Virus record (IMG/VR): IMGVR_UViG_3300028193_000173 | Coordinates: 1-38,530 of that record | Source: a virus | Length of the DNA stretch: 38,530 bases | Direction: 5' to 3' (one strand) | Shown here: positions 1 through 38,530 of the stretch, in pieces | Numbering within the stretch: the first letter of the stretch is position 1 | Layout of the letters: each line of letters begins with the position of its first letter | The notes under the pieces: model-generated | The model's input: the letters and a program-made list of their open reading frames with translations, nothing else | Databases searched by the model: none | What the model was told of the DNA's origin: nothing | Made by a program: the position numbers and the translations under genes

Positions 1-159
1 GGAGTATGTACTACTAAGACATAAGGAACATGTACTACTAAGACATAAGGAACATGTACTACTAAGACATAAGGAACATGTACTACTGAGACATAAGGAA
101 CATGTACTACTGAGACATAAGGAACATGTACTACTGAGACATAAGGAGTATGTACTACT
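1..159. repeat. 24-nt tandem repeat array
   Basis: Six directly abutting 24-nt units run from 6 to 149, followed by a partial unit to 159. Each begins ATGTACTACT and ends in ACATAAGGA plus two bases. The first three units carry CTAAGAC and the next three CTGAGAC, so the array shows sub-families from stepwise duplication. Bases 1-5 (GGAGT) match the end of the sixth unit, so the array probably continues to the left of the window. There are no spacers, so it is not CRISPR. It could be an iteron-like site for replication or partition, a contig-end repeat, or a satellite in the leader. No function is shown by the sequence. Confidence 0.95.
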
Positions 160-534
160 CAGGTTGTGGTTTGTCATTGGAGTTAGATAGTACTGTTAGT
201 GTAGTAGCAGTTTAGCAGTTAGTAGTATATCCAACGATATTACTATTACTAGTATCTGTGATATTAAGCTATCTATGATACTAGCTAGTTAGCATACTTA
301 TTCATTACTACCTGTACTGCTCTATCCTCTTCCTTCTATCCCCCCTATATCCCCCCTTCCTTCTCTCCCCTTTCGACGTGGATTGATGGTTTTACTATTA
401 TTTATGAGAGAGGGTGATAACGAACGGTACGACCCGAGTGATGGTGTATCGTTCACCTGCTACCGCCTCTCCATGAATCTTACAGTTTCACGAGCTGCTG
501 TTCATTTCTTCTAAAAACGGTTGGGTGGATAAAA
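160..534 (+). promoter_or_regulatory. long leader upstream of alba
   Basis: This is about 375 nt without a convincing gene. It holds an 8-bp perfect inverted repeat (CTAGTATC at 249-256, GATACTAG at 277-284). A polypyrimidine tract of mostly C and T covers about 320-374. A 25-nt element at 389-413 recurs with one mismatch at 22000-22024. The stretch ends in an A-rich run just before the first ATG. It probably contains the promoter of the rightward operon starting with alba, but I see no textbook archaeal TATA box. The AT-rich repeats and pyrimidine tract would also suit an origin or packaging region; that is inference. Confidence 0.5.
389..413 (+). promoter_or_regulatory. duplicated leader element, copy 1
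   Basis: This 25-nt sequence starts GTTTTACTATTA and ends TTATGAGAGAGG. It matches 22000-22024 at 24 of 25 positions. Both copies lie in intergenic leaders upstream of the first gene of a rightward gene block (alba here, a small membrane protein there). The TACTATTATTTATG core could act as a divergent TATA region, or the whole could be an activator site. See the second copy. Confidence 0.6.
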
Positions 535-804
535 ATGATACGAGAGGTTATGATTGGGAACAAAAAGCCACATGTGTACTTGAACTATCTCTATAATCTT
601 GACGGGACAAAGGGCGAGGAGATAGTCCTGAAGGCTCGCGGTAGTAACGCATTGGTGGCGCTGAACGTTCTCGAAATGTATAAGCGGACGATGAAAGTTG
701 ATTTGGAATTCAGGTTGAAGACGGATACCATCTCGCGTGAAGGCGAGGATGGCTCAATCTATAAGGTTACAGAAGTAGAGATTTCATGGGTTGATTCGCG
801 GTAA
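535..804 (+). CDS. albA: Alba-family chromatin protein
   Basis: This 89-residue protein has the length and pattern of Alba, the small dimeric DNA/RNA-binding protein that coats archaeal chromosomes. The N-terminal IGNKKP corresponds to the IGKKP of cellular Alba. The central EEIVLKARG matches the KARG segment in which the conserved lysine lies, and the C-terminal VTEVEISW strand matches the conserved final strand (VSTIEIVL). A viral copy could compact or protect viral DNA, or alter host chromatin and RNA binding. It is the first gene of the rightward operon, ten bases before the next start. The start ATG at 535 follows an A-rich leader. The family call is firm; the viral role is inferred. Confidence 0.88.
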   Translation: MIREVMIGNKKPHVYLNYLYNLDGTKGEEIVLKARGSNALVALNVLEMYKRTMKVDLEFRLKTDTISREGEDGSIYKVTEVEISWVDSR

Positions 805-813
805 TTACCACTG

Positions 814-1524
814 ATGGCTTCGTGGGATCAGTATACACTTGAGACAAAGTCTCTGTTTATAGGGATACCAGTGCATCCTAGCATTAGCCAACTCCCGCTC
901 AGTTTCTGGATGTCGCTAATGAATGCAGTAAAGCCAGTTAAGTTCCAACTTTCAATCAATACCGAGTTCGAGATCGGCACTGCACGGAACTCAATCGTTC
1001 GTGAGTTTCTGAATAGCGGGTTCAGTCATCTGCTATTCCTTGATTCTGATATCGTACTTGAACGCGATACCATTCTCAGGTTGATGTCACATGCTAAACC
1101 GTTAGTGTCTGCGCTGTACTTCACAAAAGGCGGTGCGATGGAACCAGCTGCGTGGTTCCACTCTAAGGTACCGTGGAAACGAGACGCACCAGTGATCAAG
1201 CAAGTTGAACCGAGGAAGTTCGTGCATACCAAAACGAACGAACCGGTAAAGGGACTGGTGGAAGCGGAGTTGCTGGGCATGGGCTGCGTATTGGTTGAAA
1301 GATCCGTGTTCGAACGGCTGGAGCAGCCGTGGTTCTATTACTCGATGGCAGATGAGAACATGAAGGATGAAGATCGCATAAGCGAGGACTTCTACTTCTG
1401 CTACTCTAAGTTGTACAAGAAACTGGGCATCAAACCGCTGCTCGATACGAAAGCTATCGTGGGGCATATGACGAAGGCGATTGTTGTCGGTACTGGTCAA
1501 GTGAATTTGAACCCGAGGGTGTGA
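814..1524 (+). CDS. GT-A fold glycosyltransferase
   Basis: This is a 236-residue cytosolic protein. TARNSIVREFL is followed by the strand and acidic motif HLLFLDSDIV near residues 72-81. This is the arrangement of GT-A transferases of the Anp1/GT2 type: an N-terminal Rossmann-like half, then a D-x-D that binds the metal and nucleotide sugar. LLGMGCVLVERSVF and DEDRISEDFYFCY are typical of the acceptor half, where the E-D pair usually supplies the catalytic base. The donor and acceptor are unknown. It sits between alba and a GT4 transferase, fourteen bases before the latter, so both probably act on the same glycan. The fold call is good; the specificity is open. Confidence 0.75.
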   Translation: MASWDQYTLETKSLFIGIPVHPSISQLPLSFWMSLMNAVKPVKFQLSINTEFEIGTARNSIVREFLNSGFSHLLFLDSDIVLERDTILRLMSHAKPLVSALYFTKGGAMEPAAWFHSKVPWKRDAPVIKQVEPRKFVHTKTNEPVKGLVEAELLGMGCVLVERSVFERLEQPWFYYSMADENMKDEDRISEDFYFCYSKLYKKLGIKPLLDTKAIVGHMTKAIVVGTGQVNLNPRV

Positions 1525-1537
1525 CGGAGGCAAAAAT

Positions 1538-2602
1538 ATGACTCTTATAACTGTGTTGTCTCCTGTGTTCTGGCCGCAAGACGGCCTTTGTTATAGGTAT
1601 TATGGCGGGGTTGAGCCCTTGATTGAGGGCATTATGTCTGAATGGGTTCGTATGGGTCATGAAGTGCAATGCATATGTGCTCACGGCTCGAAGGACTGGG
1701 ATGGTGTTAAGGTACTGACCGCTCCGCGACCACTAACGCCGAATGTGCATACTGCCATATTCGAGCGGGACCTGTTCAATCGATACGAAACGGAAATTCT
1801 GAAATCCGATGTGATCTGGGACAATACGCACTTCATGCCGAGCTTCGTCGAGAAGCACCTGAAGAAGTGGGGGGTACCAGTCTGGGCGACTTGGCATCAC
1901 AGCCCCGATAACTTGCAGACTCTGCCACCTGTTGATGCGGATCATTTCATAGCAATCTCGAAATGGCAGCAGAGAGCGTTGGAGGATAAGTTTGCGGTTC
2001 CGTTCCATCAAGTGTATAACCCAATACGGCAGGATGTGTACAAAAACACCGAAGGTGAGGGCAAGGGCAAACATTGGCTGTTCTTGGGGCGCATATCAAC
2101 GGTGAAGGGTGTTGCGATGGTGCCGCAACTCGCACGTGACTTCCCCGATGAGCAGTTCGTGATTACAGGCGATACGCTCTTCTCAAACGAAGCGATGCTC
2201 GCGCAGAACCTATTACGCCAAGCGGATGAATTGCAGAACCTCGAAGTGCATTTCAATTGTAATTTCGAAGAGAAATGCGGATACTTGAGGAATGCGAAGG
2301 GGCTTCTTCATACATCGCTCTGGCAGGAACCCTACGGATTGATTTTGCTTGAATCTTTCGTGTTCGGTAAGCCGGTGCTCGCATTCGCTCGCGGTGCGTC
2401 ACCTGAGATAATCAAACATAAGCGGAATGGATATCTCGTTGAGGGCAGGGGTGGTAGTATTCAGGAAGATTATGAGTTGTACAGGGAAGGGTTCGTGAAA
2501 TTCGTTGGTTTGTCGTGGAACAGTAAGAATATTAGGAAGATTGAGAAGCAATTCACAAACGAGTTTTCTGCGAAAGAATATCTGAGGTGCTTCGGAGCAT
2601 GA
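1538..2602 (+). CDS. GT4-family (GT-B) glycosyltransferase
   Basis: This 354-residue protein has the two Rossmann halves of GT-B transferases. The N-terminal half has a glycine-rich loop after the first strand (YYGGVEPLIEGI) and a conserved HHSPDN. The C-terminal half has the classic GT4 donor site: LFLGRISTVKGV near residues 180-190, then EPYGLILLE, the E-x7-E motif that contacts the nucleotide sugar. GKPVLAFARG and a G-x-L-V tail follow. It probably transfers a hexose from an NDP-sugar at the cytoplasmic side. A GGAG ribosome-binding sequence lies before the ATG. The stop overlaps the next ATG. Confidence 0.88.
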   Translation: MTLITVLSPVFWPQDGLCYRYYGGVEPLIEGIMSEWVRMGHEVQCICAHGSKDWDGVKVLTAPRPLTPNVHTAIFERDLFNRYETEILKSDVIWDNTHFMPSFVEKHLKKWGVPVWATWHHSPDNLQTLPPVDADHFIAISKWQQRALEDKFAVPFHQVYNPIRQDVYKNTEGEGKGKHWLFLGRISTVKGVAMVPQLARDFPDEQFVITGDTLFSNEAMLAQNLLRQADELQNLEVHFNCNFEEKCGYLRNAKGLLHTSLWQEPYGLILLESFVFGKPVLAFARGASPEIIKHKRNGYLVEGRGGSIQEDYELYREGFVKFVGLSWNSKNIRKIEKQFTNEFSAKEYLRCFGA

Positions 2603-2850
2603 ACAAATTGAGGAGGATCTTGGAGTTGGGGTCTGAGTTAGAAAAATTAACGGAGAATTTAGAGTTCAAAATCAGGGATTATAGTGTATCAGTTGATCGT
2701 GATTTCCTCACGCTTCGGTGGGAGGAACATGCTGCAAAACACGGAACGAAAATCCCACTTTATGTAGTTGCAGGTATAATTGATTTGTTAGAGCAGCAAG
2801 AAATTGATTATTCAAAGATTTCTTCAGATAAATATTGGACATATTGTTAA
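2599..2850 (+). CDS. small hypothetical protein
   Basis: Eighty-three residues from the ATG that overlaps the previous stop (ATGA); an in-frame GTG lies twelve bases earlier. The protein is mainly helical and charged at the N-terminus, with a central strand-like DFLTLRW and a C-terminal helix. There are no recognisable motifs. Codon use is clearly more AT-rich than its neighbours, suggesting separate acquisition. It precedes the terminase block and could be an accessory packaging protein. I do not recognise it. Confidence 0.6.
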   Translation: MNKLRRILELGSELEKLTENLEFKIRDYSVSVDRDFLTLRWEEHAAKHGTKIPLYVVAGIIDLLEQQEIDYSKISSDKYWTYC

Positions 2851-2853
2851 ACG

Positions 2854-3276
2854 GTGGATCTTCTTGATTTTCTTGAGTGTTTGAAACAGCGCGACATTCG
2901 CTACTTAAAGGACTACACGGTCAGCAGCTCGAAAAAGAAGTATCGGATTGTTATACCAGAGCACTTCATTGCGGTTTCGCTATACGATTCTGATGCTGGC
3001 ACTATTGACGGTGAATACAGGGTGTTTGTGATGGGTGATTTGGATGGTGTCGTTGCGGTTATTGATGAGGAACGGGAACGACCTAAATGTCCTATCTGTG
3101 GTAAGCGTGTGCGGAAGATCGAAACACATGTGGAGAACGCCGTTGAGTGCAAGTCGAAGTATAAGGAGTATACACGGCTGTTGCTAGAGTTGACAATGCG
3201 ACCGCCACGGATCGCGGACGAGGCGTTGACTCCGCTCGTTTATAAGATTGAGGATGACATCGAAAGTGGCGAGTAA
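2854..3276 (+). CDS. zinc-finger protein upstream of the terminase
   Basis: This is a 140-residue protein starting at a GTG four bases after the previous gene. The N-terminal two thirds form a mixed strand region. Near residues 78-100 there is one zinc-finger-like motif of pattern C-P-I-C, eleven residues, H, seven residues, C. A leucine-rich helix follows. Single C2H2/C2HC fingers beside terminase genes often belong to DNA-binding packaging or HNH-derived proteins, but no HNH catalytic residues are visible. It overlaps the start of the next gene. The role is unknown; DNA recognition at packaging is possible. Confidence 0.6.
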   Translation: MDLLDFLECLKQRDIRYLKDYTVSSSKKKYRIVIPEHFIAVSLYDSDAGTIDGEYRVFVMGDLDGVVAVIDEERERPKCPICGKRVRKIETHVENAVECKSKYKEYTRLLLELTMRPPRIADEALTPLVYKIEDDIESGE

Positions 3277-3796
3277 GTGCCGGTTGTGTAAGGATCACGG
3301 TAGGGAGAAATACGAGTCTGATTTCTTCAGTGGTAAGAAGTCGCACTACCTGATAGCGAAAGAACTATCAATGGATGAAGAGGTGGTATTGACTCATATG
3401 CGTGATCACACGACTGAGGGGCAGATTATACTTCGGGCACACGAACGGGTTGATGAGGCGTTGGTACAGAACATTGAAGACATAAAACGCGAATATGCGA
3501 AGAAGGGTGCATTGAATCTCGTTGAGCGGTACGAATCGTTTGATGCTGAAGTGCGTGCGGTTGAAGACATGTTCTGGCAGTTGTATCACCACTACAAAGT
3601 ACTTGGTGATGATGGTGTACTCTCAAAGGATGATTTGCAGGCGGTGCTGGCATCACTTGAATCGGTCAGGCGGTCTGTGGATACGCTACTGAAATACCGT
3701 GATATGGGCGTCACTCACAGAGGAGATGACGAGGACGATCTGGAGCGGTGGCTCAAGCAGGGCAGTGACATTTTGAAGGCGTTGAAAGAGTCGTAA
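3254..3796 (+). CDS. probable terminase small subunit
   Basis: About 180 residues from ATG 3254; a GTG at 3266 is a possible alternative. An N-terminal C-R-L-C plus later histidines suggests a small zinc site. A helix-turn-helix-like segment follows (SHYLIAKELSMDEEVVLTH), then long amphipathic helices. This layout, and the position directly before terL with a one-base overlap, fit the DNA-recognition subunit that loads the packaging motor. The assignment rests on synteny and architecture, not clear sequence similarity. The acidic stretch near the C-terminus (DDEDDLERW) could contact the large subunit. Confidence 0.6.
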   Translation: MTSKVASKCRLCKDHGREKYESDFFSGKKSHYLIAKELSMDEEVVLTHMRDHTTEGQIILRAHERVDEALVQNIEDIKREYAKKGALNLVERYESFDAEVRAVEDMFWQLYHHYKVLGDDGVLSKDDLQAVLASLESVRRSVDTLLKYRDMGVTHRGDDEDDLERWLKQGSDILKALKES

Positions 3797-5199
3797 TGTC
3801 CGACATCGATATAAGCGGCAAATGCTTGGTATGCGGTACGGCAACTGACAATCGGTTCTGTTCTGAATGTTACAACGAGAACAACCGGGGTATTTATAAT
3901 CTGTTCGAACCGTTTCACTTCAAACCAATCGGCTGGCAGTATCGTGTGCTTGCTGATATAATCAAAAACGAGCCAGATCAGGTACTCATTAAAGCGAGAC
4001 GGTCGGCTTGTAAATCGGTCTTCGCTGATTTGTATGCGTTATTGTGCATGGTGTATCGTGGCGATTTCGTATTGTTCTCTTCCGTTTCTGATGAGAACAG
4101 TTGTGAGCATATTTCGATGCTTCGGCAGCTGGTGCATAAATCTAAAATAATCAATGAGTTGTCCGGTACTGCTGACAATAAGCACGAAATCAAACTGACT
4201 AACGGCGCTCGTGCGCTTGGTATAGCGCAATCGGAAAAGACAAAGGTTGGTTACCATCCCGATCTCAAGATTATTGATGAAGCGTCCAGGATGAAAGACT
4301 CCTTTTATTTCGCTAATCTGGCGCCCATGGGTGCTGCGAAAGGGTCACGTGAAATCATCTTATCGACGCCTTATGGTGGTTCTTCGTTTTTTGGTACGTT
4401 CTATCACGACCCGCCGGACGGTATGCGGATCTATTCGATAGAACTTAGTGAGTGTTGGTGGATCACAAAGGAGCGGTTGGAGTATGAGTATGAGATTGCG
4501 CCATCACGTGCAATCTACCAGCAGGAGTCGTTGGGCGAGTTCGTATCTGGTATCAATCGCGTATTTTCCGAAAGCGACGTCCGAGCGGCGATTGTGGATA
4601 ACATTGCTAGCCAGCGCAAACTCCTGACGATGGGTGTTGATTTCGGTCGGAAGGCGGATCACACTGCGGTTGTCGTTTATGACCATTCAACACATGAGAT
4701 AGTTAATATCCAGTTTGAAATTGCTAACCCGACTGGCACATGGAAAGATCGAATAGCACTTATTGAGCGCATCTATAATGAGTACGATATTGAGCATGTG
4801 TATGCAGATGCTACGGGGTTGGGCGATCCCATCATTGAGACACTGGCAGGTGATCTGTCAGCGAAGCTGAAAACATCACCAGAACGGGTGCTTAAGCATA
4901 CAATCACGGGCGTGGTGTTTACAAGGAAGAAGAAGCAGGAGCTGTACAATCGGCTGCAGGTACTGTTCAAATCGCAAATGATAAAATTCAAGCATCACGA
5001 TGAGCTGGAGAACGAGCTGGCAGCGTTCGTATTCCTTGATGAGTCGATGGAGAAATTGGGTTCGTATACTAGTGTGGTTCATGACGATATCCTTGATGCG
5101 TTAGCGTTAGCCGTAAGTGATGATGAATTGTTGAATGTCGGTTTTGCCGTTGGTGGTAACCAGTGGCGTGGAGGAGGTTGGAGCAGGGTACTGAGATGA
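3796..5199 (+). CDS. terL: terminase large subunit
   Basis: This is a 467-residue DNA-packaging motor with ATPase and nuclease domains. Residues 9-30 form a zinc ribbon (C-L-V-C then C-S-E-C), an uncommon extension. The Walker A equivalent is ARRSACKS near residue 70, with Cys where the glycine before the lysine is expected. Walker B is LKIIDEAS and motif III is ILSTP. The nuclease carries the three acidic clusters of the RNase H-like fold: GVDFGRKADHT, YADATGLGD and the C-terminal HDDILDALALA. The gene overlaps the portal start by ATGA. The assignment is firm. Confidence 0.93.
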   Translation: MSDIDISGKCLVCGTATDNRFCSECYNENNRGIYNLFEPFHFKPIGWQYRVLADIIKNEPDQVLIKARRSACKSVFADLYALLCMVYRGDFVLFSSVSDENSCEHISMLRQLVHKSKIINELSGTADNKHEIKLTNGARALGIAQSEKTKVGYHPDLKIIDEASRMKDSFYFANLAPMGAAKGSREIILSTPYGGSSFFGTFYHDPPDGMRIYSIELSECWWITKERLEYEYEIAPSRAIYQQESLGEFVSGINRVFSESDVRAAIVDNIASQRKLLTMGVDFGRKADHTAVVVYDHSTHEIVNIQFEIANPTGTWKDRIALIERIYNEYDIEHVYADATGLGDPIIETLAGDLSAKLKTSPERVLKHTITGVVFTRKKKQELYNRLQVLFKSQMIKFKHHDELENELAAFVFLDESMEKLGSYTSVVHDDILDALALAVSDDELLNVGFAVGGNQWRGGGWSRVLR

Positions 5200-6494
5200 A
5201 GTGGAAAGAGAGGTTGTTGGGTGTTGTACGTGATCTGAAACGCAGCACGAAAGCTACTGGTTTGGGTCGGGTGCTTACGGCAGCCAGACGGAAGACGTCA
5301 CCTTCAACTGCGTATTGGGAGACATACAAAAAGGATCCGATTGTTGGTGGCGGTGTTAACATGATAACATTCAGGATTATCGGTGAAGGCGCGGTTGTGA
5401 AGTCTGAGGATCAGGATACTGCGGACGCGCTGTCGAAATTGTTACGTGACATATTCCCCTATAAGAATCAGTTAACATTGATACGGGACACGTTGGTTTT
5501 TGGTGATGGCTGGGCTGAAATTGTGTCGTTGGCGGGTGGCGGTGTCCATGAAATATCGCCGAGGAATCCAGAAAACTTCACGATTGGTAAGGACGACGAA
5601 TACATATACTTTGATGGTAACGAGCATGTGGCGATTGATGAGAAGAACTTTGTACATTTGCAGCTGTTTGAGGATGCTGAGAGTATCGGTAAGGGCATGT
5701 CGCTCGTGCAGTTCATCAAACAGGCGAGTGACGATCGGAGACAGATATATTCTGATATTGTGAAGGCGATTAAACGGCACGGCACGCCGAAATATCATGT
5801 GAAGGTGTCGCCAGACGACAGCAACCGATACCCTGATGACGAGCAGATGCTAGCGATTGCGAACGATTTCAGGGACATCAATTCGCGTACCGAGTTGGTA
5901 ACGACTGATCAGTTTGAAGTGAAGACGGTGGATACTGGTGGTGTTCCGTCTGTACGCGATTACCAGGAGTTCCTGATGAACGAGATTTCGACAGGCATGC
6001 TGATTCCGCTTGAAGCGTTGGGTATGGGTATGAAAGGCGTTACCTATGCTACTGCGTCAGCGCGGTTACGGGAAGTTTTCAGGTACACCATCCGAGGTTA
6101 TCGCACGATTATCAGTGATGAATTAACGCATCAGCTCATTCCCGTTATCGCGCCTGGGAACGACGAGGTTGAAATCAGTTTCGAGGGATTGTTTGATGAG
6201 GACATTGCGGATACGGTTGCTTGGCTAGAAAAGTTGATGCCACAGAGCGATCCGACATTGATCTTCTCAGCGGATGAGATACGCGATCTGCTCGGCTTTG
6301 GGAACAGAGAAGATACGGAAGAGCCAGCACCATCACAACCCGAAGCTGAAGCCGGGACTGGTACTGAACAGGTGAGTGAAAGTACCAAGACAGATGAAGA
6401 TGAGGCATTTGAGAAATTCCAGCGGGGGTTTGAGAAGGCGAAACTGAACATCAAAAAAGAGGTGTTCCAGACGATAGATGCTGGCAGGCTGTAA
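5196..6494 (+). CDS. portal protein
   Basis: This 432-residue protein starts at the ATG overlapping the terL stop. An early IVGGGVNMITFRIIG segment, a DTLVFGDGWAEIV wing segment, helical stem regions (NEISTGMLIPLEALG followed by ATASARLREVF) and an acidic low-complexity tail match HK97-type portals. Portals form the dodecameric ring at the capsid vertex through which DNA passes. The position between terL and the minor head protein supports this. The tail (about 385-415, Pro/Glu/Thr rich) is probably disordered and may face the capsid interior. Confidence 0.88.
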   Translation: MKWKERLLGVVRDLKRSTKATGLGRVLTAARRKTSPSTAYWETYKKDPIVGGGVNMITFRIIGEGAVVKSEDQDTADALSKLLRDIFPYKNQLTLIRDTLVFGDGWAEIVSLAGGGVHEISPRNPENFTIGKDDEYIYFDGNEHVAIDEKNFVHLQLFEDAESIGKGMSLVQFIKQASDDRRQIYSDIVKAIKRHGTPKYHVKVSPDDSNRYPDDEQMLAIANDFRDINSRTELVTTDQFEVKTVDTGGVPSVRDYQEFLMNEISTGMLIPLEALGMGMKGVTYATASARLREVFRYTIRGYRTIISDELTHQLIPVIAPGNDEVEISFEGLFDEDIADTVAWLEKLMPQSDPTLIFSADEIRDLLGFGNREDTEEPAPSQPEAEAGTGTEQVSESTKTDEDEAFEKFQRGFEKAKLNIKKEVFQTIDAGRL

Positions 6495-6497
6495 GTT

Positions 6498-7520
6498 ATG
6501 ACATTAGCGGATATCGAGCGGGAGATTGAAAAGGAGTTCAAGACGCTTGTGGACGAGTACATTGCGCCCATGATGGAAGCGGAGTTCGTTGAGGGCATTA
6601 AGCATACTGATAAGGAGCTGCTGGTAGTTAGCTTGTTCGATCCAGACCCACTTGCCGAGGAGTTCGTTGAGAGCTACAAAACACCATTCTTCAAGGAATT
6701 GTCCGACACTACGAAGACATATCTGTTCGGAGCGATCAAAGAGACAATCGAGGAAGGCGGAACTGCTTACGATTTGTGGGCTAAAATCGAGGGAAATCGT
6801 GCGTTCACACCTTCGAGGGCTGGGTTGATTTGGCGTACCGAAATGAGCAGAGCATTTAACGCGGGTACTGATGCGAGAGCGAGAGACTTGGGCGTTAACT
6901 GGGGGTATGTAGAGTGCGCTCCCGGTGCTTGTGCGCTGTGTGCTAGTGATGACCATGTGGAGATGCCTTGGAACGACCTGCCGACACTCCCCCGGCATCC
7001 AAATTGCTTTCTTGATAGTCAAACTCCGGTTTACACTTCTCAGGGGTGGAAACCCATTGGTAAGGTTATAATTGGGGATCTGGTTCTTACACATAAGAAG
7101 CGATTCAGGAATGTTACCGATGTAATACGAATACTGCATCAAACACCGAGCGTGGTTCAGTTCACATTCGAAGATAAAGAGTATAAAACATTAGTAGTAA
7201 CATCGGAGCATCCCGTGTTAGTTAACGATCGGGAAGGTGTTACTCGGTGGAAAGCGGCTGGTGATTGCATTCTTGGTGATTCTGTGAAACGGTTGGTGAT
7301 AAATGAGTTCGTAGATAGTGGTGGAGAACAACGGCGGTTAATGAAACCATATGTATTTGTCGGTTGTCCTATACTAGCTATCGAGAAGTGGGAAGTAAAA
7401 CAACCTTGTACACTATATAATCTTTCTGTGGGAGACGATGAGTCTTATATTGCCGAAGGCGTAGTTGTTCATAACTGCGAGTGCGTTAAAATGCCAATGC
7501 GTAAAGATTTGGGGGAATAG
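6498..7520 (+). CDS. minor head protein (SPP1 gp7/Mu F type) with intein
   Basis: The primary product is 340 residues. Removing the intein (residues 170-326) leaves a protein of 183 residues. The extein has helices, then RAGLIWRTEMSRAFNAGTDA and a Cys-rich end (CAPGACALCASDDH, then LPRHPN joined to CEC). This is the layout of the SPP1 gp7/Mu gpF minor head family, whose hallmark is a closing HPN-C-x-C motif. The intein sits exactly before the conserved Cys of that motif. The gene follows the portal by three bases, as expected for this family, which helps connector assembly. Confidence 0.88.
   Translation: MTLADIEREIEKEFKTLVDEYIAPMMEAEFVEGIKHTDKELLVVSLFDPDPLAEEFVESYKTPFFKELSDTTKTYLFGAIKETIEEGGTAYDLWAKIEGNRAFTPSRAGLIWRTEMSRAFNAGTDARARDLGVNWGYVECAPGACALCASDDHVEMPWNDLPTLPRHPNCFLDSQTPVYTSQGWKPIGKVIIGDLVLTHKKRFRNVTDVIRILHQTPSVVQFTFEDKEYKTLVVTSEHPVLVNDREGVTRWKAAGDCILGDSVKRLVINEFVDSGGEQRRLMKPYVFVGCPILAIEKWEVKQPCTLYNLSVGDDESYIAEGVVVHNCECVKMPMRKDLGE
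7005..7475 (+). other. mini-intein inside the minor head protein
   Basis: The intein is 157 residues with all splicing blocks. It starts at Cys1 (CFLDSQTPVYTSQGW), has block B with T66-S-E-H69, and ends in block F/G (YIAEGVVVHN) with the terminal Asn157 followed by Cys+1 of the extein. These are the residues used for N-S shift, transesterification and Asn cyclisation. There is no LAGLIDADG or HNH block between B and F, so it is a mini-intein that cannot home by itself. It interrupts HPN-CEC, a functional motif, as inteins usually do. All key residues are present, so splicing is expected. Confidence 0.93.
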
Positions 7521-7523
7521 TGT

Positions 7524-7715
7524 ATGGATAAAGGCCGTTATATCCGTAAGTTCGGGAAGACACGGTACCTGATAAAGAAAGCGAAGGAACAGTGCAATGT
7601 TCCGAAAGGTATCGGTACTGGAGTAGCAAGGACGAGATTGTATAAAATGTTGAAAAAAGTAAAAGAAGAAGAGGAGAAGAGTGTTCAGGACAGTAAGGAA
7701 ACGGTTATCGTTTGA
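7524..7715 (+). CDS. small basic protein
   Basis: Sixty-three residues, strongly basic in the first half (RYIRKFGKTRYLIKKAKEQ) and ending in a Lys/Glu coiled-coil-like helix. It starts four bases after the minor head gene and overlaps the following protease by 35 bases. Size and charge suggest DNA or capsid-interior binding, but I recognise no family. The overlap makes either this stop or the protease start uncertain. Confidence 0.6.
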   Translation: MDKGRYIRKFGKTRYLIKKAKEQCNVPKGIGTGVARTRLYKMLKKVKEEEEKSVQDSKETVIV

Positions 7716-8148
7716 TGATGATAATTTTGAGAAGTTCTCTTGTGTAGTGTTGGAGGGCAACAAGGTGGTTATCGACTCATCTGGATATGGCAGGTTGAAG
7801 ATTACCGATAGCGCAATTCAGAAGGCGCAGCTGCCGGATACGGTATTCGTTGATCTCGACCATTCAGATGGTGTATTGAGCCGGATTGGGTTCGCAGACA
7901 ACTTCAGGAAGCAGGGCGGTAATCGGGTACTGGCAGACATACATGTGGTGAGAACGACACAGGCTGGCAGAGACGCTATCGCGTTGTTACAGCATAAGCT
8001 GATCACTGATGTTTCCGTTAAAATGAGTACGAAAGAGATCTATTCGCGTGAGGACCGGATGCTCGCATTGGATGATTTCACGATTACCGGGTTGTCTGTC
8101 GTTACAGTTGGTGCGGATAGCTCAGCTAAGGTGTTTAGTGTAGAATGA
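7681..8148 (+). CDS. HK97-type prohead protease 1
   Basis: This 155-residue protein, starting at GTG 7681, has the pattern of the HK97 prohead protease (peptidase S78) family. A catalytic His lies in a VDLDHSD turn (His61), a catalytic Ser in ITDVSVKM (Ser112), and the final strand pair is ITGLSVVTVGADSSA, equivalent to the EVSLV-PAN end of the family. Such proteases cleave the scaffold and the capsid protein N-terminus during maturation. It follows portal and minor head genes, a normal location, although the capsid genes are 26 kb away. A second, better conserved protease lies at 27314. Confidence 0.78.
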   Translation: MFRTVRKRLSFDDDNFEKFSCVVLEGNKVVIDSSGYGRLKITDSAIQKAQLPDTVFVDLDHSDGVLSRIGFADNFRKQGGNRVLADIHVVRTTQAGRDAIALLQHKLITDVSVKMSTKEIYSREDRMLALDDFTITGLSVVTVGADSSAKVFSVE

Positions 8149-8489
8149 ACAACGTCGTTCCCTGCGTAGTCATAGCGAAGGTTGGTGATATTTGCTTTTA
8201 TGGTGTTGAGATCAGTGAGGACTATGCGCTCAAAATGGATAAGGACAGGTTCTCTGCGATCTCTGATAGCGGCACGGTTAGGGTCGGTGGTTCTGTGCTC
8301 GAAGCGGTCGAGGAAATCACTACTGCGGAAAAGAAAGTAGTGAAACGAGACAATGCGTGGTGCGTGGTCAGGCACGATACTGGCGAACCGATCAAGTGCT
8401 TTAATATCTCTGAATATGGCGAGGCAGGTGCTAGGAAACGTGCGTATGCATTGCTGTCTGCGATCGAATATGGCGGTGAAGAGCAATGA
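8145..8489 (+). CDS. hypothetical protein after the protease
   Basis: One hundred and fourteen residues, start overlapping the protease stop by ATGA and stop overlapping the next start. The first half is strand-rich (VVIAKVGDICFYGVEI). The second half is mixed, with a WCVVRHDTGEPIKCF strand pair and a C-terminal helix (ARKRAYALLSAIEYG). No family is recognised. Tight coupling to the protease and the following gene suggests one functional unit in head assembly. Confidence 0.65.
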   Translation: MNNVVPCVVIAKVGDICFYGVEISEDYALKMDKDRFSAISDSGTVRVGGSVLEAVEEITTAEKKVVKRDNAWCVVRHDTGEPIKCFNISEYGEAGARKRAYALLSAIEYGGEEQ

Positions 8490-9205
8490 AGTACTTAATG
8501 TATATCGGGCAGGGCAGAAGCACAGCTGTTGTTGGTGATACCGTTACTGTTGCTTTGGACGGTGTTAAGAAGGTTGATAACCCAACACAACCGGAATATC
8601 CCTATTATACGGCTTGCAAGATAACTGAAACTGATGTTAAATCAGTTGATAGTGTAGTGCCGTTGCGGGAGTTGGAACGGTTATCTCAAGTGACTATCGA
8701 CGATGGCGAGGCACTGTTCCAGGTGCATGTTTCTGGTATTGCTGAGGAGAATTACAAAAGTAGACGGTACGGATCGCTATCGTTCGGCGATATGATTATG
8801 GGTTGTCCTGCTCACATCGATCTGCGGATGAAGTTCGGCGGTAGCATTGAGCAGTTCGTACTCACAGGTACGACTGTGCGGGACATTGTTGAACGGCTCT
8901 ATAGTGGTGGCGAGATAAATATCGGTACGATAATAACTAAGAACTTGGAATATTACGATGAGGGGTCGGAGCCAGTTGTTAGCGAACGCGGTGAGATCAA
9001 GCTCGTCCAGAAGAAGGTGACACATATGCTTTCGCGGTGGGTGGAGTCGGACGCACATTATAGCTATCTGGGCTATCTCAGTTCGAACACTGTTACACGC
9101 GAAGTTGTTGGTGATAGTGTTCGGTATCTGTTTGGTGATGGGCAGATAACGGGTACTTTTGCACTCCGGCAGTATGATAACGGGTGGAAGTTCGTAGTTG
9201 CATGA
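8486..9205 (+). CDS. possible phosphoesterase-like (LigD PE) fold protein
   Basis: This 239-residue soluble protein contains a stretch near residues 75-125 with ALFQVHVSG and AHIDLRMKFGGSIEQFV. The H-x-D-L-R-[LM] motif followed by a G and a hydrophobic strand resembles the core of the 3'-phosphoesterase domain of LigD, a fold that I recall near prohead proteases in some phages. The C-terminal part is strand-rich with no known motif. Catalytic activity cannot be claimed because the remaining His ligands are not clear. The stop overlaps the next ATG. Confidence 0.4.
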   Translation: MKYLMYIGQGRSTAVVGDTVTVALDGVKKVDNPTQPEYPYYTACKITETDVKSVDSVVPLRELERLSQVTIDDGEALFQVHVSGIAEENYKSRRYGSLSFGDMIMGCPAHIDLRMKFGGSIEQFVLTGTTVRDIVERLYSGGEINIGTIITKNLEYYDEGSEPVVSERGEIKLVQKKVTHMLSRWVESDAHYSYLGYLSSNTVTREVVGDSVRYLFGDGQITGTFALRQYDNGWKFVVA

Positions 9206-9812
9206 GATGCTTCATTTTGGGTAACGGGCCGTCACTGAACGATGTAGACCTCACATTGCTGAAAGACGAAGCGACATTTGGCTGTAACCGTATATACCTC
9301 AAATGGTCAGACATGGGTTATCCCGTAACTAACTATTTCTTGATTGACACTTATTTCTGCTCATCGCTGCGGCTTGAAGTGCAGCCGTATCTCGATCGTG
9401 GCGTTAAGAAGTTCTTTGTGAAGCATCACAGTGATCGGTACATGCATAGCGATAAGGTTCATGTTGGCGAGGGGTTCATTTCCGTTGGTGAGGGCATGCT
9501 CACATATGCTGCAGAGATGGGTTACGACCAGATTTACCTGCTGGGTATTGATATGGATTATAGCGGGTTGAAGCAGCGGCTCGGTGCTGAGCGGGGCGTT
9601 ACGAAACTTAACGGCGATGACCAGTGGCACTTCGACCGTTCATATTGTGATAATGGGTTTTACTACAAAAAAAACAGGGTGTAGTAGCTCATGCTATGTT
9701 TAAGGATGCGTTCAACCGATTGAGCGGTCGTGGTATCAAGATATACAACGCGAGTGGAAATGGTAAGTTAGAGTATATACCCATAGTGGACTACTATTCG
9801 CTATTCGAATGA
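9202..9812 (+). CDS. DUF115/MptE-like protein 1, frameshifted
   Basis: The zero frame from ATG 9202 gives 160 residues starting MRCFILGNGPSLNDVDL, the Rossmann-like N-terminus of DUF115/MptE-like proteins, and stops at 9684. The -1 frame continues from 9675 for another 45 codons to a TGA at 9812. That tail (FNRLSGRGIKIYNASG, then VDYYSLF) aligns with the end of the paralogue at 11032 (VFNAGVDS, then VDYESLF). The junction is eight A then C, a canonical A-AAA-AAC slippery heptamer at 9669-9675, with a small TAGC/GCTA hairpin nine bases on. The -1 stop overlaps the next start by ATGA. Full length would be about 203 residues. The function is probably in glycan synthesis, as for DUF115 proteins beside sugar genes. 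Confidence 0.75.
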
Positions 9813-10522
9813 TTGTTGGTCTGTTACTGGGGAAATCTGGCAGCCGTGAGCTACCAAACAAGAACTTGGTTGAGGTGTGCGGGAAGCCACTAATGTGCTA
9901 TCCGCTTGAGGCGCTGTCGGCATCTGCAGTTGGTCGTGTGTTTGTTTCAACGGACTCCGCACGGATTGCTGAGGTTGGGTTGGGATATGGTGCTAGTATA
10001 ATCTATCGGCCCGCTCACTTGGCGACTGACGATGCGCTGATGGCGGATGTTATATCGCATAGTTACAAGATGATTCACAATGATTTGGGGCTGAGCATTG
10101 AATTTCTGGTGCTTCTACTTTGCAACTCGCCGACTGTTACTCCAGCACTGATTGATAAGGGTATTGAGCTATTGAGGGAGAATGAAGACGCTGATTCCTG
10201 TGCCACATTTTCACGTTATAACGAGTACAACCCAGCTCGTGCGATGCGTATAGTTGATGGTCATGCGGTTGCGTTTAACTTGCTTACTAGTACGTTCAGC
10301 ACATCCAACCGTGATAGTTTGGGTGATGTCTATTTCTATGATGGTGGGATGGCCGTTATGCGTACTCGCTGTGTGATACCACGTTACGGACGGCGTCCAT
10401 ATACGTGGTTGGGCAAACGATGCATACCACTCGTTCAGGAAGGTGGATTGGATGTTGATAATGAACGTGGTCTGGTACAGGCGGAATGGTGGTTGCGGGA
10501 GAATGGTATATGTGGTCGGTGA
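9809..10522 (+). CDS. CMP-sugar synthetase (NeuA/KdsB-like)
   Basis: This 237-residue cytidylyltransferase is of the acylneuraminate type. The nucleotide-binding loop is LLLGKSGSRELPNKNL, in place of the usual ARxGSKxxxxKN. FVSTDSARIAE, IIYRPAHLATDDA and LLLCNSPTVTP, the CTP/sugar-binding segment with a final D-N-E-R, are all present. It would activate a nonulosonate or related acid sugar with CTP. It is coupled by ATGA to the frameshifted DUF115 gene and overlaps the SGNH gene, so it belongs to the glycan operon. The exact sugar is unknown. Confidence 0.85.
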   Translation: MIVGLLLGKSGSRELPNKNLVEVCGKPLMCYPLEALSASAVGRVFVSTDSARIAEVGLGYGASIIYRPAHLATDDALMADVISHSYKMIHNDLGLSIEFLVLLLCNSPTVTPALIDKGIELLRENEDADSCATFSRYNEYNPARAMRIVDGHAVAFNLLTSTFSTSNRDSLGDVYFYDGGMAVMRTRCVIPRYGRRPYTWLGKRCIPLVQEGGLDVDNERGLVQAEWWLRENGICGR

Positions 10523-11045
10523 CAGCCATGCACGGGAACTGTTCGCGGGTCATAACGAGTACGATAATCACAAGGTTGGTACATGGGCTGCGTTCAGATT
10601 GCACACCCACCACGAAGAGTTTGTGAGGCATCTGAACGGGCATGAACACGATAAAATCATTGTCGTATTTGGTGAGATAGATGTGCGTGAGCATATAGTG
10701 GATCAAGCGAAAAAGCAGAACCGAACGACAGACGAATTGGTAGATGATACTGCGCTCTCGTTCGTTGAATACATCTCATCGTTATGTTACGATATTAGCA
10801 TATTGAGTGTCCCTCCAACTGGTGATGGTGATGACGACAAGGTATTCAGAGGTACATACGAGGAGCGGAAACATATTACCGAGCGGTTGAATGCACGATA
10901 TGAGTACTATTGCGGTCGATTTAATGTTCCGTTCGTTAATGTCTACAAATATTTAGTTGATGAGAACGGTGATAGACGCAAGGAGCTGGTGGTTGATCAG
11001 GTGCATTTAGGTTGCATTGCGGACATAATAAATGACCGAAGATAG
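10503..11045 (+). CDS. SGNH/GDSL hydrolase
   Basis: About 180 residues from ATG 10503. The N-terminus MVYVVGDSHAREL is SGNH block I with the catalytic Ser. VVFGEIDVRE is the GxND-like oxyanion block, and the C-terminal DQVHLG supplies the D-x-x-H pair. Such enzymes add or remove acyl groups, often acetyl on sugars. No signal peptide is visible, so it acts inside the cell, probably on a glycan precursor. It overlaps the preceding CMP-sugar synthetase by 20 bases and the following DUF115 gene by 14. Confidence 0.8.
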   Translation: MVYVVGDSHARELFAGHNEYDNHKVGTWAAFRLHTHHEEFVRHLNGHEHDKIIVVFGEIDVREHIVDQAKKQNRTTDELVDDTALSFVEYISSLCYDISILSVPPTGDGDDDKVFRGTYEERKHITERLNARYEYYCGRFNVPFVNVYKYLVDENGDRRKELVVDQVHLGCIADIINDRR

Positions 11046-11754
11046 AGTTCACGGAATGCGGGATCTGCTAGGGCGATATTACCACAAACACTGTGGTGAA
11101 CGGTGTTTCGTTTTAGGTAATGGGCCGTCGTTAAACAAACTCGATCTATCAAAGTTGTCTGATGAGTGGTTGTTCGGGTGCAACTGTATTTACCTGAAAC
11201 GCGACGAGTTGGAACGTGGCGTTGACTACTACTTCTTGGTAGATACGATCTTGGCGCCGCAAATACAGCATGAAGTGAACGAATATTTGTCACATGGCGA
11301 TATTAAGGTGCTGTTTCTGCATAGTGCCTATACCGATATCATTCATGATAATGGTGCAGATGTGATAGTTAGCCAGTGGAGTAATGTCGTTCAGTCTTTT
11401 AGTAATACAGGCACACTGATGGTGATTATTGCAGCGTATATGGGGTTCAATCCAGTCTATATGATTGGTATGGATGCGAACTATGACGGTATCGTAGATG
11501 GTTCACGACCTATAAGAAGGAATGTTCATACGCTCATCGGTGATGACCAGTGGCATTTCGATCCTAATTACTCACGAAAACCCGATGGGACGTCTATTGA
11601 GTTCATATTTGGTGTGGATGAAGCAAGTCTCATGTTAGCAGGATTTGATCGGGCATACGGTATAGCGGCTGGTTGTGGGTGCAGTGTATTCAATGCTGGT
11701 GTAGATAGCCGGTTACAGATTTTTGAGAAAGTGGATTATGAGTCGTTATTCTGA
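11032..11754 (+). CDS. DUF115/MptE-like protein 2
   Basis: A 240-residue, intact member of the DUF115/MptE-like family. CFVLGNGPSLNKLDL near residue 25 is the glycine-rich loop. FGCNCIYL, YYFLVDT and MIGMDANYDG are the following strands. GDDQWHFDPNYS is shared with the copy at 9202, and the end VDYESLF is also shared. Cellular relatives include 6-hydroxymethyl-pterin pyrophosphokinase (MptE) and glycosylation-associated proteins; the surrounding genes favour a glycan role here. It is the best template for judging the frameshift in the first copy. Confidence 0.8.
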   Translation: MTEDRVHGMRDLLGRYYHKHCGERCFVLGNGPSLNKLDLSKLSDEWLFGCNCIYLKRDELERGVDYYFLVDTILAPQIQHEVNEYLSHGDIKVLFLHSAYTDIIHDNGADVIVSQWSNVVQSFSNTGTLMVIIAAYMGFNPVYMIGMDANYDGIVDGSRPIRRNVHTLIGDDQWHFDPNYSRKPDGTSIEFIFGVDEASLMLAGFDRAYGIAAGCGCSVFNAGVDSRLQIFEKVDYESLF

Positions 11755-12407
11755 TGAAGAAAAAGAACGCTATAGTTACAGGTGCCAGTCGCGGGATTGG
11801 CAAGCAAATCGCTGATGATCTGGAAGCTGGTGGGGTTAACGTTTTGCGGTGCGATTCCAGCAATGTTAATTTGTTACAGGATGATTTTGACATCTTTGAA
11901 TCTCTTGAGCGGCTGTTGGATGGGTTAGAAGATAAAAGCATACATATTCTTGTGAACAACGCTGGTATTTCAACTGGTTGCGATGTTGATGTTTTACAGG
12001 TCAATTTGAGAGCACCGGATATACTAGTGACGTTCTTAAAACCTTACTTGACCGATGGTGCTCGTATCGTCAATATCGGCTCGGTCTACGGTTCTGTTAC
12101 TGAGATTGGTCGGGGGATGTACTCGGCATCCAAAGCTGGCATATCGTCACTTACGAGAACATTGGCACTCGAACTCGCGGATAGGAGCATTCTTGTGAAT
12201 TGTGTCGCTCCAGGGTTCACTGACACGGACATGACCAGAACACGGTTGGGTGAACGGGGCATGACAGAAAAGAGGCAGCAAATACCACTCGGTAGGTTGG
12301 CAACGCCTAAAGACATCTCAAATGTGGTGTTGTTCCTTTGTTCTGAATCAAACACATACATTACGGGGACGACGATTCTGGTCGATGGCGGTTACGTATT
12401 GCGATGA
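11754..12407 (+). CDS. short-chain dehydrogenase/reductase
   Basis: A 217-residue classical SDR. TGASRGIG binds NAD(P), NNAG is the stabilising motif, GSVY is the catalytic serine region, YSASK carries the catalytic Tyr and Lys, and LVDGGYVLR is the usual end. It would oxidise or reduce a hydroxyl/keto group on a sugar or cyclitol, given its neighbours. It is FabG-like in sequence, but an acyl-ACP role is unlikely in an archaeal virus. The start and stop both overlap neighbours by ATGA. Confidence 0.9.
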   Translation: MKKKNAIVTGASRGIGKQIADDLEAGGVNVLRCDSSNVNLLQDDFDIFESLERLLDGLEDKSIHILVNNAGISTGCDVDVLQVNLRAPDILVTFLKPYLTDGARIVNIGSVYGSVTEIGRGMYSASKAGISSLTRTLALELADRSILVNCVAPGFTDTDMTRTRLGERGMTEKRQQIPLGRLATPKDISNVVLFLCSESNTYITGTTILVDGGYVLR

Positions 12408-13408
12408 GTGAATTGTTTGCAACTGTTAAGACACGCGTAATCTCGTGTGAGGGTAATGCTTATAAGGTCTTCTTTGGCGACGCAAATGAAGCGCTGGCGA
12501 AGTACGGGTTGATGACTGTTTATCTGGTAGATTCAGAACTCAAAGAGTTAGAAATTGATAGTCAGAACATTATATACATAAATGCTAAGGAGATTAGCAA
12601 GACGTATTCCGCGATAGGAGTTACTATTGGGTTCATCTTACAGACCGGAATTAGAAGGAATTGGAAACTCGTTGCCATTGGTGGTGGCGTGATCCAGGAC
12701 GTTGCGGGGTTCATCGCATCGATATTATTCAGGGGTGTCAAGTGGGATTACTACCCGACAACGCTCTTGGCGCAGGCGGATAGTTGCATCGGGTCAAAGA
12801 CATCCATTAACGTTGATGGCTTCAAGAATCTGGTTGGTACGTTCTATCCACCTGAGCGAGTTGTAATAGATACAAAATTCCTAGAGACGTTGCCTTACAG
12901 TGCGGTTGTCTCTGGTATGGGCGAGATAGTCAAGTACCATATTCTTAATGGCGATTACAATCTGGTCAGCGAGGATTATGAAGAGTTGATCAAGTACTGT
13001 CTAAGGGTGAAGATGCCGTATATCGAGCAGGACGAATTTGATAGCGGGCTACGAAGATGCTTAAACTACGGGCATACGTTTGGGCATGCGCTTGAGACCG
13101 TTTCTGGTTATATGATACCGCATGGACAAGCAGTTCTGGCTGGTATGGATATTGCTAATTACATATCCTTCACACTCGGTCTTCTTTCTAAGGAAACATA
13201 CCGGAAGGTTCGCGGGTTCATTGCACCGCATATACTAGTACCGTACGATGCTGATACCGCTGCTATGCTCAAGGCGCTTGAAATGGATAAGAAGAATACT
13301 AATGGTGAACTAACCTGTATCTTATTGACGGATACGGGCATTAAAGAGACATGGTTGAGTTACAGTATGGTTAGCGGGTTGTTAGATGGATATAGAGCAG
13401 CAACGTAA
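12404..13408 (+). CDS. dehydroquinate-synthase-like sugar phosphate cyclase
   Basis: A 334-residue member of the AroB superfamily. IGGGVIQDVAGF binds NAD. PTTLLAQADSCIGSKTSIN then KNLVGTFYPP form the substrate region. GMGEIVKYH, GHTFGHALE and PHGQAV supply the Glu-His-His metal site. The NAD-dependent cyclases of this family make dehydroquinate, 2-deoxy-scyllo-inosose or valiolone-type cyclitols from different sugar phosphates. Lack of other shikimate genes and the sugar-gene context argue against dehydroquinate. With GmhA-like and transaldolase genes present, a heptulose phosphate substrate is attractive but not proven. Confidence 0.87.
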   Translation: MSELFATVKTRVISCEGNAYKVFFGDANEALAKYGLMTVYLVDSELKELEIDSQNIIYINAKEISKTYSAIGVTIGFILQTGIRRNWKLVAIGGGVIQDVAGFIASILFRGVKWDYYPTTLLAQADSCIGSKTSINVDGFKNLVGTFYPPERVVIDTKFLETLPYSAVVSGMGEIVKYHILNGDYNLVSEDYEELIKYCLRVKMPYIEQDEFDSGLRRCLNYGHTFGHALETVSGYMIPHGQAVLAGMDIANYISFTLGLLSKETYRKVRGFIAPHILVPYDADTAAMLKALEMDKKNTNGELTCILLTDTGIKETWLSYSMVSGLLDGYRAAT

Positions 13409-13964
13409 CTACTGGAAGGATATGACGATAGAAGATGCATACCGCTGGGGTGATCCTTTAAGTGGGTGTGCAAAGAGTAACGGTAAGGTATTGGGTAACT
13501 ATTTGAGCTTACTGAATCGGTTGGTTCCGCTGATCGCTGGCAAGGTAGTGGTTGAAATCGGTTGTGGAGCGGGCAAGTGGACTCAGTATCTGGCATTACA
13601 TGCGAAGGAAGTTGTTGCGGTTGATATTATTGATTCCAAGTACAGGTTCGTAGCGAAGAATGTGCGGTTCTATCCTACTAGCGGGTACGAGTTGAGCGGT
13701 ATAGCAACTGATTACGCGGACGTTATATTCTCGATCGATACGTTAGTCCGCACTGATAAGGTTGGTCTGATCAAGTACATGCTTGAATTCAAGCGAGTGC
13801 TAAAACCAGATGGCAAGATGTGCATACACTTGCCGTGTGAGATGCAACCACTGAGTAGAAAGTTCGGGTTTGAGAAGCTTAGTATGGAAGATATCAAGGA
13901 GTTGTTTGGCGTGTGTAATATCGATATGGAAACGATTAATCATGGCGTTATCGTCTGGGTATGA
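13386..13964 (+). CDS. SAM-dependent methyltransferase 1
   Basis: A 192-residue class I methyltransferase. VVVEIGCGAGKWTQYLA near residues 53-69 is motif I, VVAVDII is the acidic strand, and FKRVLKPDGKMCIHLP is the motif after the substrate strand. It is likely to methylate a sugar or a small molecule, since it lies between the cyclase and a radical SAM gene. It overlaps the cyclase by 23 bases. The substrate is unknown. Confidence 0.83.
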   Translation: MDIEQQRNYWKDMTIEDAYRWGDPLSGCAKSNGKVLGNYLSLLNRLVPLIAGKVVVEIGCGAGKWTQYLALHAKEVVAVDIIDSKYRFVAKNVRFYPTSGYELSGIATDYADVIFSIDTLVRTDKVGLIKYMLEFKRVLKPDGKMCIHLPCEMQPLSRKFGFEKLSMEDIKELFGVCNIDMETINHGVIVWV

Positions 13965-14089
13965 AGCAGCGCAGGGTTAAGGATGTTCTGTATCAGGACG
14001 AGGACGAGAATAGCAAGAACATGGAACTGAACCCTCGGCTTGAGAAGAAACTATTTAGGAGCATAAAAGGTAAAAGGCGGAGGTGGTAA
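13961..14089 (+). CDS. very small basic protein
   Basis: Forty-two residues beginning at the ATG that overlaps the methyltransferase stop. It is rich in Arg/Lys at both ends (MKQRRVKDV and KGKRRRW) with an acidic centre. Its coupling by ATGA favours real translation. A GGAGGTGG ribosome-binding sequence for the next gene lies within its last codons. It could be a nucleic-acid-binding peptide or only a translational bridge; no family is recognised. Confidence 0.45.
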   Translation: MKQRRVKDVLYQDEDENSKNMELNPRLEKKLFRSIKGKRRRW

Positions 14090-14093
14090 TAAA

Positions 14094-14942
14094 GTGATTT
14101 TAGAGTTGTCGAGTTCGTGCTTGGGGTTTTCTTGTCCGTTCTGTCCAAAAACGACTGAAAAAAAGAAACGCGAGAATGGGTTCATGCCGTTTGAGGTAGT
14201 GACGGCTCTGATTCCATTCGTTAAACCGGGTGAACACACATACATTGCGGGTTATGGCTGTAGTTTTTTAAACCCACAATTCGAGAAGATTGTCAAGTTC
14301 ATCAAACAGTGCGGTATCGGTACTATGCTTCCGACCAATGTAGCGGAACTGGAGTACCTCAGTGATTTCAGTACCTTGAGGTTTGTTGATGGGTTGCATC
14401 TATCGGTGGACTCACTGGTAGACAAGAAGTGGAAGGGTCAGGACGTTGAGAAGGTGCTTTCTACGATTGACCACATCAAGCAAATTGGTCATTCTGGGCT
14501 GATGGTGAATATGGTTATTAGGGAAGAAAACCTGTTTGAGATTCCCGATTTCATTACGGCGTTCATACTCAATCGCGGTATCCCTTTGCGGTTGACGTTC
14601 GAAAGCCCATGTTACACTATGACAGAGAACATGAAGAAACGATATACCAAGTTGGTGCGTGAATACAATAATCTCACTTCGTGGCTCTCTGCTTATCGGA
14701 ACCTGCAGGTGGCAGTTGACACTGGCTGTAGCAAGTTCGATACGTGTTCATTCAGAAAGAACAGGGAGCTGGTATTCGACTGGCAGGGCAACCAATACCC
14801 ATGTACGAACGCGTTCTTCTCACCGTATAAGTTCGATGCTGAGTCGCTACAGCAGGTATATGACGGTACGCATCCAGTTTGTGATACTTGTAAGAAGGTA
14901 GATGATATTTGGCGTGAGATTGGCATTAAGAGATTGGGTTAG
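14094..14942 (+). CDS. radical SAM protein with SPASM-like C-terminus
   Basis: A 282-residue protein from GTG 14094, after a strong GGAGG. The first cluster motif near the N-terminus reads C-LGFS-C-PF-C, that is CX4CX2C instead of the common CX3CX2C. GYGCSFLNP and LHLSVDS are the barrel strands expected in radical SAM enzymes. The C-terminus has a further cysteine set (CSKFDTC, YPCTNAF, VCDTCKK) like SPASM/twitch domains that hold extra iron-sulfur clusters. Substrates in sugar clusters include epimerised or deoxygenated sugars. It is uncertain whether this one acts on sugars or on a peptide. Confidence 0.75.
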   Translation: MILELSSSCLGFSCPFCPKTTEKKKRENGFMPFEVVTALIPFVKPGEHTYIAGYGCSFLNPQFEKIVKFIKQCGIGTMLPTNVAELEYLSDFSTLRFVDGLHLSVDSLVDKKWKGQDVEKVLSTIDHIKQIGHSGLMVNMVIREENLFEIPDFITAFILNRGIPLRLTFESPCYTMTENMKKRYTKLVREYNNLTSWLSAYRNLQVAVDTGCSKFDTCSFRKNRELVFDWQGNQYPCTNAFFSPYKFDAESLQQVYDGTHPVCDTCKKVDDIWREIGIKRLG

Positions 14943-14956
14943 GTGGTGTTGTTGAA

Positions 14957-15610
14957 ATGGTTGTGTTAAGAGATGAGTTGAAGCCGTTTATGGTCGATCA
15001 CACACCCGATCCGCACGATCCAGAGATACTGAACAAGTACGAAGTGGACGCTTTGGGTGAGTACATCCGAGGTAGAAAGAAAGTTGTCGATATCGGTTGC
15101 GGGCTCGGACGTAGTAGTGTCGCATTCTATCACGCATTCGATATGAAAGACGCGATATTCTACTTGGTGGATTATGATGAGAAACGGTTATGGAGCGACT
15201 ATCAAGTTGTTGGCGGGCGACCGCTAGGTTATAGCAGTCGAGTAGTACCAATAACCTGTTTCAAGGCGATTAATGCGTATTGTACTGATAACGGATTCGT
15301 TCGGTGCAATGTACGCGGTATGAATACTAAATACTATCAGCGGTTTAAGGGCGTCGATCTGCTGTATAGCTTCTTCGCGGTTGGGTTCCACTTCCCTATA
15401 CAGAAGTTCATTGAGGAGCACGAGGTTGGCAAGTTCACTAGTGACGATGTTGTGTTGATTTTTGGTGTACGAAAAGAAGGCAGCCCAACATACGAGCAGT
15501 CTATCCCACCAGAGTACGTCCATCCATTTGAATTGGTCGAACGGATAAAGAGCGAATCACCAGACGAGGATTTCGTGGTCTATAAGAAGGTTGTGGATAT
15601 AGTTGCATGA
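14957..15610 (+). CDS. SAM-dependent methyltransferase 2
   Basis: A 217-residue class I methyltransferase-like protein. KKVVDIGCGLGRSSVAFYHA near residues 40-60 is motif I, FYLVDYDEKRL the second acidic strand, and VDLLYSFFAVGFHFP the post-catalytic strand. The C-terminus has VVLIFGVRKEGSPTY. The substrate is unknown. Its stop overlaps the start of a DUF115 remnant, and the last bases before that overlap are nearly identical to those before the DUF115 gene at 9202, showing shared ancestry of the junction. Confidence 0.75.
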   Translation: MVVLRDELKPFMVDHTPDPHDPEILNKYEVDALGEYIRGRKKVVDIGCGLGRSSVAFYHAFDMKDAIFYLVDYDEKRLWSDYQVVGGRPLGYSSRVVPITCFKAINAYCTDNGFVRCNVRGMNTKYYQRFKGVDLLYSFFAVGFHFPIQKFIEEHEVGKFTSDDVVLIFGVRKEGSPTYEQSIPPEYVHPFELVERIKSESPDEDFVVYKKVVDIVA

Positions 15611-15792
15611 GATGCTTCGTTTTGGGTAACGGGCCGAGCCTCATAAAGCACGATCTGACCAAACTGGAGCATGAGGTGACATTTGGCTGTAACCGCATCT
15701 ACCTGTTGCGGGAGCAGATGGGCTTTCCCGTAACGTACTATTTCTGCGTTGATTCTATTATGCCAGCGATATTGCAATGCGTCCGTGCATAG
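15607..15792 (+). pseudogene. truncated DUF115 gene
   Basis: Sixty-one codons beginning MRCFVLGNGPSL and reaching YYFCVDSIMPAILQ, then a stop. The full-length relatives are about 200-240 residues, so only the N-terminal Rossmann part remains. The nucleotide match to 9202 covers the start context and scattered segments such as TTTTGGGTAACGGGCCG, indicating a fairly recent duplication. The break coincides with an IS605-type right-end sequence just downstream, so transposition and deletion probably removed the rest. It is unlikely to be functional. Confidence 0.8.
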
Positions 15793-15795
15793 ATC

Positions 15796-15909
15796 AATTC
15801 ATAGCAGACAGGGATGTTATGAAGGGGAGCACTGATACCCCACAGGAGGCAATGGTATGAACGCTGCCAACCTCAGAACCCCACGGCTTCAGTCGTGGGA
15901 GTATGTCAG
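15796..15909 (+). mobile_element. solo IS605-type right end / omega-RNA-like sequence
   Basis: A roughly 115-nt segment holds a GGGGAGCACTGATACCCC hairpin (15824-15841), then GGAGGCAATGG, GAACGCTGCCAACCTC, and a final CCCACGGC-TTCA-GTCGTGGG hairpin followed by GAGTATGTCAG. I recognise this order from the 3' region of archaeal IS605-family tnpB elements, where it forms both the transposon right end and the omega-RNA scaffold. No tnpB or tnpA lies nearby. The last 36 nt (15874-15909) recur exactly at 19907. It is either a degraded insertion, a non-autonomous element, or a retained RNA scaffold. The left boundary is approximate. Confidence 0.7.
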
Positions 15910-15950
15910 CGTAATGTGTTCTTTTTGAAGGCGGCGAGGGGGGTTATTGA

Positions 15951-16910
15951 GTGAGAATTACAATCTTGGGTGGTGCAGGCGAGTTAGGTAGCATGGTTGC
16001 GGTGCTTTCGGTACGGCGTGGGTATGAGGTCAGAGTAGTTGATCGAGTGCGGCCACACGAAGCGTGGCGGCTGGATGTACTTGATATAAAGCAGGATATC
16101 GAGTATGTGTGGAAGGATGTGCGTGACATACTACCTTCGGACATTGCGGGCGATTACCTGTTTGATTGCGCGTGTCAGCCCGATCGAGATTTCGGGATCG
16201 TATCGCCAACGAGTACGGTACTGGATAATCTTGAAGTGCCGTTACGGGTGTTGGAAGCGGCGAGGGACGTTCCGGAACTGAAGTTGGTAATGTATCCGTC
16301 CTCAACGGTGGAGTTCTCAGGGTTCATTGGTACTATCAACGAAACGAGTACGCCAGTGCCGACCAACCATTACGGGTTGAGCAAGTGGATGGCTGAAGAG
16401 CTTTATCGGCTGTACGATCGTGTATATGGTGTCAAGACACTAGTGATTCGAACAGGTTCCTGTTATTACCCGATGATGCGAACCACACAGTTCATTTCCA
16501 ACTGTATCGTGCATATGCTGAAGGGTGAGGACTTCTATGTCAAGTCGCCAGACGCAGCGAGGTTGTACACATACGGTGGTGATGTGCAGTCATTCTACCA
16601 GAAGCTGTTCGATCGGATAGAGGCGGACGATCCGTTACCGTACGTCTTGCATAATGGCGGCAATTACGGTGATGAGGTGATTAAGACGATACGAGCAGCG
16701 AATTTGATCAAGGCTCTGACGGGAAGTGATGCGTCGCTCATATCAGGTGGTTATGAAACAGGCGAGCAAGTTGGTGGCGTACCCGTGAATGTTGTAGAGG
16801 AATCTGAAGTGACGCGGTTGTGGCTGGGTTGGTCACCTCAATATACATTTGAGGAAGGATTACGTGAAACAATTTTTTGGTTTAAGGATAATTTGTGGAG
16901 ATATATGTAA
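15951..16910 (+). CDS. NAD-dependent sugar epimerase/dehydratase
   Basis: A 319-residue extended SDR starting at GTG 15951. The N-terminal GGAGELGS is the NAD-binding G-x-x-G-x-x-G. FDCACQPD follows. MYPSSTVEFSG carries the catalytic Ser/Thr region, HYGLSKWMAE is Y-x-x-x-K, and VIRTGSCYYP follows. It would epimerise, dehydrate or reduce an NDP-activated sugar. It starts a new run of genes after the IS605-type remnant, so it may need its own promoter in the 15910-15950 gap or read-through. The substrate is unknown. Confidence 0.88.
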   Translation: MRITILGGAGELGSMVAVLSVRRGYEVRVVDRVRPHEAWRLDVLDIKQDIEYVWKDVRDILPSDIAGDYLFDCACQPDRDFGIVSPTSTVLDNLEVPLRVLEAARDVPELKLVMYPSSTVEFSGFIGTINETSTPVPTNHYGLSKWMAEELYRLYDRVYGVKTLVIRTGSCYYPMMRTTQFISNCIVHMLKGEDFYVKSPDAARLYTYGGDVQSFYQKLFDRIEADDPLPYVLHNGGNYGDEVIKTIRAANLIKALTGSDASLISGGYETGEQVGGVPVNVVEESEVTRLWLGWSPQYTFEEGLRETIFWFKDNLWRYM

Positions 16911-16997
16911 ATGCCAACGCAAGAAGAGTTTGATCGTGTGAATAGTGAAGTAGTTCGCCTTACATTGGAATTGGTTTCGCCTAGAGAGTGGCTTTAA
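16911..16997 (+). CDS. very small protein between sugar genes
   Basis: Twenty-eight codons starting at the ATG directly after the epimerase stop and ending at a TAA that overlaps the next ATG (TAATG). It encodes a mostly helical peptide. The exact fit between flanking genes suggests translation, at least as a coupling peptide. No family can be named. Confidence 0.35.
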   Translation: MPTQEEFDRVNSEVVRLTLELVSPREWL

Positions 16998-17779
16998 TGA
17001 AATACTCAATTGTAACAACCACTGTTCGTGGTATAGAGAAGTTAATGCCGTTCTTTATCACACCGAGCGAGGACGCCGAGTTGATTATAGTACCGAAGAG
17101 TCGTGACGAGCAGGTACTGGAGTTCTTGAAAAAGCAAAGTGGGTTCGCTCAGATAGTGTATCCAGAGCCGCACTTGGTCTATCACTATCCCACAGACATC
17201 CAGCAGTGTCGGAACACGGGCATTATGTATGCGGAAGGCGAGCGAGTGATTCTTATGGATGATAGCATCGAGCTGAAGAAGGATTTATGGGATAAGCTGG
17301 ACGAAGCGGTGAAGTGCTTCCCGAACCATATCATTCTGTTCCAGAAACTGCATGAGGTGCTGGGCGAACGGAAATGGATAAACGTGTTCAGTACTAGACA
17401 GAACAAAATGATGCAGCGGTACTACTTCATTAACGATCCGCAATACACACTCAATTTTGGTGCAGTGCGGCTTGCGGATATACTCGCGGTTAACGGTATA
17501 GATATTATTTACGATGCCGGCCAGCAGTGGTACGAGGATACGTTACTGCTCGCGCACCTGATACGAAAAGGCGTTCGCGTTGTGTACGACACGCACTGCA
17601 TGGGCTATAAGTTCGCACATCCCGAGTTCATGCCGCCGTTCCGTGCGAACAAATGGTTATATGATGTCGATATCGAGCGATGCCGCTGTGGGTGTACGTG
17701 GGCTTATAACCCGTACTCGATACAGGTATTGCGTGAAGAGAAACTGAAGGAGAAGGAAAAGTGGATAGTGAGCAATTAA
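16997..17779 (+). CDS. GT-A glycosyltransferase 2
   Basis: A 260-residue GT2-like protein. The start MKYSIVTTTVRG is the first strand of the GT-A fold. QCRNTGIMYAEGERVILMDD gives the nucleotide-sugar strand with the acidic pair near residue 90. YEDTLLLAHLIRKG provides the E-D catalytic-base motif. The ATG overlapping the previous stop is preferred to an in-frame GTG nine bases upstream. The protein is a clear paralogue of the one at 17919, with shared N-terminus and a shared WAYNPY C-terminal motif. Donor and acceptor unknown. Confidence 0.75.
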   Translation: MKYSIVTTTVRGIEKLMPFFITPSEDAELIIVPKSRDEQVLEFLKKQSGFAQIVYPEPHLVYHYPTDIQQCRNTGIMYAEGERVILMDDSIELKKDLWDKLDEAVKCFPNHIILFQKLHEVLGERKWINVFSTRQNKMMQRYYFINDPQYTLNFGAVRLADILAVNGIDIIYDAGQQWYEDTLLLAHLIRKGVRVVYDTHCMGYKFAHPEFMPPFRANKWLYDVDIERCRCGCTWAYNPYSIQVLREEKLKEKEKWIVSN

Positions 17780-17922
17780 TGGCGTACACCGAGCGGTTGG
17801 AAGATTCTATACTCAAGATGGTACGGATTTATGAGAAGGCAACAGGTTGTGTGGTGCATTCCATTGACTTGTTGGAAGGCAAGGGCGGTACTGAGGTTGT
17901 TAGTGTAGGTGCATGGCTATGA
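17779..17922 (+). CDS. small protein between two GT-A genes
   Basis: Forty-seven residues, with start and stop overlapping both neighbours (TAATG and ATGA). A helical N-terminal half (RLEDSILKMVRIYEK) is followed by a short strand pair. No family is recognised. Its position between two paralogous transferases, like the small peptide at 16911, suggests a duplicated small-plus-large gene unit, although the two small proteins are not obviously alike. Confidence 0.45.
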   Translation: MAYTERLEDSILKMVRIYEKATGCVVHSIDLLEGKGGTEVVSVGAWL

Positions 17923-18698
17923 TTAAGTATTCAATAGTTCTTGCAACGAACAGGCCAAGTGGTTCTTTGGATTACCTTCTGAAGACACCTAACCAAGAAA
18001 CTGAGCTGATTGTGATTGACAAAGACTACAATGAAACTACTAAGAAGCACTTGGAGCAGTTCAAAGCGGCGTTCGGCAAGGTCGTGTACGCACCTACGCA
18101 TCGCGTTTATGGCTTTGCACGCGATTTCGCACAGGCCAAGAATACTGGGGTGATGTATGCTGAGGGCGAGTACGTTGTGAACGTCGACGACCATGTGGAA
18201 CTCTGCGAGAGTTTTTGGCGTATTGCGGACAATGATATAAAGGACTATCCGGGGCAGATCGTTATCGGGCAGAAGAGCCAGGAGAAGGATGGCGAGGAAG
18301 CGTGGCGGGATTACTTAGCGGAACGGCGCGGGGTTAAACGATTCGACTCAATAAGCTATCCGCTATTCGTGTCCGCAGCATTCGCGATAATACCGATAGA
18401 CTCGCTGCTCGCGGTCAACGGATGGTCTGAAATATTCGACGTCGGATGGGGGCCAGAAGATTTCCATTTGATTGCTCGGCTCGGATACAAGGCGAAAGGG
18501 GTAATAGACACGCAGCTTATGGGGTACGTTCATACTCATAAAAGCTATGATAAGAACCCCATATTGTTCGCTTATTGGATCTATGATGTTGATATTGTTG
18601 AAGTACAAAACGGGAAATTCTGGGCCTATAACCCTTACAACCTTGGTGCAGAACGCGAGCGGTATCTGAAAGAGGAGAAGGAGAAGTATACGATATGA
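17919..18698 (+). CDS. GT-A glycosyltransferase 3
   Basis: About 259 residues from the ATG overlapping the previous stop; an ATG six bases earlier is also in frame. MIKYSIVLATNRP is the first strand, QAKNTGVMYAEGEYVVNVDD the D-x-D strand, and FDVGWGPEDFHLIARLG the GW-x-x-E-D acceptor motif seen in GT2/GT7-type transferases. WAYNPYNLG near the end matches the paralogue at 16997. This copy keeps the more complete catalytic motifs of the two. It is cytosolic, without membrane segments. Confidence 0.82.
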   Translation: MIKYSIVLATNRPSGSLDYLLKTPNQETELIVIDKDYNETTKKHLEQFKAAFGKVVYAPTHRVYGFARDFAQAKNTGVMYAEGEYVVNVDDHVELCESFWRIADNDIKDYPGQIVIGQKSQEKDGEEAWRDYLAERRGVKRFDSISYPLFVSAAFAIIPIDSLLAVNGWSEIFDVGWGPEDFHLIARLGYKAKGVIDTQLMGYVHTHKSYDKNPILFAYWIYDVDIVEVQNGKFWAYNPYNLGAERERYLKEEKEKYTI

Positions 18699-18769
18699 AT
18701 GCTAATCGCAGTTATTGCGATAATACTAAAATCGCTATAAAGGTTATGGTAAGGTTAGAGCCGGAATGA
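18695..18769 (+). CDS. tiny linker reading frame
   Basis: Twenty-four codons between a transferase gene and a DUF115 gene, joined to both by ATGA overlaps. Too short to assign. It may only serve to carry ribosomes from one gene to the next. It is one of several such tiny frames in the operon. Confidence 0.3.
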   Translation: MNANRSYCDNTKIAIKVMVRLEPE

Positions 18770-19449
18770 ACATCATAGGCACAATTGAGAACACCGTCGC
18801 ACTTGAGCAGCTTAAAGACAAGCACAAGGGCGAGACTGCATACTTGCTTGGTACCGGCCCGTCGCTGAACGAGGTGGATTTCGGACTGCTGAAAGACAAG
18901 TTGCTCATCGGCTGTAACAGCCTGCTCAGGGGCTACTCGAAATTCGGTATACGCTGTTCGTACTACTGCTGTTCTGACGGGTATACTTACGAGCAGCTGG
19001 GTGCGGAGATCATGGCGCTGGAAGATACTGAGAAGTTCATCTGCCACGGTGCGGTGAAACACTATAACAACAACCCAGTTGGTAAGAACAGGTTCGTACC
19101 GGAATTAGGCTATCTGTGGTTCGATCGTGAGGTGTCGTTCGACTTGTTACTGGGCACGTACAATGGTGGCACTGTCATGGTAGACATAATGATTCCACTC
19201 GCTGTTTGGATGGGCTGTACACGCATAGTGCTGTTAGGCTGCGATTGTAGTTATGCCGCTTCACACCATTTTGACGATTATGTGGAGCATGTGGCGGCAC
19301 CGCCGTTACAGGGTGACTGGACGAAGATCTTCTTCAGCTACTCGCTGTTGAAATGTGAACTCGATAGTATAGACGTTGAGGTTTATAATGCTACGGACGG
19401 TACGAAACTGGATGTATTTACCAAGAAACCATTGAGTGAACTGGTATAA
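18766..19449 (+). CDS. DUF115/MptE-like protein 3
   Basis: A 227-residue, more divergent family member. TAYLLGTGPSLNEVDFGLL is the N-terminal glycine-rich loop, LIGCNSLL the next strand, and RIVLLGCDCSYAASHHFDD the second Rossmann strand with an H-x-F-D reminiscent of the WHFD of the other copies. It ends the first long run of coupled glycan genes; a strong promoter follows at 19464. The role is presumed to be glycan synthesis or modification. It is intact but unlike the others at the C-terminus. Confidence 0.72.
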   Translation: MNIIGTIENTVALEQLKDKHKGETAYLLGTGPSLNEVDFGLLKDKLLIGCNSLLRGYSKFGIRCSYYCCSDGYTYEQLGAEIMALEDTEKFICHGAVKHYNNNPVGKNRFVPELGYLWFDREVSFDLLLGTYNGGTVMVDIMIPLAVWMGCTRIVLLGCDCSYAASHHFDDYVEHVAAPPLQGDWTKIFFSYSLLKCELDSIDVEVYNATDGTKLDVFTKKPLSELV

Positions 19450-19461
19450 TGTCAGAAAACC

Positions 19462-19478
19462 AAAAGGTTTATATAGAG
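19462..19478 (+). promoter_or_regulatory. archaeal promoter (BRE/TATA)
   Basis: The sequence AAAAGGTTTATATAG combines an A-rich BRE with a TATA box. The AAGGTTTATATA core is the same as at 28812. Transcription would begin about 25 bases downstream, near 19500. The first reasonable gene is at 19602, leaving a leader of about 100 nt; an 18-codon frame (19489-19545) falls in it. This is a likely internal promoter for the genes from 19602 onwards. Confidence 0.65.
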
Positions 19479-19601
19479 GAGTAAAATAATGCCCTACAAT
19501 CGATTTTCTCATGTAAAAGTATACAACCCTACCCTGTTGAAATAAAAATGCACCAGATTGCATATATGGCAGTCTCAGAGGGTTTTGCGTGGTGATGCTA
19601 G

Positions 19602-19811
19602 ATGACTTTTGCCGAAGATGAGGAATATCTGTATTTGGTGGAACAGCGAGCGAAGCGATTACTGGCGGAAGGCATGCCTGTAAAGGACGTGCAGCGTGAG
19701 ACTCGGCTGTCACTAACATGGCTCTTAGCGCAACAGGAACGGATATTCGGTGCGGGCAAGCTGAACTATTTCAATATTTGGCCTAAGAAAGAGGTAGCAA
19801 AAGATAGATGA
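19602..19811 (+). CDS. small helix-turn-helix-like protein
   Basis: Sixty-nine residues. KRLLAEGMPVKDVQRETRLS then LTWLLAQQERIFG reads like the DNA-binding trihelix of resolvase or sigma-type HTH domains. It could be a regulator of the genes behind the 19464 promoter. The stop overlaps the start of the next frame by ATGA. The fold is suggested by pattern only. Confidence 0.5.
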   Translation: MTFAEDEEYLYLVEQRAKRLLAEGMPVKDVQRETRLSLTWLLAQQERIFGAGKLNYFNIWPKKEVAKDR

Positions 19812-19969
19812 ACACAATAGTAACCCGTTGTTTATGCCATGAGTGTCTATATTGTAAATTCGAGCGATGTAAGCTGAATGGAATCTCGATTACAGTTCCC
19901 CCGCCGCAGAACCCCACGGCTTCAGTCGTGGGAGTATGTCAGACTAACCGCTCACGATTGTTTGGCTGA
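19808..19969 (+). CDS. small Cys-rich protein carrying an IS605-type repeat
   Basis: Fifty-three codons starting at an ATG that overlaps the previous stop. The first 30 residues contain RCLCHECLYCKFERC, a compact zinc-binding knuckle typical of small archaeal/viral proteins. Codons 34-45 (QNPTASVVGVCQ) are exactly the 36-nt IS605-type sequence at 19907-19942. The frame stays open through it and for eight more codons. The original C-terminus was probably replaced by the insertion, or the element was tolerated because it is in frame. Confidence 0.5.
   Translation: MNTIVTRCLCHECLYCKFERCKLNGISITVPPPQNPTASVVGVCQTNRSRLFG
19907..19942 (+). mobile_element. second copy of the 36-nt IS605-type end
   Basis: This copy is identical over 36 nt to 15874-15909. 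It includes the stem CCCACGGC/GTCGTGGG (eight pairs, one G-T) with a TTCA loop and the GAGTATGTCAG terminus. Unlike the first copy, the upstream GGGGAGC hairpin region is absent. It therefore looks like a minimal right end or palindrome-associated element. The two copies flank roughly 4 kb of sugar genes. Confidence 0.7.
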
Positions 19970-19983
19970 TATAGCGCACCCAT

Positions 19984-20946
19984 ATGACCACTAAAGTCGG
20001 TATAATTGGCTACGGTAAAATTGGCAGACTCCGCAAGCAGCTAGTTGACAATAACAAGAACACCGAACTGTTTGGGGTGTTCGATCCGTACCAGCGTCCT
20101 GAGCTGATTCCCGATGGCGGTATGCCGTTACAAGACCTTGTCAGCGGTTCAGATCTCGTTCTTGTCTGCACACCACATTCAGAGAATGCCGGGATGGCTG
20201 CTGCGGTTATGACTGCGGGTAAGCACTTGGGATTGGAGAAGCCAATGGCGACTGACTACGGTACTGCTCATAACCTGTTAGCGTATCAAACCGCCGATAA
20301 ACAGGCGATGGTATTCATGAACCACAGGTGGCACGATTCGGTGATGCATGCACTCACAGAACTGCCGAGGTTGGGGTCTGTAATGTGGGTGCGGGGCGTT
20401 TATGGTAAGTACGAGTTGGAGAACTGGAGAACTGACCGAGAGCGGGCAGGCCGGGGCATTCTACTGAGTCAGGGTATACACATGGTGGATTTGTTCAGGC
20501 AGTTCGTTAAGGGCGAGTTGCAGGTTGTTGGTGCGATTGCGGATGAGGCGAACGGGATAGAACGCGATGTGATGGCGCTGTTGCGAGGGTCGAATGGAGA
20601 ACGCATATCGTTGCATTCGTCTGCTTTATTGTGGAAGAATACGTTCAGGTTAGAAGTGGGTTGTGAGCATGGTTACTTGACACTTGATGGGCTGATTACA
20701 TCCACACGGAGCTTTGGGTTCGCTGAGAAGTTAGTTGTGGGAGGAAAGCCAAACCAGTTCTATGCGAAGGGTAACCCGCCTGAGCAGACATTCTATTTTG
20801 ATAAGGATCCATCGTACAAACGCGAATTTGATTATCTCGTTGACTGTATAGTCGGAGGTGAGAAGGTAGAAATCTGCTCGCTAGATGACGCACTAGAGAC
20901 GATGCGATTGGTGCAGAACATCTACGATAAATGCGATGAACGATGA
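19984..20946 (+). CDS. Gfo/Idh/MocA-family oxidoreductase
   Basis: A 320-residue NAD(P)-dependent dehydrogenase. GIIGYGKIGRLRKQL is the dinucleotide-binding motif at the N-terminus, LVLVCTPHSENAG follows, and GLEKPMATDY carries the E-K-P motif with the catalytic Lys. RAGRGILLSQGIHMVDLFR is the substrate-domain motif with its catalytic D/H pair. It oxidises a sugar or inositol hydroxyl and is common in aminosugar and cyclitol pathways. The start ATG follows an IS605-type end by 40 bases. Confidence 0.9.
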   Translation: MTTKVGIIGYGKIGRLRKQLVDNNKNTELFGVFDPYQRPELIPDGGMPLQDLVSGSDLVLVCTPHSENAGMAAAVMTAGKHLGLEKPMATDYGTAHNLLAYQTADKQAMVFMNHRWHDSVMHALTELPRLGSVMWVRGVYGKYELENWRTDRERAGRGILLSQGIHMVDLFRQFVKGELQVVGAIADEANGIERDVMALLRGSNGERISLHSSALLWKNTFRLEVGCEHGYLTLDGLITSTRSFGFAEKLVVGGKPNQFYAKGNPPEQTFYFDKDPSYKREFDYLVDCIVGGEKVEICSLDDALETMRLVQNIYDKCDER

Positions 20947-21178
20947 AGAGATAAGGAGCAACCCATTCAGACTCAAGTTGCTTAGTGTACTCACTGAACA
21001 GTACAAACCCATTAATGTGATTGTTTCTGAATCTAATGTAGATCGGCATCCAGCATCGTGGCAGATTGCGGTCTTGGAGGGTTGTGATTGTGTTGACAAA
21101 GAGTATAGATTTGTTAATGGCAAAATATTTGAGGTTTATGCGATAACGCCAAAGGGGAGGCGCGTGGTGAATGGATAA
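20936..21178 (+). CDS. small winged-helix-like protein
   Basis: An 80-residue protein, overlapping the oxidoreductase stop and the isomerase start. A helix (FRLKLLSVLTEQ) is followed by a segment ending YAITPKGRRVVNG. The T-P-K-G-R-R end is typical of winged-helix regulators, where it closes the wing. This could be a transcriptional regulator of the cassette. The codons are AT-rich. Confidence 0.45.
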   Translation: MNDEEIRSNPFRLKLLSVLTEQYKPINVIVSESNVDRHPASWQIAVLEGCDCVDKEYRFVNGKIFEVYAITPKGRRVVNG

Positions 21179-21737
21179 AGAACAGATAGCTAACCAGTTG
21201 AAATTGGAGTATGCACTTTATAAACGCATAGATGCTGTTAGGATGCTAGTATTAGACCAATATGCAGATAAGATATTTACGCTATTTGATACTATTAAGA
21301 AGTGTAGGGGTACGATCTACATTTGTGGCAATGGTGGCAGCGCATTAACAGCGCAGCACTGGGCACTGCATCTATCTGAGCTGGGTAAGGATGTGCGGTG
21401 TTTGGTTGATAATGTCGGGCTGCTCACAGCAATTGCAAATGATTATGACTATGAGGGTATATTTTGGTGTCAGCTACGTAAACGAATAACTGAGGACGAT
21501 CTGTTGATTATGATCAGCGGTAGTGGGTTGTCGTCAAATATTAAAGCACTCACATCTTCTGCTGGTTACAAAGTTGGTATATTTGCTCGTGTGATGCCGA
21601 AGCGGATAGACCCAAGTAAAGTGTTCAGCTTACGTGAACGGTGTGATTTATTAATTGACCTTCCTACTACTGAGTATGGTACTGCTGAGGATATGCACCT
21701 CATGCTCATCCATCTGCTCGTGGAGTTAAACGGTTAG
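21171..21737 (+). CDS. gmhA: GmhA-like phosphoheptose isomerase (SIS domain)
   Basis: A 188-residue SIS-domain protein. TIYICGNGGSALTAQHWALH is the GmhA phosphate-binding loop. LTAIANDYDYEGIFWCQLR matches the GmhA segment that supplies active-site residues. LLIMISGSGLSSNIKAL is the second SIS loop, and the C-terminal AEDMHLMLIHLLVE holds the conserved E-x-x-H. GmhA converts sedoheptulose 7-phosphate to D-glycero-D-manno-heptose 7-phosphate. No HldE-type partner is visible in the window, so the product may go elsewhere. Confidence 0.85.
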   Translation: MDKEQIANQLKLEYALYKRIDAVRMLVLDQYADKIFTLFDTIKKCRGTIYICGNGGSALTAQHWALHLSELGKDVRCLVDNVGLLTAIANDYDYEGIFWCQLRKRITEDDLLIMISGSGLSSNIKALTSSAGYKVGIFARVMPKRIDPSKVFSLRERCDLLIDLPTTEYGTAEDMHLMLIHLLVELNG

Positions 21738-21952
21738 TCGTCTTGTGTTGCGGGTGATTGCGGCGGTTTTGACCAGTCGCGGCTGTTGCATATCGGACAT
21801 TTACCACCCTTGCCGTGTGCCCACAGGATGTAGATCACACCAGGCACGAAGAAGAAGAATAGCGAGATCGCTGCGATGGCGATGCTCACACCCTTCGTCG
21901 GTGTCACCCACTGGTTGCAATTACCGCAGTATTTCGTTCTTGTCATTTCCAT
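21734..21952 (-). CDS. zinc-ribbon membrane protein (lone minus-strand gene)
   Basis: Seventy-two residues on the minus strand, with YCGNCNQW at the N-terminus and KCPICNSRDW after a hydrophobic segment (about residues 21-44). The two C-x-x-C knuckles flank the segment, like LITAF-type or archaeal zinc-ribbon membrane proteins. The paired cysteines and a hydrophobic hairpin strongly support a real gene. Its stop overlaps the end of gmhA by four bases. It is the only convincing gene on this strand. The role is unknown; a membrane anchor or assembly factor is possible. Confidence 0.75.
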   Translation of the reverse strand: MEMTRTKYCGNCNQWVTPTKGVSIAIAAISLFFFFVPGVIYILWAHGKGGKCPICNSRDWSKPPQSPATQDD

Positions 21953-21999
21953 TATCTTGGTTTCTTGTCAATAAAAAGGTTTCGGTGCTGTGATGTATA

Positions 22000-22024
22000 G
22001 TTTTACTATTACTTATGAGAGAGG
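22000..22024 (+). promoter_or_regulatory. duplicated leader element, copy 2
   Basis: Twenty-four of 25 bases match 389-413. It lies between the minus-strand gene and the membrane protein gene, in a 104-nt gap that must drive both directions. The distance from its end to the next ATG is 32 bases, against 121 at the left end. A shared operator or promoter for two gene blocks is the simplest view. Confidence 0.6.
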
Positions 22025-22056
22025 AATGTTGTAGTTTTGTGTTATTGGAGTAGTTT

Positions 22057-22272
22057 ATGGACGATAAAAAAGTGTGTGTGACGCTCACTACTGTTCTGTG
22101 CATAACATTCCTCGAAGCAATCGCTCTCTATCAAGGCATCGACGGCAGAGGGTTCGTAGCGGTAATGACGATTCTTGGCGGGCTTACTGGATTGAGTATA
22201 AAGGGGGTTCTTGATGGTTTGGGTTTGGAATTGATACCGAGGAAACGAGACGGAGGGAATACGGGACAGTGA
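22057..22272 (+). CDS. small membrane protein
   Basis: Seventy-one residues with two predicted hydrophobic helices (about 6-25 and 33-55) and a basic C-terminus (IPRKRDGG). Two-helix proteins of this size include holins, but archaeal viruses rarely have a clear holin and none is assigned here. It is the first gene of the second cassette and overlaps the next GTG start. No specific family. Confidence 0.6.
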   Translation: MDDKKVCVTLTTVLCITFLEAIALYQGIDGRGFVAVMTILGGLTGLSIKGVLDGLGLELIPRKRDGGNTGQ

Positions 22273-23384
22273 TTAGTCCTTCTCTCTATGCAATGGTGAT
22301 TGCGCGTTTGGGTTCCAAACGGGTGAAGAATAAGGCGATACGGTATTTGGGCGATAAGTTATTAGTGGAATATCCGCTGATGCAGTTAGTGAATTTCATG
22401 CCAGCGGAACAGATATTCCTTAATTCGCCCGATGCCATATTCGAGGGTGTTGCTAAGAAGTATAACGTTGCATTCTATCGTCGCGATGAGGGTATGCGTG
22501 ACGGTACTCAGGACGATTTGACATACGACTTCTTCGTTAAACATCCGCAGTGCGAGTACTTGTTGCAGTTCAATCTCACATCACCGTTCATTACAAGTGA
22601 GGACTTAGTTGGATTTTTAGATTACTGGGCTGGAAGTCGGGTCGATGCATTGTATAGTGTCAAACGCGAGCAGATAGAGGCGATTTATGGTGGCGAGCCG
22701 GTGAACTTCGAGTTCAACGGGCATATGCAGCAATCGCAGGATTTGCAGCCAGTGTTCACATTCACATCGGGGTTAATGTTCTGGAGCAGGGCCGCGTTCA
22801 TGCGTAACTACGAGACGAACGGCGGACACGCTCTGTTCTGCGGCACTATCGGTTATTATGAGCTGAACGGTATAAGCACTATAGACATCGATTGGGAAGA
22901 GGATTTCTGGCTAGCTGAAGCGATCTTGGAGAAACAGCAGCAGGGTGAGACCGATCTGCTATATCATACTGATCCGGTCGAGTTCAACCGGGAAGATATA
23001 CTCACTAAGGATGGTGTTGCTCGTGTGGAGAACTATAAGATTCCGTTCAGGTTCAGGAACAATATCAACGATATATGTGATGGTTATACTAGTGATGTCA
23101 GTTGGTCAGTTGACCTAGCGAATACACCATCATACGCAATGGCGTTAATAACGCAGTTGAAAGACGAAAGCAACCGCGAACACATGCACCCGAACGCAGA
23201 GGAGACATGGATAATCATTTCTGGCGAAGCGGAGGTCACAATTGGCGATACTGTTTATCACGCCAATCCATTTGATGTTTATCGGATACCGAAAGGTGTT
23301 TGGCATAGTATTAAGGTGGTAACGGATAGATGTGTGAGGTTATCTGTAAATCGGGAACGGGAAGCTCACGTCTATCGTTCGTAA
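22269..23384 (+). CDS. CMP-sugar synthetase fused to a cupin
   Basis: A 371-residue fusion starting at GTG 22269. Residues 1-235 are a NeuA/KdsB-like cytidylyltransferase: YAMVIARLGSKRVKNKAIR is the CTP loop, YRRDEGMRDGTQDD and LLQFNLTSPFITSED are the expected segments. Residues about 255-365 are a cupin: EHMHPNAEETWIIISGEAEV gives the H-x-H and E of the metal site, and PKGVWHSI the last His. Cupins in sugar clusters are often 3,5-epimerases or 3,4-ketoisomerases. Synthetase and tailoring activity on one polypeptide is unusual. Confidence 0.85.
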   Translation: MISPSLYAMVIARLGSKRVKNKAIRYLGDKLLVEYPLMQLVNFMPAEQIFLNSPDAIFEGVAKKYNVAFYRRDEGMRDGTQDDLTYDFFVKHPQCEYLLQFNLTSPFITSEDLVGFLDYWAGSRVDALYSVKREQIEAIYGGEPVNFEFNGHMQQSQDLQPVFTFTSGLMFWSRAAFMRNYETNGGHALFCGTIGYYELNGISTIDIDWEEDFWLAEAILEKQQQGETDLLYHTDPVEFNREDILTKDGVARVENYKIPFRFRNNINDICDGYTSDVSWSVDLANTPSYAMALITQLKDESNREHMHPNAEETWIIISGEAEVTIGDTVYHANPFDVYRIPKGVWHSIKVVTDRCVRLSVNREREAHVYRS

Positions 23385-23403
23385 CATACTAACTGCTCTT
23401 TGT

Positions 23404-23814
23404 GTGTTGTTGTTACTTTTCAGTACTGTTTCAGCATCGGCTGATTTGCGGTTGTTCCTTGCGAACGATTCAACTGATCATCATGCGTACGTCAAAGGCG
23501 AATACATGTGCGGTCATTTTACTGAGGATTTGATACGTAACGCATCGATTGACGGGATAAGGATGTATCCGGTATATCTGTATGGCAGAGCGGGAAGGGA
23601 TCATTGCATTGCTGTCGCCGTTGTTGATGGCAATAGGTACTTTATCGAACCGCAAAGTGATGTCTGTTTGGATTATGAGACGTTTAAACGTATTTACAGC
23701 CGTTTTTATAACGGTTATCGTATTGGTTCTTGTTTGGAACACACTTATGGGCGTGGATCGTATGTGGTCGGGGTCTCAGACATCGGTGGGGTTTCTGGTA
23801 GCTCGTTATGCTAG
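23404..23814 (+). CDS. secreted transglutaminase-like cysteine protein
   Basis: A protein of 136 residues from GTG 23404. The start is a hydrophobic segment ending VSASA, a signal peptide with a cleavage site. YMCGHFTEDLIRNA supplies a Cys at the start of a helix, GRDHCIAVAVVDG a His on a strand, and RYFIEPQSD an acidic residue on the next strand. This Cys-His-Asp/Glu order fits a transglutaminase/papain-like fold. In-frame sequence before the GTG continues the signal (GKLTSIVRNILTAL) but has no ATG, GTG or TTG. It would act outside the cell, perhaps on the host envelope. Confidence 0.6.
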   Translation: MLLLLFSTVSASADLRLFLANDSTDHHAYVKGEYMCGHFTEDLIRNASIDGIRMYPVYLYGRAGRDHCIAVAVVDGNRYFIEPQSDVCLDYETFKRIYSRFYNGYRIGSCLEHTYGRGSYVVGVSDIGGVSGSSLC

Positions 23815-23936
23815 AGAATGATGAGAAAGAAACAGCACAATACGGGAAAACCGGTTGGAAAAAGCATCGTTCTGTGTTCGACGAAAGAACAGACGCTCTT
23901 ATGGAGACTATAGGATATGAAGAAGAACACAGTTGA
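23808..23936 (+). CDS. small charged protein
   Basis: Forty-two residues starting at an ATG that overlaps the previous stop, and ending 20 bases inside the aminotransferase gene. It is rich in Glu, Lys and Arg (QYGKTGWKKHRSVFDER). A coupling or regulatory peptide is possible. No known family. Confidence 0.4.
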   Translation: MLENDEKETAQYGKTGWKKHRSVFDERTDALMETIGYEEEHS

Positions 23937-24993
23937 GTTGGCGAATAGTCACGGGTCGTATCTTAATATCAATGGTGTAGACCACTTGGATTTCTGGTCG
24001 TTCTATAGCTCAGTGCCGTTAGGTTACAACCATCCAATGTGTGATGCGTTCAAGGTTATTGTCAAGGACGTTGTGGGTTTGAAGTTCGGTATGGGGCACG
24101 GTTTGGTAACTGATTTAGAAGAGGAAGCAAGCAAGCGGTTATTGGATACGGCATCGGAGTTCGATACTGTTTGGTTCGCAGCTTCTGGTTCACTTGCTAT
24201 TGAGAACGCTTACCGGGTAGCGTATTACGCTACTGGTAAGGCGCGGGTACTTACAGACCGCTATGCGTTCCACGGTATACACGGACTGTCAAACTGTTTC
24301 AGTTCTCCCGATGAGCGGTTGCTGTTCTCTGATTGCCCAAGTGTGCAGCGTGTGGATATGAATGTACCGATACAAGAGATGGATCCGGCGTTAGCGGGTG
24401 TGTTGATTGAACCGTTCAGATCATTGCATGGCGATCATACCGAGTTGGATGTGAATGTGTTGAAACGATACCGGCAGTATTGTGATAGCGTCGGCATACC
24501 ACTAATATTCGATGAGATCCAGACGGGTTTTGGTGCTACGGGTAGTATGTGGTACTACCAGAAGCTTGGCGTCGTACCTGACGTTCTGGTCTTCGGTAAG
24601 AAGGCGCAGGTGGCTGGTATGATGGTGAATAAGAAGTACAGCTGGGTGGTGCATGACTCACCTGAACTGTTCAATGCGACATTTAACGGTGATCTGTTGG
24701 ATTTGGTCAGGCTAGTATGCGTTCGGTCTGTTATCGATAGTGAGAAGCTGCTTGATCGGGTGAACAGGCAAAGCGAGATAATGAAACGCGAAGTGAACGA
24801 TATGCGTGGTGTGGGCTATCTACTCGCCTATCCTGTTGAGGATGCTGATGAGCAGTTACGCAAGCACCGAATACGTGATAAGTTCTTGGCGAACCGCACA
24901 GCAGATGATGAGCTGATCAAGATCAGACCAAATTTGGCTTTGACTGCAGATGAGATGGATGAGGCAATCTCAATTATGAAGGGGGTGGAATAG
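23917..24993 (+). CDS. class III aminotransferase (lysine 6-aminotransferase-like)
   Basis: A 358-residue PLP enzyme. FAASGSLAIENAYRVA binds PLP phosphate. IEPFRSLHGDHTELD and LIFDEIQTGFGATGSMW carry the cofactor Asp. VVPDVLVFGKKAQVAGMMV holds the Schiff-base Lys and closely follows the FGKKTQVCG motif of L-lysine 6-aminotransferases. At 358 residues it is shorter than usual (about 430), mainly at the N-terminus. In this context it may aminate a keto-sugar or cyclitol rather than lysine. Both readings are possible. Confidence 0.85.
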   Translation: MKKNTVELANSHGSYLNINGVDHLDFWSFYSSVPLGYNHPMCDAFKVIVKDVVGLKFGMGHGLVTDLEEEASKRLLDTASEFDTVWFAASGSLAIENAYRVAYYATGKARVLTDRYAFHGIHGLSNCFSSPDERLLFSDCPSVQRVDMNVPIQEMDPALAGVLIEPFRSLHGDHTELDVNVLKRYRQYCDSVGIPLIFDEIQTGFGATGSMWYYQKLGVVPDVLVFGKKAQVAGMMVNKKYSWVVHDSPELFNATFNGDLLDLVRLVCVRSVIDSEKLLDRVNRQSEIMKREVNDMRGVGYLLAYPVEDADEQLRKHRIRDKFLANRTADDELIKIRPNLALTADEMDEAISIMKGVE

Positions 24994-24997
24994 GAAA

Positions 24998-25702
24998 GTG
25001 GATCTGTATCTTGATTCTTTGGATGTTGAAATGATTGAACGGTACGCCCCATTCATTAGGGGGGTTACTTCAACACCGACATTTGCACAACGTGAGCGGC
25101 TCGAAGATTACGGTGTCGATTTGTTCAAGCAGATATTAGGTGTTTTGGGCAGTGGTAAGACCTTGCACATCTCAGCCCCGTTTTCTACGGTTAAGGAGAT
25201 TGTGGACTACCTCAAATTCGTTACGGACAGAATACCGCAACTAGCGGAGAAGCGGATAGTGTTCAAGTTGCCATGTACCGAAACGGGACTGCGAGTCGCT
25301 CGCCGATATGGGCGGATGTATGATATCGGGTTGCATATGATTTATACGGTTGGGCAGGTGATCTTAGCGAACGAAACACCCGCTAAGTGGCACTATCTAC
25401 TTGTTGGACGCGGGATAGAGTACGGATATGATATGAACCGGGTTGCCGCACTGAGCAGACGAGCGATGCTGGCATCTATCCGCAGTGCAGACATGGTGGA
25501 GCAATTCGTTGATCTGAATATACCGATGACAGTACCACCGCAAGTGCTGGAGGCGCTGACTGAATGCAAGCACACCCGGGACGGTCAGACGAAATTCATC
25601 GATGATTTCTTAGCTGGTAATCGCGACGGGTTCACGCGGGTTGATTGTACTAACGTTTGTGATCTTGAAGTGGATACATCTAACGATGCGTACTGGATTT
25701 GA
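24998..25702 (+). CDS. transaldolase / fructose-6-phosphate aldolase-like
   Basis: A 234-residue class I aldolase, starting at GTG 24998. MDLYLDSLDVEMI and IRGVTSTPTFA correspond to the D-x-A/S and the G-V-T-T/S-N/T-P motifs of small transaldolases. RIVFKLPCTETGL carries the Schiff-base Lys in the VKIP-T-x-x-G position. The family transfers C3 units and interconverts sedoheptulose 7-phosphate and fructose 6-phosphate, or cleaves fructose 6-phosphate. This can connect host hexose pools to heptulose phosphates used by GmhA-like and cyclase enzymes here. Confidence 0.85.
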   Translation: MDLYLDSLDVEMIERYAPFIRGVTSTPTFAQRERLEDYGVDLFKQILGVLGSGKTLHISAPFSTVKEIVDYLKFVTDRIPQLAEKRIVFKLPCTETGLRVARRYGRMYDIGLHMIYTVGQVILANETPAKWHYLLVGRGIEYGYDMNRVAALSRRAMLASIRSADMVEQFVDLNIPMTVPPQVLEALTECKHTRDGQTKFIDDFLAGNRDGFTRVDCTNVCDLEVDTSNDAYWI

Positions 25703-25821
25703 GACAGTATGATAACTAAATCATATTTGAGTTCGGAACTGTGAATTGTCGATTTGGTCGATGCGTGACATACCTACAAACCCGATTTTAGATGCCTGAG
25801 CGATTGTGGAGGTGTTGGTAG

Positions 25822-26529
25822 ATGAGAGTGGAATTACTGCGTGTTACTGAAGATGGTATCAATTTGATAGCTAATGCGGCACGCGTTACGAGAGAATTGC
25901 CGGGCAAGGATGCAACCGATATCGTCGGGCTGGTCGTGAGGAACGATTATTCGTCCGTGCTTGAGCATGTTAGTTTCACGTTCGATATTAGCGGTATAAG
26001 CATCGCACTGAGCCGCTGGCTGCTGGAACACCGGATGGCGAGCCATACTGCGAGAAGTACGCAATACAACGAGGAGGACGAGTTCGACTACTACCTGCCC
26101 GATCCGGGCGATGTGCCTAACCGCCGTCTCATTATTACGGAGTTCCTTGATGCGATGAACGATGCGAAGATCCATTACAGGGCGTTACGTACACGGGGCG
26201 TCAGTCGCGAGCTTGCGAGGTACGTACTGCCGATGTCGGCACATACACGGTATGTACTGACAATGAACTGCAGGAGCCTGATAAACTTCTTCTCGCTGCG
26301 GTTATGTGTACGAGCCGCGCCTGAGATGCGAACACTGGCAGAGAAGATGTACGATTACTGCTATGCGGAATATCCTGAGATATTCGAACAGGTGGGATGC
26401 CGCGGCGTTACTAATGGTGTGTGTCCCGAGAACGGTGTGCGGCCTGACAACTGCCCGCACAAGCACATACCGACTAAAGCGGAGGTGCAACATGAAACTC
26501 TCGCCGCGATTGAAGCAGAAGCTGAGTAA
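25822..26529 (+). CDS. thyX: flavin-dependent thymidylate synthase
   Basis: A 235-residue ThyX. VLEHVSFTFDISGIS is the N-terminal strand region. The signature near residues 68-83 reads EHRMASHTARSTQY, with Glu in place of the usual first Arg of RHRxxS. RYVLPMSAHTRYVLTMNCR then NFFSLR forms the dUMP/FAD site. An extra Cys-rich tail (CRGVTNGVCPENGVRPDNCP) is present. It makes dTMP from dUMP using folate and FAD. ThyX is known in viruses of methanotrophic archaea. A GGAGGTG ribosome-binding sequence precedes the ATG. Confidence 0.92.
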   Translation: MRVELLRVTEDGINLIANAARVTRELPGKDATDIVGLVVRNDYSSVLEHVSFTFDISGISIALSRWLLEHRMASHTARSTQYNEEDEFDYYLPDPGDVPNRRLIITEFLDAMNDAKIHYRALRTRGVSRELARYVLPMSAHTRYVLTMNCRSLINFFSLRLCVRAAPEMRTLAEKMYDYCYAEYPEIFEQVGCRGVTNGVCPENGVRPDNCPHKHIPTKAEVQHETLAAIEAEAE

Positions 26530-26998
26530 GGTTCGGTTGGTGCTTACTGATGTTGATGGTGTGCTCTGCACTCGCGATTTGTGGCTTGCGGGTGGTCAGG
26601 ACATTAAACGGTTCAGTGCGTTAGATGGTATCGGCAAGTACAAGTTGGATAAGCTCGGTATTGTGGTTGGTATCATCACGGGTCGTGAGAGTGAGACAGT
26701 CAGGGTGCGAGCATGTGAACTGGGTATTGAACTCGTTCGCATCGCTACTGCTAGTAAGGTACGCGAGTACGATATGATCATGGCCGATGGTACATGGACG
26801 GCAGACGAAGTATGTTATATAGGTGATGACGAACCGGATACCGAGTTGTTCACTGAGGTTGGGTTGGCGGTTGCACCCGCTGACACATCAATAACGGTAC
26901 GGTCATATGCGGACTACGTCACTATCGCTAAGGGCGGTGGCGGTGTGCTGCGTGAGGTGGCTGATCTGATCGTTGCGGTACAGGCACAATGCGCATGA
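26492..26998 (+). CDS. kdsC: KdsC-like HAD phosphatase
   Basis: A 168-residue HAD protein from ATG 26492, with GGAGGTG nine bases upstream inside thyX. VRLVLTDVDGVLC holds the nucleophile D-x-D. FSALDGIGKYKL and VGIITGRESETV are motifs shared with KdsC. VCYIGDDEPDTEL is the metal-binding motif and VAPADTSITVRSYADYVT the C-terminal signature. KdsC removes phosphate from Kdo 8-phosphate, and relatives act on nonulosonate 9-phosphates. With two CMP-sugar synthetases present, it likely dephosphorylates the acid sugar before CTP activation. No condensing (NeuB/KdsA) enzyme is visible. Confidence 0.88.
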   Translation: MKLSPRLKQKLSKVRLVLTDVDGVLCTRDLWLAGGQDIKRFSALDGIGKYKLDKLGIVVGIITGRESETVRVRACELGIELVRIATASKVREYDMIMADGTWTADEVCYIGDDEPDTELFTEVGLAVAPADTSITVRSYADYVTIAKGGGGVLREVADLIVAVQAQCA

Positions 26999-27195
26999 AC
27001 GTAATGCTCGACCCGCATTGGAAGGGTCGTGACGGGGTGCGAGCATATCAGTACGCGAGACTCAAATTAGACGGTACGGTGCGACCGGTGCGGTACGCGG
27101 GTCTGTCAAATGTTATCGGTATCATATCGGATATCAGTAACGGATTTGTCGCGGTACGTATTTACAGTGTCACGCAGTCGCGGCTGGTGCAGTGA
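26995..27195 (+). CDS. small hypothetical protein
   Basis: Sixty-six residues from the ATG overlapping the kdsC stop; an ATG six bases earlier is also in frame. Strands dominate in the second half (VIGIISDISNGFVAVRIYS), a pattern of small beta-rich capsid decoration or tail proteins. Its location ahead of a prohead protease makes a virion role plausible, but no family is recognised. Confidence 0.45.
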   Translation: MNVMLDPHWKGRDGVRAYQYARLKLDGTVRPVRYAGLSNVIGIISDISNGFVAVRIYSVTQSRLVQ

Positions 27196-27230
27196 TCGAC
27201 TCTCATCTGCCTCTATCGTATTGTATTGGA

Positions 27231-27286
27231 GATGGGAATTTGGGGCAATGTCACGGGTGGAGCCCCGGTCCCATCCCCATATTGCC
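27231..27286 (+). ncRNA. structured leader RNA upstream of protease 2
   Basis: In the 118-nt gap before protease 2, GATGGGA (27231-27237) pairs with TCCCATC (27269-27275), and inside it GGGGC (27242-27246) pairs with GCCCC (27262-27266). An alternative helix, GGCAAT (27244-27249) with ATTGCC (27281-27286), would break the first fold. Two exclusive helices before a gene are the form of a switch or an attenuator. The G/C richness stands out from the AT-rich surroundings. No known riboswitch class is recognised. Confidence 0.45.
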
Positions 27287-27313
27287 GTAAGGATTGAGGA
27301 TATAAAAAGATAA

Positions 27314-27862
27314 ATGGACTTGAACAGGTTGTTGGATTTGAGCATTGAATGCGAGCAGCGGCGGACGCAGCGGCTGCGAGTGGTGTCGAAGAAGAGCCAG
27401 GACGAGTTCGTGATTGCAGGCTATGCGAGTGTTGATGTTATCGATCGCACAAACGAGGAGATACCACTTGGCGTGTTACGCGATATGATCAACCGGTTCA
27501 TGCATGCGGGCGAAGGCGGTTACAAGGTCGTTGCATTCGAGCACGAAACGCCATATCCGGTTGGACGGGTGATCGAATACTACGGCAGCTACAAGACCGA
27601 AGTGGACAGTGTCGGGCTGTTCATTGTCGCAGAGATCCGGGGCGATACCGAAACGGGCAAGTTGATGCGGCAGAAGATCGCTAATAACGAGTTCGCATCG
27701 TTCAGTGTGCATATCGAGGTGCTGGATAGCGAAGAGGTCTGCGAACAGAAACAGTGCTATACTCGCATTACTAAAGCCAACCTGCTCGAAATCAGCGTGG
27801 TGAAAGAACCCGCGAACCAGGCGAGTCATTTCAAGGTCGTTAAGAAACAGCTGGAGGCGTAA
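27314..27862 (+). CDS. HK97-type prohead protease 2
   Basis: A 182-residue protein matching the HK97 prohead protease (S78) family well. FVIAGYASVDVIDRTNEEIP is the N-terminal strand, FEHETPYPVGRV carries the catalytic His77, EFASFSVHIEV the catalytic Ser131, and LLEISVVKEPANQAS is the family's C-terminal E-V-S-x-V-x-x-P-A-N motif. It is more typical than the copy at 7681. The gene lies 5 kb before the scaffold and capsid genes. A division of labour between the two is possible. Confidence 0.85.
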   Translation: MDLNRLLDLSIECEQRRTQRLRVVSKKSQDEFVIAGYASVDVIDRTNEEIPLGVLRDMINRFMHAGEGGYKVVAFEHETPYPVGRVIEYYGSYKTEVDSVGLFIVAEIRGDTETGKLMRQKIANNEFASFSVHIEVLDSEEVCEQKQCYTRITKANLLEISVVKEPANQASHFKVVKKQLEA

Positions 27863-28165
27863 ATGATAGTTCTCGAAGGCGAAGACGCACAGGAATTTGA
27901 AAAGCAGCTAGAAAACCAGAAACTAACCGCTGGGGCAGAAGAACTAATGAAAGGGTTCGTTATGCACACACTTAAAAATTGCTGCTTGTTATGTTCTAAA
28001 GAACTCGAAAAGCATGCATTTATAATATATAAACACCGCTTCATTTGCTCATATTGCCTCGAAACGCTCTACTATCTTTTCGCTCGCGATTTCCGCTGTG
28101 ACGATGCGAGCACATGGATACCGGAATGGGTTGCCGAAATGGAGCGAAGAGTAAATGAGCAATAA
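27863..28165 (+). CDS. zinc-binding small protein
   Basis: A 100-residue protein directly abutting protease 2. NCCLLCSKELEKHAF and RFICSYCLETLYYLF give two C-x-x-C pairs about 24 residues apart, a zinc ribbon or treble-clef knuckle. The C-terminus is helical and acidic. The codons are AT-rich at the centre. It may bind nucleic acid or modulate the protease; unknown family. Confidence 0.6.
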   Translation: MIVLEGEDAQEFEKQLENQKLTAGAEELMKGFVMHTLKNCCLLCSKELEKHAFIIYKHRFICSYCLETLYYLFARDFRCDDASTWIPEWVAEMERRVNEQ

Positions 28166-28313
28166 CGTTAAATATACGCGGCTCAAACTCAACCTGTCCG
28201 CACGCGGGAAAACCGATGGTGGCTCTGCTCGCTTGCGTCTGGATGGTGTGCTGTATTTACTTCTGCTGTTCGGGAGCATAGCTCAAATGGCAGAGCGGCT
28301 GGCTTGCAACTAG
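28155..28313 (+). CDS. doubtful small frame running into the tRNA
   Basis: Fifty-two codons from an ATG overlapping the preceding gene. The first part (KYTRLKLNLSARGK) looks like coding sequence, but the last codons are the 5' half of the tRNA gene at 28272. A real gene whose end is overwritten by the tRNA, or chance, are both possible. I keep it at low confidence because start coupling is good. Confidence 0.25.
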   Translation: MSNNVKYTRLKLNLSARGKTDGGSARLRLDGVLYLLLLFGSIAQMAERLACN

Positions 28314-28344
28314 CAGGTTGCGGGTTCGGGTTCCGCTGCTTCCA
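28272..28344 (+). tRNA. tRNA-Ala(TGC)
   Basis: A 73-nt cloverleaf. The acceptor GGGAGCA pairs with TGCTTCC and includes the G3-U70 wobble that identifies alanine tRNAs. The D arm is GCTC/GAGC. The anticodon stem GCTGG/CTAGC has loop CTTGCAA, giving anticodon TGC. The T arm is GCGGG/TCCGC with loop TTCGGGT, and the discriminator is A73. CCA is not encoded as such. It may supply the GCA codon for viral genes or act as an integration site. Confidence 0.92.
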
Positions 28345-28430
28345 TGTTATATGTGCTTTCTCTTTCGCTGTGGTGTGGTATGGTAGAATAGAGTAGAAGT
28401 GGAGTGCTGATAGGATACCCCCCATCTATG

Positions 28431-28442
28431 CTGTATATATAC
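28431..28442 (+). promoter_or_regulatory. probable TATA box
   Basis: TGTATATATACA is a 12-bp perfect palindrome and a strong TATA-like sequence about 100 nt before the membrane protein at 28543. In this spacing transcription would start near 28465, giving an 80-nt leader. No BRE-like purine run lies directly upstream, so the assignment is moderate. Confidence 0.4.
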
Positions 28443-28542
28443 ACGAATAACGGGGTTCTGAGGATGCTCCGATTATGCGGTCTACTGTTGCACCCTTAAC
28501 AGCTGATTTATGTTCTTGATGATGGAGTGTGAGTAGTATAGT

Positions 28543-28731
28543 ATGGCGGAGAGCGAGGAGCGACCGTTATGGATGCCGAAAGGCAGTGTGCGTGGTTTGA
28601 TTGCGTTAATGCTCGTGAGCACGGTACTGGCGAGTGCGTTCATGGCAGTAACGATAGAGCAGTGGGTGGTAGAACTTATCATAATGGTGGTTGCATTCTA
28701 CTTCGGTGCGCGTTCGGCAGAGGCGAAATAG
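28543..28731 (+). CDS. small two-helix membrane protein
   Basis: Sixty-two residues. After a polar start and MPKGSVRGLIALMLVSTVLA come one hydrophobic helix (about 18-37) and a second (about 42-57), ending GARSAEAK. K-G-S-V-R-G-L-I-A-L is a recurrent motif of small membrane proteins in bacterial and archaeal viruses and proviruses. Holin-like or capsid-entry functions have been suggested for such proteins. Location: cell or viral membrane. Confidence 0.65.
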   Translation: MAESEERPLWMPKGSVRGLIALMLVSTVLASAFMAVTIEQWVVELIIMVVAFYFGARSAEAK

Positions 28732-28810
28732 TACCTGTCAAGTTACAGTACCTTGACGCTGGTCTGAAGAGTACTAGATGGGATGTGCATTTCTTGTGGT
28801 TGTGAACCAG

Positions 28811-28892
28811 TAAGGTTTATATATAATGGGTACAATTGTACACACGAAGGTTGTACATGCAGCAATGTGAGATTATACATTTGTACACAAAC
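28811..28892 (+). promoter_or_regulatory. strong promoter with TTGTACA operator repeats
   Basis: TAAGGTTTATATATAATGG (28811-28829) is a textbook archaeal BRE/TATA. Immediately downstream lie GTACAATTGTAC (28830-28841), a perfect 12-bp palindrome, TTGTACAT (28851-28858) and TTTGTACACAAA (28880-28891). The palindrome sits between the TATA box and the expected start site, where a repressor would block transcription. Related sites occur at 30167 and 30191. This is probably the switch of early viral genes. Confidence 0.65.
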
Positions 28893-29048
28893 GGCGGGTG
28901 TGGTATGACCTTTCTACTTGAGCTGGAGAGCAAAGCGACCAAAGCATTATGGAGTTTGGAGCATGAGAAGTATGGTGAAGCTGCAGCGTGGTTAGAGGAT
29001 ATCTTAGAATCGATAGAGCAATATAAGTACGAGATGAGCGAGGAGTAA
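28857..29048 (+). CDS. small acidic protein
   Basis: Sixty-three residues from ATG 28857, or 47 from ATG 28905, which has a better protein pattern (MTFLLELESKATKALWSLEH). The core is a pair of amphipathic helices rich in Glu. The choice of start depends on the transcription start set by the 28811 promoter; with a start near 28843, the first ATG would leave a very short leader, common in archaea. The family is unknown; early regulatory proteins are often like this. Confidence 0.5.
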   Translation: MQQCEIIHLYTNGGCGMTFLLELESKATKALWSLEHEKYGEAAAWLEDILESIEQYKYEMSEE

Positions 29049-29197
29049 TGACTAAACTGATCGACCAGTGCGAGCGGTGCAAGTACTGGCACGCACTTAT
29101 AGCTCTTGAAGTTGAAGGTATGTATTGCCCGATAGCGGAACGCGGTTTCGAGCCCGATTCGGAAGAAGGCGCGTGCGGGCTATTCGAACAAGCGTAA
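29048..29197 (+). CDS. small Cys-rich protein
   Basis: Forty-nine residues starting at an ATG overlapping the previous TAA. QCERCKYWHA gives C-x-x-C, then YCPIAERGF and GACGLFEQA give two more cysteines. This four-cysteine pattern fits a small zinc ribbon. It is in an operon with the preceding gene under the 28811 promoter. Unknown function. Confidence 0.55.
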   Translation: MTKLIDQCERCKYWHALIALEVEGMYCPIAERGFEPDSEEGACGLFEQA

Positions 29198-29879
29198 CCT
29201 TTATATACAAGTGCAAAAATCGGTAGTTTTACCCCTAAACTACAAGAAGCGGGGGTACGAGCGCACTTCTACGGCGAGATATTCACTCTAATGCCGCCGT
29301 TAACACCTCTAAACTTTGAAGTAGAAAGCGAACTTCAATGTGAAACATACCTTTATATACTCGTGTGGTGCTGTTAAATCCGTAAAGTATTTATATAAGC
29401 TTTCATACATGCGATTTAAGCGATTTTTATTGGTCTGGGCATACAAACCTACCTGCGCACTGAGAAATTAGATTGTACGCGATATATGGTACCTTAGAAG
29501 CGATTTTAATACAAGTGCGAGAGCCGAGATTCACAGTTCCCGTTTTTGTGGGTCGAGGGCGTGGCAGGAATGAGCGACACGGCGAGTTCAGATAACACCA
29601 CCCGCGGGTGTGGCAGTGGAGTGCAGGTATAGAGCAAATCGTGTTACTAGAAAGTTGTTGTATGTACTATGTTCGTGCTGCTGAAGTGTGTTACTGAGTG
29701 CTACTATATTTAAGTTTCGTGTGAAGATAGCAAATAGGCAGCGTTTAGTCGGTATGAGTAACACGAACTTGCTCGTACAATACCCGCGACCCATCAATCG
29801 TGTTAATGAATTGCAGTACATGTAGTAGCCGGTACGTGAAATAGGTGTTACTAAGTGTGTTGTGGGTGGCAGTCTATGA
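29198..29879 (+). promoter_or_regulatory. promoter-rich non-coding stretch
   Basis: About 680 nt with no convincing gene. At least three archaeal TATA boxes occur: CCTTTATATAC near 29200, CCTTTATATAC near 29351 and GTATTTATATAAG near 29387. None leads to a good protein gene before the tRNA at 29880; the longest short frame after them is 28 codons (29291-29377). A 12-bp perfect palindrome, CACCCGCGGGTG, lies at 29599-29610. The stretch may encode non-coding RNAs or be a regulatory or replication region. Base composition varies strongly within it. Confidence 0.45.
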
Positions 29880-29952
29880 GGAGCAGTGAGGTAGCTAGGC
29901 ATCCCCGTAGGTCTGGAACCTACAGATCCCAGTTCAAATCTGGGCTGCTCCA
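29880..29952 (+). tRNA. tRNA-Pro(TGG), unusual loop
   Basis: A 73-nt cloverleaf. The acceptor GGAGCAG pairs perfectly with CTGCTCC, the anticodon stem GTAGG with CCTAC, and the T stem CCCAG with CTGGG around TTCAAAT. The anticodon loop reads TCTGGAA, so the anticodon is TGG (Pro), with C at position 33 instead of the near-universal T and A at 37. The D arm (AGGT..ATCC) is imperfect, but resembles archaeal tRNA-Pro (GTAGC..ATCC). The discriminator is A. It may be functional, altered, or decaying. Confidence 0.75.
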
Positions 29953-29984
29953 TGTGCGTATAGAGAAGAGACGGTGCGATTGAG

Positions 29985-30158
29985 ATGTTGTGGGTGAAGA
30001 TCGTTAATGACGGTACTGGTACTGAGCTGGAAGGCAACTATGATGTGCAGGTTGGCATCAATCATTACGTGCTGTATGAGGGCAGGATAGAGGGGCTCAG
30101 TGGATGGAAAAGGTTACTGCTTCGTATGTGGTGTGAGCTGTTTGTTGATGGCGAATAG
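29985..30158 (+). CDS. small hypothetical protein
   Basis: Fifty-seven residues from ATG 29985, shortly after the tRNA. The pattern alternates strands (LWVKIVNDGTG, NYDVQVGINHYVLYEGRIEG) and ends in a short helix. It looks like a small beta-sheet protein. No family is recognised and there is no clear ribosome-binding sequence. Confidence 0.45.
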   Translation: MLWVKIVNDGTGTELEGNYDVQVGINHYVLYEGRIEGLSGWKRLLLRMWCELFVDGE

Positions 30159-30166
30159 GAAGTAAT

Positions 30167-30198
30167 GTACAAATTTGTGTACCTTTGTTTTTGTACAT
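30167..30198 (+). promoter_or_regulatory. TGTACAA-type operator before the DNA methyltransferase
   Basis: GTACAAATTTGTGTAC (30167-30182) is an imperfect inverted repeat (12 of 16 positions symmetric), and TTGTACAT follows at 30191-30198. Both share the TTGTAC core with the sites around 28830-28890. The leader also holds TCATTTCCGCTTT (30198-30210), repeated before the scaffold gene. A common viral regulator acting on both promoters is likely. Confidence 0.5.
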
Positions 30199-30235
30199 CA
30201 TTTCCGCTTTATGTGTGGATGGAAGGTAAAGAATA

Positions 30236-31813
30236 ATGATACAAGAATTAACGATATTGAACGGGCATGTGTTATCGGCGCTCGCTACTATCCCGAACGA
30301 TACGGTTGATCTTATCGTGACTTCGCCACCGTACTGGGGCTTACGCGATTATGGCGAAGAAACCGTGACCGTATGGGATGGCGATCCTGAGTGCGAGCAC
30401 GAATGGAGTGATGACATATTTAAAAAACAATCTGGTGGCACAACAAAAGTAATCGTGACACAAAATACCGATGCAAGAATCCATTATGATGTTAAATCTA
30501 ACTTCTGCTCCAAATGCGGCGCGTGGCGCGGTCAGCTTGGCTTAGGACCTTCACTGGAACTCTACATCAAACACCTGCTACAGATAACCGCAGAACTGAA
30601 GCGCGTGCTGAAACCAACGGGTGTGCTGTTCTGGAATCATGGCGATAGTTACGGTGGCAGTTGGCAGAATTATGGGAATACCGAATATTTCAAACGCGGT
30701 GATTCTGTAAAATCTTATCCCGTTACGATGAGCGCAACGGCCAAGGGCATGTGCCTTCAGAACTACCGCTTGGTGCTGCGAATGGTGGACGAGCAGGGTT
30801 GGATACTACGGAACGCGGTAATCTGGAACAAAACCAACCACATGCCGAGTTCGGTGAAGGACAGATTCACGAACGGGTACGAGCCGATCTTCATGCTCAC
30901 GAAGAGCAACAAAACCGCTTACTACTGGAACGAAAAGACGGGCTTGATGGCAGATAGACCACCTGTAGAGCGTATAGAAGGCAGAGATTGGGAATGGCGC
31001 AGGAAGAAAGTGCCAGTTTCTGAAAGCGGTGCTAACATTGGGGATTTCAATAAAGAGCCATACAAGAATAACAACCCACATCTTTTACGCCTTGATACCG
31101 AAGAGGGCGAGTTGTTCAAATACTCGTTCTGGAACTCGTTTGACTATTGGTTCGATCTGGATGCGGTGCGTGAACCGCACAAGCGAGTTTGGGATGAAAC
31201 TAACGACGGGACTTTCGGTGCACGAACTGTAAAGGGGGGAAAGGATGTGGTACTTGGAGGGACATACAATCACAAAGGCGAATACCCACTCCCTAACCCA
31301 TCAGGCAAGAATCCTAGCGATGTCTGGACAATGAACACACAGCCGTTCCCCGATGCGCACTTCGCGGTCTTCCCGGAAGAGCTGCCGGAACGCTGCATCA
31401 AGTGTGGCTGCCCGCGTGAAATCTGTACGCAGTGCGGAAAGGCACGGGTACGGATAACTGAACGAGATTCGCCTGATGAACACATAAGGAGACTAGATCA
31501 AGATAGGAAGATAAGAGGGGCTGGATTTGAATATGTCGAAGGTCTGGGCGGGCAACGTCATCAGGACTGGTTAAATTCCCATCCACAACAGACAATCGGC
31601 TGGACGACCTGCTCATGTGCGAACCCCGAATATCGCCCTGGTATCGTGCTCGATCCGTTCTTAGGCAGTGGCACGACCATGAAGGTTGCACGCAGGCTCG
31701 GCATGTCCTGTATCGGGATCGAGATCAGTCCGAAATACGTGTCGATGGCGAAACGCGAAGTTGGCTGGAACGAGGGGCTGTTTGGAATTGAGTTCCGTGA
31801 ATTTCTGCTTTAA
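30236..31813 (+). CDS. DNA methyltransferase (N4-cytosine/N6-adenine)
   Basis: A 525-residue methyltransferase of the beta-class order. The catalytic TSPPYWGLRDYG is near residue 30, and the SAM-binding DPFLGSGTTMKVARRLG is near the C-terminus, followed by CIGIEISPKY. TSPPY is more frequent in N4-cytosine enzymes, but N6-adenine cannot be excluded. Two Cys-rich inserts (FCSKCGAW; RCIKCGCPREICTQCGK) are likely zinc knuckles. No restriction enzyme lies beside it, so it is probably an orphan enzyme protecting viral DNA from host restriction or marking it for packaging. Confidence 0.9.
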   Translation: MIQELTILNGHVLSALATIPNDTVDLIVTSPPYWGLRDYGEETVTVWDGDPECEHEWSDDIFKKQSGGTTKVIVTQNTDARIHYDVKSNFCSKCGAWRGQLGLGPSLELYIKHLLQITAELKRVLKPTGVLFWNHGDSYGGSWQNYGNTEYFKRGDSVKSYPVTMSATAKGMCLQNYRLVLRMVDEQGWILRNAVIWNKTNHMPSSVKDRFTNGYEPIFMLTKSNKTAYYWNEKTGLMADRPPVERIEGRDWEWRRKKVPVSESGANIGDFNKEPYKNNNPHLLRLDTEEGELFKYSFWNSFDYWFDLDAVREPHKRVWDETNDGTFGARTVKGGKDVVLGGTYNHKGEYPLPNPSGKNPSDVWTMNTQPFPDAHFAVFPEELPERCIKCGCPREICTQCGKARVRITERDSPDEHIRRLDQDRKIRGAGFEYVEGLGGQRHQDWLNSHPQQTIGWTTCSCANPEYRPGIVLDPFLGSGTTMKVARRLGMSCIGIEISPKYVSMAKREVGWNEGLFGIEFREFLL

Positions 31814-31816
31814 GGC

Positions 31817-31954
31817 ATGGCGGTGTGTGTTGTCTATGGGAGAATGCAGAAGGGATTTGGGAAGGGTGAAAAACGCAGCAACGAGCAGGGGTTAATACAT
31901 GCGTTAGATGTGTTACTAGCTGGTTGTGTGGAGGTCGGGAATGAACGAGAATGA
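31817..31954 (+). CDS. small hypothetical protein
   Basis: Forty-five residues starting four bases after the methyltransferase stop. Basic in the middle (GFGKGEKRSNEQG) and hydrophobic near the end (LDVLLAGC). It overlaps the next gene by 14 bases. Weak evidence beyond close spacing. Confidence 0.35.
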   Translation: MAVCVVYGRMQKGFGKGEKRSNEQGLIHALDVLLAGCVEVGNERE

Positions 31955-32264
31955 GAGCAAGGATTTACCGGTTCTGAAAGACATTATGGAAATGCATCTG
32001 CTGGATATGGGATCCGGTCTGAAGGCGTACCACCCCGTAGAATTACAGATATTCATTGAGGTGAAAAACGCAGCGATTGCGTGGGTGCGTGCAATACGTT
32101 TAGCAGAGGAAAACTGTTTCGGTGATTACGGAGCAGAAGTTGATGAGCTCCATGTGTCATGTGAGTACGATGCAGATTGCGATTACATAGAGCAGTGGAT
32201 CATGCGCTTTTTCGGGCTTGCGGAGGAGGATGTAGCTGTAGCTGAGATGGGGTTCGTGGAGTGA
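31941..32264 (+). CDS. acidic hypothetical protein
   Basis: One hundred and seven residues from ATG 31941. Very acidic, with a helix (AAIAWVRAIRLAEEN) and DELHVSCEYDADCDYIEQW. DNA-mimic proteins and anti-defence inhibitors are often small and acidic like this, but no similarity is recognised. It follows a DNA methyltransferase, a place where counter-defence genes are common. Function open. Confidence 0.55.
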   Translation: MNENESKDLPVLKDIMEMHLLDMGSGLKAYHPVELQIFIEVKNAAIAWVRAIRLAEENCFGDYGAEVDELHVSCEYDADCDYIEQWIMRFFGLAEEDVAVAEMGFVE

Positions 32265-32380
32265 GTAATACTTTCATGTGGTTTTGGTGTCTGAGAACCG
32301 CCAATCGTAACACTCTAATGCGATACGTATGCAACTACAACCAGTGTTCAGAAACATAACACTTCGTAATACTTTTATGT
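32265..32380 (+). promoter_or_regulatory. promoter region with a repeated 15-mer
   Basis: GTAATACTTTCATGT (32265-32279) and GTAATACTTTTATGT (32366-32380) are the same 15 bases with one change, 101 bases apart in the 142-nt gap. The second lies 26 bases before the ATG at 32407, the place of a TATA box in archaea with short leaders. The region between holds no gene. Probably a duplicated promoter core. Confidence 0.45.
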
Positions 32381-32406
32381 ACTTTCTGGGTTTTTGGAGT
32401 AGATAG

Positions 32407-32643
32407 ATGGGAGAGTATGACTGCGACTCGTATAAGGATCCAGAACTCTGCGCTGTTGGCGCTCGGTTATGGTGTATCGCAACTACGACACCATTTGAGA
32501 GCGAGAAATATAAGGATTACGTGAAGCACATTATAGCGTGTGACGAATGCGTCCAAGGACTGGGCCTTGATGTGGAGTTGATACGCGAGAATCTCGATTT
32601 GATAATGTCTGCTATCGACAGTAGCGAGGTGAGAACATTGTGA
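32407..32643 (+). CDS. small Cys-containing protein
   Basis: Seventy-eight residues. Five cysteines are spread over it, including HIIACDECVQG, preceded by KYKDYVKH. The order H-x4-C-x2-C resembles the anti-sigma zinc motif (H-x3-C-x2-C), but the spacing is off. The C-terminus is helical (LIRENLDLIMSAI). Its stop overlaps the next start. Possibly a regulator; not recognised. Confidence 0.5.
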   Translation: MGEYDCDSYKDPELCAVGARLWCIATTTPFESEKYKDYVKHIIACDECVQGLGLDVELIRENLDLIMSAIDSSEVRTL

Positions 32644-32792
32644 ACACCGATCAGAAGATAACCCATGTACTGAAGCGGGTGGATCGCAAGTATAACCCGG
32701 ATGCGGAATACCGGTTCACGATAGACGAGCTTGTTACGGTGCTTGAAGAGATGTTCGATACGGGCGAGTTGGATGTGGTACCAGTCAAATGA
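32640..32792 (+). CDS. small hypothetical protein
   Basis: Fifty residues from GTG 32640, overlapping both neighbours by ATGA/GTGA. Helix (QKITHVLKRVDRKY), then a possible helical hairpin (TIDELVTVLEEMFDTGEL). Acidic. The coupling to both neighbours supports translation. Unknown. Confidence 0.5.
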   Translation: MNTDQKITHVLKRVDRKYNPDAEYRFTIDELVTVLEEMFDTGELDVVPVK

Positions 32793-32983
32793 ATTTCCAG
32801 CATTTGAAGTCGTTGTGGCTACTACATTTCAGTAATGAGGATAGGCTGATCAGAGAGACGCTCGGTATGGGTCTCACTGAAGCTCAGGCGGACGAACTGA
32901 TCGCAGCGATAGAGCGGCATCCACATGCACAGCTAGGTGAACGGGTTGAAGAGTGTCTGCACGTCCTGAAACGGTTCCAGTAG
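32789..32983 (+). CDS. small hypothetical protein
   Basis: Sixty-four residues, mainly helical (FQHLKSLWLLHF; EAQADELIAAIERH), last of a three-gene run. The following 106-nt gap separates this early-type run from the capsid genes and contains T-rich stretches (CTTTTGTTTG) that could terminate transcription. No family. Confidence 0.5.
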   Translation: MNFQHLKSLWLLHFSNEDRLIRETLGMGLTEAQADELIAAIERHPHAQLGERVEECLHVLKRFQ

Positions 32984-33064
32984 CTTTTGTTTGTGGTTGT
33001 TGGTTTGATGCTCTGTAGGTGAATTAAAGCTATAGGGCGCTGCATATTGCGCTTGATCTCGATT

Positions 33065-33077
33065 TCATTTCCGCTTT
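33065..33077 (+). promoter_or_regulatory. conserved leader motif of late genes
   Basis: TCATTTCCGCTTT occurs here and identically at 30198-30210 before the methyltransferase. Variants occur at 34069-34080 (CATTTCCATTTC, before the decoration-like gene) and 34611-34626 (GATCTCCATTTTTCGG, before the major capsid gene). Each is in the short gap just upstream of a gene. It may be a late promoter element or an RNA-processing site. The common core is TTTCC followed by two bases and TTTC. Confidence 0.4.
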
Positions 33078-33089
33078 CTTAGGTGTGAG

Positions 33090-34064
33090 GTGAGAGAGGA
33101 GTTGGATACTGAAGTTAAATATAACAAGGCGCAGGAAGATACCGCGTGGGGGTTCGCAGCAAAGGACTATACGCAGCAACAGCTGGAGATGGCGTGTGCG
33201 TGGGTCGATACTACGAAGCCGGCAGGCGACCGCACAAAGTCAGATGCCAAGCTGCCGCATCACTTACCAGGCGACGGTAAGATGCATGGCGGCACGTTGG
33301 TTTGGCACGGGGTATCAGCTGCAATGGCTGCGTTACTCGGTGCGAGAGGCGGTACGGCAATCCCAAGTGGTGACAGACAAAAGGTGTATAACCATCTGCG
33401 TACACACTACGCGGAGTTCGGTAAGAACCCACCCGACCTGAAAAGCACGGGAGGTGTAGAAAAGGATATGGGAGATGAAGTACAAGACGAGCCAGCCGAA
33501 GTTGTGGAGACGGAGCCGGTCGTAGAGGAGCCGGTGCCAGCTGAGGTAGTTGAGAAGGCGGATGGATCCGAAGAGGCAGTCGGTTCCGAGCTGGACGAAG
33601 CGGTAAAGGCACTAACCGATCTGCCGGAACTGGACATCGATCTGAAAGCGATCAGCAAAGAGGAGAAGGACGAGATCGTTACTATCGTTAAAGCGTACCT
33701 CGCGGAATTCACCAAGAAGATACTCGCGGGCGATTACAAAGTGATGGGTGCGAAGCCCGAGTTGACAGAGGAAACGGTCAAGAGCTGGATTAACGATATG
33801 AAGACGGCGGTACTCGAAGAGGCGTCGGTATTGATAACGAAGTTGGAACTGGACAAGACGAAAAGCGCAGTCGAGGATGTGCGGAAATCAGTTGGCGAAC
33901 TGGATACGAAGATTGAGTCGAGTGTTGTGCCGATCGATGAGCGGTTGAAGAAGTTGGAGTCTATTCCAGTTGCACTCACTAAGAAGCACATGAAGAAGCC
34001 GGTGGATACTAATGAGACGGACTATGTACACCGGCGGGGCGAGACATACGTCGATCCGTTCTGA
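33090..34064 (+). CDS. scaffold-like protein
   Basis: A 324-residue protein from GTG 33090. Residues about 40-115 form a small domain often found in phage head proteins (KLPHHLPGDGKMHGG, later IPSGDRQKVYNHLRTHY). Residues about 125-180 are an acidic, Pro/Val/Glu-rich linker. Residues about 180-300 are long coiled-coil helices (LELDKTKSAVEDVRKSVGEL), then a short basic tail. An acidic linker plus coiled coil directly before the capsid genes is the build of a scaffold. The tail (KKHMKKPVD) may bind the capsid protein. Confidence 0.7.
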   Translation: MREELDTEVKYNKAQEDTAWGFAAKDYTQQQLEMACAWVDTTKPAGDRTKSDAKLPHHLPGDGKMHGGTLVWHGVSAAMAALLGARGGTAIPSGDRQKVYNHLRTHYAEFGKNPPDLKSTGGVEKDMGDEVQDEPAEVVETEPVVEEPVPAEVVEKADGSEEAVGSELDEAVKALTDLPELDIDLKAISKEEKDEIVTIVKAYLAEFTKKILAGDYKVMGAKPELTEETVKSWINDMKTAVLEEASVLITKLELDKTKSAVEDVRKSVGELDTKIESSVVPIDERLKKLESIPVALTKKHMKKPVDTNETDYVHRRGETYVDPF

Positions 34065-34110
34065 ACGGCATTTCCATTTCTGGGTTTGAGTAGGTGGAGG
34101 TAGAGTAAGT

Positions 34111-34596
34111 ATGGCGGACTATGTAGATGGCTTCACGGCACTGGAAAGGGTACTTGTTCATGGCGTCAACACCATGTCGTTCTATGCTAATTGCTCTGTT
34201 CATGGCGGACAGGCAGTTGGTCTGTACGGCTCGGGTACTACGCTATATGTCACACCGGTACTGGGCACAGACAACCCACCGATTGGCGTTGCGATCTTCG
34301 GCAACAAATCGGGCGGGTTGGTTACGGTCGCGAGTACTGGCACGATCTGCTACTGCAGAGCATTGACCAACGTTTCAGCAGGTGATATGGTCGGTCCCTC
34401 GAATACGAGCGGCGGGTTCATTGCAGCTAAAGCGCCTGGCGGTAATACATCGTACAGTCAGAACAGTTCAGTCAATCTTCGCATAACGGAACATCACGTG
34501 CTGGGCTATGTACTGGAGAATATCGCAGCGCTTGGTGTCGGCAGGGTATATGTCAACCCGATGCTGGTTTCCGTATCGAACCTGTCAACGAACTAA
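34111..34596 (+). CDS. capsid decoration-like protein
   Basis: A 161-residue glycine- and beta-rich protein between the scaffold-like gene and the major capsid gene, where decoration/head-stabilising proteins are usually found. VGLYGSGTTLYVTPV, IGVAIFGNKSGGLVTVAS and LGYVLENIAALGVGRVYV resemble DUF2190-type decoration proteins, which trimerise on HK97 shells. A GTGGAGG ribosome-binding sequence precedes the ATG. The family match is moderate. Confidence 0.65.
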   Translation: MADYVDGFTALERVLVHGVNTMSFYANCSVHGGQAVGLYGSGTTLYVTPVLGTDNPPIGVAIFGNKSGGLVTVASTGTICYCRALTNVSAGDMVGPSNTSGGFIAAKAPGGNTSYSQNSSVNLRITEHHVLGYVLENIAALGVGRVYVNPMLVSVSNLSTN

Positions 34597-34646
34597 CTGA
34601 ATTTGGCATTGATCTCCATTTTTCGGTTGAATAGGAGGTAAATTGA

Positions 34647-35624
34647 ATGTCTCAACTTGCGAGAATGTTGGATTACATTCGTACCAGTGACGGGCAGGAA
34701 CGCGAGCGTAAGCTCAGTAAGATAGCGCATGTCGTTGAGGTACGTGTTGGCGCAGGTGAAGCGGACAGGGTACGTAAACTGCTTATGGGTGAGGGTTCGG
34801 ACAGCACCACGCTGATCCAGGAAGAAGTGCATAAGACGATCTTGGAGGGTGCGGAACCCGCTCAGTGTATGCGTAACGTACTGCCGAAAATCACTTGCAA
34901 GACCAGCTCGTTACGGTACGTTACAGGCGGTACAGCTGGTTATGCAGATGAAGTGAGCGAGGGCGCGGAGATACCGATCCATAACACGAGCTTCTCGAAG
35001 ACCGACTTCGTCATCAAGAAGATCGGTGTGCGACCGGTGATCACACGCGAACTAGTAGAGGACGGGCTGTTTGATGCGGTCGAGCACGAACTGCGCAAAT
35101 CAGGTGTGCGGATGGAGAACAAGTTGAACCGTGACGCACTCGCGGCAGTTATCGGTACGAGCGCGCAGAACCAGAACGCGTCTACAGACGACCTCGCGCA
35201 TGTGACTGATCTCACAGACGCACGTGCGAAAATATGCTCAGCGAACTTCCATCCGGATAAGTTCGTGATGCATCCCGAGTACGAGGGTTCGCTCCTGAAG
35301 GATACCAACCTGGTCTATGCGAACTACGCAGGCGGCTCTGAAGCTTTGCGCAAAGGCACAGTCGGTACTACACTCGTCGGTTTGAAACCCTACGTGTGCG
35401 GTGTTACCACGGCGAACGGTTCATGGGACTTCAGCGGTACTGCGGGTGATGTCGGTGCGGTAGTCTTGGACTCGCTGAATGCGGGTGCGATTGCGATCCG
35501 GCAGGACATCAAAGTAGAAGAGTACGATGATGTCATTCACGATCTGGTCGGTATGGCGATCACTATGCGGTACGATGTCAAAGCGTTGGAGAATTACGCA
35601 GCCTGCAAGATCAGCTGCCAGTAG
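34647..35624 (+). CDS. major capsid protein (HK97 fold)
   Basis: A 325-residue protein with strong GGAGG before the ATG, as expected for the most abundant product. An N-terminal helical region (1-60) is followed by YADEVSEGAEIPIHNTSFSK, KKIGVRPVITRELVEDGLF (E-loop and spine helix), then FVMHPEYEGSLLKDT and VGLKPYVCGVTTANG in the P and A domains. These are hallmarks of HK97-type capsid proteins. The N-terminus (about 90 residues) could be the part removed by a prohead protease. It is the anchor for the second head module. Confidence 0.88.
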   Translation: MSQLARMLDYIRTSDGQERERKLSKIAHVVEVRVGAGEADRVRKLLMGEGSDSTTLIQEEVHKTILEGAEPAQCMRNVLPKITCKTSSLRYVTGGTAGYADEVSEGAEIPIHNTSFSKTDFVIKKIGVRPVITRELVEDGLFDAVEHELRKSGVRMENKLNRDALAAVIGTSAQNQNASTDDLAHVTDLTDARAKICSANFHPDKFVMHPEYEGSLLKDTNLVYANYAGGSEALRKGTVGTTLVGLKPYVCGVTTANGSWDFSGTAGDVGAVVLDSLNAGAIAIRQDIKVEEYDDVIHDLVGMAITMRYDVKALENYAACKISCQ

Positions 35625-35693
35625 TCGTGCGGCGATGTTTATTTTGTCTTTCGGTATTGGTTTGGTTAGGGAACGGGGTGGGAACAGATTATT

Positions 35694-35918
35694 ATGTTAG
35701 ACCATAGAAGTGAGGACGGGCGGTTGCTCTGGCGTGAGACTGAACGGATCAGGAACCGGGGCATTGAGGACAGGCATGCAGTGACGGAGTCCGAACGCGA
35801 CTTCGCGGGGCTCGAATTCCCGCAGGGTTGGGGTAAGGACCGGGCAAGTACCTACGAGATAGATACGCGTCAGGGCAGGAAATTCGATATAAGGACTCGT
35901 CCGGAAGTTGGTGATTGA
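35694..35918 (+). CDS. small hypothetical protein after the capsid gene
   Basis: Seventy-four residues, highly charged (RSEDGRLLWRETERIRNRG). Location right after the capsid gene suggests a head-completion or connector role, but it is shorter than typical adaptor proteins. The N-terminal ATG has no strong ribosome-binding sequence. Unknown. Confidence 0.5.
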   Translation: MLDHRSEDGRLLWRETERIRNRGIEDRHAVTESERDFAGLEFPQGWGKDRASTYEIDTRQGRKFDIRTRPEVGD

Positions 35919-35941
35919 ATTGATGGTAATGGGGGGAACAC

Positions 35942-36733
35942 ATGGCGACAGGTGAGGTCGATTTACAATCGCAACGGCGTGTGGAGAACGTATCAACTGC
36001 AACAGCGCTACCTGGCTATGGTGTGTGGCAATCCGATATTTTTAAGCTCCAACGCGGTCAGAGCAGGATGAAAGGTTATGCGGTAAGCGATGTCAATGGC
36101 GTGTTGGTGGTGCAGCGTGACAACAAATCGTGGGAGCCCAATCTTGAGATGCGATATGATGTGAACGTGAAGCCGCAAGTGCCAGACCGTGTATTTTTTT
36201 ACAATACATCAAGTGCGGCGTACACGGATGAAACATTAGATGCTGGCGGTTTCGGTACGAACGATGTGTACCTCCCGCCGCAGGAGCCAGTCGCAGGTGA
36301 TATTTTATATATCGGGTCGTACATGCGTATCGCGAAGTTGAAGGTGGATGTGGGTACCGCAGGTGAGAATATCAGCGAGAACGTGCAGTCGGTCGAGTGC
36401 TATAACGGTTCGTGGTCGCCTGTGAGCGGGCTGACCGATAACACGTCGCTATTTGCGAACCTGGGCGAGAATTATGTCACGTTCACGTTCCCGGTCGACC
36501 AGGCGCAGGTCGCCGTAAATGGCAGTTACACGATGTACTGGCTGCGGATACGTAACACGTCATGCTCGATGATTGGTACGAAACCGCTAGCGAACCAGAT
36601 ATGGATATATTCGTTGGCGGCTGCGGTGTTCGATCTGCCAGGCTATACATATAACCGGCTAGTATACACGAACACGTCGGCGGATGCGCAGAGTTATTTC
36701 CGAGCGGTATCATTTGCGGAGGTGATGAGTTAG
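35942..36733 (+). CDS. virion structural protein 1
   Basis: A 263-residue beta-rich protein with a GGGGGG stretch as ribosome-binding sequence. RMKGYAVSDVNGVLVVQRDN at residue 40 onwards is a strand pair typical of virion surface or tail proteins, and a central Gly/Asn-rich region and a C-terminal beta region (YTNTSADAQSYFRAV) follow. No enzyme motif. It probably sits on the capsid or tail; no specific family is recognised. Confidence 0.6.
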   Translation: MATGEVDLQSQRRVENVSTATALPGYGVWQSDIFKLQRGQSRMKGYAVSDVNGVLVVQRDNKSWEPNLEMRYDVNVKPQVPDRVFFYNTSSAAYTDETLDAGGFGTNDVYLPPQEPVAGDILYIGSYMRIAKLKVDVGTAGENISENVQSVECYNGSWSPVSGLTDNTSLFANLGENYVTFTFPVDQAQVAVNGSYTMYWLRIRNTSCSMIGTKPLANQIWIYSLAAAVFDLPGYTYNRLVYTNTSADAQSYFRAVSFAEVMS

Positions 36734-37750
36734 ATGACCATTAGCGTAACGAGAGTAACTGACACATTAACACTCGTGAAAGCGATCTTAACGACCGCGA
36801 CAGGGTCAGCATCGGAAACGACCACGGAATCGGTTGATGGCGCGATCAAACGCGTCGTGACCGTACCACAAGGCGGGGTGGCGCCGGACGCGAACTGGGA
36901 CGTAACGATAACGGACAAGCACGGTGTCGATTTATTAGGCGGCGAAGGCGCGAACCGCGATACTGGCGGCACAGGTGCGACGGAAGATATTATTGTAAGC
37001 GATCCGCGAGTAGTAGTGGGTCGGTTGACGTTTGCAATCGCAAACGGCGGCAACAGCAAGAAGGCCACGGTTTTTGCGTATATCGAGAAGACCGTGGCGG
37101 CCTCTTCTTCTGGCTCGAAGATTGCAGCGATACTGGTGAACACATCATCGATTTGCGCGTATACCGATACCGTTGAAAACAACCAGTCGACGGTGATCAC
37201 AAACACGAGCAGCTTGCTTGCGAACCTTGCAGTGGTGGCAGGCGACATCGATTTGGCATTAACGAATTCGAGTACGCTAGTCGGATTAAATGCGCGAGAG
37301 CGGTACTGCATTACGAAATTCTCGTTACCCGATAATCTTGTGCAGATAACGAACGCATCCGCGTTAGGCACGTCGGTGACTTTGCCCCGAGTTGATTTAG
37401 CGGAACTGCCTTCGGGCGCAACGATAACAGACGCATTTGCGTTATTCAAGTTCCGAGTTGTGGGTGACAGTTCAGGCAGTGTCAATAAGCTGAGCGGTGC
37501 GCAATCGATCCAGGTAAAGGAGCACGATGCGGGCTCGTACACCAATGCGATAACATTCGAAGATGATGAGTTTCGGGTGAACGCATCAGGCGAAGCGCCG
37601 GGCGATTGCGTCGTGGGCTCGTTGGATATCGCATCGCAAGTGGCCAAGAACGCTTCCTACGATTTCCAGTGGACTGCGGGCTTGAGCGATGGCGCGACCC
37701 TTGATTTCCGTACAGTACAGTCCGGTCTTTGTGTATGGTATTCCGTCTAA
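36734..37750 (+). CDS. virion structural protein 2
   Basis: A 338-residue Ser/Thr/Val/Ala-rich beta protein starting at the base after the previous stop. TLPRVDLAELPSGATITDAF and RVVGDSSGSVNKLSG are typical of tail or capsid beta-sandwich repeats. The codon use is more GC-rich than that of upstream genes. The opposite strand also has a 305-codon open frame, explained by this composition. Likely a fibre or baseplate-like protein; family unknown. Confidence 0.6.
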   Translation: MTISVTRVTDTLTLVKAILTTATGSASETTTESVDGAIKRVVTVPQGGVAPDANWDVTITDKHGVDLLGGEGANRDTGGTGATEDIIVSDPRVVVGRLTFAIANGGNSKKATVFAYIEKTVAASSSGSKIAAILVNTSSICAYTDTVENNQSTVITNTSSLLANLAVVAGDIDLALTNSSTLVGLNARERYCITKFSLPDNLVQITNASALGTSVTLPRVDLAELPSGATITDAFALFKFRVVGDSSGSVNKLSGAQSIQVKEHDAGSYTNAITFEDDEFRVNASGEAPGDCVVGSLDIASQVAKNASYDFQWTAGLSDGATLDFRTVQSGLCVWYSV

Positions 37751-37761
37751 GGTGTAGGTAA

Positions 37762-38530
37762 GTGTCGGTCGCAAGTAGCGTCATCGAGTTATTACAATGC
37801 CCACCTCAGGGCGGTGGCGGTGTTGTAGTACCCGCAATCGTCGGTGTCGAATGGAACCATAACACCGATACGTGGCGTCACATCGATGAGTACGGGAACA
37901 CAATTTCGAACATCTCGTCGTACCACTTCGATAAGCACCCGATTTGGGGCAGTATGAAACGCTGCACGTTGACCGCAGACGGCACTGCCACGTTCGGCGC
38001 GAACGCACGCGGCGACGGGCTCGATCTCACGGGTGCATCGGGTCGCGTCATGGTACATATCCCTAAGTTCTGGTACAAGACGACCAGCCCGTCAACGAAC
38101 GTGTATCGTTGGTGGGTATCGACTTGTTCTTATGAAGGGTTCGCAGTCTACCCGGCTTTTTATCAACGTGGCGGGGTTGAGCGTAACCAGATATACCTCA
38201 TGGCATACGCAGGTGACTTCGACTACGATGGTGCGGACGAGGCTTACGATGCAGCACACGAGAAGCTGCACAGTCGCACGGGCGCGCAACCGCTGACGGG
38301 CGGCACATCAACGAACCAAGCGTTCTGGCGCATACCGATAGACACCCTAGCGAACGAGCCCACAATTGGTGATGTCGTTGCGGGCACCGCGGGCGGATTC
38401 ATTATCCAGGATTACCTCAAGACGGGGGGGTCATGGGGCGGCGGCGGCGCGGGCGATACCGCGCTCATCTGGCTACGTAAGCCGAACGATGATAGCTGTG
38501 GTATTATTAATACTGATACGCTCACGAATA
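37762..38530 (+). CDS. tail-fibre-like protein, cut by the window end
   Basis: Open from GTG 37762 to the end, 256 codons with no stop. GVEWNHNTDTW, GRVMVHIPKFWYKTTSP and STCSYEGFAVYPAFYQRGG closely follow a widespread phage tail-protein domain, in which MV-IPKFYY and GF--HPAF precede a C-type-lectin/FGE-like receptor-binding fold. The glycine run GGGSWGGGGAG-like near the end is a loop. It likely recognises the host cell surface. The 3' end lies outside the window. Confidence 0.7.
   Translation, partial: MSVASSVIELLQCPPQGGGGVVVPAIVGVEWNHNTDTWRHIDEYGNTISNISSYHFDKHPIWGSMKRCTLTADGTATFGANARGDGLDLTGASGRVMVHIPKFWYKTTSPSTNVYRWWVSTCSYEGFAVYPAFYQRGGVERNQIYLMAYAGDFDYDGADEAYDAAHEKLHSRTGAQPLTGGTSTNQAFWRIPIDTLANEPTIGDVVAGTAGGFIIQDYLKTGGSWGGGGAGDTALIWLRKPNDDSCGIINTDTLTN

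Follow-up and report, generated by a model that had tools for sequence, protein, structure and literature searches.

What is a stop-free stretch of 157 codons doing inside the gene for a minor head protein of a tailed virus, where did it come from, and does its position within a conserved motif carry any meaning for head assembly? We considered these questions for the window, by which we mean the full 38,530-nt viral record IMGVR_UViG_3300028193_000173 (positions 1 to 38,530), in which the stretch occupies positions 7005 to 7475. We are highly confident that it encodes a cis-splicing mini-intein of the class 1 type, which has most likely lost an endonuclease and belongs to a large family of phage inteins inserted at the same site.

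An insert with intein motifs in a head protein gene

The interrupted gene (6498 to 7520, plus strand, as for all features below) encodes a 340-aa precursor, including the intein, of a MuF-type minor head protein. Its translation reads as an N-extein of 169 aa (6498 to 7004), which contains a CxxC motif (C145, C148) and ends in H167-P-N169, followed by the insert (7005 to 7475; CFLDSQTPVYT...VVVHN), which is in frame and covers residues 170 to 326, and by a C-extein of 14 aa (7476 to 7517), CECVKMPMRKDLGE, which begins with Cys+1. The predicted masses are 38.5 kDa for the precursor, 17.8 kDa for the intein and 20.7 kDa for the spliced product, the last in agreement with the roughly 20 kDa expected in the original prediction.

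The N-terminal splicing region of the insert (intein residues 1-94; 7005 to 7286) carries Cys1 and T66-S-E-H69, the sole TxxH of the intein, and the C-terminal splicing region (residues 116-157; 7350 to 7475) ends in H156-N157, directly before Cys+1, which is the first residue of CEC. Between them lies a short linker (residues 95-115; 7287 to 7349), at the place where relatives hold about 250 residues with a nuclease of the DUF559/Vsr type. The TIGR01443 profile (intein_Cterm) scored above its curated cutoff. The Pfam Intein_splicing profile matched only the C-terminal part, below its cutoff (E 3e-5), and this match was confined to the head protein ORF, with no other in the whole record. Furthermore, an HMM built from 18 other same-site mini-inteins, from which the window was left out, recovered the insert at E 4.8e-47 (154.8 bits) as the sole matching ORF among 497 six-frame segments, while the best of 1000 shuffles of the intein reached 8.2 bits. 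The proposal of an intein at exactly these coordinates, with these splice residues, is thus borne out.

Likewise, an AlphaFold model (19 precursors; pLDDT 75, pTM 0.52) gave values of mostly 80-96 for the intein blocks outside the linker, which fell below 50, with low pLDDT at residues 272-282. The top 50 PDB matches to the model in Foldseek were inteins and related HINT domains, among them a BIL2 domain (E 7e-10), the PhoCDC21-1 intein (E 1.7e-9) and the gp41-1 intein (E 3e-9), with Ssp DnaB, Mtu RecA and hedgehog also among the top matches. The gp41-1 intein, from a cyanophage helicase, was in addition the best PDB sequence match, a weak one (E 0.04). It resembles the window intein in its HINT fold and phage origin, but it is naturally split, whereas the window intein lies in one continuous ORF.

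The host protein and its uninterrupted homologues

The head protein extein matched phrog_2468 (head morphogenesis) at E 1.4e-11 over residues 4-131. The Pfam Phage_Mu_F profile stayed below its cutoff for the window protein (15.7 vs 29.6 bits) and exceeded it in six same-site relatives (records L025, L138, L127, L028, L092 and L038). The order of the genes, with the terminase large subunit (3796 to 5199) and the portal protein (5163 to 6494), both assigned from profile matches, preceding the MuF gene (6498 to 7520), is that of MuF/SPP1 gp7 minor head proteins.

Joining the exteins yields a 183-aa protein, and its tblastn alignments to phage proteins are gap-free at the splice point. At the position of the junction, uninterrupted head proteins read IPAHPRCRC in cyanophage PSS2, AHPECRC in Brevundimonas phage Strzyga, VHPRCRC in Arthrobacter phage Sonali and MHPNCRC in Streptococcus phage Javan573. 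Since HP(N/R/E)CxC is contiguous in these insert-free homologues, the insert is not a normal domain of the head protein, and this reading, against which the original prediction was to be checked, is ruled out. Profiles, fold, empty sites and dozens of same-site relatives all agree on a mini-intein that splits HPN-C-x-C in a MuF-type head protein; the narrower label of SPP1 gp7-type holds at the level of the MuF superfamily, as no close SPP1 match was obtained. Searches of viral_contigs with the head protein of the window, with the N-extein and with the terminase gave no close relatives, so that no closely related virus with an empty site was seen.

The insert hence combines the nucleophile, the block B TxxH, His-Asn with Cys+1, the HINT fold, contiguous intein-free homologues and the absence of an endonuclease, as in class 1 mini-inteins.

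A frequent intein site in phages

A degenerate splice-junction pattern, Y-x-A-x-G-x-x-V-H-N↓C-x-C (the arrow marks the splice point; about 41 bits, with the estimated chance matches in the collection well under one), was present in at least 119 viral contigs of viral_contigs and in 6 genome contigs. Among the matches listed, 100 had a located N-junction, for which at least 60 residues upstream were demanded; His was found at -3 in 77 of them and HP in 69, counts that are approximate because the junction finder is heuristic. These 77 same-site members, among the matches listed, comprise 61 distinct sequences, with inteins of less than 200 aa in 20, 200-329 aa in 23 and at least 330 aa in 34.

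Cultured phages matched as well, namely the Gordonia phages Barsten, Lennon, Nordenberg, Sitar, SchottB and Thing3 and the Vibrio phages 1.266.O and 1.265.O, where the annotation of the matching protein is minor capsid, head morphogenesis or hint domain. The junction was read directly in four of them (Barsten, Lennon, 1.266.O and 1.265.O), none of whose proteins is annotated as an intein. As in the window, the intein lies directly before the C-R-C/S motif of a head-region protein, but it is longer (275 and 340 aa) and falls in different tree clades. Two further phage matches were set aside, H7 because its intein interrupts a DNA methyltransferase-like protein rather than a head protein, and H15 for want of a long ORF across the match. 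A separate observation concerns the human fecal phage MT835926.1 (L005:2845-4920), where an intein interrupts a cytosine-methyltransferase-like protein (GGFPC↓F...HN↓CQPFSVAG) in a gene that reads as two open segments in one frame.

Among uncultivated viruses, inteins accordingly occur often at the conserved motif in the C-terminal part of MuF head proteins, and the earlier view that an intein is unusual in a morphogenesis protein is not supported. The published record points the same way, with inteins known in the portal proteins of mycobacteriophages and with a Mu-F head protein whose intein lacks an endonuclease, for which Ward et al. (2004; PMC517821) proposed regulated head assembly. The latter intein, in the Mu-F (gp30-like) protein of a Mu-like prophage of Methylococcus capsulatus Bath, is like ours in residing in a MuF head-assembly protein without a recognizable endonuclease. 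It differs in having been likened by Ward et al. to archaeal IF-2 inteins (PMC517821), and our comparison with it covers the host protein and the missing endonuclease.

In the open-access literature searched, we found no paper on the widespread MuF-site family and its DUF559/Vsr nuclease, which does not exclude that one exists. No title or abstract there on inteins with Vsr nucleases touched the MuF site, a homing-endonuclease review mentions neither VSR nor phage, and the InBase-style name MupF is absent from the papers searched. The window intein thus looks real and intact, at a site that is common in phages and with a comparable head-protein intein in print since 2004. The copy is ordinary within its family, and the widespread same-site family with its DUF559/Vsr nuclease is of greater interest.

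Relatives with a nuclease domain and the origin of the mini-intein

The 388-aa intein of IMG/VR record L025 is inserted at the same HP(N)↓CxC site but has kept a DUF559/Vsr nuclease (DUF559 at E 6e-12, plus Vsr). The window intein aligns to it in two blocks, residues 1-94 at 58% and residues 116-157 at 60% identity, and about 250 residues of the longer intein are missing, as expected from the earlier statement that the endonuclease block is lacking. Because of this two-block match to a nuclease-carrying relative, the window intein is best read as a derivative that arose by endonuclease loss.

The usual nuclease domain of inteins is of the LAGLIDADG type, which is replaced by the DUF559/Vsr type in the full-length inteins at the MuF site. 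The extra residues of the L025, L138 and L119 inteins match DUF559 and MTES_1575, and Vsr profiles in two of the three. We observed that these full-length inteins (L025:4002-5165, L138:3121-4281 and L119:3719-4888) contain a zinc-ribbon-like segment together with the DUF559/Vsr/MTES_1575-type nuclease. An E[CV]DGxxWH motif was seen in 31 of the 77 site members among the matches listed.

Inteins of 173 aa (L092) and 193 aa (L038) have kept the zinc-ribbon stub and lost the nuclease. Such a zinc-ribbon-like stub is present in the 173-193 aa inteins of L092:3083-4249, L038:3959-5221 and L072:5842-7089, which are apparent intermediates of the loss, and the L038 intein is sister to the full-length L019 intein.

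In a tree of the splicing blocks of 66 inteins, with changes counted without a root, the mini and full-length states require 15 changes, at least 8 of them forced by well-supported branches. The window intein nests in a clade of 18 full-length and 7 mini-inteins with 97/89 support. The mini-inteins of IMG/VR records L028 and L127 (147-148 aa) occupy the same HP(N)↓CxC site and share PRHPN↓CFLD.Q with the window, but they group with the full-length L069 intein, apart from the window, and therefore look like a separate nuclease loss. Endonuclease-loss derivatives have thus arisen repeatedly at the MuF site, where full-length, degrading and mini forms occur side by side and provide a good natural series for studying the loss of a homing nuclease. 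As the tree is unrooted, the preference for loss over gain rests on established knowledge and on the stub intermediates, and it is from these that we infer the direction from full-length to mini for the window copy. Its ancestor within this large phage family would most likely have been a homing form of about 385 aa with a DUF559/Vsr-type endonuclease that was subsequently lost.

The G+C content of the intein is 0.42 (0.34 at third positions) vs 0.515 (0.58) in the N-extein and 0.49 (0.55) in the portal gene, which is consistent with a later acquisition, although no proof of it.

Splicing and its possible control

Standard class 1 cis-splicing is by far the likeliest fate of the precursor, and we infer from its residues that it does splice. 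After translation, the HINT fold would initiate an N-to-S acyl shift at Cys1, followed by transthioesterification onto Cys+1 and by cyclisation of Asn157, aided by His156. A final S-to-N shift would restore the conserved HPN-CEC motif in a 183-aa MuF-type minor head protein. The mini-intein most likely persists because the head protein depends on accurate splicing.

In a less probable, indeed unlikely, scenario, head assembly would be conditional because redox state or a metal, for instance zinc, controls splicing. The intein splits CxxC...HPN↓CxC, in which the CxxC and HPN of the N-extein and the CxC of the C-extein may constitute a metal site. C145, C148, H167, C327 and C329 are conserved in the mini-intein alignment, and the upstream CxxC is present in 65 of the 77 same-site relatives with His at -3 among the matches listed. 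Before splicing, Cys1 occupies the later place of Cys+1, and a metal bound by the precursor could restrain the reaction. Inhibition by zinc is reported for the mycobacterial DnaB intein (PMC7360933), and regulated head morphogenesis was put forward for a MuF intein by Ward et al. (PMC517821). On the other hand, metal binding by the CxxC...HPNCxC motif is putative, and a zinc effect on the window intein is proposed by analogy.

The redox version is less specific than the zinc effect, for which the splitting of a possibly metal-binding motif can be cited. Most inteins have cysteine nucleophiles, so that these make a weak argument for redox control. Inteins also tend to lie in conserved motifs anyway, so that the location needs no regulatory reason. 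At the sequence level, the remaining cysteines of the window intein are at 88, 121 and 135, and Cys is absent from -3 to -1 in the window (HPN) and in all 77 same-site relatives among the matches listed, which leaves Cys1 with no partner there for a short-range disulfide trap. The earlier suggestion of redox-conditional head assembly hence finds no specific support. Were splicing nevertheless metal- or redox-dependent, virion assembly would be subject to a post-translational checkpoint, as was already suggested in 2004. Slightly more doubtful still is a view of the MuF HPN↓CxC site as a hot spot of repeated DUF559/Vsr nuclease loss, with splicing retained because it gates a metal-binding cluster for head assembly, as a conserved metal- or redox-sensitive checkpoint.

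It is very improbable that the insert has decayed or become unable to splice, with the unspliced precursor serving as a head protein of larger size or with the gene no longer needed. The Pfam Intein_splicing score below cutoff could suggest decay, but all splice residues are intact, the frame is open and the blocks are 58-60% identical to those of relatives; furthermore, four pairs of related inteins, drawn from the relatives, are under purifying selection, with dN/dS values near 0.1-0.3 across the parts of the intein that align. Least credible of all is a cleaving rather than splicing domain of the bacterial intein-like (BIL) or hedgehog type, despite the BIL2 and hedgehog HINT domains among the top fold matches, since Cys+1 and the CxC flank are conserved in all 19 aligned relatives and the joined motif is present in uninterrupted homologues. 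A-type BIL domains have a C-terminal flank without a conserved Cys, Ser or Thr at +1, and the same evidence rules them out here. Cis-splicing of an intact mini-intein remains our preferred reading.

Genomic context

No RNA structure was detected at the N-junction (z 0.45). The window terminase (3796 to 5199) has at best 27% identity to any record, and has haloarchaeal tailed viruses as well as Thermus/Meiothermus phages among its matches; an archaeal host is therefore possible. A second intein was suspected in the DNA methyltransferase gene at 30236 to 31813 because of a long alignment gap, but reading of the gene showed no intein blocks; the protein has about 285 extra residues compared with the PHROG 67 profile. 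Following the head genes, a run of genes at 9184 to 13408 has the look, from its translations, of a set for the metabolism of sugars or nucleotide sugars. It includes a CMP-sugar-synthetase-like gene and a short-chain dehydrogenase, and the ORFs at 9184 and 11032 are related to each other. The usual phage gene order is portal, MuF and major capsid protein (MCP), but the major head protein of the window, at 34647 to 35624, follows the portal gene only after about 28 kb and lies close to the right-hand end of the record.

Follow-up and report, generated by a model that had tools for sequence, protein, structure and literature searches.

Results

The window analysed here, a virus fragment of 38.5 kb (38,530 nt), carries a cassette of 27 ORFs (9184-26998) that all lie on the plus strand, as do all features named below, and are packed tightly or overlap. 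About 19 of these ORFs are assignable to carbohydrate enzymes, and adjacent genes match curated families at 1e-40 to 1e-100; judged from such matches, the density of carbohydrate genes is far above chance. The original prediction of more than 20 sugar genes on about 17 kb was right about the cassette and too high in its count, since only about 19 ORFs are of carbohydrate type and the gene at 25822-26529 encodes the thymidylate synthase ThyX (2.7e-46), which is no glycan gene.

The cassette sits between packaging genes on its left and the S78 prohead protease (27314-27862) and HK97-fold major capsid protein (34647-35624) on its right. The left flank comprises TerL (3796-5199) and portal (5163-6494), both assigned by sequence match, a MuF head protein with a mini-intein (6498-7520), a protease-like ORF (7681-8148), an ORF at 8145-8489 and, as the final gene left of the cassette, an ORF at 8486-9205 with homologues in the sister viruses G433 and G434. 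The GC skew of the cassette matches that of the entire record, and the right part of the window is 99.7-99.9% identical to contigs L001 and L002 from two other samples. As predicted, two further glycosyltransferases were recognized by family matches upstream of the terminase genes, one Anp1/GT-A-like (814-1524) and one GT1/GT4-like (1538-2602). Both are kept in G432 and G433 at 32-36% identity.

Among the sugar-making and tailoring genes are a PseF-like CMP-sugar synthetase (9809-10522, 1.6e-24), an SGNH/GDSL esterase- or acyltransferase-like protein (10503-11045) with a match under the Pfam cut-off, an SDR oxidoreductase (11754-12407) and an AroB-related, TIGR04425-like sugar-phosphate phospholyase (cyclizing; 12404-13408, 1.4e-100). 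They are joined by a SAM methyltransferase (13386-13964), a radical SAM protein (14094-14942) of a kind also found with the clusters of G432, G433 and G434, a methyltransferase-like protein (14957-15610) assigned by a sequence motif and with a homologue in the cassette of contig L125, and an NAD-dependent sugar epimerase/dehydratase (15951-16910). The right part of the cassette encodes a Gfo/Idh/MocA oxidoreductase (19984-20946), a SIS-domain GmhA/phosphoheptose-isomerase-like protein (21171-21737), a CMP-sugar synthetase fused to a cupin (CTP_transf_3 + Cupin_2; 22269-23384), a class III PLP aminotransferase (23917-24993), a transaldolase/fructose-6-phosphate-aldolase-like protein (24998-25702), whose homologue in G433 is fused to KpsF-like CBS domains, and a KdsC-like HAD phosphatase (26492-26998, 1e-33) with its true start at about 26492. 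Family matches thus bore out the enzymes listed in the original prediction, namely two CTP-sugar synthetases, a KdsC-like phosphatase, SDR, epimerase, oxidoreductase, aminotransferase, methyltransferases, radical SAM, cupin and transferases. The AroB-related cyclase, the SIS/GmhA-like, transaldolase-like and SGNH-like proteins and several MptE/Maf/Cst-type transferases had not been named there. Two copies of an orphan IS200/IS605-type right-end hairpin lie at 15871-15914 and 19904-19947; such an end was not found in the other viral contigs searched.

The proteins encoded at 9809, 22269 and 26492 are CMP-sugar synthetases and a phosphatase of KDO/nonulosonic type, each scoring under the equivalog cut-offs. 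No PEP-dependent ulosonate synthase (KdsA or NeuB) was detected among the scanned ORFs of the window, and with NeuB missing a standard sialic or pseudaminic acid pathway was unsupported. These gene families predict that the cassette yields CMP-activated sugars, but with KdsA and NeuB missing they do not fix the class of the product.

The AroB-related protein scores 336.7 bits against TIGR04425, below the curated cut-off of 400, and 247.7 against AroB. Its DHQ-synthase motif residues (D126, K132, K141, N142, E174, H224, H228, H240 and K296) are invariant. The AroB-related gene, for which 193 cellular stretches were matched, adjoins the SDR gene in the window as in cellular loci; the SDR is its partner in 80/80 cellular and 36/39 viral loci. 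In contrast, a class III aminotransferase accompanies it in 21 of the 39 viral loci and in only 5 of the 80 cellular ones, which marks this enzyme as a virus-typical partner. Marine phage contigs also contain the core of CMP-synthetase-cupin, SDR, AroB-related cyclase and class III aminotransferase. The AroB-related/SDR pathway is widespread and uncharacterised, with a clear expected activity.

The Maf-like transferase is present in four copies, two of which are truncated: an MptE/Cst-like protein lacking its C-terminus (9184-9684, 166 aa) and a fragment of 61 aa (15607-15792). The other two are a putative CMP-sugar transferase with a Maf/Cst-I/II fold (11032-11754) and an MptE/Maf-like transferase (18766-19449) with 38-39% identity to its counterparts in G432 and G433. 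For the PF01973 domain, the protein at 18766 scores 52.1 bits (cut-off 34.6), while those at 11032 and 9184 remain under the cut-off. An AF2 model of the 11032 protein (pLDDT 81) matches Maf (5mu5) at Z 14.3 and Cst-I/II at Z 12-12.6 (2p2v, Z 12.6; 1ro8, Z 12.5), with MjHPPK (Z 11.1) as a competing fold match, and the transferase profile matches CstII at 1.5e-8. The viral Maf-like proteins have a single domain of 227-240 aa and lack the extra N- and C-terminal domains of Maf. Fold and profile matches suggest small cytosolic transferases of Maf/Cst-II fold that are putative users of CMP sugars. Two paralogous GT2-type transferases (16988-17779 and 17913-18698) are 38% identical to each other. 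Only one ORF of the cassette, of 71 aa, encodes a membrane protein, and genes for lipid carrier, flippase and polymerase are absent from the cassette.

The sister viruses G432-G434 were reached only by a search with the transferase alignment; single-protein scans of viral contigs with TerL, portal and CTP-cupin found no relatives. A cassette also occupies the corresponding site in G432 and G433, whereas in G434 (capsid 46% identical) the same neighbour genes flank a site empty of the cassette. The relatives use other sugar routes, with KdsA in G432 and G433 (scoring above the curated cut-off in G433) and NeuB in G434. DNA identity between the siblings G432 and G433 is 90-91%, but the transferase and the CMP synthetase stand apart, with protein identities of 72% and 50%, respectively, and two dehydrogenases (ADH and SDR) nearby are present in one and absent from the other. 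CMP-synthetase and transferase have been exchanged between these siblings. Gene content was thus compared across related viruses as the original prediction had proposed; the exchangeability of the locus and the very probable archaeal host had not been part of it.

All capsid matches are to haloarchaeal viruses, the best 11 matches of ThyX are all to archaeal viruses, the best matches of a DNA methylase in the window are a Methanoculleus virus and phiH, and G433 encodes a PCNA that is nearest to that of Archaeoglobus. Because these proteins have archaeal or archaeal-virus sequences as their nearest neighbours, the virus is very probably a tailed virus infecting an archaeon. The likeness of TerL is ambiguous, as it also resembles Thermus/Meiothermus phages. 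A comparison of positions 18600-38530, half of the window, with 398 Thermoproteota genomes gave no convincing host link but only weak matches to a tRNA, the methylase and the aminotransferase. Contig L021, titled Thaumarchaeota, was dropped as host evidence, since it groups with L005, a viral contig, and is itself probably viral and mis-binned.

Discussion

From the genes, their viral setting and a site that is shared or empty among relatives, we infer substrates, product, acceptor and benefit as follows. The isomerase and the transaldolase-like protein would supply a sugar phosphate, from which the AroB-related enzyme would remove the phosphate and cyclise the product. The SDR, Gfo/Idh, aminotransferase, methyltransferase and radical SAM enzymes may then tailor the cyclised sugar, the cytidylyltransferases would activate it to a CMP sugar, and the soluble Maf/Cst-II-fold transferases together with GT2-type enzymes could transfer it to an acceptor in the cytosol, for which virion proteins encoded by neighbouring genes on the same strand are the likeliest candidates. 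We give a probability of roughly one half to this reading of the cassette as a glycan locus of the virus's own that is exchangeable and works in the cytosol, with virion proteins as the likeliest acceptor. Related viruses would retain the locus while replacing the transferase and the route to the sugar (AroB-related, KdsA or NeuB), a pattern expected where receptors or rival viruses impose shifting selection on an exposed glycan.

Glycosylation of virions or re-coating of the host had been offered as a guess between two, and gene content leans to cytosolic protein glycosylation because genes for lipid carrier, flippase and polymerase are missing and the transferases are of Maf/Cst-II type. The chief rival to virion glycosylation is that a sugar is added or altered on the S-layer or N-glycans of the infected host via the host's dolichol carrier and AglB, which would block superinfection. 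Carrier, flippase and oligosaccharyltransferase could indeed come from the host, given the archaeal pathway (PMC10384203), GT1/GT2-type transferases are present, and the authors of the pelagimyophage study prefer such a use for their LPS-type genes (PMC7029224). We nevertheless consider host re-coating somewhat unlikely, as the cassette has no membrane or carrier-priming enzymes, its transferases resemble soluble Maf/Cst proteins, and its genes lie within the head module, where late expression would be expected. The choice of virion over host surface draws on missing membrane genes and on location, and the lipid carrier and flippase may be those of the host. It is less probable still that the pathway is incomplete and only tailors or diverts a CMP sugar of the host, with several genes decaying. 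The lack of KdsA and NeuB in the window, the truncated transferases at 9184 and 15607 and the two orphan IS605-type ends point in this direction, but many viral contigs share the combination of AroB-related, SDR, CTP-cupin and aminotransferase genes, and the catalytic motifs of the AroB-related protein are intact.

No other contig reaches across both junctions of this particular virus, L001 and L002 covering its right part alone, which would leave room for an assembly chimera or for a glycan island of the host fused to viral ends, the condition under which the original prediction was to fall. This origin is rejected, and the explanation largely refuted, because the same site is occupied in G432 and G433 and empty in G434. 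In addition, a ThyX of archaeal-virus type lies inside the cassette and shares 60-62% identity with those inside the G432 and G433 cassettes, codon use is like that of the left structural genes (permutation p 0.053), and the cassette enzymes sit on extreme tree branches (1.69 versus a median of 0.23), unlike a recent host island. That the cassette is part of the viral genome and virus-encoded, as predicted, is well supported by these comparisons. Synthesis of a modified nucleobase for viral DNA, with no glycan involved, would fit ThyX, the radical SAM protein, the PLP aminotransferase and the DNA methylase in the window. It is highly improbable in view of the CMP-sugar synthetases and sialyltransferase-fold enzymes, and DNA hypermodification was rejected as no supporting families, neither nucleotide kinases nor DNA glucosyltransferases, were found among the scanned ORFs of the window.

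Returning to virion glycosylation, we tentatively extend it to a broader proposal that is quite possible, if short of probable: the portal-protease site of archaeal tailed viruses may be a dedicated 'glycan-type' locus exchanged in modules. Each version would specify a CMP-activated sugar, ulosonic or carbocyclic, that differs from those of the others, use its own sialyltransferase-fold enzyme and decorate the capsid of the virus itself, so that surface types could switch by recombination. If true, archaeal viruses make rare sugars of their own rather than borrowing them from the host and vary them like bacterial O-antigens, and archaeal virion glycosylation becomes directly testable with defined enzymes.

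A literature search turned up no paper on a virus of archaea that carries a cassette of this kind. The head module shares the order of TerL, portal, protease and capsid with Haloferuviridae/Kirjokansivirales (HFTV1, HRTV-29), and HRTV-29 likewise has cargo genes between the portal and capsid-region genes; however, capsid identity to these viruses is 25-30% and they have no glycan cassette. A precedent for glycosylated structural proteins is the archaeal head-tailed virus HRTV-DL1, in which, as in other archaeal viruses, structural proteins stain as glycoproteins, although that study describes no virus-encoded pathway for sugars comparable to this one (PMC10384203). The bacterial Maf system, which O-glycosylates flagellin with CMP-nonulosonic acids (PMC11339370), shares PF01973, the Cst-II-like fold, CMP sugars and a cytosolic location. 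In contrast to the single-domain viral proteins, Maf has 632 aa, and no flagellin is present here.

The original prediction also held that the cassette goes beyond the usual handful of viral glycosyltransferases, which is correct for tailed viruses in general, but precedents exist. The clusters of Megavirinae comprise 6-33 glycosylation genes (PMC10117803); they are likewise virus-encoded, furnish the virion surface with rare sugars of bacterial type and differ in content between clades, but these are giant eukaryotic viruses with virion fibrils and no homologous locus. Closer in gene content are the T4-like marine phage contigs L003-L006 and the pelagimyophages (PMC7029224), in which CTP-synthetase-cupin, SDR, AroB-related cyclase, class III aminotransferase and an MptE-like transferase are adjacent; the cassettes of L003-L006 adjoin structural genes and are as large as the one described here. 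They belong, however, to large bacterial phages of myovirus type that carry DegT aminotransferases and genes of GDP-mannose type, their AroB-related protein is only 38-42% identical, and they lie elsewhere than at the portal-protease site. Large viral glycan clusters are therefore already known, and it is the archaeal, site-fixed and exchangeable form that is new.

Gene content of the cassette

The complete IMG/VR record, 38,530 bases long, is a linear fragment; GC skew is positive over the whole window, and all relevant genes are encoded on the + strand. The cassette (9184-26998) holds 27 ORFs, about 19 of which were assigned as carbohydrate-type. With ORF starts in brackets, it encodes a PseF-like CTP synthetase (9809), an SGNH esterase-like protein (10503), an SDR (11754), an AroB-related cyclase (12404; TIGR04425, 1.4e-100), two methyltransferases, a radical SAM protein (14094), an epimerase (15951), two paralogous GT2-type enzymes (38% mutual identity), a Gfo/Idh/MocA protein (19984), an SIS/GmhA-like protein (21171), a CTP synthetase-cupin fusion (22269), a class III aminotransferase (23917), a transaldolase-like protein (24998), a KdsC-like phosphatase (26492) and MptE/Cst-like transferases (11032, 18766; truncated copies at 9184 and 15607). 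ThyX (25822-26529), not a sugar gene, sits amid them, and two glycosyltransferase genes (814, 1538) lie upstream.

Two identical 30-base hairpins (15879-15908 and 19912-19941) were found just 3' of transferase genes and match ends that, in plasmids of Natronomonas and Geoalkalibacter, immediately follow tnpB genes. The enclosing right ends (15871-15914 and 19904-19947) are near-identical, of IS200/IS605 type and orphan, lacking tnpB; the epimerase, both GT2 genes and a transferase occupy the 4 kb between them. The hairpins suggest IS200/IS605 activity in the past.

A shared viral site

The cassette is flanked on the left by TerL, portal and MuF genes and on the right by genes for an S78 protease, a scaffold-like protein and an HK97-type capsid. 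Searching with the aligned transferases recovered two relatives, G432 and G433 (contigs L151 and L152), with a cassette in the same setting. They share with the window TerL (28-30% identity), portal (26-28%), a GT2-type enzyme (33-37%), ThyX (60-62%), a transferase (38-39%), CTP synthetase, transaldolase and the S78 protease, and both upstream glycosyltransferases are retained; the G433 capsid is 30% identical to that of the window. The similarity of ThyX exceeds that of capsid, portal and TerL (at most 30%), which may reflect recent exchange or unusual constraint.

In the 89-kb relative G434 (capsid 46% and protease 41% identical), the homologue of ORF 8486, the last gene left of the cassette, lies at 75314-76321, with a 96-aa ORF between it and the protease ORF (76623), so that the site is empty. 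Together with the occupied sites of G432 and G433, this places the cassette site between ORF 8486 and the protease, an interval that spans 18.1 kb (window), 8.7 kb (G433) or 0.3 kb (G434). The original prediction of a virus-encoded glycan synthesis cassette had to compete with a host island or a chimeric assembly, and neither was found, the site being occupied in two relatives and empty in a third. Although both junctions of this exact virus are spanned by one contig only, itself a fragment, and two contigs from other samples (L001 and L002; 99.7-99.9% identity to the right part of the window) end short of the cassette, the shared and empty sites rule out a chimera for practical purposes. Since the sugar cluster of G434 lies away from the portal/protease site, the fixed-site claim draws its support from the window and from G432 and G433, the latter two being close siblings. 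In another virus record (G419; L125/L139-L142, 66.5 kb), a cassette with MptE/Maf-like and AroB-related genes directly follows TerL-like and portal genes; cargo may therefore be inserted repeatedly at the border between packaging and head genes.

We infer from sequence affinities that the host is an archaeon. All capsid matches among phage records are haloarchaeal viruses, the best 11 ThyX matches are viruses of Sulfolobales, and the DNA methylase is nearest to a Methanoculleus virus and phiH and shares 54% identity with the G434 enzyme in its best segment. The PCNA of G433 is nearest to the clamp of Archaeoglobus, and G434 has a gene for an ERCC4/HHH nuclease; the affinity of TerL is ambiguous. 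Half of the window gave no convincing match in 398 Thermoproteota genomes.

Core module and route swapping

Relatives of the AroB-related protein occur in 193 cellular stretches, of which 80 loci covering about 20 phyla were kept. Genes present in these were SDR (80/80), Gfo/Idh (61/80), SIS (38/80), CTP-cupin (24/80) and class III aminotransferase (5/80), against SDR (36/39), CTP-cupin (23/39), aminotransferase (21/39) and Gfo/Idh (2/39) in viral contigs. The aminotransferase version of the module is thus virus-typical (Fisher p 1.3e-8), with the reservation that the loci are not independent and that the E-value limits differed slightly between the viral and the cellular counts. The window enzymes sit on very long tree branches, which fits long viral residence. 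A contig titled Thaumarchaeota ASW8_bin1 (L021) carries the viral-type module almost identical to that of a T4-like marine phage contig (L005) and probably represents viral sequence placed in an archaeal bin.

The window takes the AroB-related route. The G433 cassette encodes KdsA (292.5 bits; curated cut-off 242 bits), a HAD protein, CTP synthetase, ADH, SDR and a transaldolase fused to KpsF-like CBS domains. The G434 cluster, elsewhere in its genome, encodes NeuB (3e-65), CTP synthetase, class III aminotransferase, SDR, cupin, a transferase, radical SAM, a GT2-like enzyme and DNA methylase; ORFs adjoining NeuB (23643-24726, L163) resemble, by eye, AdoMet decarboxylase and sulfatase. Between the siblings G432 and G433, a short segment of 72.6% DNA identity is flanked left and right by DNA of 90.5-91.4% identity. 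In this segment G432 lacks ADH and SDR, and the transferases and CTP synthetases are 72% and 50% identical in protein, against 91-99% for nearly all adjoining proteins (83.6% for the methyltransferase bordering the segment). The differing genes are those predicted to select the sugar for activation and transfer.

Predicted function

The presence of two cytidylyltransferases and a KdsC-like phosphatase suggests CMP-activated sugars of an ulosonate-like kind; KdsA and NeuB are absent from the window, so its genes do not fix the exact sugar class. The structure model of transferase 11032 (pLDDT 81) matched, almost over its full length, the Maf glycosyltransferase (Z 14.3) and the sialyltransferases Cst-I/Cst-II (Z 12-12.6), ahead of the archaeal HPPK fold (Z 11.1). 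The family profile reaches CstII by sequence (1.5e-8), and the Maf domain PF01973 has been grouped with Cst-II and CMP-sugar donors (PMC11339370). Among the cassette proteins, only one 71-aa ORF has a convincing membrane span; hence a flippase, polymerase or lipid-priming enzyme is absent, which speaks for cytosolic transfer to protein acceptors. We would put the virion ahead of the host surface as the glycan target at about 2:1. Possible acceptors are ORFs 34111, 35942 and 36734 (34111-37750), with 16-22% Ser/Thr and 7-9 N-x-S/T sequons each, above nearly all other window proteins.

Other features of the window

The window differs from L001 by 19 mismatches over 6.9 kb, 15 of which fall within 48 bases (35948-35995), a sharply local replacement at the N-terminus of the probable structural protein ORF 35942. 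The C-terminal part of a 509-aa tail protein (37762-38529, continued in L001; phrog_5302) resembles, by eye, a receptor-binding fold of the C-type-lectin or DGR type, and no reverse transcriptase was seen. The MuF head protein (6498-7520) contains a mini-intein at about residues 170-326, inserted at an HPN-C...C-E-C motif (Pfam Intein_splicing weak, 2.6e-4; phrog_36001, 1.9e-12 over the same part), in which no endonuclease was seen. A 24-base unit is repeated in tandem at the left record end (6-159; 6.4 copies, 97% alike), and genes for tRNA-Ala(tgc) (28272-28344) and tRNA-Pro(tgg) (29880-29952) lie in a stretch poor in long ORFs (28.2-30.2 kb).

Comparison with known systems

Within an incomplete coverage of the literature, we found no publication that describes a cassette of this kind, or fixed-site route swapping, in archaeal tailed viruses. 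Large viral glycan clusters as such are already known from Megavirinae (PMC10117803) and from marine myophages (PMC7029224), and the marine myophage contigs L003-L006 carry them as well. Among archaeal viruses, the structural proteins of HRTV-DL1 are reported to be glycosylated (PMC10384203).
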